A stretch of DNA of 64,000 nt from the NCBI GenBank assembly GCA_914767715.1, contig OU612067.1:4588001-4652000 (forward strand), in the 5' to 3' direction. The stretch comes from Membranipora membranacea (Eukaryota; Bryozoa; Gymnolaemata; Cheilostomatida; Membraniporidae). Every line of letters starts with the position of its first letter. The first letter of the stretch is position 1. A model generated the notes under the pieces. It was not told the origin of the DNA, did not search any database, and saw only the letters and a program-made list of their open reading frames with translations. A program made the translations under genes and the position numbers. Below are positions 1-64,000 of the stretch, one piece after another.

Positions 1-258
1 AAAAACTAGTGATTGCTGTACTTAAGCGTTGAAATATATGTAGATATTGTAATGAGTCAGAATACCCACTGGTATATGTATGCAGTATTGCATAGTGGTA
101 GGTGAGATGTGCGGTCTGAACAAATAATTTTCTCTGGTTTCGAAAAAAAGAAACCAGCTGTGTTGATAGATTGGGGGAAACTATTGAATGTAAAACCTAT
201 GTACAATATGATAATATAAAGATTATAGAGGTAATGGTTGGCTGCAGTATTAGCCGGT

Positions 259-618
259 CTATTTTGGTTTGGTCATTCGATGAAGCTGCTTTGACTTGAA
301 GCGTAGGAGAGCAGCATATTTCTGATTCATCTCCCCAACCTCTTTTTGCATATGCTGAGTTCCTTTCTGAAGACCGTCTATCTCTTCTTCCAGAGCTCGC
401 TTCTCATTCTCGAGAATGTCTTTTTGAGTAAGTCGCTTTTCTCGACAGTTGGCGGCATAGCCTCTATTTTTCAGAGTACGCCTTCTCTGCTTCAGGATTA
501 GTACTTGTTCTTTATTTTTGCCTTTTAAAAGTTTGTTTAAATCTTTGACCGACAGACCAATGAGATCATCGTCCGATATCATCATCTCTGACGCCGCATG
601 AGCATCCTGAAATGACAA
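259..618 (-). CDS. Small Maf bZIP transcription factor (MafK/G/F-like)
   Basis: An open frame of 119 codons encodes the whole conserved core of a small Maf protein. The extended homology region lies at residues 17-40 (DDDLIGLSVKDLNKLL). The Maf-type basic region at 43-62 contains RRRTLKNRGYAANCREKR, with the Tyr-Ala and Cys typical of Maf proteins, and a leucine-zipper coiled coil follows at about 66-105. There is no transactivation domain, and the length fits small Mafs (about 150-160 residues in vertebrates), which act in the nucleus as homodimers or as partners of CNC factors such as Nrf at MARE/ARE sites. Start choice is uncertain: the ATG at 618 is in frame, but TTTGTCATTTCAG just before residue 5 looks like a 3' splice site, so a short upstream exon may supply the true N-terminus. 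No canonical AATAAA was seen downstream within the window. Confidence 0.9.
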   Translation of the reverse strand: MSFQDAHAASEMMISDDDLIGLSVKDLNKLLKGKNKEQVLILKQRRRTLKNRGYAANCREKRLTQKDILENEKRALEEEIDGLQKGTQHMQKEVGEMNQKYAALLRFKSKQLHRMTKPK

Positions 619-2710
619 ACCTCTAATGATTACTCGGGCTTAAGGGATCAATGACTGACTCATCATATTTATGAGGGTGTTGTTTTACATATGGAACATT
701 GTATTAACCAGTTCTGACCATACCTGACAAGTCTCCCTTTTTGGTAGGGAGCCTCCCAGTTTTTAGGGGTATTTTCCAACTCCTCCCTATCTCCCTTTTT
801 CCTCCCTTTTTTCAGCTGCCTTCACCCAGAAGACTTTTTAAGCTTCTTGTTGCAAGAAAAACTATATTTTCCTACCCCCACAGCACATATACCTAGATAT
901 AATTGCCTATTAACATACCATCTCTCTTCGTTCGGATAAAGTGCAACAATATAATTTGTAAAATCAGGTAAAATTATGCATTTCATAATATGAACGCTCT
1001 AGTTTTGGCTTAAAACAAATGACAACAACGGCCAAATTACACCTTCACTGCGGGACGCACAGAGTGGTTCTCCGGGTTGGGAGTTCGTCCGCGGAGACCT
1101 CCTGATTTCTTGGTCTACCAACTTGTCATGTATGGTTCTGACTGGATTTTGACTGGGGAGGAGAGCAGCACCTGGCAGGCTTAACATCTCTGGAAAAACT
1201 CCTTTTTAAAGAAGAGAAGGTAGGGTTATGAGGTCTTACATCTGAGCTGTTTAATTAAAATTTATTTATCTGGCTAGATTTAAGATTTAGGAAAATAGTG
1301 TAGCCCACCAAAAGTTCTTTCATTAGTCTTTGGGGAAAAATAATTCATTAATCTATCAACTTGAGCTCAAATATATTTCACTTATAACTGACAGCTTGTC
1401 ATGATCATGGTGAGTCAGCAAAAATAATTCTAGGCTAGTCTAGAACACAAAATTATGGAATTAAATTTTGTGATTTCAGTCATTACAATGCAGAATCTAG
1501 CTAATAATCATATTCTTAGCACCAAACAAACTCTAGTCTGCTGTTCATTTGATGATTTGTTAACATACTTGACTTAGAACTTCTGTTTTGATCTTCTTGG
1601 TTTTGTTTTTACTAGCCATGGTCTCTGAGGTACTGCTTCCTCTTCTGGTCTTTTCTCTCTAGTTGTGCAATTTGTTATGATTGGATAATTATCATATCAT
1701 AACCAGAGAGCTAATGAAGTAGGTGAGGGCCTGTACTGTCTACCCTTCTCAGGTTCAGAACTAGGTCTATATTCAGTGCGGACTGAATGTAAATGGCTGA
1801 CACCTGAATTTTTTTCTGTATGGTCCATTAGTAGATGAGCTCATGCATCCTGTTCATATGGTTGGTTTGAATTTGAATGAATAAATTCATGAGCATGTCA
1901 TTTTCAACTAAAGTTGAAAAGACAACATATTTGTGATTATTTCAGGAATCATTGGCTGAATCAAGGAGTAAGTAACAGGTTACTATCTATCTATAGTCCT
2001 TGGACTGGTTCAGTTGGTTGAACCAGGGAGAATGGAACTGGTTGAACACAACCAAATTTCAACTTGACATTCATTGAAATGAATCCCACAGTCACTCTAG
2101 ACCTTGGTTGAATGGACCAACCACACCAGTCAAATCAATTGCATCTACCTACATGTATATAGCTGATATGAATTGAATGGCAGATACCAGACTCGCAACT
2201 AGAAGCAGAAGAATGCCCAGTCTGTGTGTATGTGCACTTACTTTGAATTGTTCAATAAAGTTTTTGTATGCTTGAGAGAGTATCCAGGCAAATACAATCC
2301 ACTGATCGTGTCACCTGGTCATAGGAATTTGATTGGATAGATCTACTTACTGTCCCTGTTGTACAAATGTGTATGTATGTATATGCAGACTGTTTGCATG
2401 TTTGCTGGTTCTGCCCTGTATATATATATTCATTTGTTACCTTGGTTGCACATTTTATTCAGTGCAATGTACCTGCAAATACGACTCGACACTTCCTCGT
2501 CGGATTACCAAGCTGACGATCAGCTGAGGCTGCTGTTAGCACATATGATCACAATGGTGACATTTTGTAACCATTCAGCATGTTTGGAACTTTACGGCAA
2601 CAGTCAGGGTTGAAAACAGTATAGTGGCATAATTGCCAAGGGGAGGGTTGCTTCAAATACGAACTGACAACAATGTGTTATGATAATTCCTCATAGAGGA
2701 GGTTGAGGGC
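619..2710. other. Spacer between small Maf and TAF3, no gene seen
   Basis: No convincing coding exon on either strand. Around 1990-2120 there is a run of diverged GGTTGAA/TTCAACC motifs, and at 1963-1975 a CAAGGAGTAA half-site like the end of the micro-palindrome at 2719. The short open frames here are low-complexity and lack splice or codon signals. Confidence 0.5.
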
Positions 2711-2718
2711 ATTCAGCC

Positions 2719-2741
2719 AAGGAGTAAACTTTTACTCCTTG
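2719..2741. mobile_element. Micro-palindrome (CAAGGAGT family) with 8-bp flanking repeat
   Basis: A 23-bp near-perfect palindrome (AAGGAGTAAA...TTTACTCCTT) flanked by ATTCAGCC (2711-2718) and ATTCAGCT (2742-2749), 7 of 8 matching. It lies upstream of TAF3 and has the same termini as the copy at 15807. Confidence 0.6.
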
Positions 2742-3167
2742 ATTCAGCTGTGTCATCTCTTGATACAACTTCTTGTAAGATTTATATTGACATACCAGGG
2801 TGTTTACATGATAGAAAGTTTTATTACACCGATTGTAACTTTACACAAAAAAACATACAATAATACAGCAGTTGCCCAACACCCCTTGCTCATAGTCTAC
2901 TCAAAATTGATTAAATCGAATGAAGAAGGTCATCTTTATGTCTTCAGAGATTCAGTGCAGTTACAGAGTCATCTTGTTGACGTCCATATATAAGAAAACT
3001 GCCTTTGTGTATGTAACAGCAGTTGTCAAATTGCTATATCGCTAGCCCTGATCATTACCACAATATAAACTCTGTATATCAATGCTCAGTATGTTCTGAG
3101 TCCGATAGTGCTATGTTTTTTTTGTGTTTGCAGATCTGTTTTGAACCAAAAATGAGATTATAGAATT

Positions 3168-6100
3168 ATGGCGGATGACTTTAGTCAGAGCGTGGTCCGT
3201 CTGGTTGTTGCCCAGGTCTGTAAAAGTGTAGGATGGGAGTCTATAAGCAGCTCTGCTTTGGAGGTGCTTATAGATTTTACCGAAAGGCACATCAGCCATT
3301 TAGGCAGAAACTCCCGTCGGTATGCTGAACAGTGTAAGTATTTTATTTTATTGTTTATTTTATTTCATTTTATTCATCTACTTTATTCACTGACCAAGCA
3401 TATTGAAAGCAATGTGCATATAAGACCATGAAGTATAACAATAAGGCAGGCCTCTAATCCTTTGACACTTCTTATAAGCTGTTATCGTTTTTATTATTGA
3501 TGCAGTGTGAAGACATGAATCTTTGATATGAATTCATGGATCATTGGTCTTTGTGATGAAATACCATCAGTAAATAACTTAGCGCCTTGCTTACGCCTGT
3601 TTACAATTTACATTGATTGATGCCCCGGTTACAACCATCCAAAACTGAGGCAAGCTGCTTCATTACAGTTTTGCATGGATGTAGCCATGAATTTATACAG
3701 GCATCTTGATATATTTGTTGCTGTAGCAATACTGCGCTCTTAGAAAACTTGCTGCAGATAAATAAAGATGGCAATTTTTACAAGTGGTTGGCTGTAGCCA
3801 TGAGTGTAGCCTTCAAATTTTAAAAAGATCTTCATATGTTTGTTGCTATAGCAATGCTGAACTTATGGAACACTTGATACACATAAACATAGATAGCTAT
3901 ATGCTTGTGCAGTGTCAGATTTGTTCCACTAATCCAAGAGTATCTGCATATCAGTGGTTTCAATTGGTGAAACTGTGGCAAAATATTGATATTTTGTGAT
4001 CTTATAGTTGGCAGAGTTGATCCTACCGTTGATGACCTTGAGATGGTGTTTAATGACAGCGGGATAATTCTTAGAGATATACTGGAATACACCAAAGTGG
4101 TGGAGCCGATCACCCTCGGTCAGCCTGTACCGGAGTTCCCGGCTCCTAACCAGACTAAGAATGAGTTATTTATCCCTGAGATCGATGAAGATGGGAAGGT
4201 CATCTCTACTAGTGGACTCACAGCTTCTAGTAGTCAACTCAACAATGGACTTCAAGGTAAGTACATATTAAGCTCTTCTCAATTCCTGTTCAGAAAAACC
4301 ACTTCATCTAAACTTCATGTACTACATTGAAATGATTATAATTCCCATCTGATCTGAGATATCTGGATAATTTTTTAATGATCATTCTCTAGACATCTAG
4401 ACAAATTTCTGCTGCTTCAGTTTATCTGACAAGCCCATAGATAATTGAAAAAAAAACTTTCAATATGACAAACACCAAAAATTAATTAAATGTCATGACT
4501 TTGCGCTGTTAGCAGCACATCAACAATCTGGGTAATTGAATTAAATTTTTTAAATAGCTAATGCTATCAGGAAACTATATCCAGAGTGTTAGCTCAAAAT
4601 ATCGAGAAATTTTATCACAAGTCAAAGAAATATTCTGAAAGGTTGAATATAGAAAAAGTTGTCCCCCCTGATTAACATGAGTGAAATTCCATGAAACCCC
4701 CTTGTGATTCCTGTTTTGAGGGTGGAATACAAAAATATGACACTTTTGCTCAACAATGTATGAAACTCAGCTTTTACACTTTTAACATGAAATTTGACCC
4801 CAGAATCCCCGACTACTCTATTCATGTTACTCTTCCCTTAATTATTAAATATGACGACTCCTACCCAGCTATAAGTTCTCTGATAGATTTTCAGTTGGAT
4901 CATTTGCGCTGTATGTATTTGTTTATGTTATATATGTTATTTATTTTACATGTGTAGGTATAATTTGTATAGCTGTGTTCACAATCTTTTTGTTATAGTC
5001 AATAATGAGGGCGTACATGAGAGTCCCAGTGCTGGTAGCCGATTTACAAACAGTCCTGTCAGAACTCCCAGTAAAATCAGCAGGTAAGTAAACAGACCTC
5101 AATGCTGTGAAAAGTATCCAAATGAGACGTATTCTAGAAATATAAAAGTTCTTTGCTGTCTCAATCTTTCGCGAAAGATATTTAAATTTTTTAAGATGTT
5201 TACTTTTAGCAAGAAGTCATTGGATCATATGAATGTTCAACATACTGGGTTGAGACTGTAAAAGTTTTGACCCGTACCAAGTAGAACAATAGTCTTTGTG
5301 AATCTGCTGAGTACATTGCTAGCTATAGTCATGATAACAAATTGAGAAAGCTATTTCTCAATGCTGGTCTCTAAAAAATAGTGTTTGAATATTGCGACAT
5401 AGGTCATCTTCAGAAAGCTTTCTTATGTGTGTTTTTATGTTGGTGAATATAACATGGTAGTACAAAGCGAGTGAAAATTATGCAGAGTGCATGCTGTTCT
5501 TAGATATGTTAGTAAACCTGTCATATCATACTTACAGGCTGGCAGGTGAAGTGGAGAATGTTAGATTCAGAAGTAGATCTCAGTTCATGATGGAAGATGG
5601 TGAAATATCTGACCTTTTCTCAGTCGGTAAACCACCCTCTGCTGGTCGCCCACCAAAGCCATTGCATGAAGTCAATATTCCTAAACTCACCATTGAGGCT
5701 ACTGTGAAACCTAAAATTAAAACAGGTGTACTCAAACCAACTAAACCAAAGGTAGACAAATAGCTTCATTCCTATGCAATTAAATCTAGTAACTATGATA
5801 AGTACTAGAAGAATGTAACCTAGATATACACAAATATAATATAATACTGATCGTAAAAGCTCAATCTCTTTCGCTGAATCAAGTAAATATAAATATGTTA
5901 GAGATATACTGGAGTGAAATGAGCAACACCGCAATAGGTTAGTGAAAGCTGATGATTCATTCATACATGGGATCTGTATGAATAATATGAGGCGAGAAAA
6001 AAGGTTCTGCTACTAAAAGATGGCGTAACAGTACAAGTAGAAAGAGATTATCATGTGTGATGAAGCTTTGTAAGCTTCTGGTATTGCTTTATTCTCCAGC

Positions 6101-9100
6101 CAGCACCTGTTATAGTTGAAGTGCCGTCACCTCCACCCACTCCAACACCTGAACCACCCAGTCCACAACCTGAGCCTGTCAGTAAACCAGAGAGACACAA
6201 ACCACCAAAGAAAGTGGAGAAGAAAAAGAAGAAGAAAAAGCCAGTCGCAGCTCAACCTGAAGGTTTGGTTTTGTTTTCTATCTTACTCCAATTCATCAAA
6301 GAAGTCTCAGCTCAAGTTTCTACCATTTAGTGAATAACACTTTTGCAGGATCAATAATTCTTCGCTACCTCATTAGAAGTATGATGATGACTGACATTAT
6401 GTTACACATAAGTGTAATAATATTTGTGTCATGTCAAATGAGGAATGAAGATATTACATTATAGACATTTAGCTCTTTTATCAAAAGAAGTAGTATTTGT
6501 GTTATGCAGAGACGGCACGTAGTTGTTATGAAACAAAATCATTCTGTAAATATTATAATAACCATGGTGGACTAGCACAGCACATAACCTCGATAGGTAT
6601 TAGAATCACTGACATGCACTCAACTTATATATGACTCTGATAACAGGTTTTAGTGATATATTCGGTGACACACTTGAACAGCCTGAGAAGCCTGCCGCAA
6701 AGCCTCCAAAGCCAGAGAGGCGGCTATCTGTCTCACTAGAAAAGCTTCCCAACCTAACGTCACCAACACCGAGCTTCAACAAACAGGATGTGATGTCAGA
6801 GAGTGAGATGTCTGCTGTTTCAGATAGAAATATAACACCTGATCTAGATGAAAGCAATCCCACTGTCAAGGTAGGGGTGTTGTTTGTTTGTGTGGCTGCA
6901 TGTTTTGAATTTCTTATCTTTTATTTTACATTTATTTCGTGTGTAATTTTTTAATTTTCAATTTCATTCCAAGTTCCGCTTCTTAAAATGATATTCAGCT
7001 TAAGGCATTTGTGTCTGAATATGAATTGTCTGAATGCTGTTTCAACTAGTGAACACATAAACATGCTTTATGTGTTGATGATAAAATTTATCCAAGTGAT
7101 TATAGGGCTGTTCCCTCTCTGAGCTTTTATATCAATTAGAGGACAACTCCAAATTTCTTTACATTATTCAGTGGTTGGGTGTTTTGCATCATGATTTGTT
7201 GCTTTTTCTTCTTTAGTTTAATCACATTGTGGCACTTGCTGCTTCTATTTCTTTTACCACAGTTTGTTGGGTGTTAGCTTTTTATTATTTACACTTAACT
7301 ATCACTCGCTGTCTTGATTTAGGCACGATTATCTAACTGGGATTCCACTATTGATTCAGTATTAGCTGATACTCGTGCGCAGCTCACTGATAATAATAAA
7401 CCTCCCAAGCAGGCAAGTTATACCCATAATATAAAACTCCTCACACAAAGCTTCCCTCACTGCGAGTGTTCTACTTCTGTTTTGTATGGTTTCTAGAGTA
7501 GACCCTAATATACCTATGATTATTCATGCAACATTCGCACAGGTCCTGTAAATTCTTCTTGATTATAATCGTCATGCCAATATGAGACTGTGATAATCAA
7601 ACCCCTTTGTAGAGTCTCTCAATTAACACAAATTTGATGTCCTGTCATTATCTAACACTACAGTCAAAGAAACAAAAGAATTCAGGGGCTAGCAAAAAAG
7701 CCCGATCTCCTACTAGATCTCGGTCACCTGTCAGTAAACCTAAGAAGAAGAGTAGTGAAGTCATAGCTGTGTCTAGTGAAGTGTCACCTGCTGAAAGTAG
7801 TGAAGTGTCACCACAACCACCTGCTGAACCTGTCATTAAAACTGTGAGTGTGAGCGTGTCATGAATTTTTGAGATTTGTTCAATTAACTCCACACTAACC
7901 TAATATTCCAATAATTAAAATTTTGATTTACACGTTTTTTTTTCGGCAATGGATTCTGTAAGACAAATCCAAATTGATGTTTATTCCACAGAAAGCTAAG
8001 AAGGAAAAGGATAAAGAAAAGAAGAAAAAGAGGAGCAGAAGAGAACAACTTCTGGAGAAGTTTGCTGCTGCCCCGATTGATTCCTTTGATGCACCAATCA
8101 GCCCAGCTGAGTCACATCATCACAAGGTTTGTATCATGATATACATGTGAATTTTTGACACAAAATTATTATAGTTCATCCTTGTCCTGCACGTGGACTC
8201 CATTTCCCTTCCCTTGACTGCTCAAGCTGAGAGCAAAAATCAAAAGACTGATCAAGGAAGGGCTAACACAAAATGAATGACGCTAAAGGTACCAATCTGG
8301 CTTCATTCAAACACCTGTTTGAGGATACCATAGGGTGAATAGATTCTATGAATTTAAAAGAATATATAGCGTATGAACTTGACCATTTGATGGTCTGTAA
8401 AATGTTATTGACATGTTTGTTTTGTATTTTGGTAGCCTGAGGTACCTAGCACACCTCCACAGCCATCACCACCACAGAGCCCAGAGCTATTAACCCCTCC
8501 GTTTATCCCTCCACCGGAGTCCTCGCCGGAGAAAGCTCCATCAAATAATGACTTTGAGGATGATCAGGTTGGTTGACTATTTTTCAGCTTTTGCTGTAAT
8601 TGTGTGCTGTGCTTAGGTCCGTTTAGGATTTGCAGATTAGTTGATATCAAACATGATCATACATCGACATAGGACATAGACATTGGCATAATTTTCACAG
8701 TTACTTGAACTAAGAGGTACATATGGTTTCAATGTTGTTTAATATATGTTTGGTATTGAGACAAGTTCAGATATCCTTTATAAATTGAGTTCCCCTGGCT
8801 ATCAAATACTATGATCAGTATAGTAAACTTTTATCATTGAAATGTAGATTCCTAGTATAACAATGGCTCATTTCTGTCTACCTGATATATAATATTTTCA
8901 CTGTCACAGGAGGCAGAGCTAGTGAATGTAGATGAGGACAGTGATGTTGACATTATGGAGGCGAGTTCACCCACTCCTCCCCCACAAAATCCCTACTCAG
9001 CGTATGTATCTCTAGAAGATAACATCCCTCCTGCCCCCTCTACTCCCCCGCTGATGGCCGCTCCTCAGCACATTGCTTCACCTGAACCTATGGACTTTGA

Positions 9101-12100
9101 GCAAACTCATTCCAGGTGAGTGGAAAATTTCGTGTTTGGTTGGTTGTTCCAGTGTCAATATGCTGGTTAGCTATGTTGATATGTTGTGAACCCCAGTTAA
9201 TACGCCATTGGGCCATGTTGAGATACTGTGGAGTCCTGTCAATACATAATCAATCCGTCAAACCCAGTAACTCAATGATACATTGAGTAAAAAGCTATCA
9301 CTCAAGTTTAAAGGTCACGTATAATCATGATATGTTGAATATTCGCTAAAAGTTCTAAGTAATGTTTTAGAAACAGTGAAGAGAGTAACCAATGGCAGGT
9401 TTATGATCATACACAAGCTCCTCCCACCTGGGATGATAACAGCCAATCAGGAGATTATACTATACCTGCTGATGGAGAGATACCATTTACTAAGAAGGTA
9501 TTCAAATCATGATTGTATCTGACAAGGAGAACACTTGTTCTAATAACCCTGATCAGACTCAGCTCAAACCAATTAGTTGCTCTTACCTTTAAAAGCTTGA
9601 TTGCAGTACCTTTCCCGAGCACAGCTCATAGCTTACAGCTCTAACAGCTTTTGGAACTTAAATCTGAACTCACATTTTTATTATATTAATCAATTTAATA
9701 GGAGAAGCATAAAAAGGAGAAGAAAGAAAAGAAAGAGAAGAAGAAAAAGAAGCACAAAGAGAAGGATAAAGAGAAGGGAGAAGGAAAACACAAACATAAG
9801 AAAGATAAGACATTACAGCATCAGCATATACAGGTCAGTACTAGCACCATCTTCCACCTTATCCACCCCCTTAATCGATGGATCAAGTATGATCCCATCG
9901 TTCGGCTGCACACCAGTATAATGGGAACTCCTGGAATACAGGCAAATTGGATCAAACTTGATCTGCTTATTGAGCTTGTCATTGTTGTTTCGAAAGCAGA
10001 TCACAACCGCCCAGATATGATATAAAGCATGAGGTAACAATGTAATACCCTAGTTGAGTAAATTTTAGCTACGGTTTACTTTACGTTCTACTTTTTGAGT
10101 GTGACTTAATGCTAGTATCAATTCCCTAGCTAAGATGATAGTTTATATTAACATGGTTAAGTAAATGTTAGCTAGTGGTTAATTTCACCATTTCAAGCCT
10201 GAGTGAAATGGCGATATTTACCGTCGGCCAATATTTCAATACTGCAGGTTAGGTTTTATACATGGTTAATTCACAAGTGTAATTTAATTTTTTGGGGATG
10301 TTATATAACTATGTAGATTTATACATGAATATTTACTCTCGCAGTACCGGTAGATACTTAATCAAATACCAAAAACTGTGTGATCTGTATAAAATCATGT
10401 GTTTTCCAATCATTCATCAATTTTTATTTATTTCTTATTTGAATTGTAAGGAGGAAGTTGGTGATGATGAGGAGTTTGATGAAGGATCTCAGAACTCAGC
10501 TGATGTCCAGCTACCTAAACTGACTCTGAAGTTAGGATCTCAGGCTATACAGGACAGTTATAATCAGGATCCTCTAGACTTAGATTCTTCATTTAACACT
10601 ACTGAGGATGTCTCCATGGTAGAGGAAGCCGTTGTACCAAAACTGTGAGTTATCCTCTTCTAGCATTTCCACCAACCATTCAGCATCAGCTGGTGTCAAG
10701 AATTGTATATTATACTCAAGTCTTATAACATAAGATTGGACAATGTCTGATTCAGTGTTTGTTCTTCAGATTCCTCAGTAGGGCAGGGGAGCATCTTGAG
10801 CTGTTTTAAGAGTTGTCCAAGCACCAGCTGCTTTACTGACTTCTTTGTATTTTTATTTTCTTAAATATTCTTTGATATTTTGTGCGATTAGAAAAAATGA
10901 ACCAGTTGTGCATTTGAGTGCATTGTCAAATCTGTTTTTTAGGGTCATTAAACCTTTCGGGGCCCAGAAGTATGACATGGCTAGCTCATCGATACAAGAG
11001 GCCACGCCTCCACCTCAAACCTACATGGTAAGTTCGGTGATAGCAGAGACCATAAATAATGGTGTGGATTTGATGACATTTATAACGATGTGTAAAATAT
11101 TATCAATTGTGTTGATTTATATGATAGCTGTGTAAGGATATTGTGATATAAGGTTCCCATAAAGTATGGAATAGTAAATCGGAAAAGTCTTAGGCAAACA
11201 GATTCCTATTTAGGGAAAATAGCACCTAAGGCCTGAAGGCTTCTTGAGGCACCCTTTATGTAGAGCGATAGATTTGTGACCCGTTGTCAGCAAAGCTAGG
11301 TTTCCTCCATATAAACTGTCTTCTTGCCTTTGTCACTTGTCAAAATGATATCGCTTAAATGGGAGGAGGAGGAGGAGGTTCACCGTAAACTACGCCATTT
11401 CTATACGGGTGGGTACTCCCCCAAGTTACCTGCCATATTATTAGCTAACAATACTATAATTATACAGGTGTTCACTAGAGATCAATGGCGTAATGTTGAT
11501 GTAAATCTGCTAATGCTACTCTCACTTATGCTTGCTTATTATTCTCTGTTCTTTATGCTTTTCTAAATTGTTCAGTTGTTTTCAACCATTACTTAGCAGA
11601 CATGGATCTTCCCTGTGTGGCAGGAAGAATTGATGTGAATGCGCATCATGCTTGGACAAATCCCGTCTGCAAACTGGCAGTCCATTGACTTGAAATCTGA
11701 TTTTTTAACATGAAAATAAACTTTGCAGATTGACATTACATTTTTTTGTAGTTTTTATTTACAGGTGTTGTTGATTGCGCTCGAAATATTTTTCGCAAAT
11801 AATACCCCATACCAGTCTACCTGTAAAGTAATAACTACATTCTTTGTATGATTGTAGCCTGCTGCTAACCCTTATCACTCAGTAGATGGACAGATTCCCG
11901 TAGTAGAGGAGGATGGTAGGATATGGATATGTCCTGCCTGCCAGAAACCTGATGATGGCAGCCCTATGATCGGGTGTGACGGCTGTGATGAGTGGTATCA
12001 CTGGTGAGTGTCATAACTCAAGGGTATATTTATATTTTAAGACTGATTCGTTTGCTTGCAATAAGCTGATTGGTTAATTGTATAATTATGTTTGTCACGC

Positions 12101-12285
12101 AAGTCAAAAATATATTGAGTTCAGGATCTATTGTACAAACAATTGTAGTTTATTAATTTTATTTGCTTTACAGGCCATGCGTGGGAATTGTTGAACAGCC
12201 ACCAGACGATGTCGAATGGTTTTGCGCCACATGTGCTAAGAAAGACAAAAAGAAGAAGAAAAAACGTAAAAAGGAGAAGTCATAG
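3168..12285 (+). CDS. TAF3: TAF3, TFIID subunit 3 (histone fold + PHD finger), 17 coding exons
   Basis: Exons joined by phase: 3168-3333, 4008-4256, 4999-5083, 5538-5751, 6100-6262, 6647-6870, 7323-7412, 7664-7843, 7992-8126, 8436-8567, 8910-9115, 9371-9497, 9702-9833, 10451-10644, 10943-11027, 11858-12003, 12174-12285 (stop TAG). These give 879 residues; the human protein is about 930. Residues 1-80 form the histone fold that pairs with TAF10 (MADDFSQSVVRLVVAQV, then GRVDPTVDDLE). The middle is Pro/Ser-rich and probably disordered, with Lys-rich tracts in exons 5, 9 and 13. The C-terminal PHD finger at 819-863 has C4HC3 spacing (CPAC, CDGC, H842, C845, C860, C863) and retains Met831 and Trp840 of the H3K4me3-binding pocket. 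A Lys-rich tail follows. Intron 7 appears to be GC-AG (CAG|GCAAGT at 7413). A TTTGCAG at about 3122-3132 suggests a 5'-UTR intron. Confidence 0.95.
3660..3900. repeat. Diverged tandem duplication in TAF3 intron 1
   Basis: Two copies of a roughly 120-bp segment follow each other, each running from GTAGCCATGA through ATATTTGTTGCTGTAGCAAT or ATATGTTTGTTGCTATAGCAAT to a GATAAA/CATAAAC end. They are clearly diverged and have no coding potential. Confidence 0.5.
9923..10040. repeat. Dispersed repeat fragment (GGGAACTCC...CAAACTTGATCTG)
   Basis: Lies in the TAF3 intron after exon 13. A similar stretch, GGAGCAACTCC then AATGGACCAAACTTGATCTG, occurs at about 40833-40880, and a shorter related end is at 48528-48565. 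This indicates a low-copy dispersed repeat of unknown type. Confidence 0.4.
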
Positions 12286-12744
12286 CCATGGTTGAATAAT
12301 ACAGTGATCTTATCTTATTCCTTTTTTCACGTCAAGTTAAAATTCATAGTTTCACTTTCTTTCCTGCAAGAGTTTTCCCCCTTGGTGAAGTGGTTGATGG
12401 TGTCACCACATTCGCATCACACATATTCAGTGGAGAACGCTTGTCTTTTCAATGTATATACAATATGTAATATATTATACTTTTTGCTATATATCAATGA
12501 AGTTTCAAATATTAAATGTCACAATGTAAATACAAAAAACAAGGCAAGGACTGCACGTTCATACACCGACATACTTGATCTTTCAATCGAACACATATTT
12601 TGGAGCAGTTTAACTCAATGAAATAATTTTAAATCACCATGCTCTACCTGGTGTGATAAGAGATGTTGTTAGAGCATGAAGTGTGGGACACCGTGAAGAA
12701 AGCAACAACTTGGTTGATCAAACCGGGAGATTATGATGTTTGCC

Positions 12745-15030
12745 CATAGAGTTATTATATACTCTAGAGTGGACAATGTGTACAAAAATAGCATCAGTTT
12801 TTGTCCTAATTAATTATTGCGAAATCCATAACACACCGCAATCTGGTTGTGCATGGCTAGTGCATGTATCATATAACTCATCATTGAGAATATACGTATT
12901 GGGCTTGGAAATTTAGATTTTTAGAGCGCTTATACCCAATATTTTGGAAAAAAATTTATGTGACACTATGTGGATCACTTGCAGGTATTTTCACTCGCAG
13001 CCATTAGAAAATATTTCTATGTTTTCCCATTAAAATAAGCCAAAATCTCAACCGCAAACACATCATTGTGATGAACTAGAAACTACCGGGCTAGCTTAAT
13101 TTTTTTCACTGCCACTTGCCAGCCATATAGCTGTTTCCTGTCTCTCTTACTTATATGTTACACACTCAAGGGGCTTATTTTATTTTTGATTTAATGAAGT
13201 ACAAGCAGACTGTGTAGGAATGATCGGATGCGGAGGTGTAAAAGTATTGTATATGATGTTGATGTTTACATTTACAAATAAATAACCATCAGAGAAAATT
13301 GCATCACACCACCCCCCCCCCCCCCCTGAACCAAATGATCTCTTTTTTTGAGTATGGTGAAAAATCTGAAATATCTGCAAACCAAATGTCACATCGGTGA
13401 GAATGCGAAATTATATTGGCTTTCTCAGCACTCATATAACCATCTTAATATCAGTTGTGTGGGTAGAATTTTCTGAAAGTTGGTAGAACGCAGAGGGTGG
13501 GTGCATGATATATATTAATTTGGTTAAAAGATTTTAATTCACATTGTATACTATTATAGGTGGTTTAAAGATGAAATAAATTATTCAAGTCTCACATAAC
13601 GCCCTCTGTACTCTTCCCAATTGAAGATTGGAGTTGCAAAGACACAATATTATGGTGTTTTCTACATAATGTGTTGCAACTGATAACTTACTGCAATTTT
13701 CATATAATTTTCCAGACTGAGTTAGGGAATTTAAGAAAATCTAGAGTCAATCTGGACAAGTATTAATCCTGAGTTTTCCGTTTGACGTTTTTTTGCTATT
13801 CTCAGCAGAAGAGTTTATGTATTTATTGATTTAACCTGCTGTGTTGGCTTGAATAGTTTCGGCAATACAAACACGAGTGGCCACTCTGGAGAAGGAATTT
13901 AGAGCGTTTAATGACATAGCCAAACCAAAACCCGAGATCTTCAAGCTCAAAATTTTTGAACCACTGGTTACTTGTACGCATTGTATAATTGGAAGTTATA
14001 ATACTGGACGAATAAAATGAACTCACTGTGTAACATTTCATTTAGAGAGAAAGGACACAGTCAAACTGGCAGGCAAGTGGTAGGGGCAAAAACCGGCTAG
14101 CCAGGTAATTCGGATTTTATCCTGATGATGTGTTTGCGGTTGAGATAACACAAATCATTTTGTCCCCTGACTGGTAAAGAAATCACTTGCAAGTCATCTA
14201 ATAGTGTGACATGAAAAGTTTTACAAAGAAAAAAATCTAAAGAGGATAAAGGCATGCAGCGAACTTTTTCACTTCCAATCGCTTTTCCACAGGCTACTTG
14301 TACCCCATGTTATCACAAATCATCTTCAGTAGCTGGAACTGAACAGATAAAATAAACTGACTGAGTGTGCGACATATTAGTTAGAGCGACAGGACACAGT
14401 CGAAGCCCTGTCATTGCGATTTAAGCTCATGTGTTTGCAGTTGATATTTACTTATTTTAATGGGCGATTAAGAAAATTTTTATACTGACTGGAAGATGAA
14501 ATACCTGCAGGTGATCTAAATGTAAATGGTGTTACATGTGAAATTCTCTGAAAAAATGGCTATAAGTGCTCCATAAACTAAATTTGTATGTCCAATTCTA
14601 ATCTTTTAAATGAAAAAGTCAACGATGCATGCACTATCCACGCACAACCAGATTTTTTTGCGTCATGGAATTGAAAGTGAAAGTACCTGCAAGTGATCCA
14701 CATGGTGTCACAAAAATTTTTTCCCGAAAAAATGGCTATAAGCGCTCTAAAAATCTAAATTGCCATACCCAGTACGTAAATTCTCAATGATAAGTTTTAT
14801 ATAATCTTTATTACTGAACCAATGATCATCTTCTAAAAATTAGAGGCGACCTTTAGAGGTTTCATCACAATATAAGTAAGGAAGGCAACCTGGGCATGAA
14901 AAAAAAAGAAAATACATGATACAGGCACTAGCCATGCACAACCAGATTGCGTTGTGTCATGGATTTCGCAATAATTAAGTAGGACGTTTTTAGCACTGCA
15001 TTGTCCACTCTAGAGTATATAATAACTATG
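12745..15030. mobile_element. Foldback (long inverted repeat) DNA transposon, about 2.3 kb
   Basis: The outer ~140 bp of each side are reverse complements: CATAGAGTTATTATATACTC at 12745 and TAGAGTATATAATAACTATG ending at 15030. The inverted homology continues inward, for example the GTGATCCACATGGTGTCAC region at 14690-14720 against 12955-12985. Internal modules (GTGTTTGCGGTTGAGAT, GAC-AGGACACAGTC) recur two or three times. The element is flanked by TGTTTGCC (12737-12744) and TGTTTACC (15031-15038), 7 of 8 matching, an 8-bp duplication as hAT elements make. No transposase frame was seen, so it is non-autonomous. A C-run sits at 13309-13326. Confidence 0.8.
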
Positions 15031-15325
15031 TGTTTACCCCAGTTAATAATCTAGTTATAAGTTATTGTCTTCCCACTACTGAAGTCCACTTGTTGAGAGG
15101 ATAACTTCTTGGGTCTAAATTTTTTTATTAATGACCAACCAAGTGCATGTTTTCAATAATATTAATTTATTTATTATCATTCTTCTCCAAAGAACATCTC
15201 ATTTTTTTTCGAAAAAAATAGAAAAATTTAATCATGCTAATAAATTTTTATTATCAATTTATTTCACCAGTCTTTAAAAAAATATATTTGGGTGTCTCTC
15301 CTACATCTTTTGCAAATTGATGAAA

Positions 15326-16716
15326 ATGGCATCACGAGCACTGTTTCAGGGACTGAAAGGTCGAGTTCAAACTCAAGCTCCTAGGAGATTTGCCCATGGA
15401 GGAAGCCATGAGGATCATGTGAAGACAGGTGAGATGCATGTGTAGTCTTGTGAGAAACAGTTACCACACATAAGCCTTGAAAAATAGCAAAAAATTCACC
15501 CACAAATTGGCCGGTAGAAAAAAAACCAGTCCCAATCTATCTAAATCTTCTTTTCCAACTAACCACTCATTGATCTAAAGGTGTGGCGGGTGCAACTCAA
15601 CATCATGGGAACTATTATGATGTGTTGTGTGCGGGGTTGTCTTTGAGCATCGTATTATCAGACTCATGGGTACAGACCTGCAATAGAATAGGCCTACTCT
15701 ACTGAGTAGGCTACTACTACTACTCACTCCACTTCAACAACCTACTGAATTTTAAGGAGGGTAATACAATAGGTAATTACTATTAGGTGACACTGATAGG
15801 ATTAGGCAAGGAGTCTTAACTCCTTAAATTAGGTGTGTGTGTGTGAGACTGTCTTACAGCATATCAAACACTGTCTTACAACATCTCAAGACTACCTTAT
15901 GATATATCAATATTGTGTTTAAAGATATGAAAATTGCCTTCACTCATCCATTGCCTGCCAGAAAGTGGTCAATATATCATTTTACAACTGACAACAAATT
16001 ATAATGTGGTAACAGTTAGTCTAAGTGCTCAGACTCCAATGCGCAGGGAGTTACTTGGCGCAAGTAACTCACTGCGCCTTGGAGTCTGAGCACTTAGACT
16101 AGGTAACAGTGTACTTCTTTTGAGCCTCCCACTTACTTCCAAACCAATTGAGCAGACTGTCATCAAGATTTTAAAAGACTGAAAATTTAACTGTCACTTT
16201 TCCGGTCCTTCTGTATGGCCCAAGAATATGATGGTAATGTTGAAGGAATTGTTACAGAACTTGTTACTTCTTTTCCACTTCTTTTTGCAATGATTTGCCG
16301 TGTCTGCGTTGGTACCAGTGGTTAATCAACATCTCGTCATGCGAAACCATACATATCACCATGTCTCTATTTATTTTAGCTAAGTTTTGGAAGATCTGTT
16401 CCTTCACTGGAGTACCTGTCGCTATAGCAGCTACCTACTATCATGCATACTATGTAGTAGATCATCATAAACGGCCAGAACCTTTCATTGAGTACGACCA
16501 CCTTCGACTTAGAACCAAGGTAACAGCTTATTTTTCATTTCACTTTTTTTATTACAACATTTTTACTTCAGTAAAATTAGGGTTGTATTTGATCATATTG
16601 TAATTACTTGTTTGTAGCCTTTCCCATGGGGTGATGGTAACCACTCACTATTCCATAACCCAGAGATGAACGGAATACCAGGAGTCGGTTATGAGGAGGA
16701 CGCTCCTCATCATTAG
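15326..16716 (+). CDS. COX6A: Cytochrome c oxidase subunit 6A, mitochondrial
   Basis: Exons 15326-15428, 16380-16519 and 16618-16716 give 113 residues in frame with a TAG stop. An in-frame ATG at 15320 would add two residues. The first ~25 residues are basic with no acidic residues ([16 protein letters not shown]), as in a mitochondrial presequence. A hydrophobic segment at about 41-58 is the single inner-membrane helix, and the C-terminal half carries the family signature [18 protein letters not shown]. The subunit sits at the dimer interface of complex IV. A polyadenylation-type AATAAA occurs at 17313-17318. TTTTTAG/GTTTGT at about 16757 and TTTGTAG at 17173 may bound a 3'-UTR intron. Confidence 0.95.
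15807..15825. mobile_element. Micro-palindrome (CAAGGAGT family) in COX6A intron 1
   Basis: CAAGGAGTCTTAACTCCTT, 19 bp, between GGATTAGG (15799-15806) and AAATTAGG (15826-15833), 6 of 8 matching. Same terminal sequence as the element at 2719. Confidence 0.5.
16017..16102. mobile_element. 86-bp palindromic micro-element, perfect 8-bp flanking repeat
   Basis: TAGTCTAAGTGCTCAGACTC at the left end is the reverse complement of the right end, and most of the 86 bp folds into one hairpin. GTAACAGT is repeated exactly at 16009-16016 and 16103-16110. It lies in COX6A intron 1. Its TAGTC...GACTA ends resemble the G-rich family at 19221, 30762, 53028 and 58707. Confidence 0.8.
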
Positions 16717-18430
16717 ATTATTCTGTGCTGCCAAACTTCACCCAGATTACATTTTTAGGTTTGTATCTATATGTCTCATTGATATCTGATTTTGGCATGA
16801 TCTTTGGTATACTATGGTCATTTGGATTATTTATACCAGGCGCACTTTAGTTTGCGGGTAATCAATGTATTCCATCTTAATTCTGTCTGTTTTGAGGAGA
16901 GGTCATAGCTTACCAACCTATGAGCTTTCAGCCTATAGGTTATAGTTATTTTGTCGTATTTTCATTATTATTCTTCGAGAGCTCATGGTTCAAAAAGCTG
17001 CGTGACAAATCTTCTAATTCGACCACACATCAATGACGATTATTGTTAGAAAATGTTAAAGTGTTACTATTACATCTTCTTTATATCTTGAAAAATTTTC
17101 AACCTAGTTTTATCATGTATTTAGCCATAAAAAAACTAGTTTCAATTGCTCAATATTTTATTGTTATTTGTAGGTCTTGAGGTTTTCGGAGATTGCTAGA
17201 TGTATGGACTGGCGGAACTCAAGAATGAACATTACAGCTCTAAATGAGCTCAGATAGACATCCAGTTCTTACATTATTTATCACTCTTGGCACTAAAAAC
17301 GATAACTTTATAAAATAAAACAGTTTGTTGTGTCCATTAAACACTTAATTCTAGTTTCTTCTCTGAAAACCTCAAAGCAAACAATGAAATTGGAAGTTGC
17401 TCCTTCACATCAATATGACTCCTAATGAGCTTGTGTTACTCATAAAAATATCGATACTAAGTATACCAAGTCGTCATATTTTATTAGTTTAGAACATTGG
17501 CAACATTCATATGGAACATATGTTAAAAGTCATAGCATGGATATCATATGTTGTAACCTGAAAATGAAACAAAACATCTTCATTTCAAGGGTGTTCTAGA
17601 TCTGTCTTCCCAAAAAAAGTTCATTTTATCGCCAATGATATTGCCACTCTGAATAGCGGTTTCATGAACATTGAAAAAGTAGGTGCAAAGTGAAAAGATC
17701 TTGTTGTACCTGATGACCAGCAGATAGATACCCTCAACATCACTTAACCTAAACTGTCAGACCAGTTTGAATTCCTTAGCTGGACATTTGGGTGCTTAGA
17801 AAAGTCATATTGTGTTCTGTTGACTTTCAGTCATCATAATGTTGTGTCAACCATCTGGTTTTTTCCCTATGTCTAGATCCTCACAGTCTTGGCTCAAACA
17901 ACGGGTACAATGACCGATCCGCTGCCAATTTTGGTCAAATCGAATAAGCAAGAAAAGAAACCCGAGTAAACAGCATTATCTGAAAACTATAAATGATAAG
18001 TATCACAATGCAGCATCATTGAGAATCACAGCATCAGAATAAATACCATATTTTGACAGTGATCATGGTGTTCTCATGAAGAGTGCAGGACATTAGACCT
18101 CCCTGCCCACAGAGTGTAATAATTTTGCTCATGGCCAGAGTTATCTTTTCATGTGAGGAGAGCAAATAACTCCTATATTACTTGCTTGGAAAATGTTATT
18201 ATGCCCAATTGCTACCTAGGATAGTTTTCGTCTAATAAAGCTCCCAGGAGTATAAGATAACAAGGGCAGCATCTACCAACATGTATGTTCTTCTCATTTG
18301 GCCTATTTTTGGATAGTTGTGGAGGCATCACTGCGACTATTCAAAATTGAGCCCGATAAACAAAATTTAATGAATATTACAATGGTATACAAATTATTTG
18401 TTCATTAGTGCAGTATTTCTGATTTCATGA
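16717..18430. other. COX6A 3' region and spacer
   Basis: Presumed 3'-UTR to about 17335, then AT-rich sequence with no recognisable gene, RNA or repeat on either strand. Confidence 0.4.
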
Positions 18431-18439
18431 ATTTTCCTG

Positions 18440-18745
18440 CTGAATGTCTGCAACTGTTCAGCAGCTGTAATTCTCCAGGACTTCTTTGGTCAACCACATC
18501 TCCTTTTCCCAGGTGCCCGAACTAGTGCATGGGATTGAGTCTTGCCTTCTCTGAGTGTGCCCCAGGTAACGCCATCTTCTTACTTCAATCATCTGAAATA
18601 CTGGGAGCTGTCAACTCCTTCTGTACACTTCCACATTGGATGTCTTTGTCCAACAGTACAGCTCTAAAAGCCGACGACAGCAGTCTAGGTGGAAGACTTC
18701 AAGTTTGCGTAGGTCATCCTTTTCATCTTACAAGTTTCAGATCCG
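18440..18745 (-). pseudogene. Decayed 3' end of a non-LTR retrotransposon ORF
   Basis: One minus-strand frame reads LRKLEVFHLDCCRRLLELY, then (after one in-frame TGA) RRWRYLGHTQRRQDSIPC, and ends in a Trp/Lys-rich stretch. This matches the conserved C-terminal region of many endonuclease/reverse transcriptase elements (the KLQVFHNRCLRRIL ... RRWRWIGHVLR type). Only the tail is present, with a stop inside it, so it is a 5'-truncated dead copy. Confidence 0.7.
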
Positions 18746-19220
18746 TACAATAAAATAAATAACAGACATACAAGGTAAATATCCCGTGATTTGTGTGGAA
18801 TTTATTCAATGATCTCAGGGCTGAGTTGATTTCTGAGGGCTAAGCTATGGTTACTATATATAATCTTTCAAAGCATTCATGGCCTATTTTATTCATTATC
18901 AGTTGATGTTTTTACAAAAACTTACTGTACAATATTATGGTACAGTCATATTTGGATACGTTCTGATGTAATGTAGTTGCAGATTTATGTACAAGTGCTC
19001 ATTTTAGGTTCTATATATCATATTATTTACAGGTATATATATTTTTTAGAATTAAACAATAAGAATATTTTGAATTTCTTATATAGCTCAACCCAATCGA
19101 GTACTATTAATCATCATAAAATCATCCCAAATAAAAGCATTTCATCATATTATTTATAATGTGATTGTCATAGTAAGTCATCTATGAAACGCTGATATCA
19201 TTCATGGCCAACATCCCTTG

Positions 19221-19267
19221 CCGGGGGGGCCGTCGGCGAGGGGCGAAAGTCTGGGGGGCTCAGACTA
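19221..19267 (+). mobile_element. Short G-rich repeat, copy 1 (AGTCTGGGGGGCTCAGACT family)
   Basis: Runs from CCGGGGGGG through GTCGGCGAGGGGCGAAAGTC to GGGGGGCTCAGACTA. The AGTCTG...CAGACT end forms a hairpin. Three relatives lie at 30762, 53028 and 58707. No clear target duplication was found here. Confidence 0.65.
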
Positions 19268-19299
19268 CCAAAATCCCTCTCTTCTTGAGGCGGTATATT

Positions 19300-19500
19300 T
19301 TCATCACCTTTGGATTGAATTGAGAGGCCTAATTAATATTTCACAGCGACAGAGGAAGAAGAGAATTAAATGTGTACTAGATTTTCATTCAAACTGCAAT
19401 TAAATATTTATGGCTGATCTATTGTATCATGGTCGACAACTTTGACGACAAATAAATAGGTAGATAAAATGAAATGTTTAATGAATACAAAATATAATTT
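19300..19500 (+). repeat. Dispersed repeat X, copy 1
   Basis: About 200 bp including ACTAGATTTTCATTCAAACT and GTCGACAACTTTGACGACAA that match, in reverse orientation, the segment at 40437-40620. Function and superfamily unknown. Confidence 0.65.
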
Positions 19501-19501
19501 A

Positions 19502-19771
19502 TTTAAACCACTGCTGACACAGCTGGCCTTTGCCCAGCAGAGCCATCAGTCAAAAATTTAAATAGATAGTTGTGGCATCAAAACATTTAGCCAGTAGATT
19601 GGCATTGTGTTATATGAGCTCTCAAAAAGTAGTGAGTATCTTCTTCCCAAGCTATCCACCATTAGTGATGACAAATGTTGTTGTTGACCAATCAGGTGCC
19701 TTTAAAATCTAGCTGAGATCCAACACTAATAAAAGTGTTGCAAAGCCTAGCTGTGTCAGCAGTGGTTTAAA
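19502..19771. mobile_element. MITE, about 270 bp, with TTTAA-flanked inverted repeats
   Basis: The left end TTTAAACCACTGCTGACACA is matched by its exact reverse complement at 19749-19771, and weaker complementarity continues inward (GGCCTTTGCCCAGCAG against GTTGCAAAGCCT). The TTTAA/TTAAA at the ends may be a TTAA-type target duplication, as made by piggyBac-like transposases. No coding capacity. Confidence 0.75.
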
Positions 19772-19929
19772 GATACTGAGAGTTTATTAACTACCCCATG
19801 AGGTGAAACTGTGAACTTATTTATAAACAGTTGAAAGTATATATTGTTGTTTTTGAATTATTATGAAGTGAAGCGTTGGTGTACGTTTATCATAGAGTAT
19901 TTATGTTGGTGATCCATGACCTTCTTCAT

Positions 19930-20823
19930 TGGAGTTATGGATCGGATTTAGAAGGAAAGTTTACTATTGTGGATCAAATCAACATCAATCAAATCAATCA
20001 ACATCGATCAAATCAACATAAGCTTTTAAAATCAATACCCATAGGCAAAAGCACTGGTCCTGATCAGATTTCAGTTCGGATGTTAAACAAAACATTTCCC
20101 TACGTAGGTCCAGTGCTCACAGATATTTTCAATAGAATTTTAGACGAAGGAGTATTTCCAAAAGTCTGGAAGATTGCTCGCGTAACCCCTATTTTTAAGT
20201 CAGGGTCAAAAGATGACCCAGGAAATTATAGACCTATATCAGTTTTACCCGTTCTTTCCAAGATACTTGAAAAACATTTGAATATTAATATTCAGATATT
20301 TTTTAATGAAAACCATCTAATGTCTTCATCGCAGTCCGGTTTTCGCACTGCACATTCATGCAGCGACGCCGTTCACAAAACCATTTCTGACTATTCTTCT
20401 GAGAAACTCAAACAAAGGAAGAGTATTTTTCTGTTTATTGATTTCTGCAAGGCATTTGATTGTGTTGATCACCAAATATTAAAAAATAAACTACAGAACT
20501 TTAATTCTGAGAACAAGGCATTTTTGTTATTATCATCATTTCTACAGGACAGGTCTCAGTATGTTCATTATAATGGCGCAGTGTCATCAATACTAGACAT
20601 CAGTATTGGGGTTCTGCAAAGTTCAATACTGGCACCAACTTTATTTCAGATTTATATAAATGACTTACTAAATCTACCTCTCTCCTCGAACTCTTATGAA
20701 TATGCTGATGACACTGTTTTTGTAGCAAGCCATTCTGTTCCCTCTACTTTAGTTCAAATGTGTTTCTCTTGTATTTCACATGGATTAAAGGAGATCATAA
20801 GAAAATCGTCTGGCAGATCCTAG
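19930..20823 (+). pseudogene. Non-LTR retrotransposon reverse transcriptase fragment
   Basis: A single frame from about 20020 to the stop at 20823 carries RT palm and finger motifs in order: GKSTGPDQIS, WKIARVTPIFKSG, NYRPISVLP, the motif A block DFCKAFDCVDH (20440-20472), a motif B block GVLQSSILAPTLF (normally GVPQGS), and the catalytic YADDT at 20701-20715. This is CR1/Jockey-type. There is no endonuclease domain upstream, motif B is altered and the thumb region is cut short, so the copy is 5'-truncated and dead. A Cys-rich reading in another frame follows at about 20825-20920 (CGACPNCAARH) and is not identified. Confidence 0.8.
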
Positions 20824-21449
20824 GGGTACTTATATCAGTACAGGGTACATTTGTGGTGCTTGCCCAAATTGTGCAGCTAGACATGTGTATGAAAATGACC
20901 AGGCAGTCTTTGCGGAAGAAAAGTGGTAAAAAAGGCGAAAAGACCTCACAAACTCAGAGCAGTAACAAAACATACAAAACAACTGTATGAATTTGGGTGC
21001 CTGCCGATGATATGAAATGTTTTCTTTATATTAGGAAGTAGAAAAGTTAGAAGACAACAGTATTCACTTTCTAATGCTAAGCCAATGACATTATTTCTTT
21101 AATTCATACTATTCCCATATATATGTTTGTCCCCCCTTGCCATTCTTAAATTTAAACAGATATTGATATGTGCAGGTATCTCACTCAGTTTTTAATCTTA
21201 TACAAACTTTGTCGATTCTCATATTCTTCAGTCTTTTTATTCCCTTTTTCATCTTTAGTATTCTTTTATAGTACTGTTCCTCCAAATAAAAATATTGGTA
21301 ATTAAAATGAAATCCAATACTATCATTTTACTACATGTGGCCAACCTAGCTTGCCTGTCATAATCTCAGGGCCATCAATGATGGAGCAACAGCATTTATC
21401 AACAGACCACACTTGGTTTGATAGCAAGCACTTTTTACTGAGTATCACC

Positions 21450-21466
21450 AATGAGCTAGTTCATTG
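21450..21466. mobile_element. 17-bp micro-palindrome (CAATGA family), perfect 8-bp flanking repeat
   Basis: AATGAGCTAGTTCATTG lies between two exact copies of GTATCACC (21442-21449 and 21467-21474). It has the same GTTCATTG end as the elements at 25412, 26632 and 33607 and is the shortest member seen. Confidence 0.7.
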
Positions 21467-21869
21467 GTATCACCGTGGTGAAAAGTGATGCAAAGCTGGG
21501 ATCCGACATACAGTAATAAATAGATATGAAACATCACACTCACACTGTTCAATGACAAACATTTTGAAACATGCAGAACATTCAGAATTGCATAGAAATG
21601 AAGCCGTATGATTGATACAGGAAGCAGCATTCTATGAGGCTAAAGCAATTAGCAGTTAGACAATAGTTATCTTGCATACCATAAAAATAGGACAACTCCT
21701 AAAATGATCAGTTTTTAACACGCATGTGGAATAAGCAAATATCTGATAAATAATAATGTACCCTCCCCTGCTTTCGAGATCAGATTTTGGTACAAGTCAA
21801 CCTGAGTCGTAGAGTGATCAGATTGCACATTCTGAAATTCTACTTTTTCAACCTGCTTCATGAGTTCAT

Positions 21870-23480
21870 GTGCTAATCACGTCTTAGACCTGAGTCTTGA
21901 AGCAGCTTGATGTACGAGCAGGAATACATGATTCCGGATTTGCTACCCGCTGAAACTGAGAAGGTGTCGTGTCTGACCCCTACTTGATCAGAAAATAGGT
22001 GTGTGCAGTCTTTCTGATTTGGACCAAGTACTGTCCAGCCTAGTGCATACTTGATGGTTTTGAGCTTCACCATCTGGTGGTTTGAGGATTTCTGTGATAG
22101 TTATCGCCCTTGTACAGTCTTGACCTAGTAAGAGACCAGCACCAAAGTTAAGTTTATGAGCGATATAGTCCCCGATTGACTCTAGGTGTATGAGATTACG
22201 AATATTTTCATTTACATTACATGGTATGTGATTACGGTCGTATGTGGGGGGTTATTCAAAATACACTTAACCACAAAATCCTCCGACTCTCAGGCTAGGA
22301 AATACATCACAAGCAATTTTTTTATTTACGCTAGTAATCGTGGAAATTTCGAGGTTTCCTGAAATAGATTTGGCATCCAGCATACTAGAGAGCTCATTGG
22401 TGATAAATGTCTTGTTAGACTGGCCGTCAATCATAGGTAAGAAACTCTTCATGAGGGTTATCAGCTGATGAGACCCACACTGGAATGGTTGGTGAGAATA
22501 TACTGCAATCTGAGTGATGATGTGTGGCATTACACACAGTGTTGGCTGAAGCCTGTGCTTTGTTTGACACAGGAGCCCCAGAGTTATTGTGCAATAGAGT
22601 ATGATGAGTTTGTTTTTCACATTTACTACATTTCCGATCTCTTTTACAGGTGTTTTGTTGATGTTTCACGCCAAGACATCTGTGGCATATGGCATTTATG
22701 GCAGTCAAGCAGTGTTTGAGGAAATTTGTATAGTTAAAAGTTCCAATAGCATCAGTTGTCAAAATTTTTGACCATGAAGAAATTTTTGATTTGAATGCTT
22801 GTGCCACCAAAAACTATTTCCATACAGATTCTCAATGTCTAACATGGCATCCTGGCAAGCTTGTTCACTATCGAAGTAAATATATGACTGTATTACAGTA
22901 GTGACCTGGCCTGACGTCTACTGGTCGAGATAACATATTTTGTCACTTGCAGATGGCAGCACATGTTGTTTGAGAAAAGCAGTGAACGCCTTTTCCCACC
23001 TAGTCTAGTCTAGTCTAGTCTATCAGCTCACCAGGAAATACTGGAGGGTTTACAGCAGAAGCCTTTATAGCCTCCACTAGCTCTCTATGTTCTTGGGCTC
23101 GAATGAGTTCACGGTAACTGTCACTCTCACTGTGGTGGCAACAGTATGTTTGTGAGACATGAGATATGAGTTGTCTTATTACGGGATGAACCCACAGATG
23201 GTGGAGCAACAGGCACATTGCTCTCACTCTGAGCGGGCAACTCCAAACTAGAAGGCTGATTTGCATTGTTAGGTTGGGTTGACAAAATCCACCGGTTAGG
23301 TACATAATGTGATTCAGGATTGTTGAGCATAAAATTTGGTGCAGGCGGTAAGGCAGAGGTTTTCTTGTTGTTGTTATTTGCGAGGCATGACATCGCTGGC
23401 AGCGACAGAGAGAAAGGTGAGTAGCTGCATGAGCGAGTCACGTACATATGAGATAAACGATACGAATGTTGTAACACTAG
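21870..23480 (-). pseudogene. Decayed BEL/Pao-type LTR retrotransposon (gag and protease part)
   Basis: Minus-strand fragments in several frames follow BEL/Pao order: a QEHRELVEAI...NPPVFPGELI segment (about 23020-23130), gag-core pieces, a two-knuckle zinc-finger region with C-x2-C-x4-H-x4-C spacing at about 22588-22687, then an aspartic-protease-like stretch (FITNELSSMLDAKSISG) and LNFGAGLLLGQDC at about 22120-22165. Frames are broken by many stops and shifts. No RT, integrase or LTRs were identified, so this is an old 5' remnant. Confidence 0.75.
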
Positions 23481-24204
23481 TGCTGTGAGAGTGCACTTTG
23501 CAGCTGGAGACTACGGTGTAGTGGTAGTCTGACAACAACTGGAAGGATGTTGTACATCAGGGGAGGGAAACATGACATGACGTGGCCTTGATGTGTGACT
23601 CCGGGTAGTGAGGAGTCGAATACGGCAGAGCTGCTGGTAAGATATCAATAGTACCCTGGAGGCTGACGTTAGGATTACTGGTGGACAGAGAAATCCTGCA
23701 TAATGGTGTCGTGTTGATGCCGATTTGCCGTGAAGCGTTGGTTTGGTATTTGGTGTTTATAGTCGAGCCTCGGAGAAAAGCACTCGTCCAGACGAGGAGT
23801 AGGTTTCACTTTAACTACTCAGGGTGAGAAGATTAAATTAATTTGTTTGTTGAAGAATCACAGGTAATTAGTCCGTGAAATTGAAATGAATAATTTAACA
23901 TATAAAAATTAGGTGCAGAAACAAAATGTACCGCTACTTACCGTAGTACATATTTAGGTCCTCTCTAACATGGGCGAATAGACAATAGAATATCTAGACA
24001 ATGCTAAACCCTACATTGAATTAACTTTTTAAGAATCACAAAATAGCCATTAACGCGAATATAGTATCCAGACAGCTAAACCAAAATAAAAATGAAGGAT
24101 TTATTATTATTTTAAACTTCCTTTTTTATCTTTGACACTCCCTTTGCCCAGTTAAACAAAAAGCTACCTTTACATAAATAATATGAAATAATCCAACTTG
24201 AAGC
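23481..24204. other. Spacer, nothing recognised
   Basis: Lies upstream (in element orientation) of the BEL/Pao remnant and could include its lost 5' LTR, but no LTR boundary, gene or RNA could be supported. Confidence 0.35.
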
Positions 24205-24266
24205 CACAGCCAGCCCTTAAAAGCGGCCGCGATCGCCATCCCGAACGCTTTTAAGGGCTGGCTGTG
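24205..24266. mobile_element. 62-bp palindromic micro-element (CACAGCC family), perfect 8-bp flanking repeat
   Basis: Arms CACAGCCAGCCCTTAAAAGC and its exact reverse complement (24205-24225 and 24246-24266) enclose a short GC-rich loop. CTTGAAGC is repeated exactly at 24197-24204 and 24267-24274. The CACAG...CTGTG ends and 8-bp duplication resemble hAT elements. The right arm shares TTAAGGGCTGGCTGTG with the element at 29716. Confidence 0.85.
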
Positions 24267-25163
24267 CTTGAAGCATGATAAAAGCAAGTTAAAACACCAA
24301 GCTCTAGAAGGCAACTGATCGATCCACACAAACACAGTGCTGCAGTGCAGCTAATCGGGCATGAAAGCATCCATGGCAAGGCGCAGACCAAGTCACACAA
24401 AGACAAGCTAATTAGCCTACACTCCCAGTAAACGGCAGGGCCGTAATGCAACCCACCGCAGCTACACTCACGGTCCCCTGTTGGGATGGGAGACAAGGCT
24501 AGCAAGGCTGGCAGCCACCATATCACGAAGTGTCATAGCGATGATCAACAAATCATAGTGGGCCTTAGTTCAGCCTTTGGGTTTTAGAATTTCTGTGTGA
24601 TTAAATTTCTGCATTAAGTCAATGCTGGTTTGTTGAAGCACAAAATCGGAAGTTGTGCCAACAAGAGAAGACAACTTGCTATTTAAACTAATGATAAGAA
24701 AATATACAGTATACAGCTATTTTCCATGTTGACTTTATTCTGTATTCTGTACTTTATATTGTACATGTACATCTCTTGGCTTGTTTTGAAGCATTACTGT
24801 GTCAGCGTACACTGACACCTGCTCACCTTGTACCTGCTTATCGTACACCCACACCTCCACCAGCTCAGCGTGCACTAACACCCACACCTCCACCAGTTAA
24901 GGGTGCACTAACACCCACACCTCCTTTACATGCATTACACTGACAAGCACAGCACCCGAGCTTCACATGACATAGACATAATTACCCATAATTTATTCAG
25001 CATCACATAACTAAACATACATAAATACATAGAAACGTTTCCTAGACTGCAATTTTTCAGATTCAAAAGAATGAGAGATCATGTCATATTCATCAAATTG
25101 GTTGATTAATCTCTCAATACACAAGTTTAAAAAAAGAGGCTGCCTTGCATTCAAGAAAGATTT
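24267..25163. repeat. Spacer with a ~30-bp tandem repeat (CCCACACCTCCACCAG)
   Basis: At about 24845-24925 the unit GTGCACTAACACCCACACCTCCACCAGT occurs about three times with small changes. The rest shows no gene. Confidence 0.55.
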
Positions 25164-25346
25164 CAGGCTAGGTGTATGTGTCATCTTGTGGGCAGGCTAG
25201 GTGTATGTGTCATCTTGTGGGCAGGCTAGGTGTATGTGTCATCTTGTGGGCAGGCTAGGTGTATGTGTCATCTTGTGGGCAGGCTAGGTGTATGTGTCAT
25301 CTTGTGGGCAGGCTAGGTGTATGTGTCATCTTGTGGGCAGGCTAGG
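25164..25346 (+). repeat. 29-bp minisatellite, six near-identical copies
   Basis: Unit CAGGCTAGGTGTATGTGTCA-TCTTGTGGG repeats six times from 25164 with a partial seventh at 25338. The copies are essentially identical, implying recent expansion. Confidence 0.95.
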
Positions 25347-25411
25347 GGTACCAGCACTACAGCTATGTTTTGCTTTTTCTTGGGTAAATACAATTTGCAT
25401 CCTGTTGGGAA

Positions 25412-25435
25412 CAATGAACTAAACCTTAGTTCATT
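25412..25435. mobile_element. 24-bp micro-palindrome (CAATGAACT family), perfect 8-bp flanking repeat
   Basis: CAATGAACTAAACCTTAGTTCATT is flanked by exact GTTGGGAA copies (25404-25411 and 25436-25443). It shares 14 leading bases (CAATGAACTAAACC) with the element at 26632. Confidence 0.8.
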
Positions 25436-25754
25436 GTTGGGAAATTGCTATTTTTAGAAATTTCGATTGCTATAGCAAAGATTATTTGCATTGCTGAGAA
25501 ACATTTGAATTTCGGAGTTGTCTTTTTAGCATCAATGAAAGGATACCTTTGTTGAATTGATTCTCCAAGAATGAGTTTGGTGAACTCACTTAAAACCAAT
25601 GTACCTGACTACTCAACCAACATTAATATTTTAACATTTCTCATCCGGCTTGACTAAACATCCATAGAAATCAACATTAATAGTGTAAGTAAAATCATAA
25701 AACAGTTGAACAACCAGACGCGACAGAACATTGTGCAATGCTTCCATGAATTGT

Positions 25755-25821
25755 ATTATATTATATTATATTATATTATATTATATTATATTATATTATA
25801 TTATATTATATTATATTATAT
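25755..25821 (+). repeat. (TATTA)n microsatellite
   Basis: About 13 uninterrupted copies of the 5-bp unit TATTA. Confidence 0.95.
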
Positions 25822-26415
25822 TTAGCTTGTTAACCAAGCTCATAATTTAGACTGCCAGTATGGCAGTATTCAGTATAGTCTGGCTAAGAAATTATTGGCA
25901 ATAGATTAATCGTTTTTACAAATCAATGTGCATATCTTTTATCATGTATCGCTGGGCAACCCAGGCTTTGACACGCTTCTTGTATATTTTAGTGCATAAT
26001 GGTTACTACAACCTAGTGCAACATCTCTGTCCATGGAATAGGATTTCCAAATCATGTTGTTTGATAGGTACACTGTCAGTTGCGGAGTCAGCGTGATAAT
26101 TGAATTCCTGTTTCATACAGGATCCAACCGGTAGAAAAGTCAAAAAATAGTGTCAGTAAGCACTATTACATCACTACAAAATGCCTATTTGTGTATACAT
26201 GGGGAAATTGATATTACTCAATCTACACTGAGGAAATTAATGTGGTAATTTTTTATCTGTTTACCAATACATTCATCATGATACACAAACTGTATCCTGT
26301 TCCCTCTAATTGTGCTCGACTTAAAATGATAATCCTGAGGCTGGGGCTGTAAAGTGGAATTACAAATATGAGGAAGTCCTTCATGAATTTCCAATAGATA
26401 TAGAATATATCTTAC

Positions 26416-26690
26416 AGTCGGTTTGGCTTAGTGGTAAGTGCATCTGCCACTTTACCAGCCGATTATGGGTTTAAACCCTGTCTTCTGTATGTACAACAAC
26501 ATCGTGCATGCAGGCAAAAGATCCCTCCTGTATGGAATAGCTCTATTCAGGAGGTTGCTGTCATCAACCACTGCAGCTCCGGCCCTGTAGCTCTATGCTT
26601 CACGCTTGGTTAAAGCTGTCAGTGGTTGAAGCAATGAACTAAACCTTTAGGTTTAGGTTTAGTTCATTGGTTGAAGAGTGGCACCTCGGC
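26416..26690 (+). mobile_element. tRNA-derived SINE, copy 1 (carries a nested micro-element)
   Basis: The 5' part resembles a tRNA with Pol III boxes (A: TGGCTTAGTGGTAAGTGCAT; B: GGGTTTAAACCC) but cannot fold as an intact tRNA. The body (TGTACAACAACATCGTGCAT, GGAGGTTGCTGTCATCAACC, TAAAGCTGTCAGTGGTTGAA) matches the inverted copy at 32105-32405 over its length. It lacks a ~56-bp segment present there after box B and has the 37-bp element at 26632 inserted near its 3' end. Confidence 0.85.
26632..26668. mobile_element. 37-bp micro-palindrome inside SINE copy 1, perfect 8-bp flanking repeat
   Basis: Runs CAATGAACTAAACC ... GGTTTAGTTCATT, flanked by exact GGTTGAAG copies (26624-26631 and 26669-26676). 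The other SINE copy has a single GGTTGAAA at this point and no insert, so it is the empty site. Confidence 0.9.
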
Positions 26691-26970
26691 GCACTCATGT
26701 CTTGTCATTGTCTCCATAGACGGATAGCCATATTATTTTTATTATCATATCTAAGGTGTTACACTTCCTGGAGGCATCAAAGCGACTTCAAAAGATAGAA
26801 AATTGTTCAAATACATAGAGCCTCTTTGTTGTTTTATCACCACCGGAAAAAATGGGAACAGAGGTGTTTTCGTAAGGCTTTACCCATACCAACTGGAATA
26901 GACGGGACAGTCTGCTACCCTCCCTTCCTGGTCTAGCCAATTATGAACTTGAGAAGACAAAGACACTTAA

Positions 26971-29900
26971 ATGTCTCATCAGGTAAATATTATGAGTTGG
27001 CTGGCAGACTGCTAAATCTAGAAGTTTATAGTGCAGATCAAATAAGTAATTTTTTGATTCACCGATGAGATGCTTTACCAAATATACTGAACTTAAGTAG
27101 TCAAATATTGTCCTAACCTATCTATTTCGGTTCAAGGTTTAATTAAGTGTTATAAGTAATCTGATCTAGCCCTTAAAAACCTATTGGTTCCGTTCAAATA
27201 CCAAAGTAGCTGGTTTAGATTATATCACTTTATTTTTGACAGGAAGCCCCACGTCCTGTGAACAGACCCGCTAGAAAAGCTGTCATACAGAAGGTGAATC
27301 CTAAACTGGTGTCCTCATATGCATATGCATATTATCCCTACTATATGTTATAGAATTTTACACCTTTAGATGAAGCCCCATAGTGTTTGGTATGAGCAGG
27401 CTGTAGGCTGCACGCTATATTTCCGTTTCCGAAACCCATAAAAAAGTAATGAGTTGTTATTCTTCCATTATGGAATGGTTTATTGTTACCTGATCGCTAC
27501 CGTGTAATCACAGAGTAAGGGTATAAGGATATATATGTAAGGATATCTGAATATATTATTTATTCATATACAAGGATATATGCAAGGATATTTGTATGAT
27601 GATATATGTAAGGATATATATTAGGATCTAGTCTTACTCTGTGATATAACAGATGATGATTGCGTAATTTCTTTATTCGTTATGTTATATCATTATTCGA
27701 TTACTGTTATGTTAGCCTCGTTTCTTAAATCCATTGGCTGCGATGTGTAATATATAATTTTCTCTGATTTATAATTTTCTCTGATCGAGATCTCACTTTG
27801 TTGTCAGATATACACAGCATATCTCTGCTGCTAATCTAGCAAGCCGCCCATACCAGCAGGTCAGATTTCAAACTTACATCTTTATACTAGAGAACGGCAT
27901 GACCTTAACTTTAATTCTATACCAGCTTGAATTGGAACCAAAACTATGACTTATATTAGAGACTAAATAACACAAACAACTAGCTGCAAATTCGAATTCT
28001 CTCTGTATTTTTATTCGGAAGGTGCCGGTATTTGTCCGATTGTAATGACACTGGTTTGTTTTTAGTGATAGGATATTTACTATACCTTCAGCTCGTAATA
28101 GATATAGATGCTCTGGTGGCCAACCAGATCAAGACACTTGGACTACAGTACATACACGATGACTTTCTAACTAAATGCCCCTCAGGTCGCTACCGCACCG
28201 TTAAATATCGGGGTACATGGGGTAGAGACAGCTTTTTAAGACATCTCATACATACACTTAATAATATACTATTCTAAAAAACTTTTTATACAACAGAGAT
28301 CTGATTTTTTCCATGTTTTTCTTTCTTGTCAGTATTAACAACGTATTTCGTGACAAATCCATCCATCCGTCCGTCCGTCCGTCCGTCCGTCCGTCCGTCC
28401 GTCCGTCCGTCCGTCCGTCCGTCCGTCCGTCCATCCAAAATACTGAATTGCATCAGATAGAATGTCTAAGGGGATGAGAAACTGGGCTTTCTGGATCTCA
28501 TCTCCATATTCTATGTAAGTGATGATTAACACAAGTTAATGGCAGGCAAGTTTCCTGTATCAGTATCATACAACAAAGAACTTCCTTTAAAAATGTAGAC
28601 TCAGGGATTTGCGAGGAACATTTCCTTACTATAATTCTGATAAAGCGATTTTTATCTAAGGGATAAGGCCAGGTGTTACCCATAGAGTTATGGGGATAAC
28701 TCTATGGTGTTACCAAGCTATTGGCTCTTTCCACAAGTTTTTTTATTTTAGGCTACCATATATACATCATTAATCTATAATCGTCATAGAAGTGTAACAA
28801 AAAATTTAGAGATATCATTCATGAAAGTAATTTCAAAGCTTCTGCAAGACATACTTGATATTGTGAAATTTTGATGAAACATCACTTTTAAGTAGGCGAT
28901 AGCATGGCGCATTCAAATTCTTCAAATCCAAAGTTAAGCCTCCCATTCTTAGAATCCTTGCAATCAACCCACTCTAATAAGATCAAGATCCTACCTGAGT
29001 GTATCCGTACAACCATTAGGTCAATAGACTGTTATCACTCGATCTAGGAGGGGGCGTTCATCTTAGTCATTTTCATCCTTTCGCAACTACAAGGACACAG
29101 CCAATTGATTGTGCTGGTTTAGATGCCTCAGGTTTTCTCTTAGATCTTTGAAATATTGAACTTCATCAGTTACTTGCCCTGAGAGATCCCTTCATCCTAA
29201 TTATATAATGGTTCTTAAAAATAGACGGGATTTTGTTAAATATGATATTTTCTTCCACAAAGTGAGATAAAAATAATATGGCAGCTCAACTTGATTAAAA
29301 TTATGTTTTATATTCGTTTCAGAGAATAGGATACTGCATTTCTTGCTCAAATCATGAAGCAAAAAAAGCTGAAATAAGTCATCTTTGTTTGGTAATTTTG
29401 CCAATTTTCATTGGTACACCTCACAAGTTAATCATATATGCAATGGAATTGAATGCAATATTGAGCTTATTATGATTAAGAAATTCGTTTTGTTGCAAAA
29501 AAAAAACCTTACAATGATGTAATTACAAAAAGTCAAATCTAACCTTCAAAAACGTGTCTTTGTTCAGTTTGTATTGTGCGTTTAGAGAATCATACGTTAC
29601 TGATTTGACTTTGATGTTTCAGGTTAGAAATGTTTTTCTACAAAACACAAGCAGCAAACCCTCCACTGATGGACTTTACATTAGCGGATCCCTCGACTCT
29701 ACTACCTATGTCTGGCACAGACCACTGTTAAGGGCTGGCTGTGGTGTCTGGTTGGACACAGTAATAAGTGGTTAGACAAGATGTCTTCTAAGCTTTTCCA
29801 GCCAATCACAATAGAATTAACAGCTGGTGGTGACAGCATATTCAGAGTATATAGCTCCAAGGTTAGTATAGGCTGCCTTGTTCCTTGTTTTGCACAGCAC

Positions 29901-32900
29901 ATGCAACATCAATCTGAAAATTTAGTTTCTTAGCAATTTAATTTCAGGGACCCCAACAATATTAGGGATCAGTTATAGAATAGAATATTTTTAAGTTGAT
30001 CTAATTGATAATAGAAGCTTGTATACTTTTGCTCCAGACTGCTGGCAAAATATATTTTGGTTCCCCTTTGGTTAAAAATTTTAGCAACTGTGATGAGTTC
30101 ATGCATGAACAGTCCTTGACTCAAGTTGCTTCCGTGAACTACCAGCTAAAATATTTTTTGTTCTCTACATAACGGCTATAAATTGAGAAATTTTGTTCAG
30201 ATGTAGATACCGTATTACGCAACTGCAAGAAAGAGTGGCATTAGTGGAACCTGATACTTTCGAACAAATGATTTTTCATGTTATTGTGTAACAATAGTGT
30301 GTAACGGAAAACAGAAAACAAGAACACAAAAGGTGTCAGCGACAAAAAATTTGACGGGGAAAATTAAATGAAATCTGTCAGTCAAACAAGGAAAATACTC
30401 ATTTATTAGCAGTAACAGGTTTCACTGTAACGGCATAATTGACTACCCCACTTCTTGCCACATTACCCCTTGTGTTTTTTTCTTGCTATATTCTATATAT
30501 GACTGTATTTGTACAGTCATTCTCTAGACAGTGAGCAAAGGCCATAGAATGGGTCAGCAGCCTGTAATTGTAATTGACCTTTTAACTTTGAAAATACAAA
30601 TTTAATTCTGTCATAAACACACTAATTTATTCCAGATTGATGAATTTAAATTCTTGATCACAAGTTTCATCTTCTGACAGTTCAGTATAACAATGTCCAG
30701 TGTCCAAAACCACTTATTTCTCCACACTGTTTCTATGAGTAGAAAGCATGACTGTTTTCTCCCGGTGGGGGCCGTCGGCCAGGGGGGGGGCAAAAGTCTG
30801 GGGGGCTCAGACTAGACTGATTAATGACTGATGCTCAAAGGTTGTCATGCGTTATACACATTATTACGCTGTATCAATAACTTTTGCTGGAGTACCTATG
30901 CACAATAGCGACAATGCAATTAACAACAGTCAGATCTATAAAGACTTTTTTGTTCCAGATATGATGAAAGCGACAAAAGTTTGATATTACCTGTCATCAC
31001 TAACAATGGTATACACTGATATCTTCTTCTAAACAACCCGGTGGCTCACTCTAGTACCGTGAGAGGTAAGCGAGGTTGCCAGAAGCCTCAATTGAAAGAC
31101 CACCAAGTCAGTCATAATGTAACTATCCACCTGTATTGCATGTCAGGGTTGAAAATTTTAAATGCCTGAAATATGACTCTAATTCATAGCGCTGACAGGC
31201 TCATCTTCAGGTCTTGTCGCAGCAAGCTTGTATTTTGATTTCGCTATTAGGGGAAGGTCTGTATTTAATTGTCTCTTTCATAAGAGCCTCAACCCGTTTA
31301 TGGCCGTTATCAGGCTCTGGTATTTTAAGTCCTAGCAGTCAACATGTTATTATATGCTTGGTCTACAAAGTCTAAGCACCTAAACTAGGTTAGGCATAAA
31401 TGTGAATCTGACATTTTTATTGGCTAGATTGAATTAGAATGCACCGGATCAGGCTTATCAGATTACAGTAAAGGGGACTTGATACCGATCCTAGATTTCA
31501 TTGATTGTTTTAATATGAACCTTGCACCTCATTCCGAGGTACATCATAGTACTGATATGAATCACCACTGGCCTGTAAAACAAAAGTCAATGTCGTTGAT
31601 TCACATAATGGGAGGGGGAGGCAACAAAGATATGAAATATAGATGCGATTAGTAATAAAAGCTCCAGCATAATTTTTCCAGGATCTTTCCACAGACCACC
31701 CACCCAGTTCTACCCACATTGAAATTCGTTTGCCAGAAATTTTAGAGTCAATAAAAGTCCATACATATAATATTACTTTAAAAATGTACGGTCAGGTGAA
31801 AAGGTCATGAAGTCCAGATGACTGACTCCTAATTAGCAACTTACATTGCCTCTTCAGCCGTCGGCCTTTGAGGCACCTGTTGGTCTGTGAGAAGAACAAG
31901 CTTGTGATAAAAATGATAATAGTATCTTTGATTATCAACCCTAAATAGTTTATGTTTCTATTTTTAGGAGATCGTCTGGGTTATAATCCCCATAAGATCT
32001 ACAGTAATAAATAATAATGTTGCTGTCTGTCTAGGTAGTCGATGACTGCACTGAGGTGCTGCTTAGGAAAAGGTTTATAGTGATGACTAGGTTTCCGAGT
32101 CGTTAGTGTCACTTTTCAACCACTGACAGCTTTAATCCAGCGTGAAGCATAGAGCTACAAGGCCGGAGCTGCAGTGGTTGATGACAGCAACCTCCTGTAT
32201 AGCGCTATACCATACAGGAGGGTTCTTTGATCTACATGCACGATGGTGTTGTACATACAGAAGACCTCCATTATTTATAGTCCTGATCTGAAGGGACTAT
32301 GTGATCAGTCAAAGTCAAACAACTTTCGGTACCGGATGGGGTTTGAACCCGTAACCGGCTGGTCAAGTAGCAGACGCGCTTACCACTCAGCCAAACTGAC
32401 TAACTCAGGTATAAAATCAAACCTGAGATGGCCAACAACAGAAGGCTGTGAAGGCCTATGAAGGCCTCGAGCCTTTCTGGCTCTGAACTAAGCTGTTGTT
32501 GTTATTGGACTCATTTACAAGTTAAATGTGCTGAACTTTGCTTCTTCCCAATGAGTTGGGTCAGGTTTGTTGGTTGGTAAGGAGGTCGCCAAGCTGGCTT
32601 AGAAAAAAAACAATTTATCTGAAACTTGTACATTGAATGATATTTGTTTATTGATGAATTTTGCATAGTGGTCTTGTTTAATGACCCCTCCATAGTATCA
32701 CCTGATAAGAATCATGCCATAACAACTGTATACAAAATTGTGTTGTTTGTTTTTGTTTGTTTGCCAACGATCTATTGATCACAAATCTGAACTTACTGAT
32801 TGTTGCCACACAAGCATAACCATATTCTACCGTGACCTCAATCATGGTATATTATTTATTACCCTTACATATGGTAAATGGTATGATCCCCTCCAAACTC

Positions 32901-33433
32901 TTTCCAACCTACCCCCTCCCCCTACGCTCTCCAACAGCTCTTCGGCCGAGAGGACAGGGGGATACAAGATAGTATCTTGAATAGGTAAAGATCAGTAGGT
33001 GGTCAAAAGGGTCGACCTATCATGGAATAATATGCCTTGATAGGTCGACCCTTTTGCTCTCTTAAACCTTAGGGTAAGCTAGTTTAAAGCTACTATGTGT
33101 CTATGGCCCTAATTGGTCAGTCCTCACAACGCTCCGGCTTTCTACTAGACTATTTGTGTGAGTGAACTTCCCTTGGCCAGGAAAAACAGACAGTCCAGTT
33201 GTATACCAATCCACAAGAGATTTTCCTTCTATATCCATTTTGTTATGTTTTACTGTACTATTGACGGGCAAAGTACCCAACCTCAGTCACCGGAAGAACA
33301 GGCTATAGGCACGGCGGGTACATCAGCTAAATTTATCGATACAACTCAAGAACTCTACGACGTGTTAGAAGTTCTTCGAGAGAACTCATATCAAGAGAGA
33401 TGTCGATCTAGAGGTGTAGCTGCCCTCAGTTAA
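26971..33433 (+). CDS. Unrecognised spliced gene, candidate exons
   Basis: Phase-compatible plus-strand pieces: 26971-26982 (MSHQ, donor GTAAAT), 27243-27293 (EAPRPVNRPARKAVIQK), 28092-28212 (IDIDALVANQIKTLGLQYIH), a middle exon ending with the donor at 29864 (KLFQPITIELTAGGDSIFRV), about 31430-31537 (IELECTGSGLSDYSKGDLIP) and about 33286-33433 (ending RSRGVAALS, stop TAA). Most joins are phase 0 with good acceptors. The start of the middle exon is ambiguous: either 29628 with a very short intron, or an acceptor near 29680, or the ATG at 29780. The sum is about 230-260 residues, mixed alpha/beta in appearance, with no motif I can name. Two exon 27.8-kb readings (YTQHISAANLASRPYQQ) may also belong. 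I do not recognise the family. Confidence 0.4.
27509..27643. mobile_element. 135-bp MITE-like element with CACAGAGTAAG inverted ends
   Basis: CACAGAGTAAG at the left and CTTACTCTGTG at the right are exact reverse complements. The interior is an AAGGATAT-type simple repeat. Flanks do not give a clear target duplication. It lies in an intron of the unrecognised gene. Confidence 0.6.
28358..28436 (+). repeat. (CCGT)n microsatellite
   Basis: About 17-18 perfect CCGT units bordered by CCAT units. The Gly-Arg-Thr-Asp reading on the minus strand is an artefact of the repeat. Confidence 0.95.
28681..28706. mobile_element. 26-bp micro-palindrome (CATAGAG family), perfect 8-bp flanking repeat
   Basis: CATAGAGTTATGGGGATAAC then TCTATG, flanked by exact GTGTTACC copies (28673-28680 and 28707-28714). 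The first 11 bases equal the left terminus of the 2.3-kb foldback at 12745. Confidence 0.85.
29716..29743. mobile_element. 28-bp micro-element (CACAG...CTGTG) at a probable exon edge
   Basis: CACAGACCACTGTTAAGGGC then TGGCTGTG, between ATGTCTGG (29708-29715) and GTGTCTGG (29744-29751), 7 of 8 matching. Insert plus duplication is 36 bp, exactly 12 codons, and one frame stays open across it into the exon that ends at 29863. Confidence 0.65.
29902..31429. other. Intronic or intergenic stretch without recognised features
   Basis: Apart from the G-rich repeat at 30762-30814, no exon, RNA or repeat could be supported. Confidence 0.35.
30762..30814 (+). mobile_element. Short G-rich repeat, copy 2
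   Basis: CCGGTGGGGGCCGTCGGCCA then a G-run, CAAAAGTCTGGGGGGCTCAG and ACTA. Nearly identical to copy 1 at 19221 across the GGGGCCGTCGGC and AGTCTGGGGGGCTCAGACTA parts. Confidence 0.7.
32105..32405 (-). mobile_element. tRNA-derived SINE, copy 2 (empty site for the micro-element)
   Basis: Read on the minus strand: box A TGGCTGAGTGGTAAGCGCGT, box B GGGTTCAAACCCC, a ~56-bp segment absent from copy 1, then the shared body ending GCTGTCAGTGGTTGAAAAGTG. It matches copy 1 at 26416 closely but has one GGTTGAAA and no 37-bp insert. Confidence 0.85.
33004..33056. repeat. 53-bp perfect-arm palindrome (CAAAAGGGTCGACCTATCA)
   Basis: Two exact 19-bp arms (33004-33022 and 33038-33056) enclose a 15-nt loop. 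No flanking direct repeat was found, so a link to the micro-element class is uncertain. Confidence 0.75.
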
Positions 33434-33606
33434 TCACATGACAACCTAACCTCATAAATGAGATGAATACCGATCAGCTGTACCCTCTTGATTAACCCTT
33501 AATCCCACAAAGATTGTAACAAACTTTGGCGTTAGCAGCTGACAGATTTCTTGCGTCATCAGCAACATGCTTACAGCTTAATTCTTACATGGCTCACATA
33601 TCAACC

Positions 33607-33649
33607 AATGAACTCACTCCGGGAGTTCATTGTATTAACAAGTTCATTG
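33607..33649. mobile_element. Micro-palindrome (CAATGAACT family) with 8-bp flanking repeat
   Basis: AATGAACTCACTCCGGGAGT-TCATTG followed by a second AGTTCATTG end; flanks TATCAACC (33599-33606) and TATCAAAC (33650-33657), 7 of 8 matching. The duplicated right end suggests a repaired or doubled copy. Confidence 0.6.
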
Positions 33650-34162
33650 TATCAAACAAAATTGACCTGACGGACATGGGTATGAATCATGGGAATTTCC
33701 AGTATCAATAGACCATGAATCAACTCTATGTCCCTATAGTTATTAATTAGGTGGGCATTCAAACAAGGATTCATTCAAAGCCTGCTAACAAATTATTGAT
33801 TAGATTACTAAGGCTTAAAAAGCATGTGTCAAATCAAGCATATTTATTTTATAATGTCTCCTGCTCATTTCAACTTGAATTCAAGATTCAAGTGCAATTT
33901 ATGTTTAACATGATGTACTAGAGGTGCAGAGAAGCGGATCCGGTGTTAAAGCTGCTGGCAGCTAACTTCCAGGATGTTTTCCGATAGCAAGATCTACAGA
34001 CACGCATTGAAGAATGATTATTTCCAGTAAACAACACGAATCATTTGACAAATAAACAGATTATTGTTTGAAAGTTCTGGTGATGATTCCTGCACATGTA
34101 GTTGTTGCCATGTATAACAGAATACACACTGAATGTATTTCTATAACCTTAGCCAAGACTCC

Positions 34163-34282
34163 TTACTGTGGTGTCACGTACATGTAGTCCATGGTCAGCT
34201 CTGGTACAAGGTAGTCATTGTGAGGGTTGAAGCGAATATGATAGTAGTCATTGTTGGTTGCAGTCGTTTGTCTGTGTAATGC
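34163..34282 (-). CDS. Possible terminal coding exon, Tyr-rich, unrecognised
   Basis: A minus-strand frame reads NNDYYHIRFNPHNDYLVPEL then TMDYMYVTPQ and a TAA stop, with candidate acceptors TACTAG or ACACAG near 34265-34282. The YLVP and YVTPQ motifs look like SH2-binding tails of signalling proteins. A GTAAGG overlapping the stop could instead be a donor. A second minus-strand Tyr-rich end (SYQYYDVPRNEVQGSY) follows TTTTACAG at 31503-31571 but overlaps a better plus-strand exon. No family recognised. Confidence 0.3.
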   Translation of the reverse strand, partial: ALHRQTTATNNDYYHIRFNPHNDYLVPELTMDYMYVTPQ

Positions 34283-34806
34283 TATCTAGTACTAGAACGA
34301 TTTTGTTTCTTGTGAGTGCGCAGGAATGCCTAAAAAACTGTGTAGCAATCTGCAGTGCCTCCATACTCAACTTTTGCAAAAGCCCTTTACCACCATGTAT
34401 GGAACAAACTTGTTCCAATCTAGTACGTGAATATGAATGACGCAATACCCATTCCCCGCAAAGCAAAGCAAAGCATTAGCCTTAGGAACAAAGATTTAAT
34501 GGAATATGCTATGCGTTAGTGCGACAATGTCAAATAATCAGCCCATAGTGACGATTGTAATTATTACTAGTTATCAGGCCATGATTCATGGAATTCCCAA
34601 TGATTCATTGCCACGTGTTAATCGAAATCATTTGACAGAACATGTGCTCCCTCATACTTTCATGGATCGGCGAACAAAGAGGTAAGGTTTCTTCACTTCG
34701 TAATTTTCAAGTTAGATCACATGCGTAATATTCTCATCCAGATAAAATGTATACCATGAGTTTTCAGCTATGTCTCATTGCCTGAACAGCTTTGTGTCAC
34801 AATCAT

Positions 34807-35027
34807 ACTGTAGCAAAAACGTTGCTCTTGTTCAACTGTTCGCCAGTGATGAATCCATTTTCTTGGTTTGGGTGATGTCCTTTTCCGAGCTTATAAACAA
34901 ATTGACAGTGATGAGAGGATACCAAAACTGTTCTCTGTAATCTAACATTTCTTATATCGATCCTGTTTTCAGACTTCTTAGACTTTGTATCAAATTCAAG
35001 ATATACAAGAGTTGATGATTGGTCATC
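34807..35027 (-). CDS. Possible coding exon, unrecognised
   Basis: After GTTTCAG on the minus strand an open frame runs DDQSSTLVYLEFDTKSKKS ... HHCQFVYKLGKGHHPNQENG to ACA|GTATGA. It has exon-like borders but no family match I can name. It could share a transcript with the exon at 34163, or be chance. Confidence 0.25.
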
Positions 35028-35101
35028 TGAAACAATGCTATGATGATGTGACACTTCCGTCTCAAATTTAACTCTTTTTCGATATAATTACAGAATAGAA
35101 A

Positions 35102-38100
35102 ATGGGATGGTCATCTGATAGCAGCAGATCAGACAAAAGTGGATTAAGTGGATTCTCTGGCAATGGAGAGATTGTAAGTACGACTGAAAACAGATTTGAG
35201 GACTGCTGTAAACCTACCATCAATGAAACACTATTATTAACATATAAATGTTGTATCTTCTATCTTTCATAAAAAATAGTTGGCACCGGTTCATTGTTGG
35301 CACAATAGCAGAGCCGATCCATGTTAGGGCAGTTACAAGAGAGAACACTAATCTAAATTACCAGATTTTGTTAGGCGACAGCACAGGTTAGAAGAATGTA
35401 TCTGCTAGATAAAATTTTTAGAATTGTGAGACTTTTATTATCTCTTACTGAAATTACTTGACTTCAGAAATAATATCCTGATGGGGCATAAACTCATTAA
35501 ACAGATGGCTCCAGTTGCCTGGCAAGCATGGTATTTCCATATCATATCTTCCATCAGCCCTGCCCTGCTTACGACACCTGATAAAGAACTTGTTCAGTGG
35601 TCTAAACACCTACCGCTAAGAATTGGACAAATCACAAGTGTAACAATGAATGAACTGGTGGGATAGATATAAGCTTGCTATGATTTGTGATAAAAACACT
35701 CGAGTTGTGTAGCTTGGCTATAAAAAAAAATAAAATGACGGCGAAAAGGCAAAGTCGGAAGTATGAGTAATATGTCGCAAACATGGAGTGCCTTTTTTTA
35801 AGTGATCAGAAGTTGTCTGTCTTCACAAATTGATTACACAACTCTGATTTCATCACTTTTATTTTTAGGCCGAACCTGAAGTTCCACATTTAAACGGAAG
35901 ACCGCCTACATGGAACTTTCCTAACAACCCTCACCTTTCGCACCTTAACGACTCTTATTCTGAGTACAGCGGTACTTCTGTTACAAGCTCGCCATTATCG
36001 ACTGTCGACAATCCTGACTCTCATGGGATCTCGTCACAAAATGGTCTTAGTGCAGCAAATGAGTTGTACCTTGCGAGTCGATTTGGAGGTTATATGCAGC
36101 AGCAAAACCCTTATGTTTATGGACTTCCATATACAGGGAATTATCAGGGTGGGGCGACTAATTTTGGGCTTATCAATGATATCCATGCATCAGCAAACCC
36201 AGTTGACATCCCACAAACGCAGCATTTCCCTGTTGGGATTCGGTTTGCTTTTCCAAGAATGGGATATAGAACTGCAGCGTTACCCCCTCATCAAGCACAA
36301 ACTGCGTTTAGCACAAACAGTCTACCTTTTAAGAGCGCTACTGATGGGATGATAGAACATCATAACCAGCATGAGACTTACCAAACAGAAAATGATCACA
36401 GAGATGGGTTAAACACACAAAGTGACGAGACCAAAACTTCATACAATGGATATGTACGTGTAGACTATGCCGAAGATGATGAACCTCCTCTAGTTGTTGA
36501 TGATAGCTTTTCTTCTTCTGATAATGACAACGGTATGTAAGTTCTGGATTTTCTGCCAAACTGGGGGTTGTATTATATGATGAGTCAGCATTATGATTTT
36601 CTAGTAGACAGCTGATCATTAATTTGATTTTTAAAACACATATTTGGCAGTTTATTAGTTTTAAAATAATTTAACACCTTGTATCACATGAAAATGAGAT
36701 GCGGGCAAACTTGAATGATCCGATGTGCTAATAGCGTTTATGTAATTTTTAGAGGTTGTAAGAGAGTCAGGAATACCCACTGTTATTGATTCTGATGATG
36801 GAGCCCCACCAACAAAGATGTGGAGAATCGAACCTTCTATGGATAGCTTTTGGCAGTATAAAAAACAAATTAAGGGACCTGCTCCAAAATCATATAAATT
36901 GCCTGTCCAATCTGTATCAAGTAATCCCCATGAACCTACTCGATATGTTGACCCTGCATTCGATAGACACAATCCTGTTGATATCAGCCACTTTGGGAAA
37001 GCTAGAATCGGAGAAGGAAATGACATCACACCAAACCCAGAGAAACTGAAGGAAATGGGCAATGAAATAGAAGAACTTTCAGAGAAAATGTTGAACCTTA
37101 CAGAGACCAAAGCCAAGAGAACTCAGGTGTCCTCAAAGTAAGCAGATCCCCCACATATTAATTATCTCATCTAGTTTTGAGGTGAAGGAATACCAAATCT
37201 TTGATCCATACCTGCTGAATGTGTATGGGGATGACTTGGTCAGTTTGAGCACTGGAAAGTCCAGAGATTTTGGTACAAATGATTGTTTTAATCTCAATGA
37301 ATCATCATATTGACATTTCATCATTTGTGTTTGGAAATCTTTTTTTTTTGGTATCCCTATTTCACTTAATCATGCTGCAGACTTGATTTGATTTTACAGA
37401 ATAAGCAGACTGAAGAAGGTAGCCAATCACGAAGCTAACAAGATCAAGTTTGATGGCTTAGAGAAAGAGCGCGGTAGGTCGAAATCAACTGTAATTATAT
37501 GGACTGAAATCCAGCACTTCTAGCAAACTGGCTGTTTTTTGTGGATCAAGAATTTTCTAGATTCCTAGATATTCTGCTAGTCATTCTGACTAGTAGTTCA
37601 ATGTTTTTGTTTCAATACAATGCCATAGCCAAAACCATGACAGGAAAAATTGCCATTGACAGTGTAGAAGGGGTGTAGAAGCCTTTGACAATGACAGAAT
37701 AAAATATCAATTTTAAGTAGAAGCCTTTGTAGGAAGGAACAAATAGTTTCAATACATTTCCATATTTGTTGCTGAAACTTGAATCACATCAGGTAGTTTG
37801 GAATAGACCAAAACCCTGATCCCATGGCCAAGAATAATTAGTGGAGTCATCTCATCTTATCAAGGTAGTGGGCAATTCCCAAAGTGCTTTGACATTAATT
37901 TATTTTTCTGATTGCTCATAGATATGTTAATCTCCTACCATTTCTGGTTTGTTTGTAGAGGAAATAAGTTTGGTGATCAGAGAAGCTACCAAGGCGATGA
38001 GTTCGGGAGCCAAGCTTAATAAGAGTGTTACAGAGCACATCGATAACCTTAAGGTGAGAACCCTGATGACACAGGTGGCAGGAAGAACTGGTGCTTATGT

Positions 38101-38128
38101 TGATTCTCTGCTTGACGATCAACCTTGA
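35102..38128 (+). CDS. CREBRF/REPTOR-like bZIP transcription factor
   Basis: Exons 35102-35173, 35869-36532, 36753-37137, 37400-37473 and 37959-38128 join in frame to 454 residues and a TGA stop. AATTACAG just before the ATG implies a spliced 5'-UTR. Residues 25-245 are Pro/Ser/Asn-rich and probably regulatory. The conserved block begins near 276 (DSFWQYKKQIKGP), then FGKARIGEGNDITPNPEKL (326-344) and a bZIP-like segment at 366-400 (SRLKKVANHEANKIKFDGLE), ending VAGRTGAYVDSLL. The order and motifs match the C-terminus of CREBRF (Luman recruitment factor) and fly REPTOR, nuclear regulators tied to TORC1 and stress signalling. The basic region is weaker than in the vertebrate protein (the usual Arg-Ala-Cys-Arg-Leu reads Lys-Ile-Ser-Arg-Leu). 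A donor at 38134 just after the stop points to a 3'-UTR intron. Confidence 0.78.
35287..35295. mobile_element. 9-bp micro-element remnant between perfect 8-bp repeats
   Basis: GTTGGCAC (35279-35286) and GTTGGCAC (35296-35303) flank CGGTTCATT, which resembles the GTTCATT end of the CAATGAACT family. It could be an excision scar or an internally deleted copy in intron 1 of the CREBRF-like gene. Confidence 0.5.
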
Positions 38129-38737
38129 GAAGGTAAGATCAAATAGCATACCTCATTTTGTTTGCAACACTGCAATCAATACAATACAGTTTTTACAAAC
38201 TTGAACCTGATAGCATGGAGAATAACATTACATTTTTGTACTGAATACCACCAGTCTCGCCTCTAAGAGCACTCAGATTCAGCTTCAATACTGCATATAA
38301 CATTACATTAACATCTAGATTCCTGGACAATCACTAAACCAGATGCTGAACTGTGTGTTATGCTGATATGTGATGGTGCAACAAAGACATACTTATCATA
38401 ACTACTCAATAGTCAATGAATCAGGCGTACATATGCTAACAAATATCAGATGTATGATTACAATTGTTGATGCAATAATATAAACAATATTAATATGAAT
38501 GATATCTTTTGTTTGAAATGATCAACAACACTCTAAACTATCACAAAGCAATATTAATATTTTTGATCATGAGCCAAAACAACGGCCCTTTGTCTACCAA
38601 TACTTTCCAAAAAAATGTATGTTTTTTTACGGATTTTAAATTAGGTCATTTAAAGTAACTGTAATTGTATGTTTTTTCTGTTGGATATTAAATTAGGTTG
38701 ACACTAGGGAATTGATAAATGTTTCTTGTTTACAGAG

Positions 38738-38851
38738 ATGTTACATCTGAAGGCGTCGATGATAGAGAACTGGTACTATGACCAAACTGTCACCCCATTG
38801 AAGCTACAGCTCATCAATCTTTGTGCTGCCTCAGACTCTCCTCCATAGAGC
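38738..38851 (+). other. Possible alternative last exon or 3'-UTR exon of the CREBRF-like gene
   Basis: After TTGTTTACAGAG the sequence reads MLHLKASMIENWYYDQTVTP and continues open to a TAG. It would join in phase 0 to a donor at 38054 (AAG|GTGAGA), replacing the VAGRTGAY end. The family-like end in exon 5 makes the first form the likelier main product. Confidence 0.35.
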
Positions 38852-39403
38852 AGAAAGCAATCACTGAGAAAGCCAAGCTGCTGTGCAAGTTATGGACGTT
38901 ATACTGAAAAAAATACCGTACAGCCTCTTTAAAACCCCAGTGACAACTACTGACAAACCTACATCCCCTCTCCTATCATTCTCATGCAATCAACCAACCA
39001 ATATTATATCGTTGAAAAGTATTTAGGTTGGGTAAAGCTTTACGAGGACTGGAAAATCGTGCTATCTAAAATCTCAATCTCAAACGATCTCAAGTCTCCT
39101 ACATTGTAATCCATATTCCAACAAAATATAAACACCTTTCCCCAGTTGTTTAGCTAGCCAGAAATTTGCTATTTAGGAATTTTCCTAAAATGATAATGGT
39201 GCTCATAAGAAGCTATTCCTGTACCTGTTGCAAATACGCCATTTTATCATTTGATCCTCTGTCGACAACTTTAACACATATCACAATTTGTTTTTTTTTT
39301 CATAACAGCCACAATGCGGAACTTCATGTAAGTTTTTAAGTGTGTTACCCAGAAAATATAAGATAAATAATACAGATAAAAAAGGAGTCGTATCTGTATA
39401 ACC

Positions 39404-39439
39404 CATAAACATATAAATACTCTTATTTATATGTTTATG
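39404..39439. mobile_element. 36-bp micro-palindrome (CATAAAC), perfect 8-bp flanking repeat
   Basis: CATAAACATATAAATACTCT then TATTTATATGTTTATG, flanked by exact GTATAACC copies (39396-39403 and 39440-39447). Confidence 0.85.
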
Positions 39440-39927
39440 GTATAACCTATTATAACACTGTATCACTTGTTGCTGAAATCAAACAGTTGTAGGTGACTCC
39501 CATTTTATGACATTACTTGAGTCTTCACAATTTACCTACTGGTGCAAGTTGTTTACTCCCCAACACCACTCTGTGCATCTAACAGGACGGTCTTCCACCA
39601 AACAGCTGTCATGTGGTGAACTATTTGTGTGCTATAATGATCTCATTTCCCCCAAAAAAGACCAAGGGGTGTAAACATCGACCTACGCAATGTAAATAAT
39701 ATACATACAATATAATACTTGTATTTACTATCAACAAAGGAGAGACATACTCATATGGGTTATGTAAAACTATTATGCCTATTATTTCTCATTCCACGTC
39801 ATAATAATTCAATAAAAACACGCTTATAAGTAGAAAGTAGCATTAAATAAATACTTTGGATTATTAATTAGCTTACAGTCTCAGCTCATTGGGTAGAAAG
39901 TTTATAAATTCTCAGGTGCTTTAAATA

Positions 39928-40434
39928 GACAGTTTTCTGAGCTCTTATTTAGGCCTCAAATTTGAGTTGTCCTCTCTCCAGTTTGGTACTTTTAAACCAC
40001 GCTGCATAGGAAAAATGTGCTGAAAAGAGGGTTATCTTGAAAAACGCTTATAATAGGATAAAAACTATTTATGATTCAGAATCTGCAACATTGAAAACTC
40101 ATATGGACATAGTTTGAGAAATAATTTTAGTATTTGGATAGTCAATAGCATTTTCTGCCTGTTTTGCGGACAATTTGGCAGAATCTTTTATGAGTTTCGT
40201 CACTAAAATTAAGATTTATCGACATTCAAGCCTCCAATGATATGGAGACCCTGCCTCGCAGGGTTTTCAATGGTGTAAACTCTGAATCAAAAATCGTTTT
40301 TATCCTAACATAACCGGTTTTCAAAATAACCCTCTTTCAGCAGGTTTTTCCTATGCGGCGTGAGTTAAAAGTACCAAACTGGAGAGAGGACAACTCCGAA
40401 TTGAGGCATAAAGAAGAGCCCAGAAAACTGTCTA
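39928..40434. mobile_element. 507-bp inverted-repeat (foldback MITE) element
   Basis: The left arm from ATAGACAGTTTTCTGAGCTC (39928-40090) is matched in reverse complement by 40276-40434 (ending GCCCAGAAAACTGTCTAT), about 160 bp per arm at roughly 85-90% identity by eye. TA at both ends suggests a TA target site as in Tc1/mariner-derived MITEs. It lies between the convergent CREBRF-like and ADCY10 genes. Confidence 0.8.
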
Positions 40435-40436
40435 TA

Positions 40437-40620
40437 AATTACATTTTGTATGTAATAAACATTTGATTTTATCTACCCATTTATTTGTCGACAACTTTGA
40501 TAAAATAGATCGACCATAACTATTACAGTTTGAATGAAAATCTAGTATACATGTAGTTCCCTTCTTCCTCCATTGCTGTGAGATATGAATCCTCACAATT
40601 TGATCCAAGGGCGTTTGAAA
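40437..40620 (-). repeat. Dispersed repeat X, copy 2 (inverted relative to 19300)
   Basis: Reverse complement matches 19300-19500, including ACTAGATTTTCATTCAAACT and GTCGACAA. It abuts the foldback MITE. Confidence 0.65.
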
Positions 40621-41056
40621 CTGAACAAACCACCTCAACACTGTGTGTATGAACAAAGTTATGACTTAAAGTACTTCGGCATGATAAGAAATAGTATTTT
40701 ATTAGGACATAGAGAAACAGGGAGACACTTTGTGACACTGGCTTATTTATCAATCATACCAATTATTTTTCTATTCATTTCCATAAACCTGTTCGGGTTT
40801 CCATTTAGCTTGTGGCATGACCAATGGAGGGGAGCAACTCCAAATGCAAGCGAATGGACCAAACTTGATCTGGATTATTGCAGCCAACACTTTGTTTGTT
40901 GGTGCTTTTCTTGTCATGTTTTCTCTGAAGCGTTTTTTGACAGTTTTATAGATATATTTGTTATGAAATATTACCGTGGTATGACAAGAGTCTCTAAATG
41001 TGTACCGACTAGTCTGCATACCAAATAATAATCATGATGTTCTGTAAGTGAGATAA

Positions 41057-41062
41057 TTTATT
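41057..41062 (-). terminator. Poly(A) signal for ADCY10
   Basis: AATAAA on the minus strand about 215 nt downstream of the ADCY10 stop codon. Confidence 0.6.
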
Positions 41063-41274
41063 CTACCAGAGTAATATCTTATAACTCATCGCTAAACATG
41101 AGAGTTAGCTTTCTCTTCCGATCTACCTTCTAAGGAGACTTGGCTTACAATTAACATCTCGGCAAACAAGACAAACTGAGGGCCTTGTCTATGATCTTGA
41201 GATATTCCTGAAGTAAATCTATCTGATACAAGTCATGATATTGTGCTGGCTGCTCTTTGTTAACCGCTGTACAC

Positions 41275-44200
41275 TTATCTGTGTGTCGGGAAACTACCAC
41301 TTTTACTGTTGGAAGCAGCTTTGCCCTTCGAATGACCTTCTGGTCTTTGTGATGATGTCCCTTGCAAGATGTTGTTGGGTAATCTCTTTTCTTTATTCCA
41401 CATATTCAGAGCATGAGACATCTTCTTATACTCGGAAGAGAAAGATGGCACTGGTCTAAGAGCTTCAAGAAGCTCCGTAAGCATCTGCAAAATCAAACAA
41501 AGAGAGATATCTGCAGGATAGGCTTTTGGATCAACAATGAGGAACCAGGTTGTTCATCAATTTTGAAATATGATGTTACAAAAACAGACCACAGATATTT
41601 TATACTGTTTCTGGTATTACCTTGTTTGCCAGCTCGAGTAAGGTGTTTGGGTTTTTTGTTCTCTCCAAGGCCAAAATACACAGAGTAAGTACTTTGGTGT
41701 AAGTGTAGACTTTCCAATAAGTGTCCAACTCCTTTGGTTGTAAAGCCTCCAAAAGCACAATGGAATCCTGCATCTCAATTGCTGAAGTTAACTTTCCCTC
41801 AAGTAGCATTCTGCAGTGGATAGATTAGGATGTTTGATTTAGTGGATATATGTTATTTTGAAAAGTAATATGTATTGCCAACAAAATGCCTTCCAATTGC
41901 TTTATGACCAGAGAACTTGTAACTTACTGTAGAACAAAAGTCGCTAGTATGTTATTCTCATAGACATCGATATATGGCTGAGCACTGTCCTCATCAGGAA
42001 TATTCTCAAGTCTATGGTCAAGTACTGCCTGTGTAAATGATTCCATATCTCCTTTCATCCAGTCAGTTAGTATTGAGTTCCCTTTGAATCCTTGAGTAAT
42101 AATAATAAGTCGGATAGAATTCCAGAGCATAAATTTTAGTGAAACAGTCCCAGCGTTCCAGCTCTACAGTGACTAAAGAACATCCAAATGGCGTGTACCA
42201 TCTTTACAGTCATCAGTCATCTAGATTGTCTGAAATTGACTCATGATGAATTAAGGATATTATAAGCCAGGGTTCCCATGTGGCTCTTCTTGTATGATCA
42301 TTTTCGCTGGATTTAATATATATTTGGTCATAAGTTCAGCGTATATCAAATGGAGGATATGAGAATATCCTTTGACGTCGATTACTAACCTGTGTGATAA
42401 TGCTCCTCCCATAGACATGAGTAATAAACCATATCATCTACAGACTCTAATCCTCTCAGTATCTCTCCCCTCTTATCTTCTGAGCTGTAAATATGAGGAG
42501 GACAAGGAAGGAATTACCTGTAACATACCTGGTGCAGCTCGCAATCAAATCTTATACTTAACTTACAATAAAAATATCAGATTCACAAAACTTCTATCCT
42601 AGAGGACTCAAGAAATTTGTTCGCCATTACGCAATTGATATAGCTCAGCTAGCCAAAATTTAGTGGTGGCCAAAATTAAGTCACACCTTAACAGCTAACA
42701 TTTACTCTCGCTGATATGAATTAATATGTCAGTGTTTTCTCCTTATTATGACTAACCCTAACTCTTATGATGTAACTAACAATATACATAAATTTTTTAC
42801 CTTCTGAAAGTAATCATGGCTCTATGAATATTTGGTGTGGTGTAAAGTTTGAGTATTTCATCATCAGACAGCTTAGATTCAACAGCCTGAACACTCTCGA
42901 CTATAAAATGTAGCATGAAAAGTCATAAAATCTCGATAATATATAACAATAATATAATAATGATTATCGTTGATAAAACTAATGTATCTTTGTTCTGAGG
43001 GGGTTGGCTGAACACTCCTATGCACTATGGGTTGACTATAGCCTTCTCATGCGGTCACTTTGCTTTTCCCAAACAAAATAAATAGCCGCGTGACAAGGCT
43101 AGGTTGACTATCTACCTGGGCATGAAGTGTATGCATAACTAGTGGCAGAAACTTCTGAGGAGGTTGGATTGGTATTTACTCATGGGTCGTCAGTTTGGAA
43201 ATGTGCCAGACCGGTTCTGGTCAGCTTGGTAATTTCTAATCGGAAATAGAATATTACAAATTCATTTTCTCCAGTTCACCTTATTGATGGAAAAAAGACA
43301 AAAGGGAATACCTGCAGATCTGATAGCACCCACTGATCCCTCACACATTGCACTATGAAGGATGGTGACTTGTAAGTGGAGATCAGCTAACATATTGTTA
43401 TTCTTCACCTCCTCTGAAACATCACCTTCTGTCCTACAATTAAAGATGTGTGCCGTACACAATTAGCAGTAAAATCAGAGGTATGCTGTTTAAGTAGGTG
43501 TATGTGTAGAGAGGTGGGTGCACAGTTGTGGACCAGAGTCAGCAGCGAACTCTTATACTTATGGGGTACTGGGCTATTGGCTACTGGGCTACTGGGCTAC
43601 TAGGCAACGGTGTCATCCCCATCAAAATAAAACTTGAGATCACACTTACCTCCGTTCTAAACAGTGCTTCTCCGCCCACCCACTGTCACAGCAAAACGAA
43701 CAGAGGAATCCCATGTCTATGTCAATTTTCATAATAAACAAAGAAAATCTGTGAGAGGAACTCCTCAGAGTAAAATCTAGAAACTCCAGGAACTTGGCGA
43801 TTGGAACTTCATGGACTTGAATGTTAGCAAAGGCAATGTACTCACAAAGTTTTAGCTTTAGTTATATATCGCTGTACTCCGGAGAAGTTTCCTATCTTCT
43901 GGTTCATATCTATGATGCTAGCATAACAGACAGAGCTCTGCAGAAGATATATAAATAGGCTTGAGACTTTTATTTTCAATAACTGCAGTGTGTCAGCGTA
44001 TGATATATCGCTGACTATTGGTGAAGACCCACTGCTATATCATCTGGGACACCTGCGCATCAATAATGATGTCAATGCAGTATATCATTATTGGACGTTG
44101 TAACACCAGGCATAAAATTTCAAACATAGTTCCCATTTACCTTCTTGGGTAGCCAATATCTATTGAATACCACAGTCAATCAGAGCCAAAACTTTGGCTA

Positions 44201-47200
44201 CGTTGTGGGTTGCGTTCATTTACCTCAAAGTAGTTTTCGAGTCTCTTGCTGATTTTGATGGACGAGTCAAGTACAAGCTGAGATAGTTTGATATTCCTGA
44301 ACTTAGATGAGTTACTCTGATAGAACGATGATAATGTCCGACACATCTCAGTTCTCTCACTTACTTGTAGTGGACTGAATAATCAGATTGAATCAGTATA
44401 CAAGATGTTACCACAATAATTATAACTCGTACTTGTGAGGGAGGATAAAGAAAGGAGCTCACCAAATATGAGGTTTGGAATAGACACTAAAAATTATCAA
44501 GTAGTTTAGTGGAATTCTTTAGTTGGACCAGCTTATTCTGTTTATATGAGCTCATTGCATTGTAACGTCATCGACGCCTTCTATGTCAAAAATAGCAACC
44601 TGCGTTTTATGGAAAACATTCATAACTTGTTCTGCAGTATTCCAAATTTATATCCAACAGTCAAGTTCTAATACTCAACTTTCATCCCAGGATTAATGAC
44701 AGAGCAAAAGAGGTAATACGAGTAGATGTGTGGGGGTAACCCCTCTATCTCACCTGGTTTTAGATTGCAGAATATGAGGCAGGCAGTGTCTGGATGTCTC
44801 GAGGACGAACTTCAGGTTGTGTTTAAACTTCTCGAATGATATACTCAACCTTCTATCCGGTAGTTTAAAGCCTAGATCTTCAAGGCTTTTCATGTACAGT
44901 GTAGATGCATCTGTCCACTCAAGCATGGCACAGTTTATCTAGACCAATAATACATAATATCATAGTTAAGTCCCTTTTGATTATGCTTCCGCTAAATGGA
45001 TGTTATATTTGTCACAGCAGGGTATGGGTGCACCCATCTCCACTCATAACACTTGTTTTTTGTTACTATACTATGATTTTCATATTTTAGTTCTGGCTGG
45101 GATTTCCTGTTGTTACTCTACTAAGCAGTTTCTATGTTCATGACAGCAGGCTTTGTCTTTAAAAGTGGATAATCCCATATTCTACAGAGCCTTCCAGTTG
45201 GTCTAAACGCATGTGACTCTCAATCAATGGGTAAATGGCTGTGATCTCTCCATGAGGGCCGGTGAGAATAATCCACATCATGATAAACTTATCCCACCGA
45301 AAACGAAGTTTGAGGTGGTATTATGGCAATGCCCATGAAGCAGTTCTCATAGGGGACTTCTGACAACTTATGTGGCAGCTGAGCCCTATTTTTGCACACA
45401 ATAAACACCTACAGTTTTGCCTATCCATCCTCAATTATTGTCAAGATAACTAGATTCATACCTGATCTTCTCTTTGGGAGTAGTATGAAAAACAGCAGGT
45501 GATGCTATGACATAGAAAACTTGCAACAGCCAGCACAGGTTTTTTGGCTTTTTCTAGCCATTTTTATTCAATCCCATAGACATAGTTTTGTCTATGTCTA
45601 TGAGATTGCATCAAAATGTTTTGTCTATGTGCAATCCTCAATCAATCATCAGTGCAACTTAATAAAGCCTAAGTGCCTGGGCAGTGAGCAAAATGTGTAA
45701 AATCTGCTTCAATAGAAATATCGTTGGTTAAAATTTGCTCAAATAGAAATTTCTATGGTTCAAAGGCTAATATCTAAAAGAACAGTCATACCTGAGCAAA
45801 TCATTTAAGCCTTAGTGCCTGGGCAAAGCGTTTAAAATCTGCTTTAATAGTATTATCAATGGTTCAAAGCCATCTGCTTTGATAGAAATTTCCAAGGTTC
45901 AAAGGCTAATCACTAAAGGGGGCAGAGATACCCATTGTTAAACTCTGTGCTCCTAGGAGATATCTTATAAAATAATTGTCATGTAATCTGCTTTACACTT
46001 CTCCCATGTGAGTTTAAATAACAGCAGCTATTGCTATCATTTCTTAATTATTTTCATTCATTCATGCAAACTTGTCAAACTTCGTTTTCGGTGGGATTAT
46101 TCAGTTCTCTTATAGTAGCTGCCCATGTACGGCCTGTCATAAGTTCAGATAGCTGCAATTGCAATCTCCTTATTATGTCAATTTTTTATCTTGACCAAAT
46201 TGCCTGTATAATTTGTTGTGTCGTTGTATTTGTGACGTGTAACACCAATCATAGATATTCCTATTCGTTAAAAGCTTGCCACAGTTCTTTTTTTACCAGG
46301 CACAGCACTATTGTGACATGAGATGAATTATGTCTCAGTAACAATTACCTAATGGGCTGCAAAAAAAAGCTGTGAGTTTAATTCTCAGACATAGTTGTGT
46401 TTGTGAGATATTGTCGGATTTTAGAATTTTACACCGCTAATTCCTATTGGGTAGAAGTAAAAGTCCTGCATACCTCTAGATCAGCTGTCGGCAACCTGCG
46501 GCCTATTTTCCAGTGCGGCCTAATGAACAATAATTATTTTGCGGGCTGATTGTGGCCTTATGCCTGAAAAGATATATATTACACATTAATCTCGATTCCC
46601 ATCTCGCATTTTGTAATCTTGATATTCAAGTATGTAGGCACAATATATTTTAAAATAGTGGCCATTCAGCATTAAGCATGTAGCTTCCAAAGCCGTTTCT
46701 AGACATAATCATCTTAACTGTATTGGTGTTAAATCCTTTTTCAAGTGCCCTATTTTCAAAATAACCCAGAACGGTGACCTTTGGAAATTCGAATAAAAAT
46801 TTTCGTTAATATCATAGTAATTAATTTTTTTAGCAAATCTGTCACCTTGAACAAGAAATGCAGATAAGTATTAACAAGTTTTCATGTTACAAATGCTCCT
46901 GCTTTATCGCTGAAATGTTCCAGATTGCATCTAATTTTACAGGCATTCGCCAAAAACTTCCCCATTGCGGAGGGATGCCAGCACCCCTCCCACACCCACC
47001 CTGCCCTTTTCCATACACATGCAAAACTTCACAAGATTTTTTAAATTAGTATTTCTGTTGAGCTGAAGTTCCTTGCAACATACCACAGCTTTTACAAATA
47101 AATCTGTTTTAGTTTGTACATAGTTGTTACTCCGGTTCCGATTCTATACCTGAAAGATATGTTGCGCCTAATTGTGTTGAGCCTGTGTAAAATGTGGAAT

Positions 47201-50200
47201 TTTTTTAGAAAAAGGTTGCCCACCCATGCTCTAGATCAGCTGTGGGCAACCTGCGGCCTTTTTGCCGGTGCGACCTAATGAGTAATCTTTCGCGGCCTTA
47301 TTGCGGCCTTTTGTCTAAAAAAATATTACTTATTCATTTGTTTTCCTGGTGTGGATGTCAAAGCATGCATAGCAGGCTTTGTCATAACGCCACTTTTAAA
47401 AAAAAGAAGAAAAATGTGGGTGACGAGACTAATGCATACCCCTCTGTAAGCACAATCCTTAGTTTGAGTTTCATAATATTTGCCTTTCTGTATCATGCAT
47501 GTAGTTAGGATACATACATGTTATCATATCAAGGGAATTCCCAAGCCATACTTTACAAAACATCATAACAGTACTAGGAGCAGGAGGTAGCTCAGTTGGT
47601 TAGAGCGCCGTCCCTTCAGCATGCAAATGTTGAAGGTCGTGGGTTCGAATCCCACTGAAGTCTACTGACTGCTGGGGTTTGGTTGGACCACCAGGTGTGC
47701 TCCGACCTGCCTGCAAACTGAGAGCAAATGGGCGCAGATATTGCAGCCTAGCCCGTAAGGCTACTAGTATTTCGCCGTCCATGCTTCGGGATGTGGCGTG
47801 TGATATGTCATCTGATTTTAATCAACCTTTTTAATCAACCTAGTGTAGACTACATTTACAAGAGCTTCAATTTGCAAAGAAATAAACCCAAAACAGTGAC
47901 AACAAAAATATCCTTTCGTAACTTTTGGCTGTAGATGTCATCTTACAAGTGCTCAGGAATGTTAGACAGGCATAAATGAAAAATTTCCCCTTACCCTTTG
48001 CTCAACCACTTGTAACTAAGATTAATTGAAAATTTAACTTAATGTCATGAAACTTCAGAAGATTAGATAAATATTTAATTATTTAGTTTTAGCTTATGCA
48101 GTCAGCTTTGTAACAAAAAGTTGTCATGTTACAAGTGCTCCGGAATTTTATCTGAAATGTTCCTTCATTCGACAAGCCTAATTGAAATTTTCCCCTTGTC
48201 CTTTGCTCAAACACATGAAAGATTATTATGGTAGCTTAATGTCACAAAACTTCAGAAGATTAGATAAAAACTTGTTTTTTGTTTGAGCTCATGCGAGTCA
48301 ATTTCTTTTCGCAACATACTACAGTTGTCATTGACACATATTCTTATTTAGTTTGTACAAAATATACAGAACCAAAATATACCTCACATTCCAAATTTAT
48401 GTATGAAATATGTCTTGAGGCCTTTTGAGCTGAGCCTGCCTAAAATGTGGCCTTTTTCAAAAAAAGGTTGCCCACCTATGCTCTAGATCAATGTTGATCC
48501 ATTTGCCTAAATTCGGAGTTGTTTTTCCTCCAATGGGAGCAACTCTGAATACAGACAAATGAATCGTATATATGTTCACTCTGACCAGTGAACCATGAGT
48601 GAACTAAGCTATGATCTGTCCAACTGAGCCGAATAGTTTTGCTCCTTTTCGGTGGTCTCTGATCTTATCAGTTCTAGTTATTAATTAACACTTAACAACT
48701 TTGCTTTTCTCCTTTTATATTAGATCATAGACCTATGACACATATAAGCAGACTTACCAGAGCGAGGAGAGAGGTAAGTTTGGTAGCATGAGATAACCAG
48801 AACTCTTCTATACTATCACAGTAATCATCTAAAGCTTCACCTGTTACTGGATTTATATGTAACTTTATCCTCTCTGTGAATGTTTGTGCAATCTTCAGGT
48901 ACATATACGCCTGGGTAAATAGTATATAGTACTTACTCATTATTGTTAACAACATTTTTTATGTATACATGCATGTATATTATATATATTTATAAATATG
49001 TATATATAAGCCCTTAATATCCAGGACTTATAATGATGGTGAGCAAATCCAGTATATGTTCATACTACACTTCCCAGCATGCATCAGCCTAATTCTGGAG
49101 TCATCTACTATCTCAACATGTGAGGGCAACTCCTATTGTCTTCAAAAATCATAAAGATTCTTTATTAGTATTCATGCGAAGTTGCATCTCCAAAAGATTT
49201 AAACTAACAGGGGATTGTTCAGATGAAGGTTAAGCAGCTGATTACATGAGATCAGATACTCCCCTTGACACTATCAGTTACTGGGTTGAGTTTCAAAGCC
49301 AGATCTACCACAATCTTTAACTATGAGATACAGGGTTATGGCCACCTGGCGGAAGGATATGTAGATTCGAAATTTTCAATACCTGATGAAGTGATCTGTT
49401 TTGTAGCGCTACACAGCCAGCTTCCACAAGAGTGAATAGAGTATTCCTAACATTAAGCGATGCTCTCCAATGCCATATAGTCTGTCTGAATAAGGCAAAC
49501 TTCCTATCAACACTAATCTCTGCCTTCCTACAACATAAAATCAAGTGTCATTTATCATCTATGACCAATAAATACCACCATCATAAGCATCCGATAAAAA
49601 AAAAAGTTCTAACTATCTAGGGATTTATACAATTAAAAAAACTTTCAATGCTCAGAACTGAAAATGAGCTATTGATAAATATATACATGAGTTACAAGAA
49701 GTGTGTTCAATTCTAAATCTGGATATGCAGATTCAGAAAGATGCTACCCACTTGAATAAAAGCATACCCTATAATAGGACGGCTCACTGCTTCTCCAAGT
49801 ACAATGCTCTCTCTTCTAGACTGCAGAAAATCCATCTGTACATCATGATGTTGTTCAACAAGCTGATTAAGAGCTAAAGAGAATCTATTACCCACCATCT
49901 GATCACCTGTAATACTGCCATGATCTGTAGATCGACGTCTTTTACCACTCACTGAGCAAGAAAAAAACGACTGAAATGAACAACCTTTTGAGTTGAATTA
50001 TTATATGACACTTATAACATTTCTACTACAATAATGTGCTCAGCAAAATCATAGAAACGCCCAATTTGAGTGGCTTCATTTCACATATTATATTTTCATC
50101 AAAGACAAACCCCTCACACAGAACTTACTATCTTTGCCGCTGAAGCTCTGAGCTCTAGTTTTTCTGCGGCCCTGTCTGCTACTTCTGTTCATACTGCCAG

Positions 50201-53200
50201 CTCGCGATCGTCTCCCATATCCAGACTTCTGCTGATTCTGCTTTGTAGAAGCCACATGATGTTTCTTCACTGGAAATATAGCATAAAAGGAGTGAGTGGG
50301 AGAAACAAAACAGACATGCACACAAACATATTATCTACCTACAGCTTGTGTTACTTTTTGGAAATTTAACAAAAATGGTAAGACCTCAAAAGAAGTGGGC
50401 ACTTGTAAATGCCAGGGCTATATTACTAGACTTCAGTACGGTAGATCAGACATTTCAATGAATGACTTGATGACATGACCAGCATAAGATTAGGATGATG
50501 AGTATGTAAGATGAGTGAGTGAATATGATCGTTAGAAGTTTGAGAGCATGATAAGTGATAGCCTGTCCTGATGAACTTGTCAAGTGAGTACATTTAGTGA
50601 GTACATTTAGTGAGTACATTTAGTGAGTTCATTTAGTGAGTACATTTAGTGAGTACATTTAGTGAGTACATTTAGTGAGTACATTTAGTGAGTACATTCA
50701 GTGAGTACATTCAGTGAGTACATTTAGTGAGTACATTTAGTGAGTACATTTAGTGAGTACATTTAGTGAGTACATTAGTGAGTACATTTAGTGAGTACAT
50801 TTAGTGAGTACATTTAGTGAGTACATTAAGTGAGCGTCCTTAGACTAAATATTCACCGTCAGCTACTGAGTTGTGTTTTGAGAAAAGCTGCTTCATGTGA
50901 AGAGTTTTGTTTCTGATAGTTTTTCCCAGCGATTTGTTTCTGTAAAGCCAGAAAAATGTCACAATGGCAACAAATATCAAAGTGTAGAATAAAAAGGCCA
51001 AAGGGTAACGAACGAGTCAAAGAAATATTAACACAGATTTAATGTCTCATCAGGTATAGTACAATATCCAACTAAATAGAGTTATTCAACAGCATAATAT
51101 GTAATATCTGTTGGGCCCTAAAACATTTTAACATTATCAAAATACATAAGCTCAAGGTGATATTGAGATAGTAAAGCTCCTAGTTGTGTTATTATATATT
51201 ACCTGCTGTTCTTGGCTTTTTTCTTATTACCGAGTATATTTACTGCCTGCTTGAGGACATCCTCATGCTTCTGTAGCTGACTAAGATCTGAGACTCCTAA
51301 CTGCTGTCGACTGAGTTCATGGTCAGCAGCGGCAGCCTTCTCTAACCAATCTATCAGCTTCTGAGAGCAGAATCCAGCTTCTTGGTCTGCTATGTAGCTC
51401 TGCAGAGATTATATGTATGTATAATTACTGTGATTAAGGTTAGTGTTGCAAAACTGACCAGCATTGTCTACCTACATGATAATGATGATGTTGTTGTAGC
51501 CCATCAACTAGGTTTACTGCATCGTATAATAGGTGGGCTATGTGCTCAAAGACCTGCAAGTGCATGTATCCGGTGTTACATTATCAAAAATTAATTGTAA
51601 ATGGATAAAACATGCCCATCTAACCATTGATGAGGGTAGATTCAGTTTGTTTTGTTTATAAAGAAATTACCGCAATAATCAAGTTACTTACCCTATCTGT
51701 CCATGGGTAACTGACTAGTATTGCATTTTTTTATTTAAATATCTGATCAGAAATTGTGGGTGCTCTGCGATAATCATAGACATGTCTATAACATTTGAGT
51801 ATAATGTGTTTAATGTTTATGGTATAAAGACTTGCACTTGTAATCATCCACCACAAGTATTGGTAAATTACCTGTACACTGCTGTTCATTCTTATATAAG
51901 TATACAGTGAAGGTCTACACTGAGGATGTAGTAATTCTGGTCTATCTGCAGGCGGCGCTATAGTTTTACATCCAGAGAATATATGTGTGATGTCATCAGC
52001 ATGAGCAGGTAACTCCTGACAGGCTAATTCATCCGCTTCCTCATCTGTTAGGTGACAGATCTGCAGAACAAGATATCTAGTAATCTGGAAGGCTTATGTG
52101 ATGGTCAGGAAAGGAGACATCAAATATAATGTAAAAATTCACCCACAATGGTTGCAACCGACCTTAAAAACACACAGACAAAAAAATTTCAAACTAACCA
52201 TCGACAAAAGTAATTAATCTCATTGTTACCAACAAGTCAAGATATCAGGTAAAAGCGTAGGTTGAATAAATTCCTGCAGAGCTTTCAGAACATCTTACCA
52301 CAAAGTTTGACTCATAAATGAATTTGAATAAATTAAATAAAATATAAAAAAATTATTATATTTTCATAATACAGTATGCCATAAGTAGGCTATTACTGAA
52401 AATGTTATATATATATATATATATACAGAGTAAGCCACACCCACCGATGCTTCAATGAATTTAGCTACTTTATGATGCATCTCCGATCTCTGCTCTTCGA
52501 GAAGAATGGAGTAAACTGTGTCTCTCATCAACTGGTTACTAAAATATAAGATAGCGTGTTTTGTTTTCAAAATACCTTTTTGGCTGATACTTCCACCCAC
52601 AGATCTCTTTTCCCTACTAAAAATTAAGCTTCATGCACAGAGCAAATACCCTTAATCCTTGTTATAATGTCTGACAGGTACCCTACTCATATCATTTCTA
52701 TTCTAGTATCGATATATAAGCAAAGTCTGTGAATTGACCTAATGGATATTCTGCAGGCTATTAGACGAGCAGGTATTAAGCCTCGACTTACGAGAAACTG
52801 ACTATTTTACATGTTGACACCCCGATGGTTCCTTCACATATACAGTTATTGTACACGTCTCTTCCCTCTAGCTATAATAAAGAACAATTGGCTGTTATTA
52901 AGAGAGGGCTGACTTCAGGGATACGAGAGACTGTCAAATTAACATCCTGTTTTGCGTTCAAATGAAGACATGCAAGAAAGAGATTCATGAAAAAATTGCT
53001 AGATTGTTTAAGATTACACTAAGAAAGCTGGGGGGGGGGGGAGAACAAGAGTCTGGGGGGCTCAGACTAAGTTAGGAGGAACATACTCATGAGGAGTAGT
53101 CAGGGTGATAGATATTACCTCTCTCGTAGCCCTGTAGCATCTGAGTATGTCTTTATTAAAAAGCATCTCCAGTGCTGAGTTAAGACTAGCAGCAGGAAAA

Positions 53201-56200
53201 GGCCAGAGAACATGTAGTATCTGAGTAGAGCAGACGAATCCAATCACACAAGCACACTTTAGTGTCATCTGCTCAGAGGGAGTTATCTGATCAAACTCTA
53301 TTAGCAACTGTCCTACAGAAACAATGTAAGGGTTTGAGGTAGTAGATGACAGATTTTAATATTCATATGCTGGATGATCATAATCTAAAAGCATTGCCTG
53401 TCATATGTGGCTAGATTGAGATCCTTTCAGGATGAAATTGGTAAAAATCTGATTCATCCTCAAGAGCAACCTCAACCACACTCTGCCTCTAGGAATCGGT
53501 GAAGAAAAAATAGGCCTGTATTGCAATTTGTATTAATAGAATGTACAAAAATGCAACTAATGTAGTGCTTTAAAAAACTACCAGGCCCACTCTTGAAATA
53601 ATGTAGATTTCTACTTCTCTCACCTTTAAGACTGTTAGGTATTTTATACAGTGAGGCAGCAAAGTGAATACCAGGGGAGACAACACATATCCTCAACTCA
53701 CATTCATCTCTCTCAGCAGGCAGCTACAAATGTAACAGTAAAAATTTGTTAGCTGCAAATTGAGGTCAGCATTGAGCAAAGCCACTGGTACTTACTTCCT
53801 CGAGTCAAATAATGATACATGACTAACCTACCAAGACAGGATACTTTTCCAGATCCTTCAACACTATGATTTGGAGGTTACGCCAGCATGTACCAAGTTA
53901 ACACTAGCGCCCAGCAGTGGAGCAAGATTGAGGTGCCAATGGTTGATTTGCAATAACTTACATCATTATGAAAAGCCCATTTATTTTTGGTGTGGAGCAT
54001 ACTGCGCTTTCTCTCTATCACTGTGTGATGTCCGGTTATCCTCTCAAACTCAGGCCATGTGTAATCATCAAAGTCAGACTGGAACTGTAACAGGCTCACT
54101 ATCTGTAGCTGGTGGGTGGTGAGTAGATCTGTGAGTATATGACGGATATAACCAGGCATACCCTGTGTCTTATCTATCAGAAGTCTGAAAATGGATGAGA
54201 CAAACAAACCAGTGATGCAATGAAAGTTACAAAGCCTGTAGAATTCACATTTTATCAAAATTTTGACTTGTATGGATAGCTCCCGTTCTAACTGATTCAG
54301 ATTATGGGTTGTGCCAGGCTTACCTAGAGAGTAATTATATCATTCCGCATAGTTGGTGGTCTTTCAAGTTTTTGTTTAAAGGACTGCCAGTACAATTTTA
54401 CTGCATCCTGTTATTGCACAGATATATTATGACATGTATTTACTGCTCAACTTCCACCGGTAGAGCGCAGACATTGATCATCTGACAAGCAACAGCAGCC
54501 AAATCATCGGGAGGGATAGACTCCATTCTGTGTCTGTGGACTGTATGCAGCTCTAGAAATCTGTCTATGTAGTCTATAGGTAGAGCTTTCTCATAGTTCA
54601 ACATTGCTGCAGAAAAAAACAGAAGATGAAATTTTGACAGACCGGCATATACCCGTCGAAATTAGAGAATGATAAGACGATAAACGCCCATTATTTGGGA
54701 ATGAGGGAACGATAACTTTCCTATGAAAGCACGTTTCTTACTACATCAAGTTTGAAAATGATTTGCATGCATTAAGAAACACTCCAGTACAGTCAGTGAG
54801 CTGAAACTGGCTAGATGAAGGCAAATCAAAATGTAAGAATTTTAGATCAATCTTGACTTACGTATAAATCGACTGAGAACATTTAAATGATGATCACTTA
54901 CCCATAACTACCATCACATTAGTTCTCCCACTTATACAGTTGTGGACAAACTTCCAAGAGATTGGATCCATAAACTCTGCATCATCAATGATAATCAGGG
55001 CAAGCTTATTCTGCTGGTCTAAGGCCTAGAAAAGAAGAAAGCTTGAATTTATTAATTGGCATTTCTTAAAGTGTGCAAAGATCTAGCAATGATTATAATA
55101 AGTTCTTAAACGCCAGTTGGTGGCATTCCAGTATCAAACATTCTTCTCATCCAGGGAGTAGTTACTGATGGTGGAAACAGTTAAACTAATCTATGACAAA
55201 TTTTCCCATTTGTTAAATGAAAATTTTTAATATCACCCGAAAACACATATGGCAACAATATCTGCTGCGGCAGGACTCGGTGCCCTAGTGCATCCTCAGA
55301 GGTAGTACCATAGAGCTATTTATATAGTATATTATAGTCTATGGGTAGTACTCACCAATGCCATAACGCTATCGAGCACCTGAATCACAGTGTCACTATG
55401 ATCATCATCAGTAGTAGAGATAGTAAACTCCTCCATATCACCACTTAGTAGTAGTGGATACTCTACACATTTCTCTATAGCCTTCACTTCTTCCAGTGAG
55501 AACTCCTAAGTAAAAAAAATGGTACTGTTGACAGGTCTGAACTTGGAATGCAGATTATTTATGTCTTATTTTACTGTCTTATTTATAATATATGACAATG
55601 TCTAGATGGAGCTGACATGAATTACCAGTCCAATGATTTGTAACTCTGAGCATGACAACTATGGATTAATCAGACAAAAATATAATATATAATAATATGT
55701 ACATATATTATATATTATAATTCAGCAGTGATGAACAATATTCTACTAACCGAAAGTAACATCTCAGATAGCACCTCGCATCTCTTTAGAGCTTTACCTT
55801 CCTCAAAAGGCAGCTCCATCAGGTTAGCTAGTATAGTCCTCACTACCAGATACGGCCTACAATGAGTAGGCAGCTTTTATAATCTCAGACAAATCAAGTT
55901 ACTAAGATGGGATGAGATGATTTAGCACGCTGAGCGTTGACCATAGCAAAAAGTCAATTGAACAAGACATAGCATATCATAAATTATATTGTTTCTGTTA
56001 GCACTTCATAGTATGCATGCCTGAGCAATGGTAGCATATGTTTCAAAAAATTCTGAATGCAGTATTCGAATAATTTTTCAATGAACCATGTCATACCTGT
56101 TCTGATCGTTGCTTGTCAGGTTAAAGTCTATTACTATCAGATTATCCATCGCATCGCCCTGTGCTGCTATCTCTGACAGTAATCTGGATGTCCCTGACTC

Positions 56201-59200
56201 TGTCATTCCCTCATATAGTAGTATATTCTGTGTGGTTCCCTGAGCTCTTACACTTGATATCTCACTGCTTAAAGATTTGATTGAGTCAATGTTTCCAGGC
56301 ATTATGACTTGCCTCCTCCTTTGTATAGGCGGTAGTTCACACAGTACTGATTTCTTACTTTGCCTGCTTCTTTTCCTCCTGTTTGATGTAGCACCGCTTA
56401 CAGGTTTCACTTCGGTCGCATTTTGATTATAATTTCCAGGCTGATGAGATGGCCTGTTTTGGTCAAACTGCTGAGTAGATTGATCTGGATACCTTATTGC
56501 TGGTACATCTCCCATACATGCTGGAGACTTAGTTTTGACCAAGCCCTTGCTATGAATGTCTTGAGGCTTCGAAGCTCCAGAATTTATTTGTTCCTGATCT
56601 CCCTCGTCGAGCATTTCAGCAGAATACAGACTCGGACCAGTGATGTGTATTATAACATCATCTCGATTTTGAGCAGGGTGTTGTTCAGTTGATGTGAGGT
56701 CATTGGTAGGTCCTCTTCCCTCAGTTTCTTCTGCATTAGCTGCAACTGATGAGCCCTCATTCTTTTTCAAGCTAGTTTCATTTCTATCTTTGACAAGTTT
56801 ATCTGGATCAGTAAAAGATAACTCTCCACCTGTTTCATTCTCTGCAGGCTTGTTTTTGACTGAATGTGTACTTATGTTGTTGGCCGGTTTTCCGGTTTTA
56901 ATTGCCTCGTCAACCACAGCGCTATCAGCTTTGTGCGATGGATCCATGACAAAATCTTTTCTCTGATCATGCCTGTTGCTGTCGGCATTTTGACTGGATT
57001 TCCCCACTAGTTTCTCCTCTTTACTGTCGTCAGTCTGATCATCATGTACAAGTGGCAGACTGCCTACATCAGCACTGGCAGCAGCAGCTGATGAATGGTC
57101 GGTTTTGTGACTCTGTTTCATGTTTACTAAAGCGGAATATTCAGGTACATTGAGATTCATCTCAACATCAATGAGATGTGATGTCAAATCTCTATTGAGT
57201 TGATCACTGCTGGTTTTGACTTCACTTCCTGTCTTTTCAGCATTTTTTTCACGGGACCCGTGAGACTCATGAGTCTCATCTGCCTCCTTCGGATCATTAT
57301 TCACCGTGTGGTGACCAGATGATTTAGCTATTGTCTGGTCTGGTATCTCCTCAGCTGACTCCATTCTAGAGATGATCTGTTTCAGTTCCTTATCAGCCTC
57401 AGCTGTAGCTATAAGAGCTTTGAGCTTCTCATCGAACACCTTGAGTTCTCTGAAACAACCATTAAAGTATATAACATATATAATAATCAATATAAAAAAT
57501 TTTTTTTACCATATTTACTACAAATGTGTTCATGGATACAGCATGTAAACAAAAAATCCCATTTAAAATTATTCCACATTGCAAATTGCCTATAATAAAA
57601 ATCCGGAACATAGCATGTGACTCTTCACTTATTTGTAGAGCGCTATGACTAATTATCAATCTCAAAGATTGCAATCTGTTGATTCCATGAATGCAAAGGT
57701 TCTGAACTCAAATCACAGTTGGGAATATCATTGAGACTCTGGGTTTCAGTGAGTTTGAATAGCTAGGAAAATAGCCTTTTGACTCAACAAAGCTGAATAA
57801 GGTTTTTCAGTCAACCTCTCTCTGGCGATGACAGGCCTGGTGTGGCGATGTAGTGGCAGGGCCAGGAAGCTTATTTGTGATGAGTCTTCAGTGTATTCTC
57901 TGATGACCCCGACATCAGTCAGACCTTTCAGCTCTTTAGCCGGGACGTCCTTAAAATGATGCTGTCTTAGCCTGGAGTGAGTATATGTCTCTGTGTCACA
58001 TGACACCATTCCTGTAATCATAATAAAAAAATCATGATGTGAAGAGAACGTGAATGTCCATAGCAGTAAAATTTGATTTGACTTGTCGATGAACTTTTTT
58101 TTATTAAATGTCATTTTAGTTTTCTAGGCAAAAGCTTTTCGGTGTCAGTTCAGTGAATTTATTAGAGTATACAGAATGAACTTTTAACTACAAATACAAT
58201 GCAGAGTCTGTTATCAAGACAATTATGCAGCGGCAAAATCCAACCAGCTGTGATCGTGGCTTGGAGAGCTACCAGCAACTGTTTGTATTGGGTATTTGCC
58301 GGTCTAAAACTAAACTGAAAATATTCTTTACGAGTCTTCCAATTGGCAATAACCGTGTTCGTTAACACGCCTGAATGCAACAATTGACAGATCTATTGGT
58401 AACCTCGTAACTGACAAGGTCAGATCCAAACCAGTTGTTTTTATATTATATATTTATGTATTCTGCCGAAAAATAGCAATTTTCTATGTAATGCAACTAC
58501 CACGATGGCCGAGTGGTTAAGGCGTTGGACTTAAGATCCAATGGACGTATGTCCGCGTGGGTTCGACCCCCACTCGTGGTAAGACAATTTTGGTAACTAC
58601 ATATATTGCATACCTCTGATGCTCTTACTACCACCCTCAATATTAATCCAGCTGCTATTTTGTTTAGCAATGGATATTCTGCTGTTTGTTCAGCACTGGC
58701 CTACTGCCGGGGGGTGGGGGGCGTTGGGCATAAGTCTGGGGGGGGGGGGGGGGGCTCAGAATAGCCTACTGCGCGCATAATATAAAATCAATTAAATGGC
58801 AGCCAATCAGAGCAGAGCCAACACATTAGTTATTTATTTGGCTCAAACTAAATGTCAACACTATTCTAATACTTCAGATGCTTTCAGGGGTTGAACCTAT
58901 CAATAATATTATAATATGTTATTATCTGAAACCTAATCATTTGTAATTGAAAAGCTTATGAACTTTTGCTCTTGTAAAGGAAATCAAAGAATTTAAATAG
59001 ATACAATAGCTGGTTTTTTGAGTTGTTGTTAATCAACTCGATTATACGTTGGTCTCACTCAGTGCAACATCACCACCACGATGGCCGAGTGGTTAAGGCG
59101 TTGGACTTAAGATCCAATGGATGTATGTCCGCGTGGGTTCGAACCCCACTCGTGGTAAGACAATTTTGGTAACTACTACCCATTCACCATGCCAGATGTT

Positions 59201-62200
59201 GATTAGCCATGGTCATAAACTATTTCTATTTAACCAAGAGTCATATAAATAGGCTTACCTGGATAATGACACATGAGTCGAGCGGCCATGTTGACCATTT
59301 TACCAATCACTGTGTATTCATGTCTATAATCATGTCCCACAACTCCACAAAACACATGACCTAAAAAAGGACAGATAACTACTCATCGGAAAATTGATCC
59401 GGGTCAGACGTATTAAAGTGCTCACACATTTCATGGATTGCTGGTAATGGCATTCAGTTTACATGACACTGAAATGCCGCTTCTCATAACATGGGCAGAA
59501 TTTGAGGGTTGAAAATAGGGTAAGACAAGGCGGGATATCTCAGGTTTATTGAAAAGTGGGGGGGGGGGGGGGAAGCATACACCTGATGAATGGTGTCTTT
59601 ATGATTAAGGATAAATATGATGACTATACCTGTAGTAACACCTGCTGAGGCTACCTCTACATCAGGTAACGCCTGTAGTTTCTCTCGGATCTTATAAGCA
59701 CACTGCACTGCATGCTTACAATCATAACTGTCTTTCTTACCCGGTAAACCAAATATGATCAGGAATGAACAGCCCTACAACACAAAAAAGGATACTGTGG
59801 CAATAAGTGGTATACTGTACTAAAGTTACAGAAAAGTGACAAAGCAATCCATCGGCGATGGGTTTCCAAATTAAATCTCAAAGTCTTTCTTTCTAGATTT
59901 TAGATAAAGCTTTGAACACAGATTCAAGTTGCTGATCCTAAGTTCTAAGTCTGGGAGGACAACTAGAACAAGTAGTGGCGGGTGATATTGAAAAAGTCGT
60001 GTCACGCCTTGAGACCCAAATTTTGTAATATTACCAGAGACTATGGATATATTTATAGACTATGGATATTATCTATAGTCTCTGATATTACTACGCCAAC
60101 ACAGAGGGAACAAACTTGTTCTAGAATATAATATTATGAGTCTAGGGAACACGGGACGTAGTTCATATATACACCATAGATACTTTTATAATATCAACAG
60201 GATGGATAATAAACAAACCTTATCAAACATGACGACTTTGTTAAGACTAGCCTTGAAGATATCTAGTTCTGCTGCGATAGCTTCATAAGCCTGTTGTAGT
60301 ATGTCACATTGTTTACTGGCCTTGAGATCTTCACTGGTCAGCTCAAGGTTTATAAAGGCGATAGTACAGGATCGTATCTCCGAATGGTACTCAATTCCCT
60401 GGCCAGCTTCCAGCTGAAATAATTTTTTGTGTGTTGGAATTGAATAGTACAAAAATCTCTTTATTAACAATGTTTTATGTTATTGCCTTCATAAGTCAAA
60501 TATTCATTAATAAAATACTGGCCTTTGGAGCAGTAGAGAAAGTGTAAGGATTCCCATTATAAAATCATGTCATCAAAATTCTGTGGCAGTTGGTTTGCCT
60601 ATAAGTGCAGTTGAAGAAGCAAGAAGTTTACACATTGATATTGTTAGCAAACTAACCAAAGTTAGCATTTTTTTCCATTTTTAAAGCCTACTGAGTGAGT
60701 TAATATAGCTAATAATTAGTCATAATCTCACCTTATCTAGCACAACATCGGTGACATATTTACTGAGCAGCTCATTCAGATGTACTCCTGTCTCAAACGC
60801 TGCACTCCTGAAAGCTTCATCCACTGGAATAATTATCACCAAAAAAAACAATACAATACTTTCAGTTTCCAGCATATGCTAAATGGAAGTAAGGGACAAC
60901 CTCCTTGATGGCATCTGTTAAAATTATTATATTAGCGTAGGAATTGTCTTCACATGTTGAAAACTCAACTGGGTAGCTAGTTTTTTGAGTAATTTTGACA
61001 GGGGATGGAAGGGTATTTTCCATCCTCACTGAGCAGGGAGAAGAGGACTTCCTGCTGGTTTGAATATGACAAGGGTTAGGACAGTATAAAAGCATGTGAT
61101 TTACGTGGATGGTTGTCAAATGGTCAGTGAATCAAGTTACTTTTAACTACTCAGTTATCTGTTAACTTTCCAGGAACCCTCTTTAAACAAATAAATAATA
61201 AATAATTCGTTTCATCTGTCTTGGTGATCGTTTATGAACCTGCAACAGAAATCACAGAATACACTTCAAGAGCACATTCAATACAACGTCTAACCTTCAT
61301 TGCTGGCCTCTGTGGTTTCTTTAGCCATCTGCATTTTATTTTTTGATTCTTTAGAAAACCTGAAGGGAAACTTGAACAGAGATTTATCACCAGCGTCATC
61401 AGTTTTCTTCTCCATGTCCTTATTCACAGCCAATCCATGTACCTGTGTAAGTGTAAGTGTAGGTGTAGGTGTAGGTGTAAGTGTAGTGTACGTGTATAGC
61501 ATGTAGATTATCAAACGCTAGTACAGCATCATCTTAATAAGGCACTCCATTTTATTCAACTGGAACATCCACAACAAACTTTTTTATTAATATTTAGACA
61601 TCGATATTTTTTATTTGTGACCGGGTCATTTTTGTAAGATCATAGTTTTTCGAGTGGATTCCAATGATGTATGTATGTACAGCAGCATTGCTAGAAAACC
61701 TGTCTGTTATAGCAAGGAAAGTCTAGTATAAGCTAGGCTAGGTGTCCAAGGATTACAAGGGTTGGTCTTGAATTTTTGCAATGTTTTCAGAGTGTTTAAT
61801 CTGATCACACACCTTGACATGTTGCTCATCCTCCATCACAGTGAATGAATACTCCTTCTGGTCACAGTAACTCCACATGTAAGGGGAGACGATGACGTCG
61901 CCTGATTTACTCAGGTGTTCGGCAGTCTTAGCATCCTTTACTGCAGACCCGCTCTCACAGTAAAAGTAGTGCTTACCTCGCCCGAATACAAAGAAGTACG
62001 TCCGACCAAGCGACAATGCTATCAGATAAGGAGGAAATTAGTTAAACTGCGATGATTTGGTTTAGGAAGTCACCTAACACATGTTGTCCTCACAGTCAGA
62101 ATATATCAGTAATGCAGGCTCTATAATACTGGTTGGAATGGGAAGCTTCTTCTCCTGTTTTTGCAGCAATAAAAGAGTTCTGAGCGTTCAGTCAATTTGT

Positions 62201-63920
62201 TTTCACATTTATGTTGTTGCAATAGTCGTATCATGTAACGAGTTTGAAAACACGATTGTTGTTGGCATTATATATTATTATCAATTACAGTTGTTTCACA
62301 GTTACAAACCTTACCGATTTTGACACGAAGTGTAGTGATACCCTCAGCGTTCCATGTACCGTATTTCTTCTGTATAGTACAGCTACATTCAATTACTGAC
62401 TTAACAAGCTTCAGTAGGTGATCATAATCCTCTATCTTCCAGAATACTAATATGGCATCGCCTAAATAGAACCATTGGAAAATTGTAGACAATAGAAGAA
62501 TATAGTGAATTTTGTAGGTCCACAGTTTCTGACAGGACTCTAATAATCCAAAATATTTTGGTTGGATTTTCTGCAACCATTATAATGAAACATAAGCATA
62601 AAAAGGTATTAATAGGTTTTATTATGGACAGCCTGTAACTTTGAGTAGTGTTGATGGTCCAGAGTCAAGTTCATACAATACATCAGTCTCTTCCACTTTT
62701 GACGCATTTAGCAATTAAAATAAAGGTTTGATAGAAGCTGCCAGGTCTGTTTTAAGCTGACACCTTGCCATAAATAGTAGGTCTAGTGGTTCCAGACAGA
62801 TGCCAGTCTTTTATCAACATCTATTTTGTGACACAACTGATTATAATAATGATAATTAAAAGGTCATTGTGATGACCTACCAGCGAATTTGAGCACATCC
62901 CCCCGTATTTTAAGAACTTCATCTATCATAGCTCCCATGTAGTCATTGAGTATAGCTGTGAGTTGGTCAGAACCAGCAGACCCACCTGAGCTACATTTCT
63001 CACTCAGATCTGTGAACCCTGTCAATTATAAAAAATATATATGGCCTGTCATTGTTTGTTCAATATATCAAGTGTACAGTGCACAGTGTACTGTGCTGTT
63101 AGGAGACCCAAATCTTAGGATTTTGACAACCATAAACATGATGATAATAATAATAATGGTGATGATTGTTATTTTCATTATTATTAGGTTTATTGTGGCA
63201 AATGGTGAGACGCAATTTATCATGGTGAGAATCATAAGTTATATCAAATGCAAAAGTACAAGAATTGATTCGTCTGAAATTCATAATTTGGAATTATCTG
63301 CTCATACCCTTTGAAAACGTGATTACAAACAAAAGTATTGTACCATACTTTGCTGTGAGCCTATAATATTACTAGCTTCTTAGCCTATTATCTAAGATCA
63401 TTAGCTAAGGAGTGTAACTGAAATCTGACGATGTTGAATCTAATTAATGTTGGCTTACTACCCGCTCCAGGAGGTAATAGAAGGCATGGTTCTAGGATGC
63501 ATTCAGTCTCAATATGAGGATTTAGGACACCTAGTGGTCCTCTCTGGAGCTGGCCAAGACTTTTGTTTGAAAAACTGTTAAAAAAAGGAATTTTGAGGAG
63601 AACTAGCAAGATTGTTTCAGCCTCCAGAAGATCACACCAAGAAGTTTGTTGTTTGTTTTGTGCTCTAACGCCTTCACACTAACCTGATATATCGAGGAAC
63701 ATGATAACACCAGAAAACTGTCTGACAAAGGGAGGATCCACAGACAGGTTCATGTTTAGTATCATGTCAGGTAGATGGGTAGCCAGCTGATTGAGCTCTT
63801 GTTCATCTATATCTCCCACAGGTGCCGACTCTTCGTTATTATTACCTCCTCCGCCCCCACCTCCCCTCTTAGGGGAATGTCTCAGTAACTCATTTGTAGT
63901 CGATGTCACCAACAAGTCCG
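41275..63920 (-). CDS. ADCY10: Soluble adenylyl cyclase (adenylate cyclase type 10), ~35 exons
   Basis: Exons, in minus-strand order: 63920-63684, 63018-62881, 62461-62315, 62018-61813, 61442-61295, 60823-60732, 60413-60219, 59774-59630, 59360-59259, 58011-57816, 57449-56097, 55856-55751, 55505-55356, 55025-54902, 54606-54444, 54184-53962, 53855-53832 (uncertain), 53723-53624, 53312-53119, 52606-52445, 52060-51872, 51553-51476, 51399-51203, 50939-50857, 50269-50129, 49951-49752, 49523-49383, 48910-48758, 44938-44754, 44374-44224, 44159-44141 (uncertain), 43428-43312, 42900-42801, 42161-41928, 41810-41621, 41484-41275. They stay in phase for 2,196 codons to a TAA; the human protein has 1,610. 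C1 keeps both metal Asp (FLDISGFT; LKFAGDAIL). C2 keeps MFDKGCSFL and EYTVIGKMVNMAAR. The enzyme makes cAMP and, in this family, is activated by bicarbonate and Ca2+. Next come an NTPase region (Walker B-like LIIIDDAEFMD) and a helical repeat tail. Exon 57449-56097 inserts about 350 polar residues, and the P-loop reads GMTESGTSR with no Lys. The start may be the ATG at 63933 or lie outside the window. Confidence 0.93.
45575..45629. mobile_element. Micro-palindrome cluster (CATAGACATAG) with partial 8-bp flanking repeat
   Basis: CATAGACATAGTTTTGTCTA-TGTCTATG, then a second TTTTGTCTATG end; flanks TTCAATCC (45567-45574) and TGCAATCC (45630-45637), 6 of 8 matching. Like the element at 33607 it has a doubled right end. 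Lies in the large ADCY10 intron 44939-48757. Confidence 0.5.
45655..45925. repeat. Diverged tandem duplication, unit ~150 bp
   Basis: AAGC(C)TAAGTGCCTGGGCA, AAAATCTGCTTCAATAG, GGTTCAAAGGCTAAT occur twice in the same order in an ADCY10 intron. Confidence 0.6.
46482..47228. mobile_element. hAT-like non-autonomous element 1 (747 bp)
   Basis: Starts CAGCTGTCGGCAACCTGCGG and ends AAAGGTTGCCCACCCATG, the inverted ends typical of animal hAT elements. Flanked by CTCTAGAT at 46474-46481 and 47229-47236, an exact 8-bp duplication. No transposase frame. Confidence 0.9.
47237..48480. mobile_element. hAT-like non-autonomous element 2 (1,244 bp)
   Basis: Starts CAGCTGTGGGCAACCTGCGG and ends AAAGGTTGCCCACCTATG, flanked by CTCTAGAT at 47229-47236 and 48481-48488. 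It shares its left flank with the right flank of element 1, so the two sit in direct orientation as a chain. A ~190-bp module (TTACAAGTGCTC.GGAAT ... AACTTCAGAAGATTAGATAA) is duplicated at about 47935-48075 and 48120-48270, and a SINE is nested at 47580. Confidence 0.9.
47580..47815 (+). mobile_element. tRNA-derived SINE, second family, nested in hAT element 2
   Basis: Box A TAGCTCAGTTGGTTAGAGCG and box B GGTTCGAATCC at tRNA spacing. The anticodon arm is extended (CCTTCAGCATGCAAATGTTG) and acceptor arms do not pair, so it is not a working tRNA. A ~150-bp unrelated body follows (GGACCACCAGGTGTGCTCCG ... GTAAGGCTACTAGTATTTCG). Different from the SINE at 26416. Confidence 0.75.
48500..48561. repeat. 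62-bp imperfect palindrome (CATTTG...CAAATG)
   Basis: CATTTGCCTAAATTCGGAGT-TG pairs with CAACTCTGAATACAGACAAA-TG. It lies 11 bp beyond the right flank of hAT element 2. Flanking repeats are not clear. Confidence 0.55.
50584..50833 (+). repeat. 13-bp minisatellite (GTGAGTACATTTA), ~19 copies
   Basis: Near-perfect tandem units with a few single-base variants (ACATTCA, TTCATTTA) and one 12-bp unit. It ends 24 bp from the ADCY10 exon 50857-50939, on the intron side of its 5' splice site. Confidence 0.95.
52405..52425. repeat. (TA)n tract in an ADCY10 intron
   Basis: About ten TA units just downstream of the exon 52606-52445 donor. Confidence 0.8.
53028..53068 (+). mobile_element. Short G-rich repeat, copy 3
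   Basis: CTGGGGGGGGGGGGAGAACA-AGAGTC then TGGGGGGCTCAGACTA, between ACTAAGAA and ACTAAGTT (6 of 8). The GTCGGC part of copies 1 and 2 is missing. Confidence 0.55.
55309..55343. mobile_element. 35-bp micro-palindrome (CATAGAG family) at an ADCY10 5' splice site
   Basis: CATAGAGCTATTTATATAGT then ATATTATAGTCTATG, flanked by exact GGTAGTAC copies (55301-55308 and 55344-55351). On the minus strand the intron starts at 55355 (CATTG|GTGAGTACTACC), so the near duplication overlaps intron positions 5-12 and the element starts at intron position 13. Confidence 0.85.
58499..58581 (+). tRNA. tRNA-Leu (UAA), copy 1
   Basis: 83 nt class II tRNA. Acceptor arm ACCACGA/TCGTGGT, anticodon stem TTGGA/TCCAA with loop CTTAAGA (anticodon TAA at 58532-58534), long variable arm and T-arm GTGGG/CCCAC. 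Box A GGCCGAGTGG and box B GGTTCGACC are present, and a TTTT Pol III terminator follows at 58588-58591. CCA is not encoded. It lies antisense in an ADCY10 intron. Confidence 0.97.
58707..58763 (+). mobile_element. Short G-rich repeat, copy 4, with perfect 8-bp flanking repeat
   Basis: CCGGGGGGTGGGGGGCGTTG, GGCATAAGTCTGG, a long G-run, then CTCAGAATA. GCCTACTG is repeated exactly at 58699-58706 and 58764-58771, showing that this family inserts as a mobile element. Lies between the two tRNA genes. Confidence 0.8.
59075..59157 (+). tRNA. tRNA-Leu (UAA), copy 2
   Basis: Same fold and anticodon (TAA at 59108-59110) as copy 1, differing at a few bases (GGATGTATGTCC in the variable arm, GAACC in the T loop). 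The 3' flank AAGACAATTTTGGTAACTAC is shared with copy 1, so the pair arose by local duplication including the terminator (TTTT 59164-59167). Confidence 0.97.
60036..60084. mobile_element. 49-bp micro-palindrome (CAGAGACT), near-perfect 8-bp flanking repeat
   Basis: AGAGACTATGGATATATTTA ... ATTATCTATAGTCTCTG, with ATATTACC (60028-60035) and ATATTACT (60085-60092) as flanks. Lies in the ADCY10 intron 59775-60218. Confidence 0.7.
61443..61492. repeat. GTGTAA/GTGTAG minisatellite forming an ADCY10 acceptor tract
   Basis: On the minus strand it reads as repeated TACAC(C/T)TACAC ending in ACACAG directly before exon 61442-61295, so the simple repeat acts as the pyrimidine-rich tract of the 3' splice site. 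Confidence 0.7.
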
Positions 63921-64000
63921 CTAGATGTGACAAAAATTTGCCAAAATTAAAAGCTCTTTTGATACTAGCACATTATTTTTTGTTTAACACATCAGTGAAG

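Follow-up and report, generated by a model that had tools for sequence, protein, structure and literature searches.

Transposons of the P superfamily, such as P and Pdre2, typically have CA..TG ends. Their TIRs are described as being 30-50 bp long (PMC3688188). Excision of the Drosophila melanogaster P element leaves junctions that consist of a target duplication (TSD), a TIR fragment, an optional insertion, an inverted TIR fragment and the second TSD, and that keep up to 17 nt of the TIR (PMC2895639, Table 1). These fly junctions, with which the present sites are compared, were obtained in Rad51 (spn-A) mutants, where almost no TIR is retained in one of the most frequent classes (PMC2895639). 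1360 has a 7-bp TSD, GTTNAAC (PMC3276498), and Galileo a TSD of 7-8 bp, GTANTAC (PMC4168063), whereas hobo, a hAT element, has an 8-bp TSD, GTNCGNAC (PMC3276498). In rice, excision repair with filler DNA has been described on a genome scale, with 94 putative events derived from a comparison of two genomes (PMC4423477).

The window, a stretch of 64,000 nucleotides from the bryozoan Membranipora membranacea, contains many short palindromes flanked by direct repeats. Most of those that are 17-55 bp long and have CA..TG ends are probably excision scars of P-superfamily-like transposons, and not hAT micro-MITEs. They share the anatomy of the fly P junctions, and in both systems favored joins recur; however, the fly junctions are laboratory products of a single engineered element, whereas the scars are natural, number in the thousands and belong to several families (PMC2895639). 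As in rice, they record repair with filler DNA on a genome scale, but a single genome suffices because TIR remnants mark them (PMC4423477).

Palindromic sites and their target duplications

The sites in the window are as follows ('scar' stands for putative excision scar; a strand is given only where one is assigned).

2718..2741: scar, CAAGGAGT terminus, 24 bp; 7-bp TSD ATTCAGC
16017..16101: palindromic element, 85 bp, TAGTC terminus; 9-bp TSD GGTAACAGT (9/9)
21449..21466: scar, CAATGAACT family, 18 bp, one altered arm (CAATGAGCT); 7-bp TSD GTATCAC
24205..24266: long-armed hairpin, 62 bp, 29-nt arms at 90%; 8-bp TSD CTTGAAGC
25412..25436: scar, CAATGAACTAAACC and TTAGTTCATTG joined, 25 bp; 7-bp TSD TTGGGAA
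26632..26669: scar, CAATGAACT family, 38 bp, within a tRNA-SINE-like repeat; 7-bp TSD GTTGAAG
28681..28706: scar, CATAGAGTTAT+GGGG+ATAACTCTATG, 26 bp; 8-bp TSD GTGTTACC
29716..29743: scar-like, 28 bp, right arm CACAGCCAGCCC, left only CACAG; TSD 7/8
32106..32265, minus strand: paralogous repeat, an inverted copy without the scar, the empty site for 26632-26669
33606..33632: scar, CAATGAACT family, 27 bp; imperfect 7-bp TSD (6/7)
39404..39439: scar, 16-nt CATAAACATATAAATA arms, 36 bp; 8-bp TSD GTATAACC
45575..45629: complex scar, CATAGACATAG terminus, 55 bp; TSD 7/8
55309..55343: scar, CATAGAG family, 35 bp; 8-bp TSD GGTAGTAC
58708..58763: G-rich TAGTC-type element; 9-bp TSD GCCTACTGC
60035..60084: scar, CAGAGACTAT family, 50 bp, repeated filler; 7-bp TSD ATATTAC

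The first-pass annotation had reported palindromes bordered by 8-bp direct repeats at 13 places. The repeats are present at all 13 and inverted arms are plain at 11, but pairing at 29716 is limited to the five outermost bases, and at the G-rich 58708 the palindrome is not clear. The uniform length of the repeats did not survive. They are exactly 8 bp at 24205, 28681, 39404 and 55309 and match in 7/8 positions at 29716, but they are exactly 7 bp at 2718, 21449, 25412, 26632 and 60035, match in 6/7 positions at 33606, and are 9 bp long at 16017 and 58708. The flanks previously read as perfect 8-bp repeats at 21450, 25412 and 26632 include an eighth base that is part of the element. The two 9-bp elements are a different class from the scars.

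Several sites have individual features. The interior of the 25412 scar was found once more, at C1:3542095, among the genome matches listed. An extra AGTTCATTG end lies at 33641-33649, beside the 33606 scar, suggesting a complex join. The TIR of the 55309 scar is diverged and, read by eye, contributes about 17+18 nt. The 45575 scar has a paralogue at C1:10083961, a 21-bp form with an identical target.

The length of the TSD varies with the terminus, being 7 bp for CAATGAACT, CAAGGAGT and CAGAGACT, 8 bp for CATA and CACAGCC and 9 bp for TAGTC, so that the 8-bp duplication characteristic of hAT is confined to the CATA and CACAGCC termini. Of 15 loci read, the TSD is 7 bp in 13, matches in 6/7 positions in one and is absent from one. 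The consensus nTnnnAn was derived from 30 distinct exact 7-bp TSDs (26 from scars and 4 from parent elements, after exclusion of a tandem copy, of 2 scars and 2 parents whose TSDs are imperfect, and of the TSD-less site); T occupies position 2 in 25/30 and A occupies position 6 in 25/30. Such a 7-bp, palindromic GT..AC-like target resembles those of 1360 and of Galileo, which also makes 8-bp duplications, the comparison covering TSD length and target (PMC3276498, PMC4168063).

Both the length of the TSD and the target motif agree with the 1360/Galileo type of the P superfamily and not with the 8-bp hobo, so that the hAT origin proposed in the first-pass annotation is unsupported for the 7-bp families. 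The 8-bp TSDs of the CATA and CACAGCC families are such as hAT makes, and hAT may be the source of these; CAGAG-like ends also resemble hAT ends. Nevertheless, with three families having 7-bp TSDs and a 1360/Galileo-like motif, and with TIR tails not being a known outcome of hAT excision, it is very unlikely that hAT transposons produced the duplications in general.

Abundance in the genome and longer elements that share the ends

The palindromes are genuine and are spread across the genome assembly that holds the window (339 Mb in 18 contigs). In the window, candidates with an exact 8-bp TSD number 4 and those with an exact 7-bp TSD number 9, whereas 30 dinucleotide shuffles gave 0.03 and 0.6 on average. 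Among the window candidates, 33018 proved to be a longer hairpin mimicking a TSD, and 43038, 48981 and 60281 have the appearance of chance. A sample of 264 kb, comprising the window and two unselected 100-kb blocks, was compared with 20 shuffles. It contains 23 intervals of 12-70 bp that begin with CA, end with TG, have inverted arms and are flanked by a TSD, against a shuffle mean of 0.1. Other terminal dinucleotides gave 0-2 intervals each, save TA (18) and AT (14), which are taken to be AT-rich repeats. In viral contigs, used as a negative control, the palindrome pattern occurs in 45 stretches (46 matches read); these are taken as chance because the best flanks match in just 6/8 or 5/7 positions. 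By extrapolation, the genome would contain of the order of 20,000 putative excision scars.

Shuffled controls and a genome-wide search were among the checks that the first-pass annotation had proposed, and both show the palindromes to exceed chance. The genome is AT-rich, and the TA and AT counts are what chance hairpins might yield. However, the excess of CA..TG intervals, together with 1818 occurrences of CAATGAACT-N(0-30)-AGTTCATTG genome-wide against 1 for the reversed control, makes it negligibly probable that the CA..TG families arose by growth in situ or are hairpins expected by chance from AT-rich sequence. Empty sites in paralogues argue against growth and for insertion. The clearer one is the inverted copy of the 26632 repeat, with which similarity, near 32115, stops 8 nt beyond the joint. 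The other, at C1:10066214-10066275 (62 nt at 81%), is related to the 60035 scar and favors insertion more weakly.

Larger elements with the same ends are also present, in line with the suggestion that several families of cut-and-paste DNA transposons gave rise to the palindromes. The B-type CAATGAACT parents have 33-bp TIRs and 7-bp TSDs; of the five that were read, three have TSDs that match at 7/7 positions and the other two at 6/7. Ends with the 33-bp TIR at up to 3 mismatches number 136, compared to 0 for the control. Among 100 ends listed there are 30 paired elements, 21 of which are 863-892 bp long. The CAGAGACT parent was found as well, and its TIR is also 33 bp, within the range described for the P superfamily. 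The parents begin with CAATG and CAGAG, consistent with CA..TG ends. In contrast, no parents of subfamily A (CAATGAACTAAACCT) were found among 100 listed of 165 ends, where the only opposite-strand pairs less than 15 kb apart are separated by 22 and 44 bp. Two larger elements lie in the window:

12745..15030: element of 2286 bp, CATAGAGTTAT terminus as in the 28681 scar, internal inverted repeats; TSD TGTTTGCC/TGTTTACC (7/8)
719..1134: 416-bp non-autonomous element with ends CATACCTGACAAG/CATACATGACAAG; exact 8-bp TSD GTTCTGAC

The first is a candidate parent of the CATAGAG scars and may share with Galileo its long, internally repeated TIRs (PMC4168063). When the window was scanned for elements no longer than 6 kb, 50 pairs emerged, the majority of which look chance-like. 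A stricter scan of the 264 kb gave 10 pairs, whereas 10 shuffles averaged 4.0 and reached 8 at most. Weak pairs are thus indistinguishable from chance, and a pair was therefore kept only if its TSD was exact and it had either long TIRs or known termini.

P transposase domains have 134 and 102 matches in the genome and 0 in 14 control genomes. One frame of 762 aa matches the solved P transposase (E 3e-38), and the ends of the element around it were not resolved within 6 kb. Comparison of 140 P-domain places with 72 element ends revealed no P transposase inside an element with scar-type termini; the closest pair is 12 kb apart and is the only one within 15 kb. An A terminus at C2:7594129, seemingly beside a P transposase fragment, turned out to be another scar.

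Interiors, retained TIR and joins

A MITE family should have the same interior in all copies. The interiors are instead distinct in 61 of the 80 listed sites of one subfamily and in 36 of a set of 48 sites, in which a single 26-bp form accounts for 9/48 and could represent amplification. The left arm, in 80 listed of 173 both-strand matches, extends to 18 nt in 27 sites, 19 nt in 19, 20 nt in 24 and more than 20 nt in 10. Continuation of the TIR in the same subfamily is 66%, 64% and then 29% after nt 20, and none of the 55 scars with room keeps it to 26 nt. The small palindromes therefore hold at most about 20 nt of the 33-bp TIR, as measured in one subfamily at 80 sites, all on contigs C1-C4 and chosen beforehand because one arm reaches 18 nt or more. 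A fixed maximum of this kind is also seen in fly P junctions, at 17 nt (PMC2895639). The joins lack added letters at 35/80 sites and contain 1-15 of them at 45/80. At the 24 sites with at least 4 added letters, the summed longest match to the TIR is 130, compared to 103.6 in shuffles. Some clear cases of templating from the TIR exist, but the overall likeness is weak. Joins with almost no TIR would escape detection.

The first-pass annotation had suggested that the 17-40 bp hairpins, which are hardly more than two termini, were themselves moved as units by a transposase. Each copy does have its own distinct TSD, one 26-bp form recurs, and target duplications flank the long-armed hairpins at 24205 and 16017. 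The idea is nevertheless unsupported, because in the subfamily measured the interiors mostly differ and the retained TIR ends at a set point; full-size parents are present too, and such micro-MITEs are a very improbable source. The long-armed hairpins at 24205, 16017 and C2:6059587 fall outside the scar pattern, and the first of them, exceeding the 20-nt limit, is possibly a true tiny MITE.

Ordinary internal deletion, in which gap repair is interrupted and nothing but the ends of resident elements survives, is about equally improbable. Gap repair after P excision often halts early and finishes by joining (PMC2895639), and the paired longer elements, among the matches listed, form a size series of 541-5163 bp. 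This process predicts any length of retained end, yet retention drops at nt 20 and stops short of 26 nt. The other proposal of the annotation, extreme internal-deletion products, came close, but the evidence favors a rejoined staggered excision break.

Excision and end joining as the proposed origin

According to the preferred reading, that of excision scars, a cut-and-paste transposon of the P-superfamily type would have inserted, duplicating 7 or 8 bp of its target, and would later have left by a staggered cut, made presumably by a P-superfamily transposase, with one strand cleaved at the element border and the other inside the TIR. The inner cut would lie about 20 nt into the TIR in the CAATGAACTCCC subfamily, compared to 17 in Drosophila P (PMC2895639). 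A single-stranded TIR tail would remain on each broken chromosome end. End joining, perhaps Pol-theta-like, would then trim or align the tails or add a few letters, and seal them into a TSD, a TIR fragment, an inverted TIR fragment and a TSD, with about 5 to 20 letters of each element end remaining, joined in many different ways. Each scar would represent one departure, inherited afterwards. One scar is present in both copies of a duplicated segment, showing that scars are inherited.

It is somewhat probable, on balance, that the scars constitute a heritable ledger of departures, with an order of 20,000 natural scars from several P-like families, one of them cutting about 20 nt inside a 33-bp TIR, and with scars outnumbering surviving elements by about 8:1 in one subfamily. 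Transposon histories usually tally arrivals, whereas scars that keep TIR would allow departures to be tallied too, for each family and within one genome, with no second species required. If the reading is true, every scar identifies the departed family, preserves the former target and documents a single end-joining event; therefore both transposition history and break repair could be read from a single assembly. The scars would show, in a large sample provided by nature, how defined breaks in inherited DNA are repaired in an animal, and the predicted cleavage at nt 20 is open to biochemical test. For annotation, they would account for short TSD-flanked palindromes that repeat finders may skip or misread as tiny MITEs.

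The ends of the 719..1134 element are nearly identical to the TIR of zebrafish Pdre2, CATACCTGTCAAC, which also has an 8-bp TSD; the scar families differ from Pdre2 in their termini and, in several cases, in having 7-bp TSDs (PMC10983969).

Palindromes and their flanking repeats

The window lies at C3:4588001-4652000 (C1 to C4 being contigs of the assembly, which totals 339,339,785 bases in 18 contigs). Here the first-pass annotation had named 13 palindromes bordered by 8-bp direct repeats and had proposed hAT as their source. Flanking direct repeats are found at all 13, plain inverted arms at only 11. A uniform repeat of 8 bp holds for the termini CATAGAG, CATAAAC and CACAGCC, but not elsewhere; the TSD length varies with the terminus, being 7 bp for CAATGAACT, CAAGGAGT and CAGAGACT and 9 bp for TAGTC. 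Compared with 30 dinucleotide shuffles, the window contains 4 exact 8-bp candidates against a mean of 0.03 and 9 exact 7-bp candidates against 0.6, although one of the four and about three of the nine are not scar-like. A 'scar' is a small palindrome consisting of TSD, TIR fragment, inverted TIR fragment and TSD, read as a transposon excision remnant. The combination of palindrome and direct repeat is far above chance in the window.

A nearly perfect 53-bp hairpin at 33004-33056 mimics a TSD-flanked palindrome because GGTCGACC, which it contains on both sides, is itself palindromic. A 41-bp palindrome-like stretch with the terminus CAAGGAGT (1962-2002) lacks a TSD. It is bordered on the left by GCTGAAT, and the scar at 2718, at a distance of 750 bp, has the reverse complement of this 7-mer as its TSD.

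The genome contains 1818 matches to the pattern CAATGAACT-N(0-30)-AGTTCATTG, which misses very short-armed scars (such as one 20-bp case), and the pattern read backwards gives one. An any-terminus detector found 16 and 13 candidates in two 100-kb blocks, whose content played no part in their choice; 10 shuffles of each block averaged 1.8 and 2.5. With CA..TG ends required, it found 14 in these two blocks and another 9 in the window, while shuffles of all three together gave 0.1. Scaled up, the 14 give roughly 24,000 genome-wide. Since some of them are long-armed or chance-like, the number is better put, roughly, at 'of order 20,000'.

Insertion sites and junctions

The palindromes are insertion sites. 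Among 15 genome loci read with their flanks, an exact 7-bp TSD is present at 13, a 6/7 match at one and none at one. No two of the 30 exact 7-bp TSDs are alike (26 come from scars and four from 'parents', the full-size elements with the same ends), and the insertions are therefore independent. They share the motif nTnnnAn, with each fixed position occurring in 25 of 30. For at least two of 38 scars compared with the stretches of DNA read, there is a paralogue from which both the insertion and one TSD are missing: for 26632 it is a repeat copy near 32115, in which similarity reaches 8 nt beyond the joint, and for 60035 it is C1:10066214-10066275 (62 nt, 81%). The scar at C2:6077062 recurs, slightly altered, in the duplicated segment C2:6035758-6036027, and has thus been inherited.

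The interiors are junctions. The start of the CAATGAACT-N(0-30)-AGTTCATTG match list, minus two nested matches, gave 48 sites with 36 distinct interiors, a single 26-bp form accounting for nine. Two TIR subfamilies were seen, A (CAATGAACTAAACCT..) and B (CAATGAACTCCCTCTTCC..). In subfamily B, the 80 listed sites (of 173 both-strand matches) at which an arm on one side reaches 18 nt or more have 61 distinct interiors. No letters are added at the join in 35 of these 80, and 1-15 are added in 45.

A B-type palindrome occurs twice inside a tandem repeat array (C1:264454-267617) and has apparently been multiplied along with it. Among the matches listed, eight + strand CAATGAACTAAACCTCA copies at C3:18945700-19382641 are spaced by 40-52 kb with one gap of 160 kb; they are perhaps one scar in a large tandem array.

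Full-size parents and the 20-nt limit

A plain search with the first 20 nt of B revealed opposite-strand ends about 880 bp apart. In five pairs read at both ends, the 33-bp TIR, CAATGAACTCCCTCTTCCTCAGGAATAACAACA, is intact at nine of 10 ends, and the 7-bp TSDs are exact in three pairs and match at 6/7 in two. With up to three mismatches allowed, this TIR occurs at 136 ends genome-wide (control 0). Among the 100 of these listed, 60 can be joined into 30 pairs, and in 21 the element measures 863-892 bp. The B-type share of the sampled palindromes (14/48) would make about 530 of the 1818 matches B, and the 136 ends correspond to about 68 B elements, so that scars to elements stand at an estimated ratio near 8. 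Subfamily A parents were not found among the matches listed. Other large elements are:

C1:10042058-10043319, CAGAGACT parent, 1262 bp, perfect 33-bp TIR, 7-bp TSD
12745-15030 (window), 2286-bp element with a CATAGAGTTAT end
C4:21953135-21958297, longest B TIR pair, 5163 bp, candidate autonomous element; no P-domain match (RNaseH or GTP-binding insertion domain) in its interior

The left-arm TIR match in the 80 B scars is 18 nt in 27, 19 nt in 19, 20 nt in 24 and longer in 10. The chance of continuation is 0.66 after nt 18 and 0.64 after nt 19, but 0.29 after nt 20; matches past this point are explicable as the first letters of the opposite arm or as a single chance base. None of the 55 sites with enough room retains 26 nt or more. 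Cleavage at one fixed position within the TIR predicts such a limit; free internal deletion does not.

A P-superfamily reading

Drosophila P transposase leaves 17-nt 3' TIR tails at the donor ends (PMC2895639). Joining products from Rad51-deficient flies include recurrent short-microhomology joins and templated insertions, and the anatomy of the present scars is among them; another common class keeps almost no TIR and would be missed by our search (PMC2895639 Table 1). In TSD length and motif the scars agree with 1360 (7 bp, GTTNAAC; PMC3276498) and Galileo (7-8 bp, GTANTAC; PMC4168063), and disagree with the hAT element hobo (8 bp; PMC3276498). Matches to the RNaseH domain of P transposase number 134 in the genome and those to the GTP-binding insertion domain 102, whereas 14 control genomes have none; one frame of 762 aa matches the P transposase of solved structure. 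In the window itself, one element has ends almost identical to those of the zebrafish P element Pdre2 (PMC10983969):

719-1134 (window), 416-bp non-autonomous element, exact 8-bp TSD GTTCTGAC

Because of the joining anatomy, the 1360- and Galileo-like TSDs, the transposase matches and the Pdre2-like element, we interpret the small palindromes as scars left by the excision of P-superfamily-like elements. The excising enzyme would be a P transposase; none was found between ends of the scar types (140 P-domain places against 72 element ends). P-element excision scars are already known from the laboratory, and the kind itself is therefore known. Neither a natural population this large, legible in one genome, nor the 20-nt TIR limit was found in the open-access literature (most subscription journals being outside its scope).

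One promising end with a P transposase neighbourhood was rejected, as it turned out to be one more scar (20 bp). A 413-bp element at C1:10079225-10079637 has ends related to those of 719-1134.

Long-armed hairpins at 24205 (62 bp) and C2:6059587 (67 bp), with arms of about 30 nt, and the TAGTC elements with their 9-bp TSDs fall outside the scar pattern. Perhaps they are genuine miniature elements of different types. Four G-rich TAGTC-family copies, ending in CTCAGACTA or a variant, lie in the window at 19235-19267, 30782-30814, 53037-53069 and 58720-58763; a 9-bp TSD was found at 58699 and, at 19208, a 10-mer containing one mismatch, whereas the other two have none.

The window also contains a reverse-transcriptase ORF and two tandem arrays, one at 50583-50880 with a 13-bp unit (AGTGAGTACATTT) and one at 25164-25366 with a 29-bp unit. 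It holds a small Maf gene too, for which the closest named relatives are from molluscs (~55%), while unnamed relatives reach 89%.
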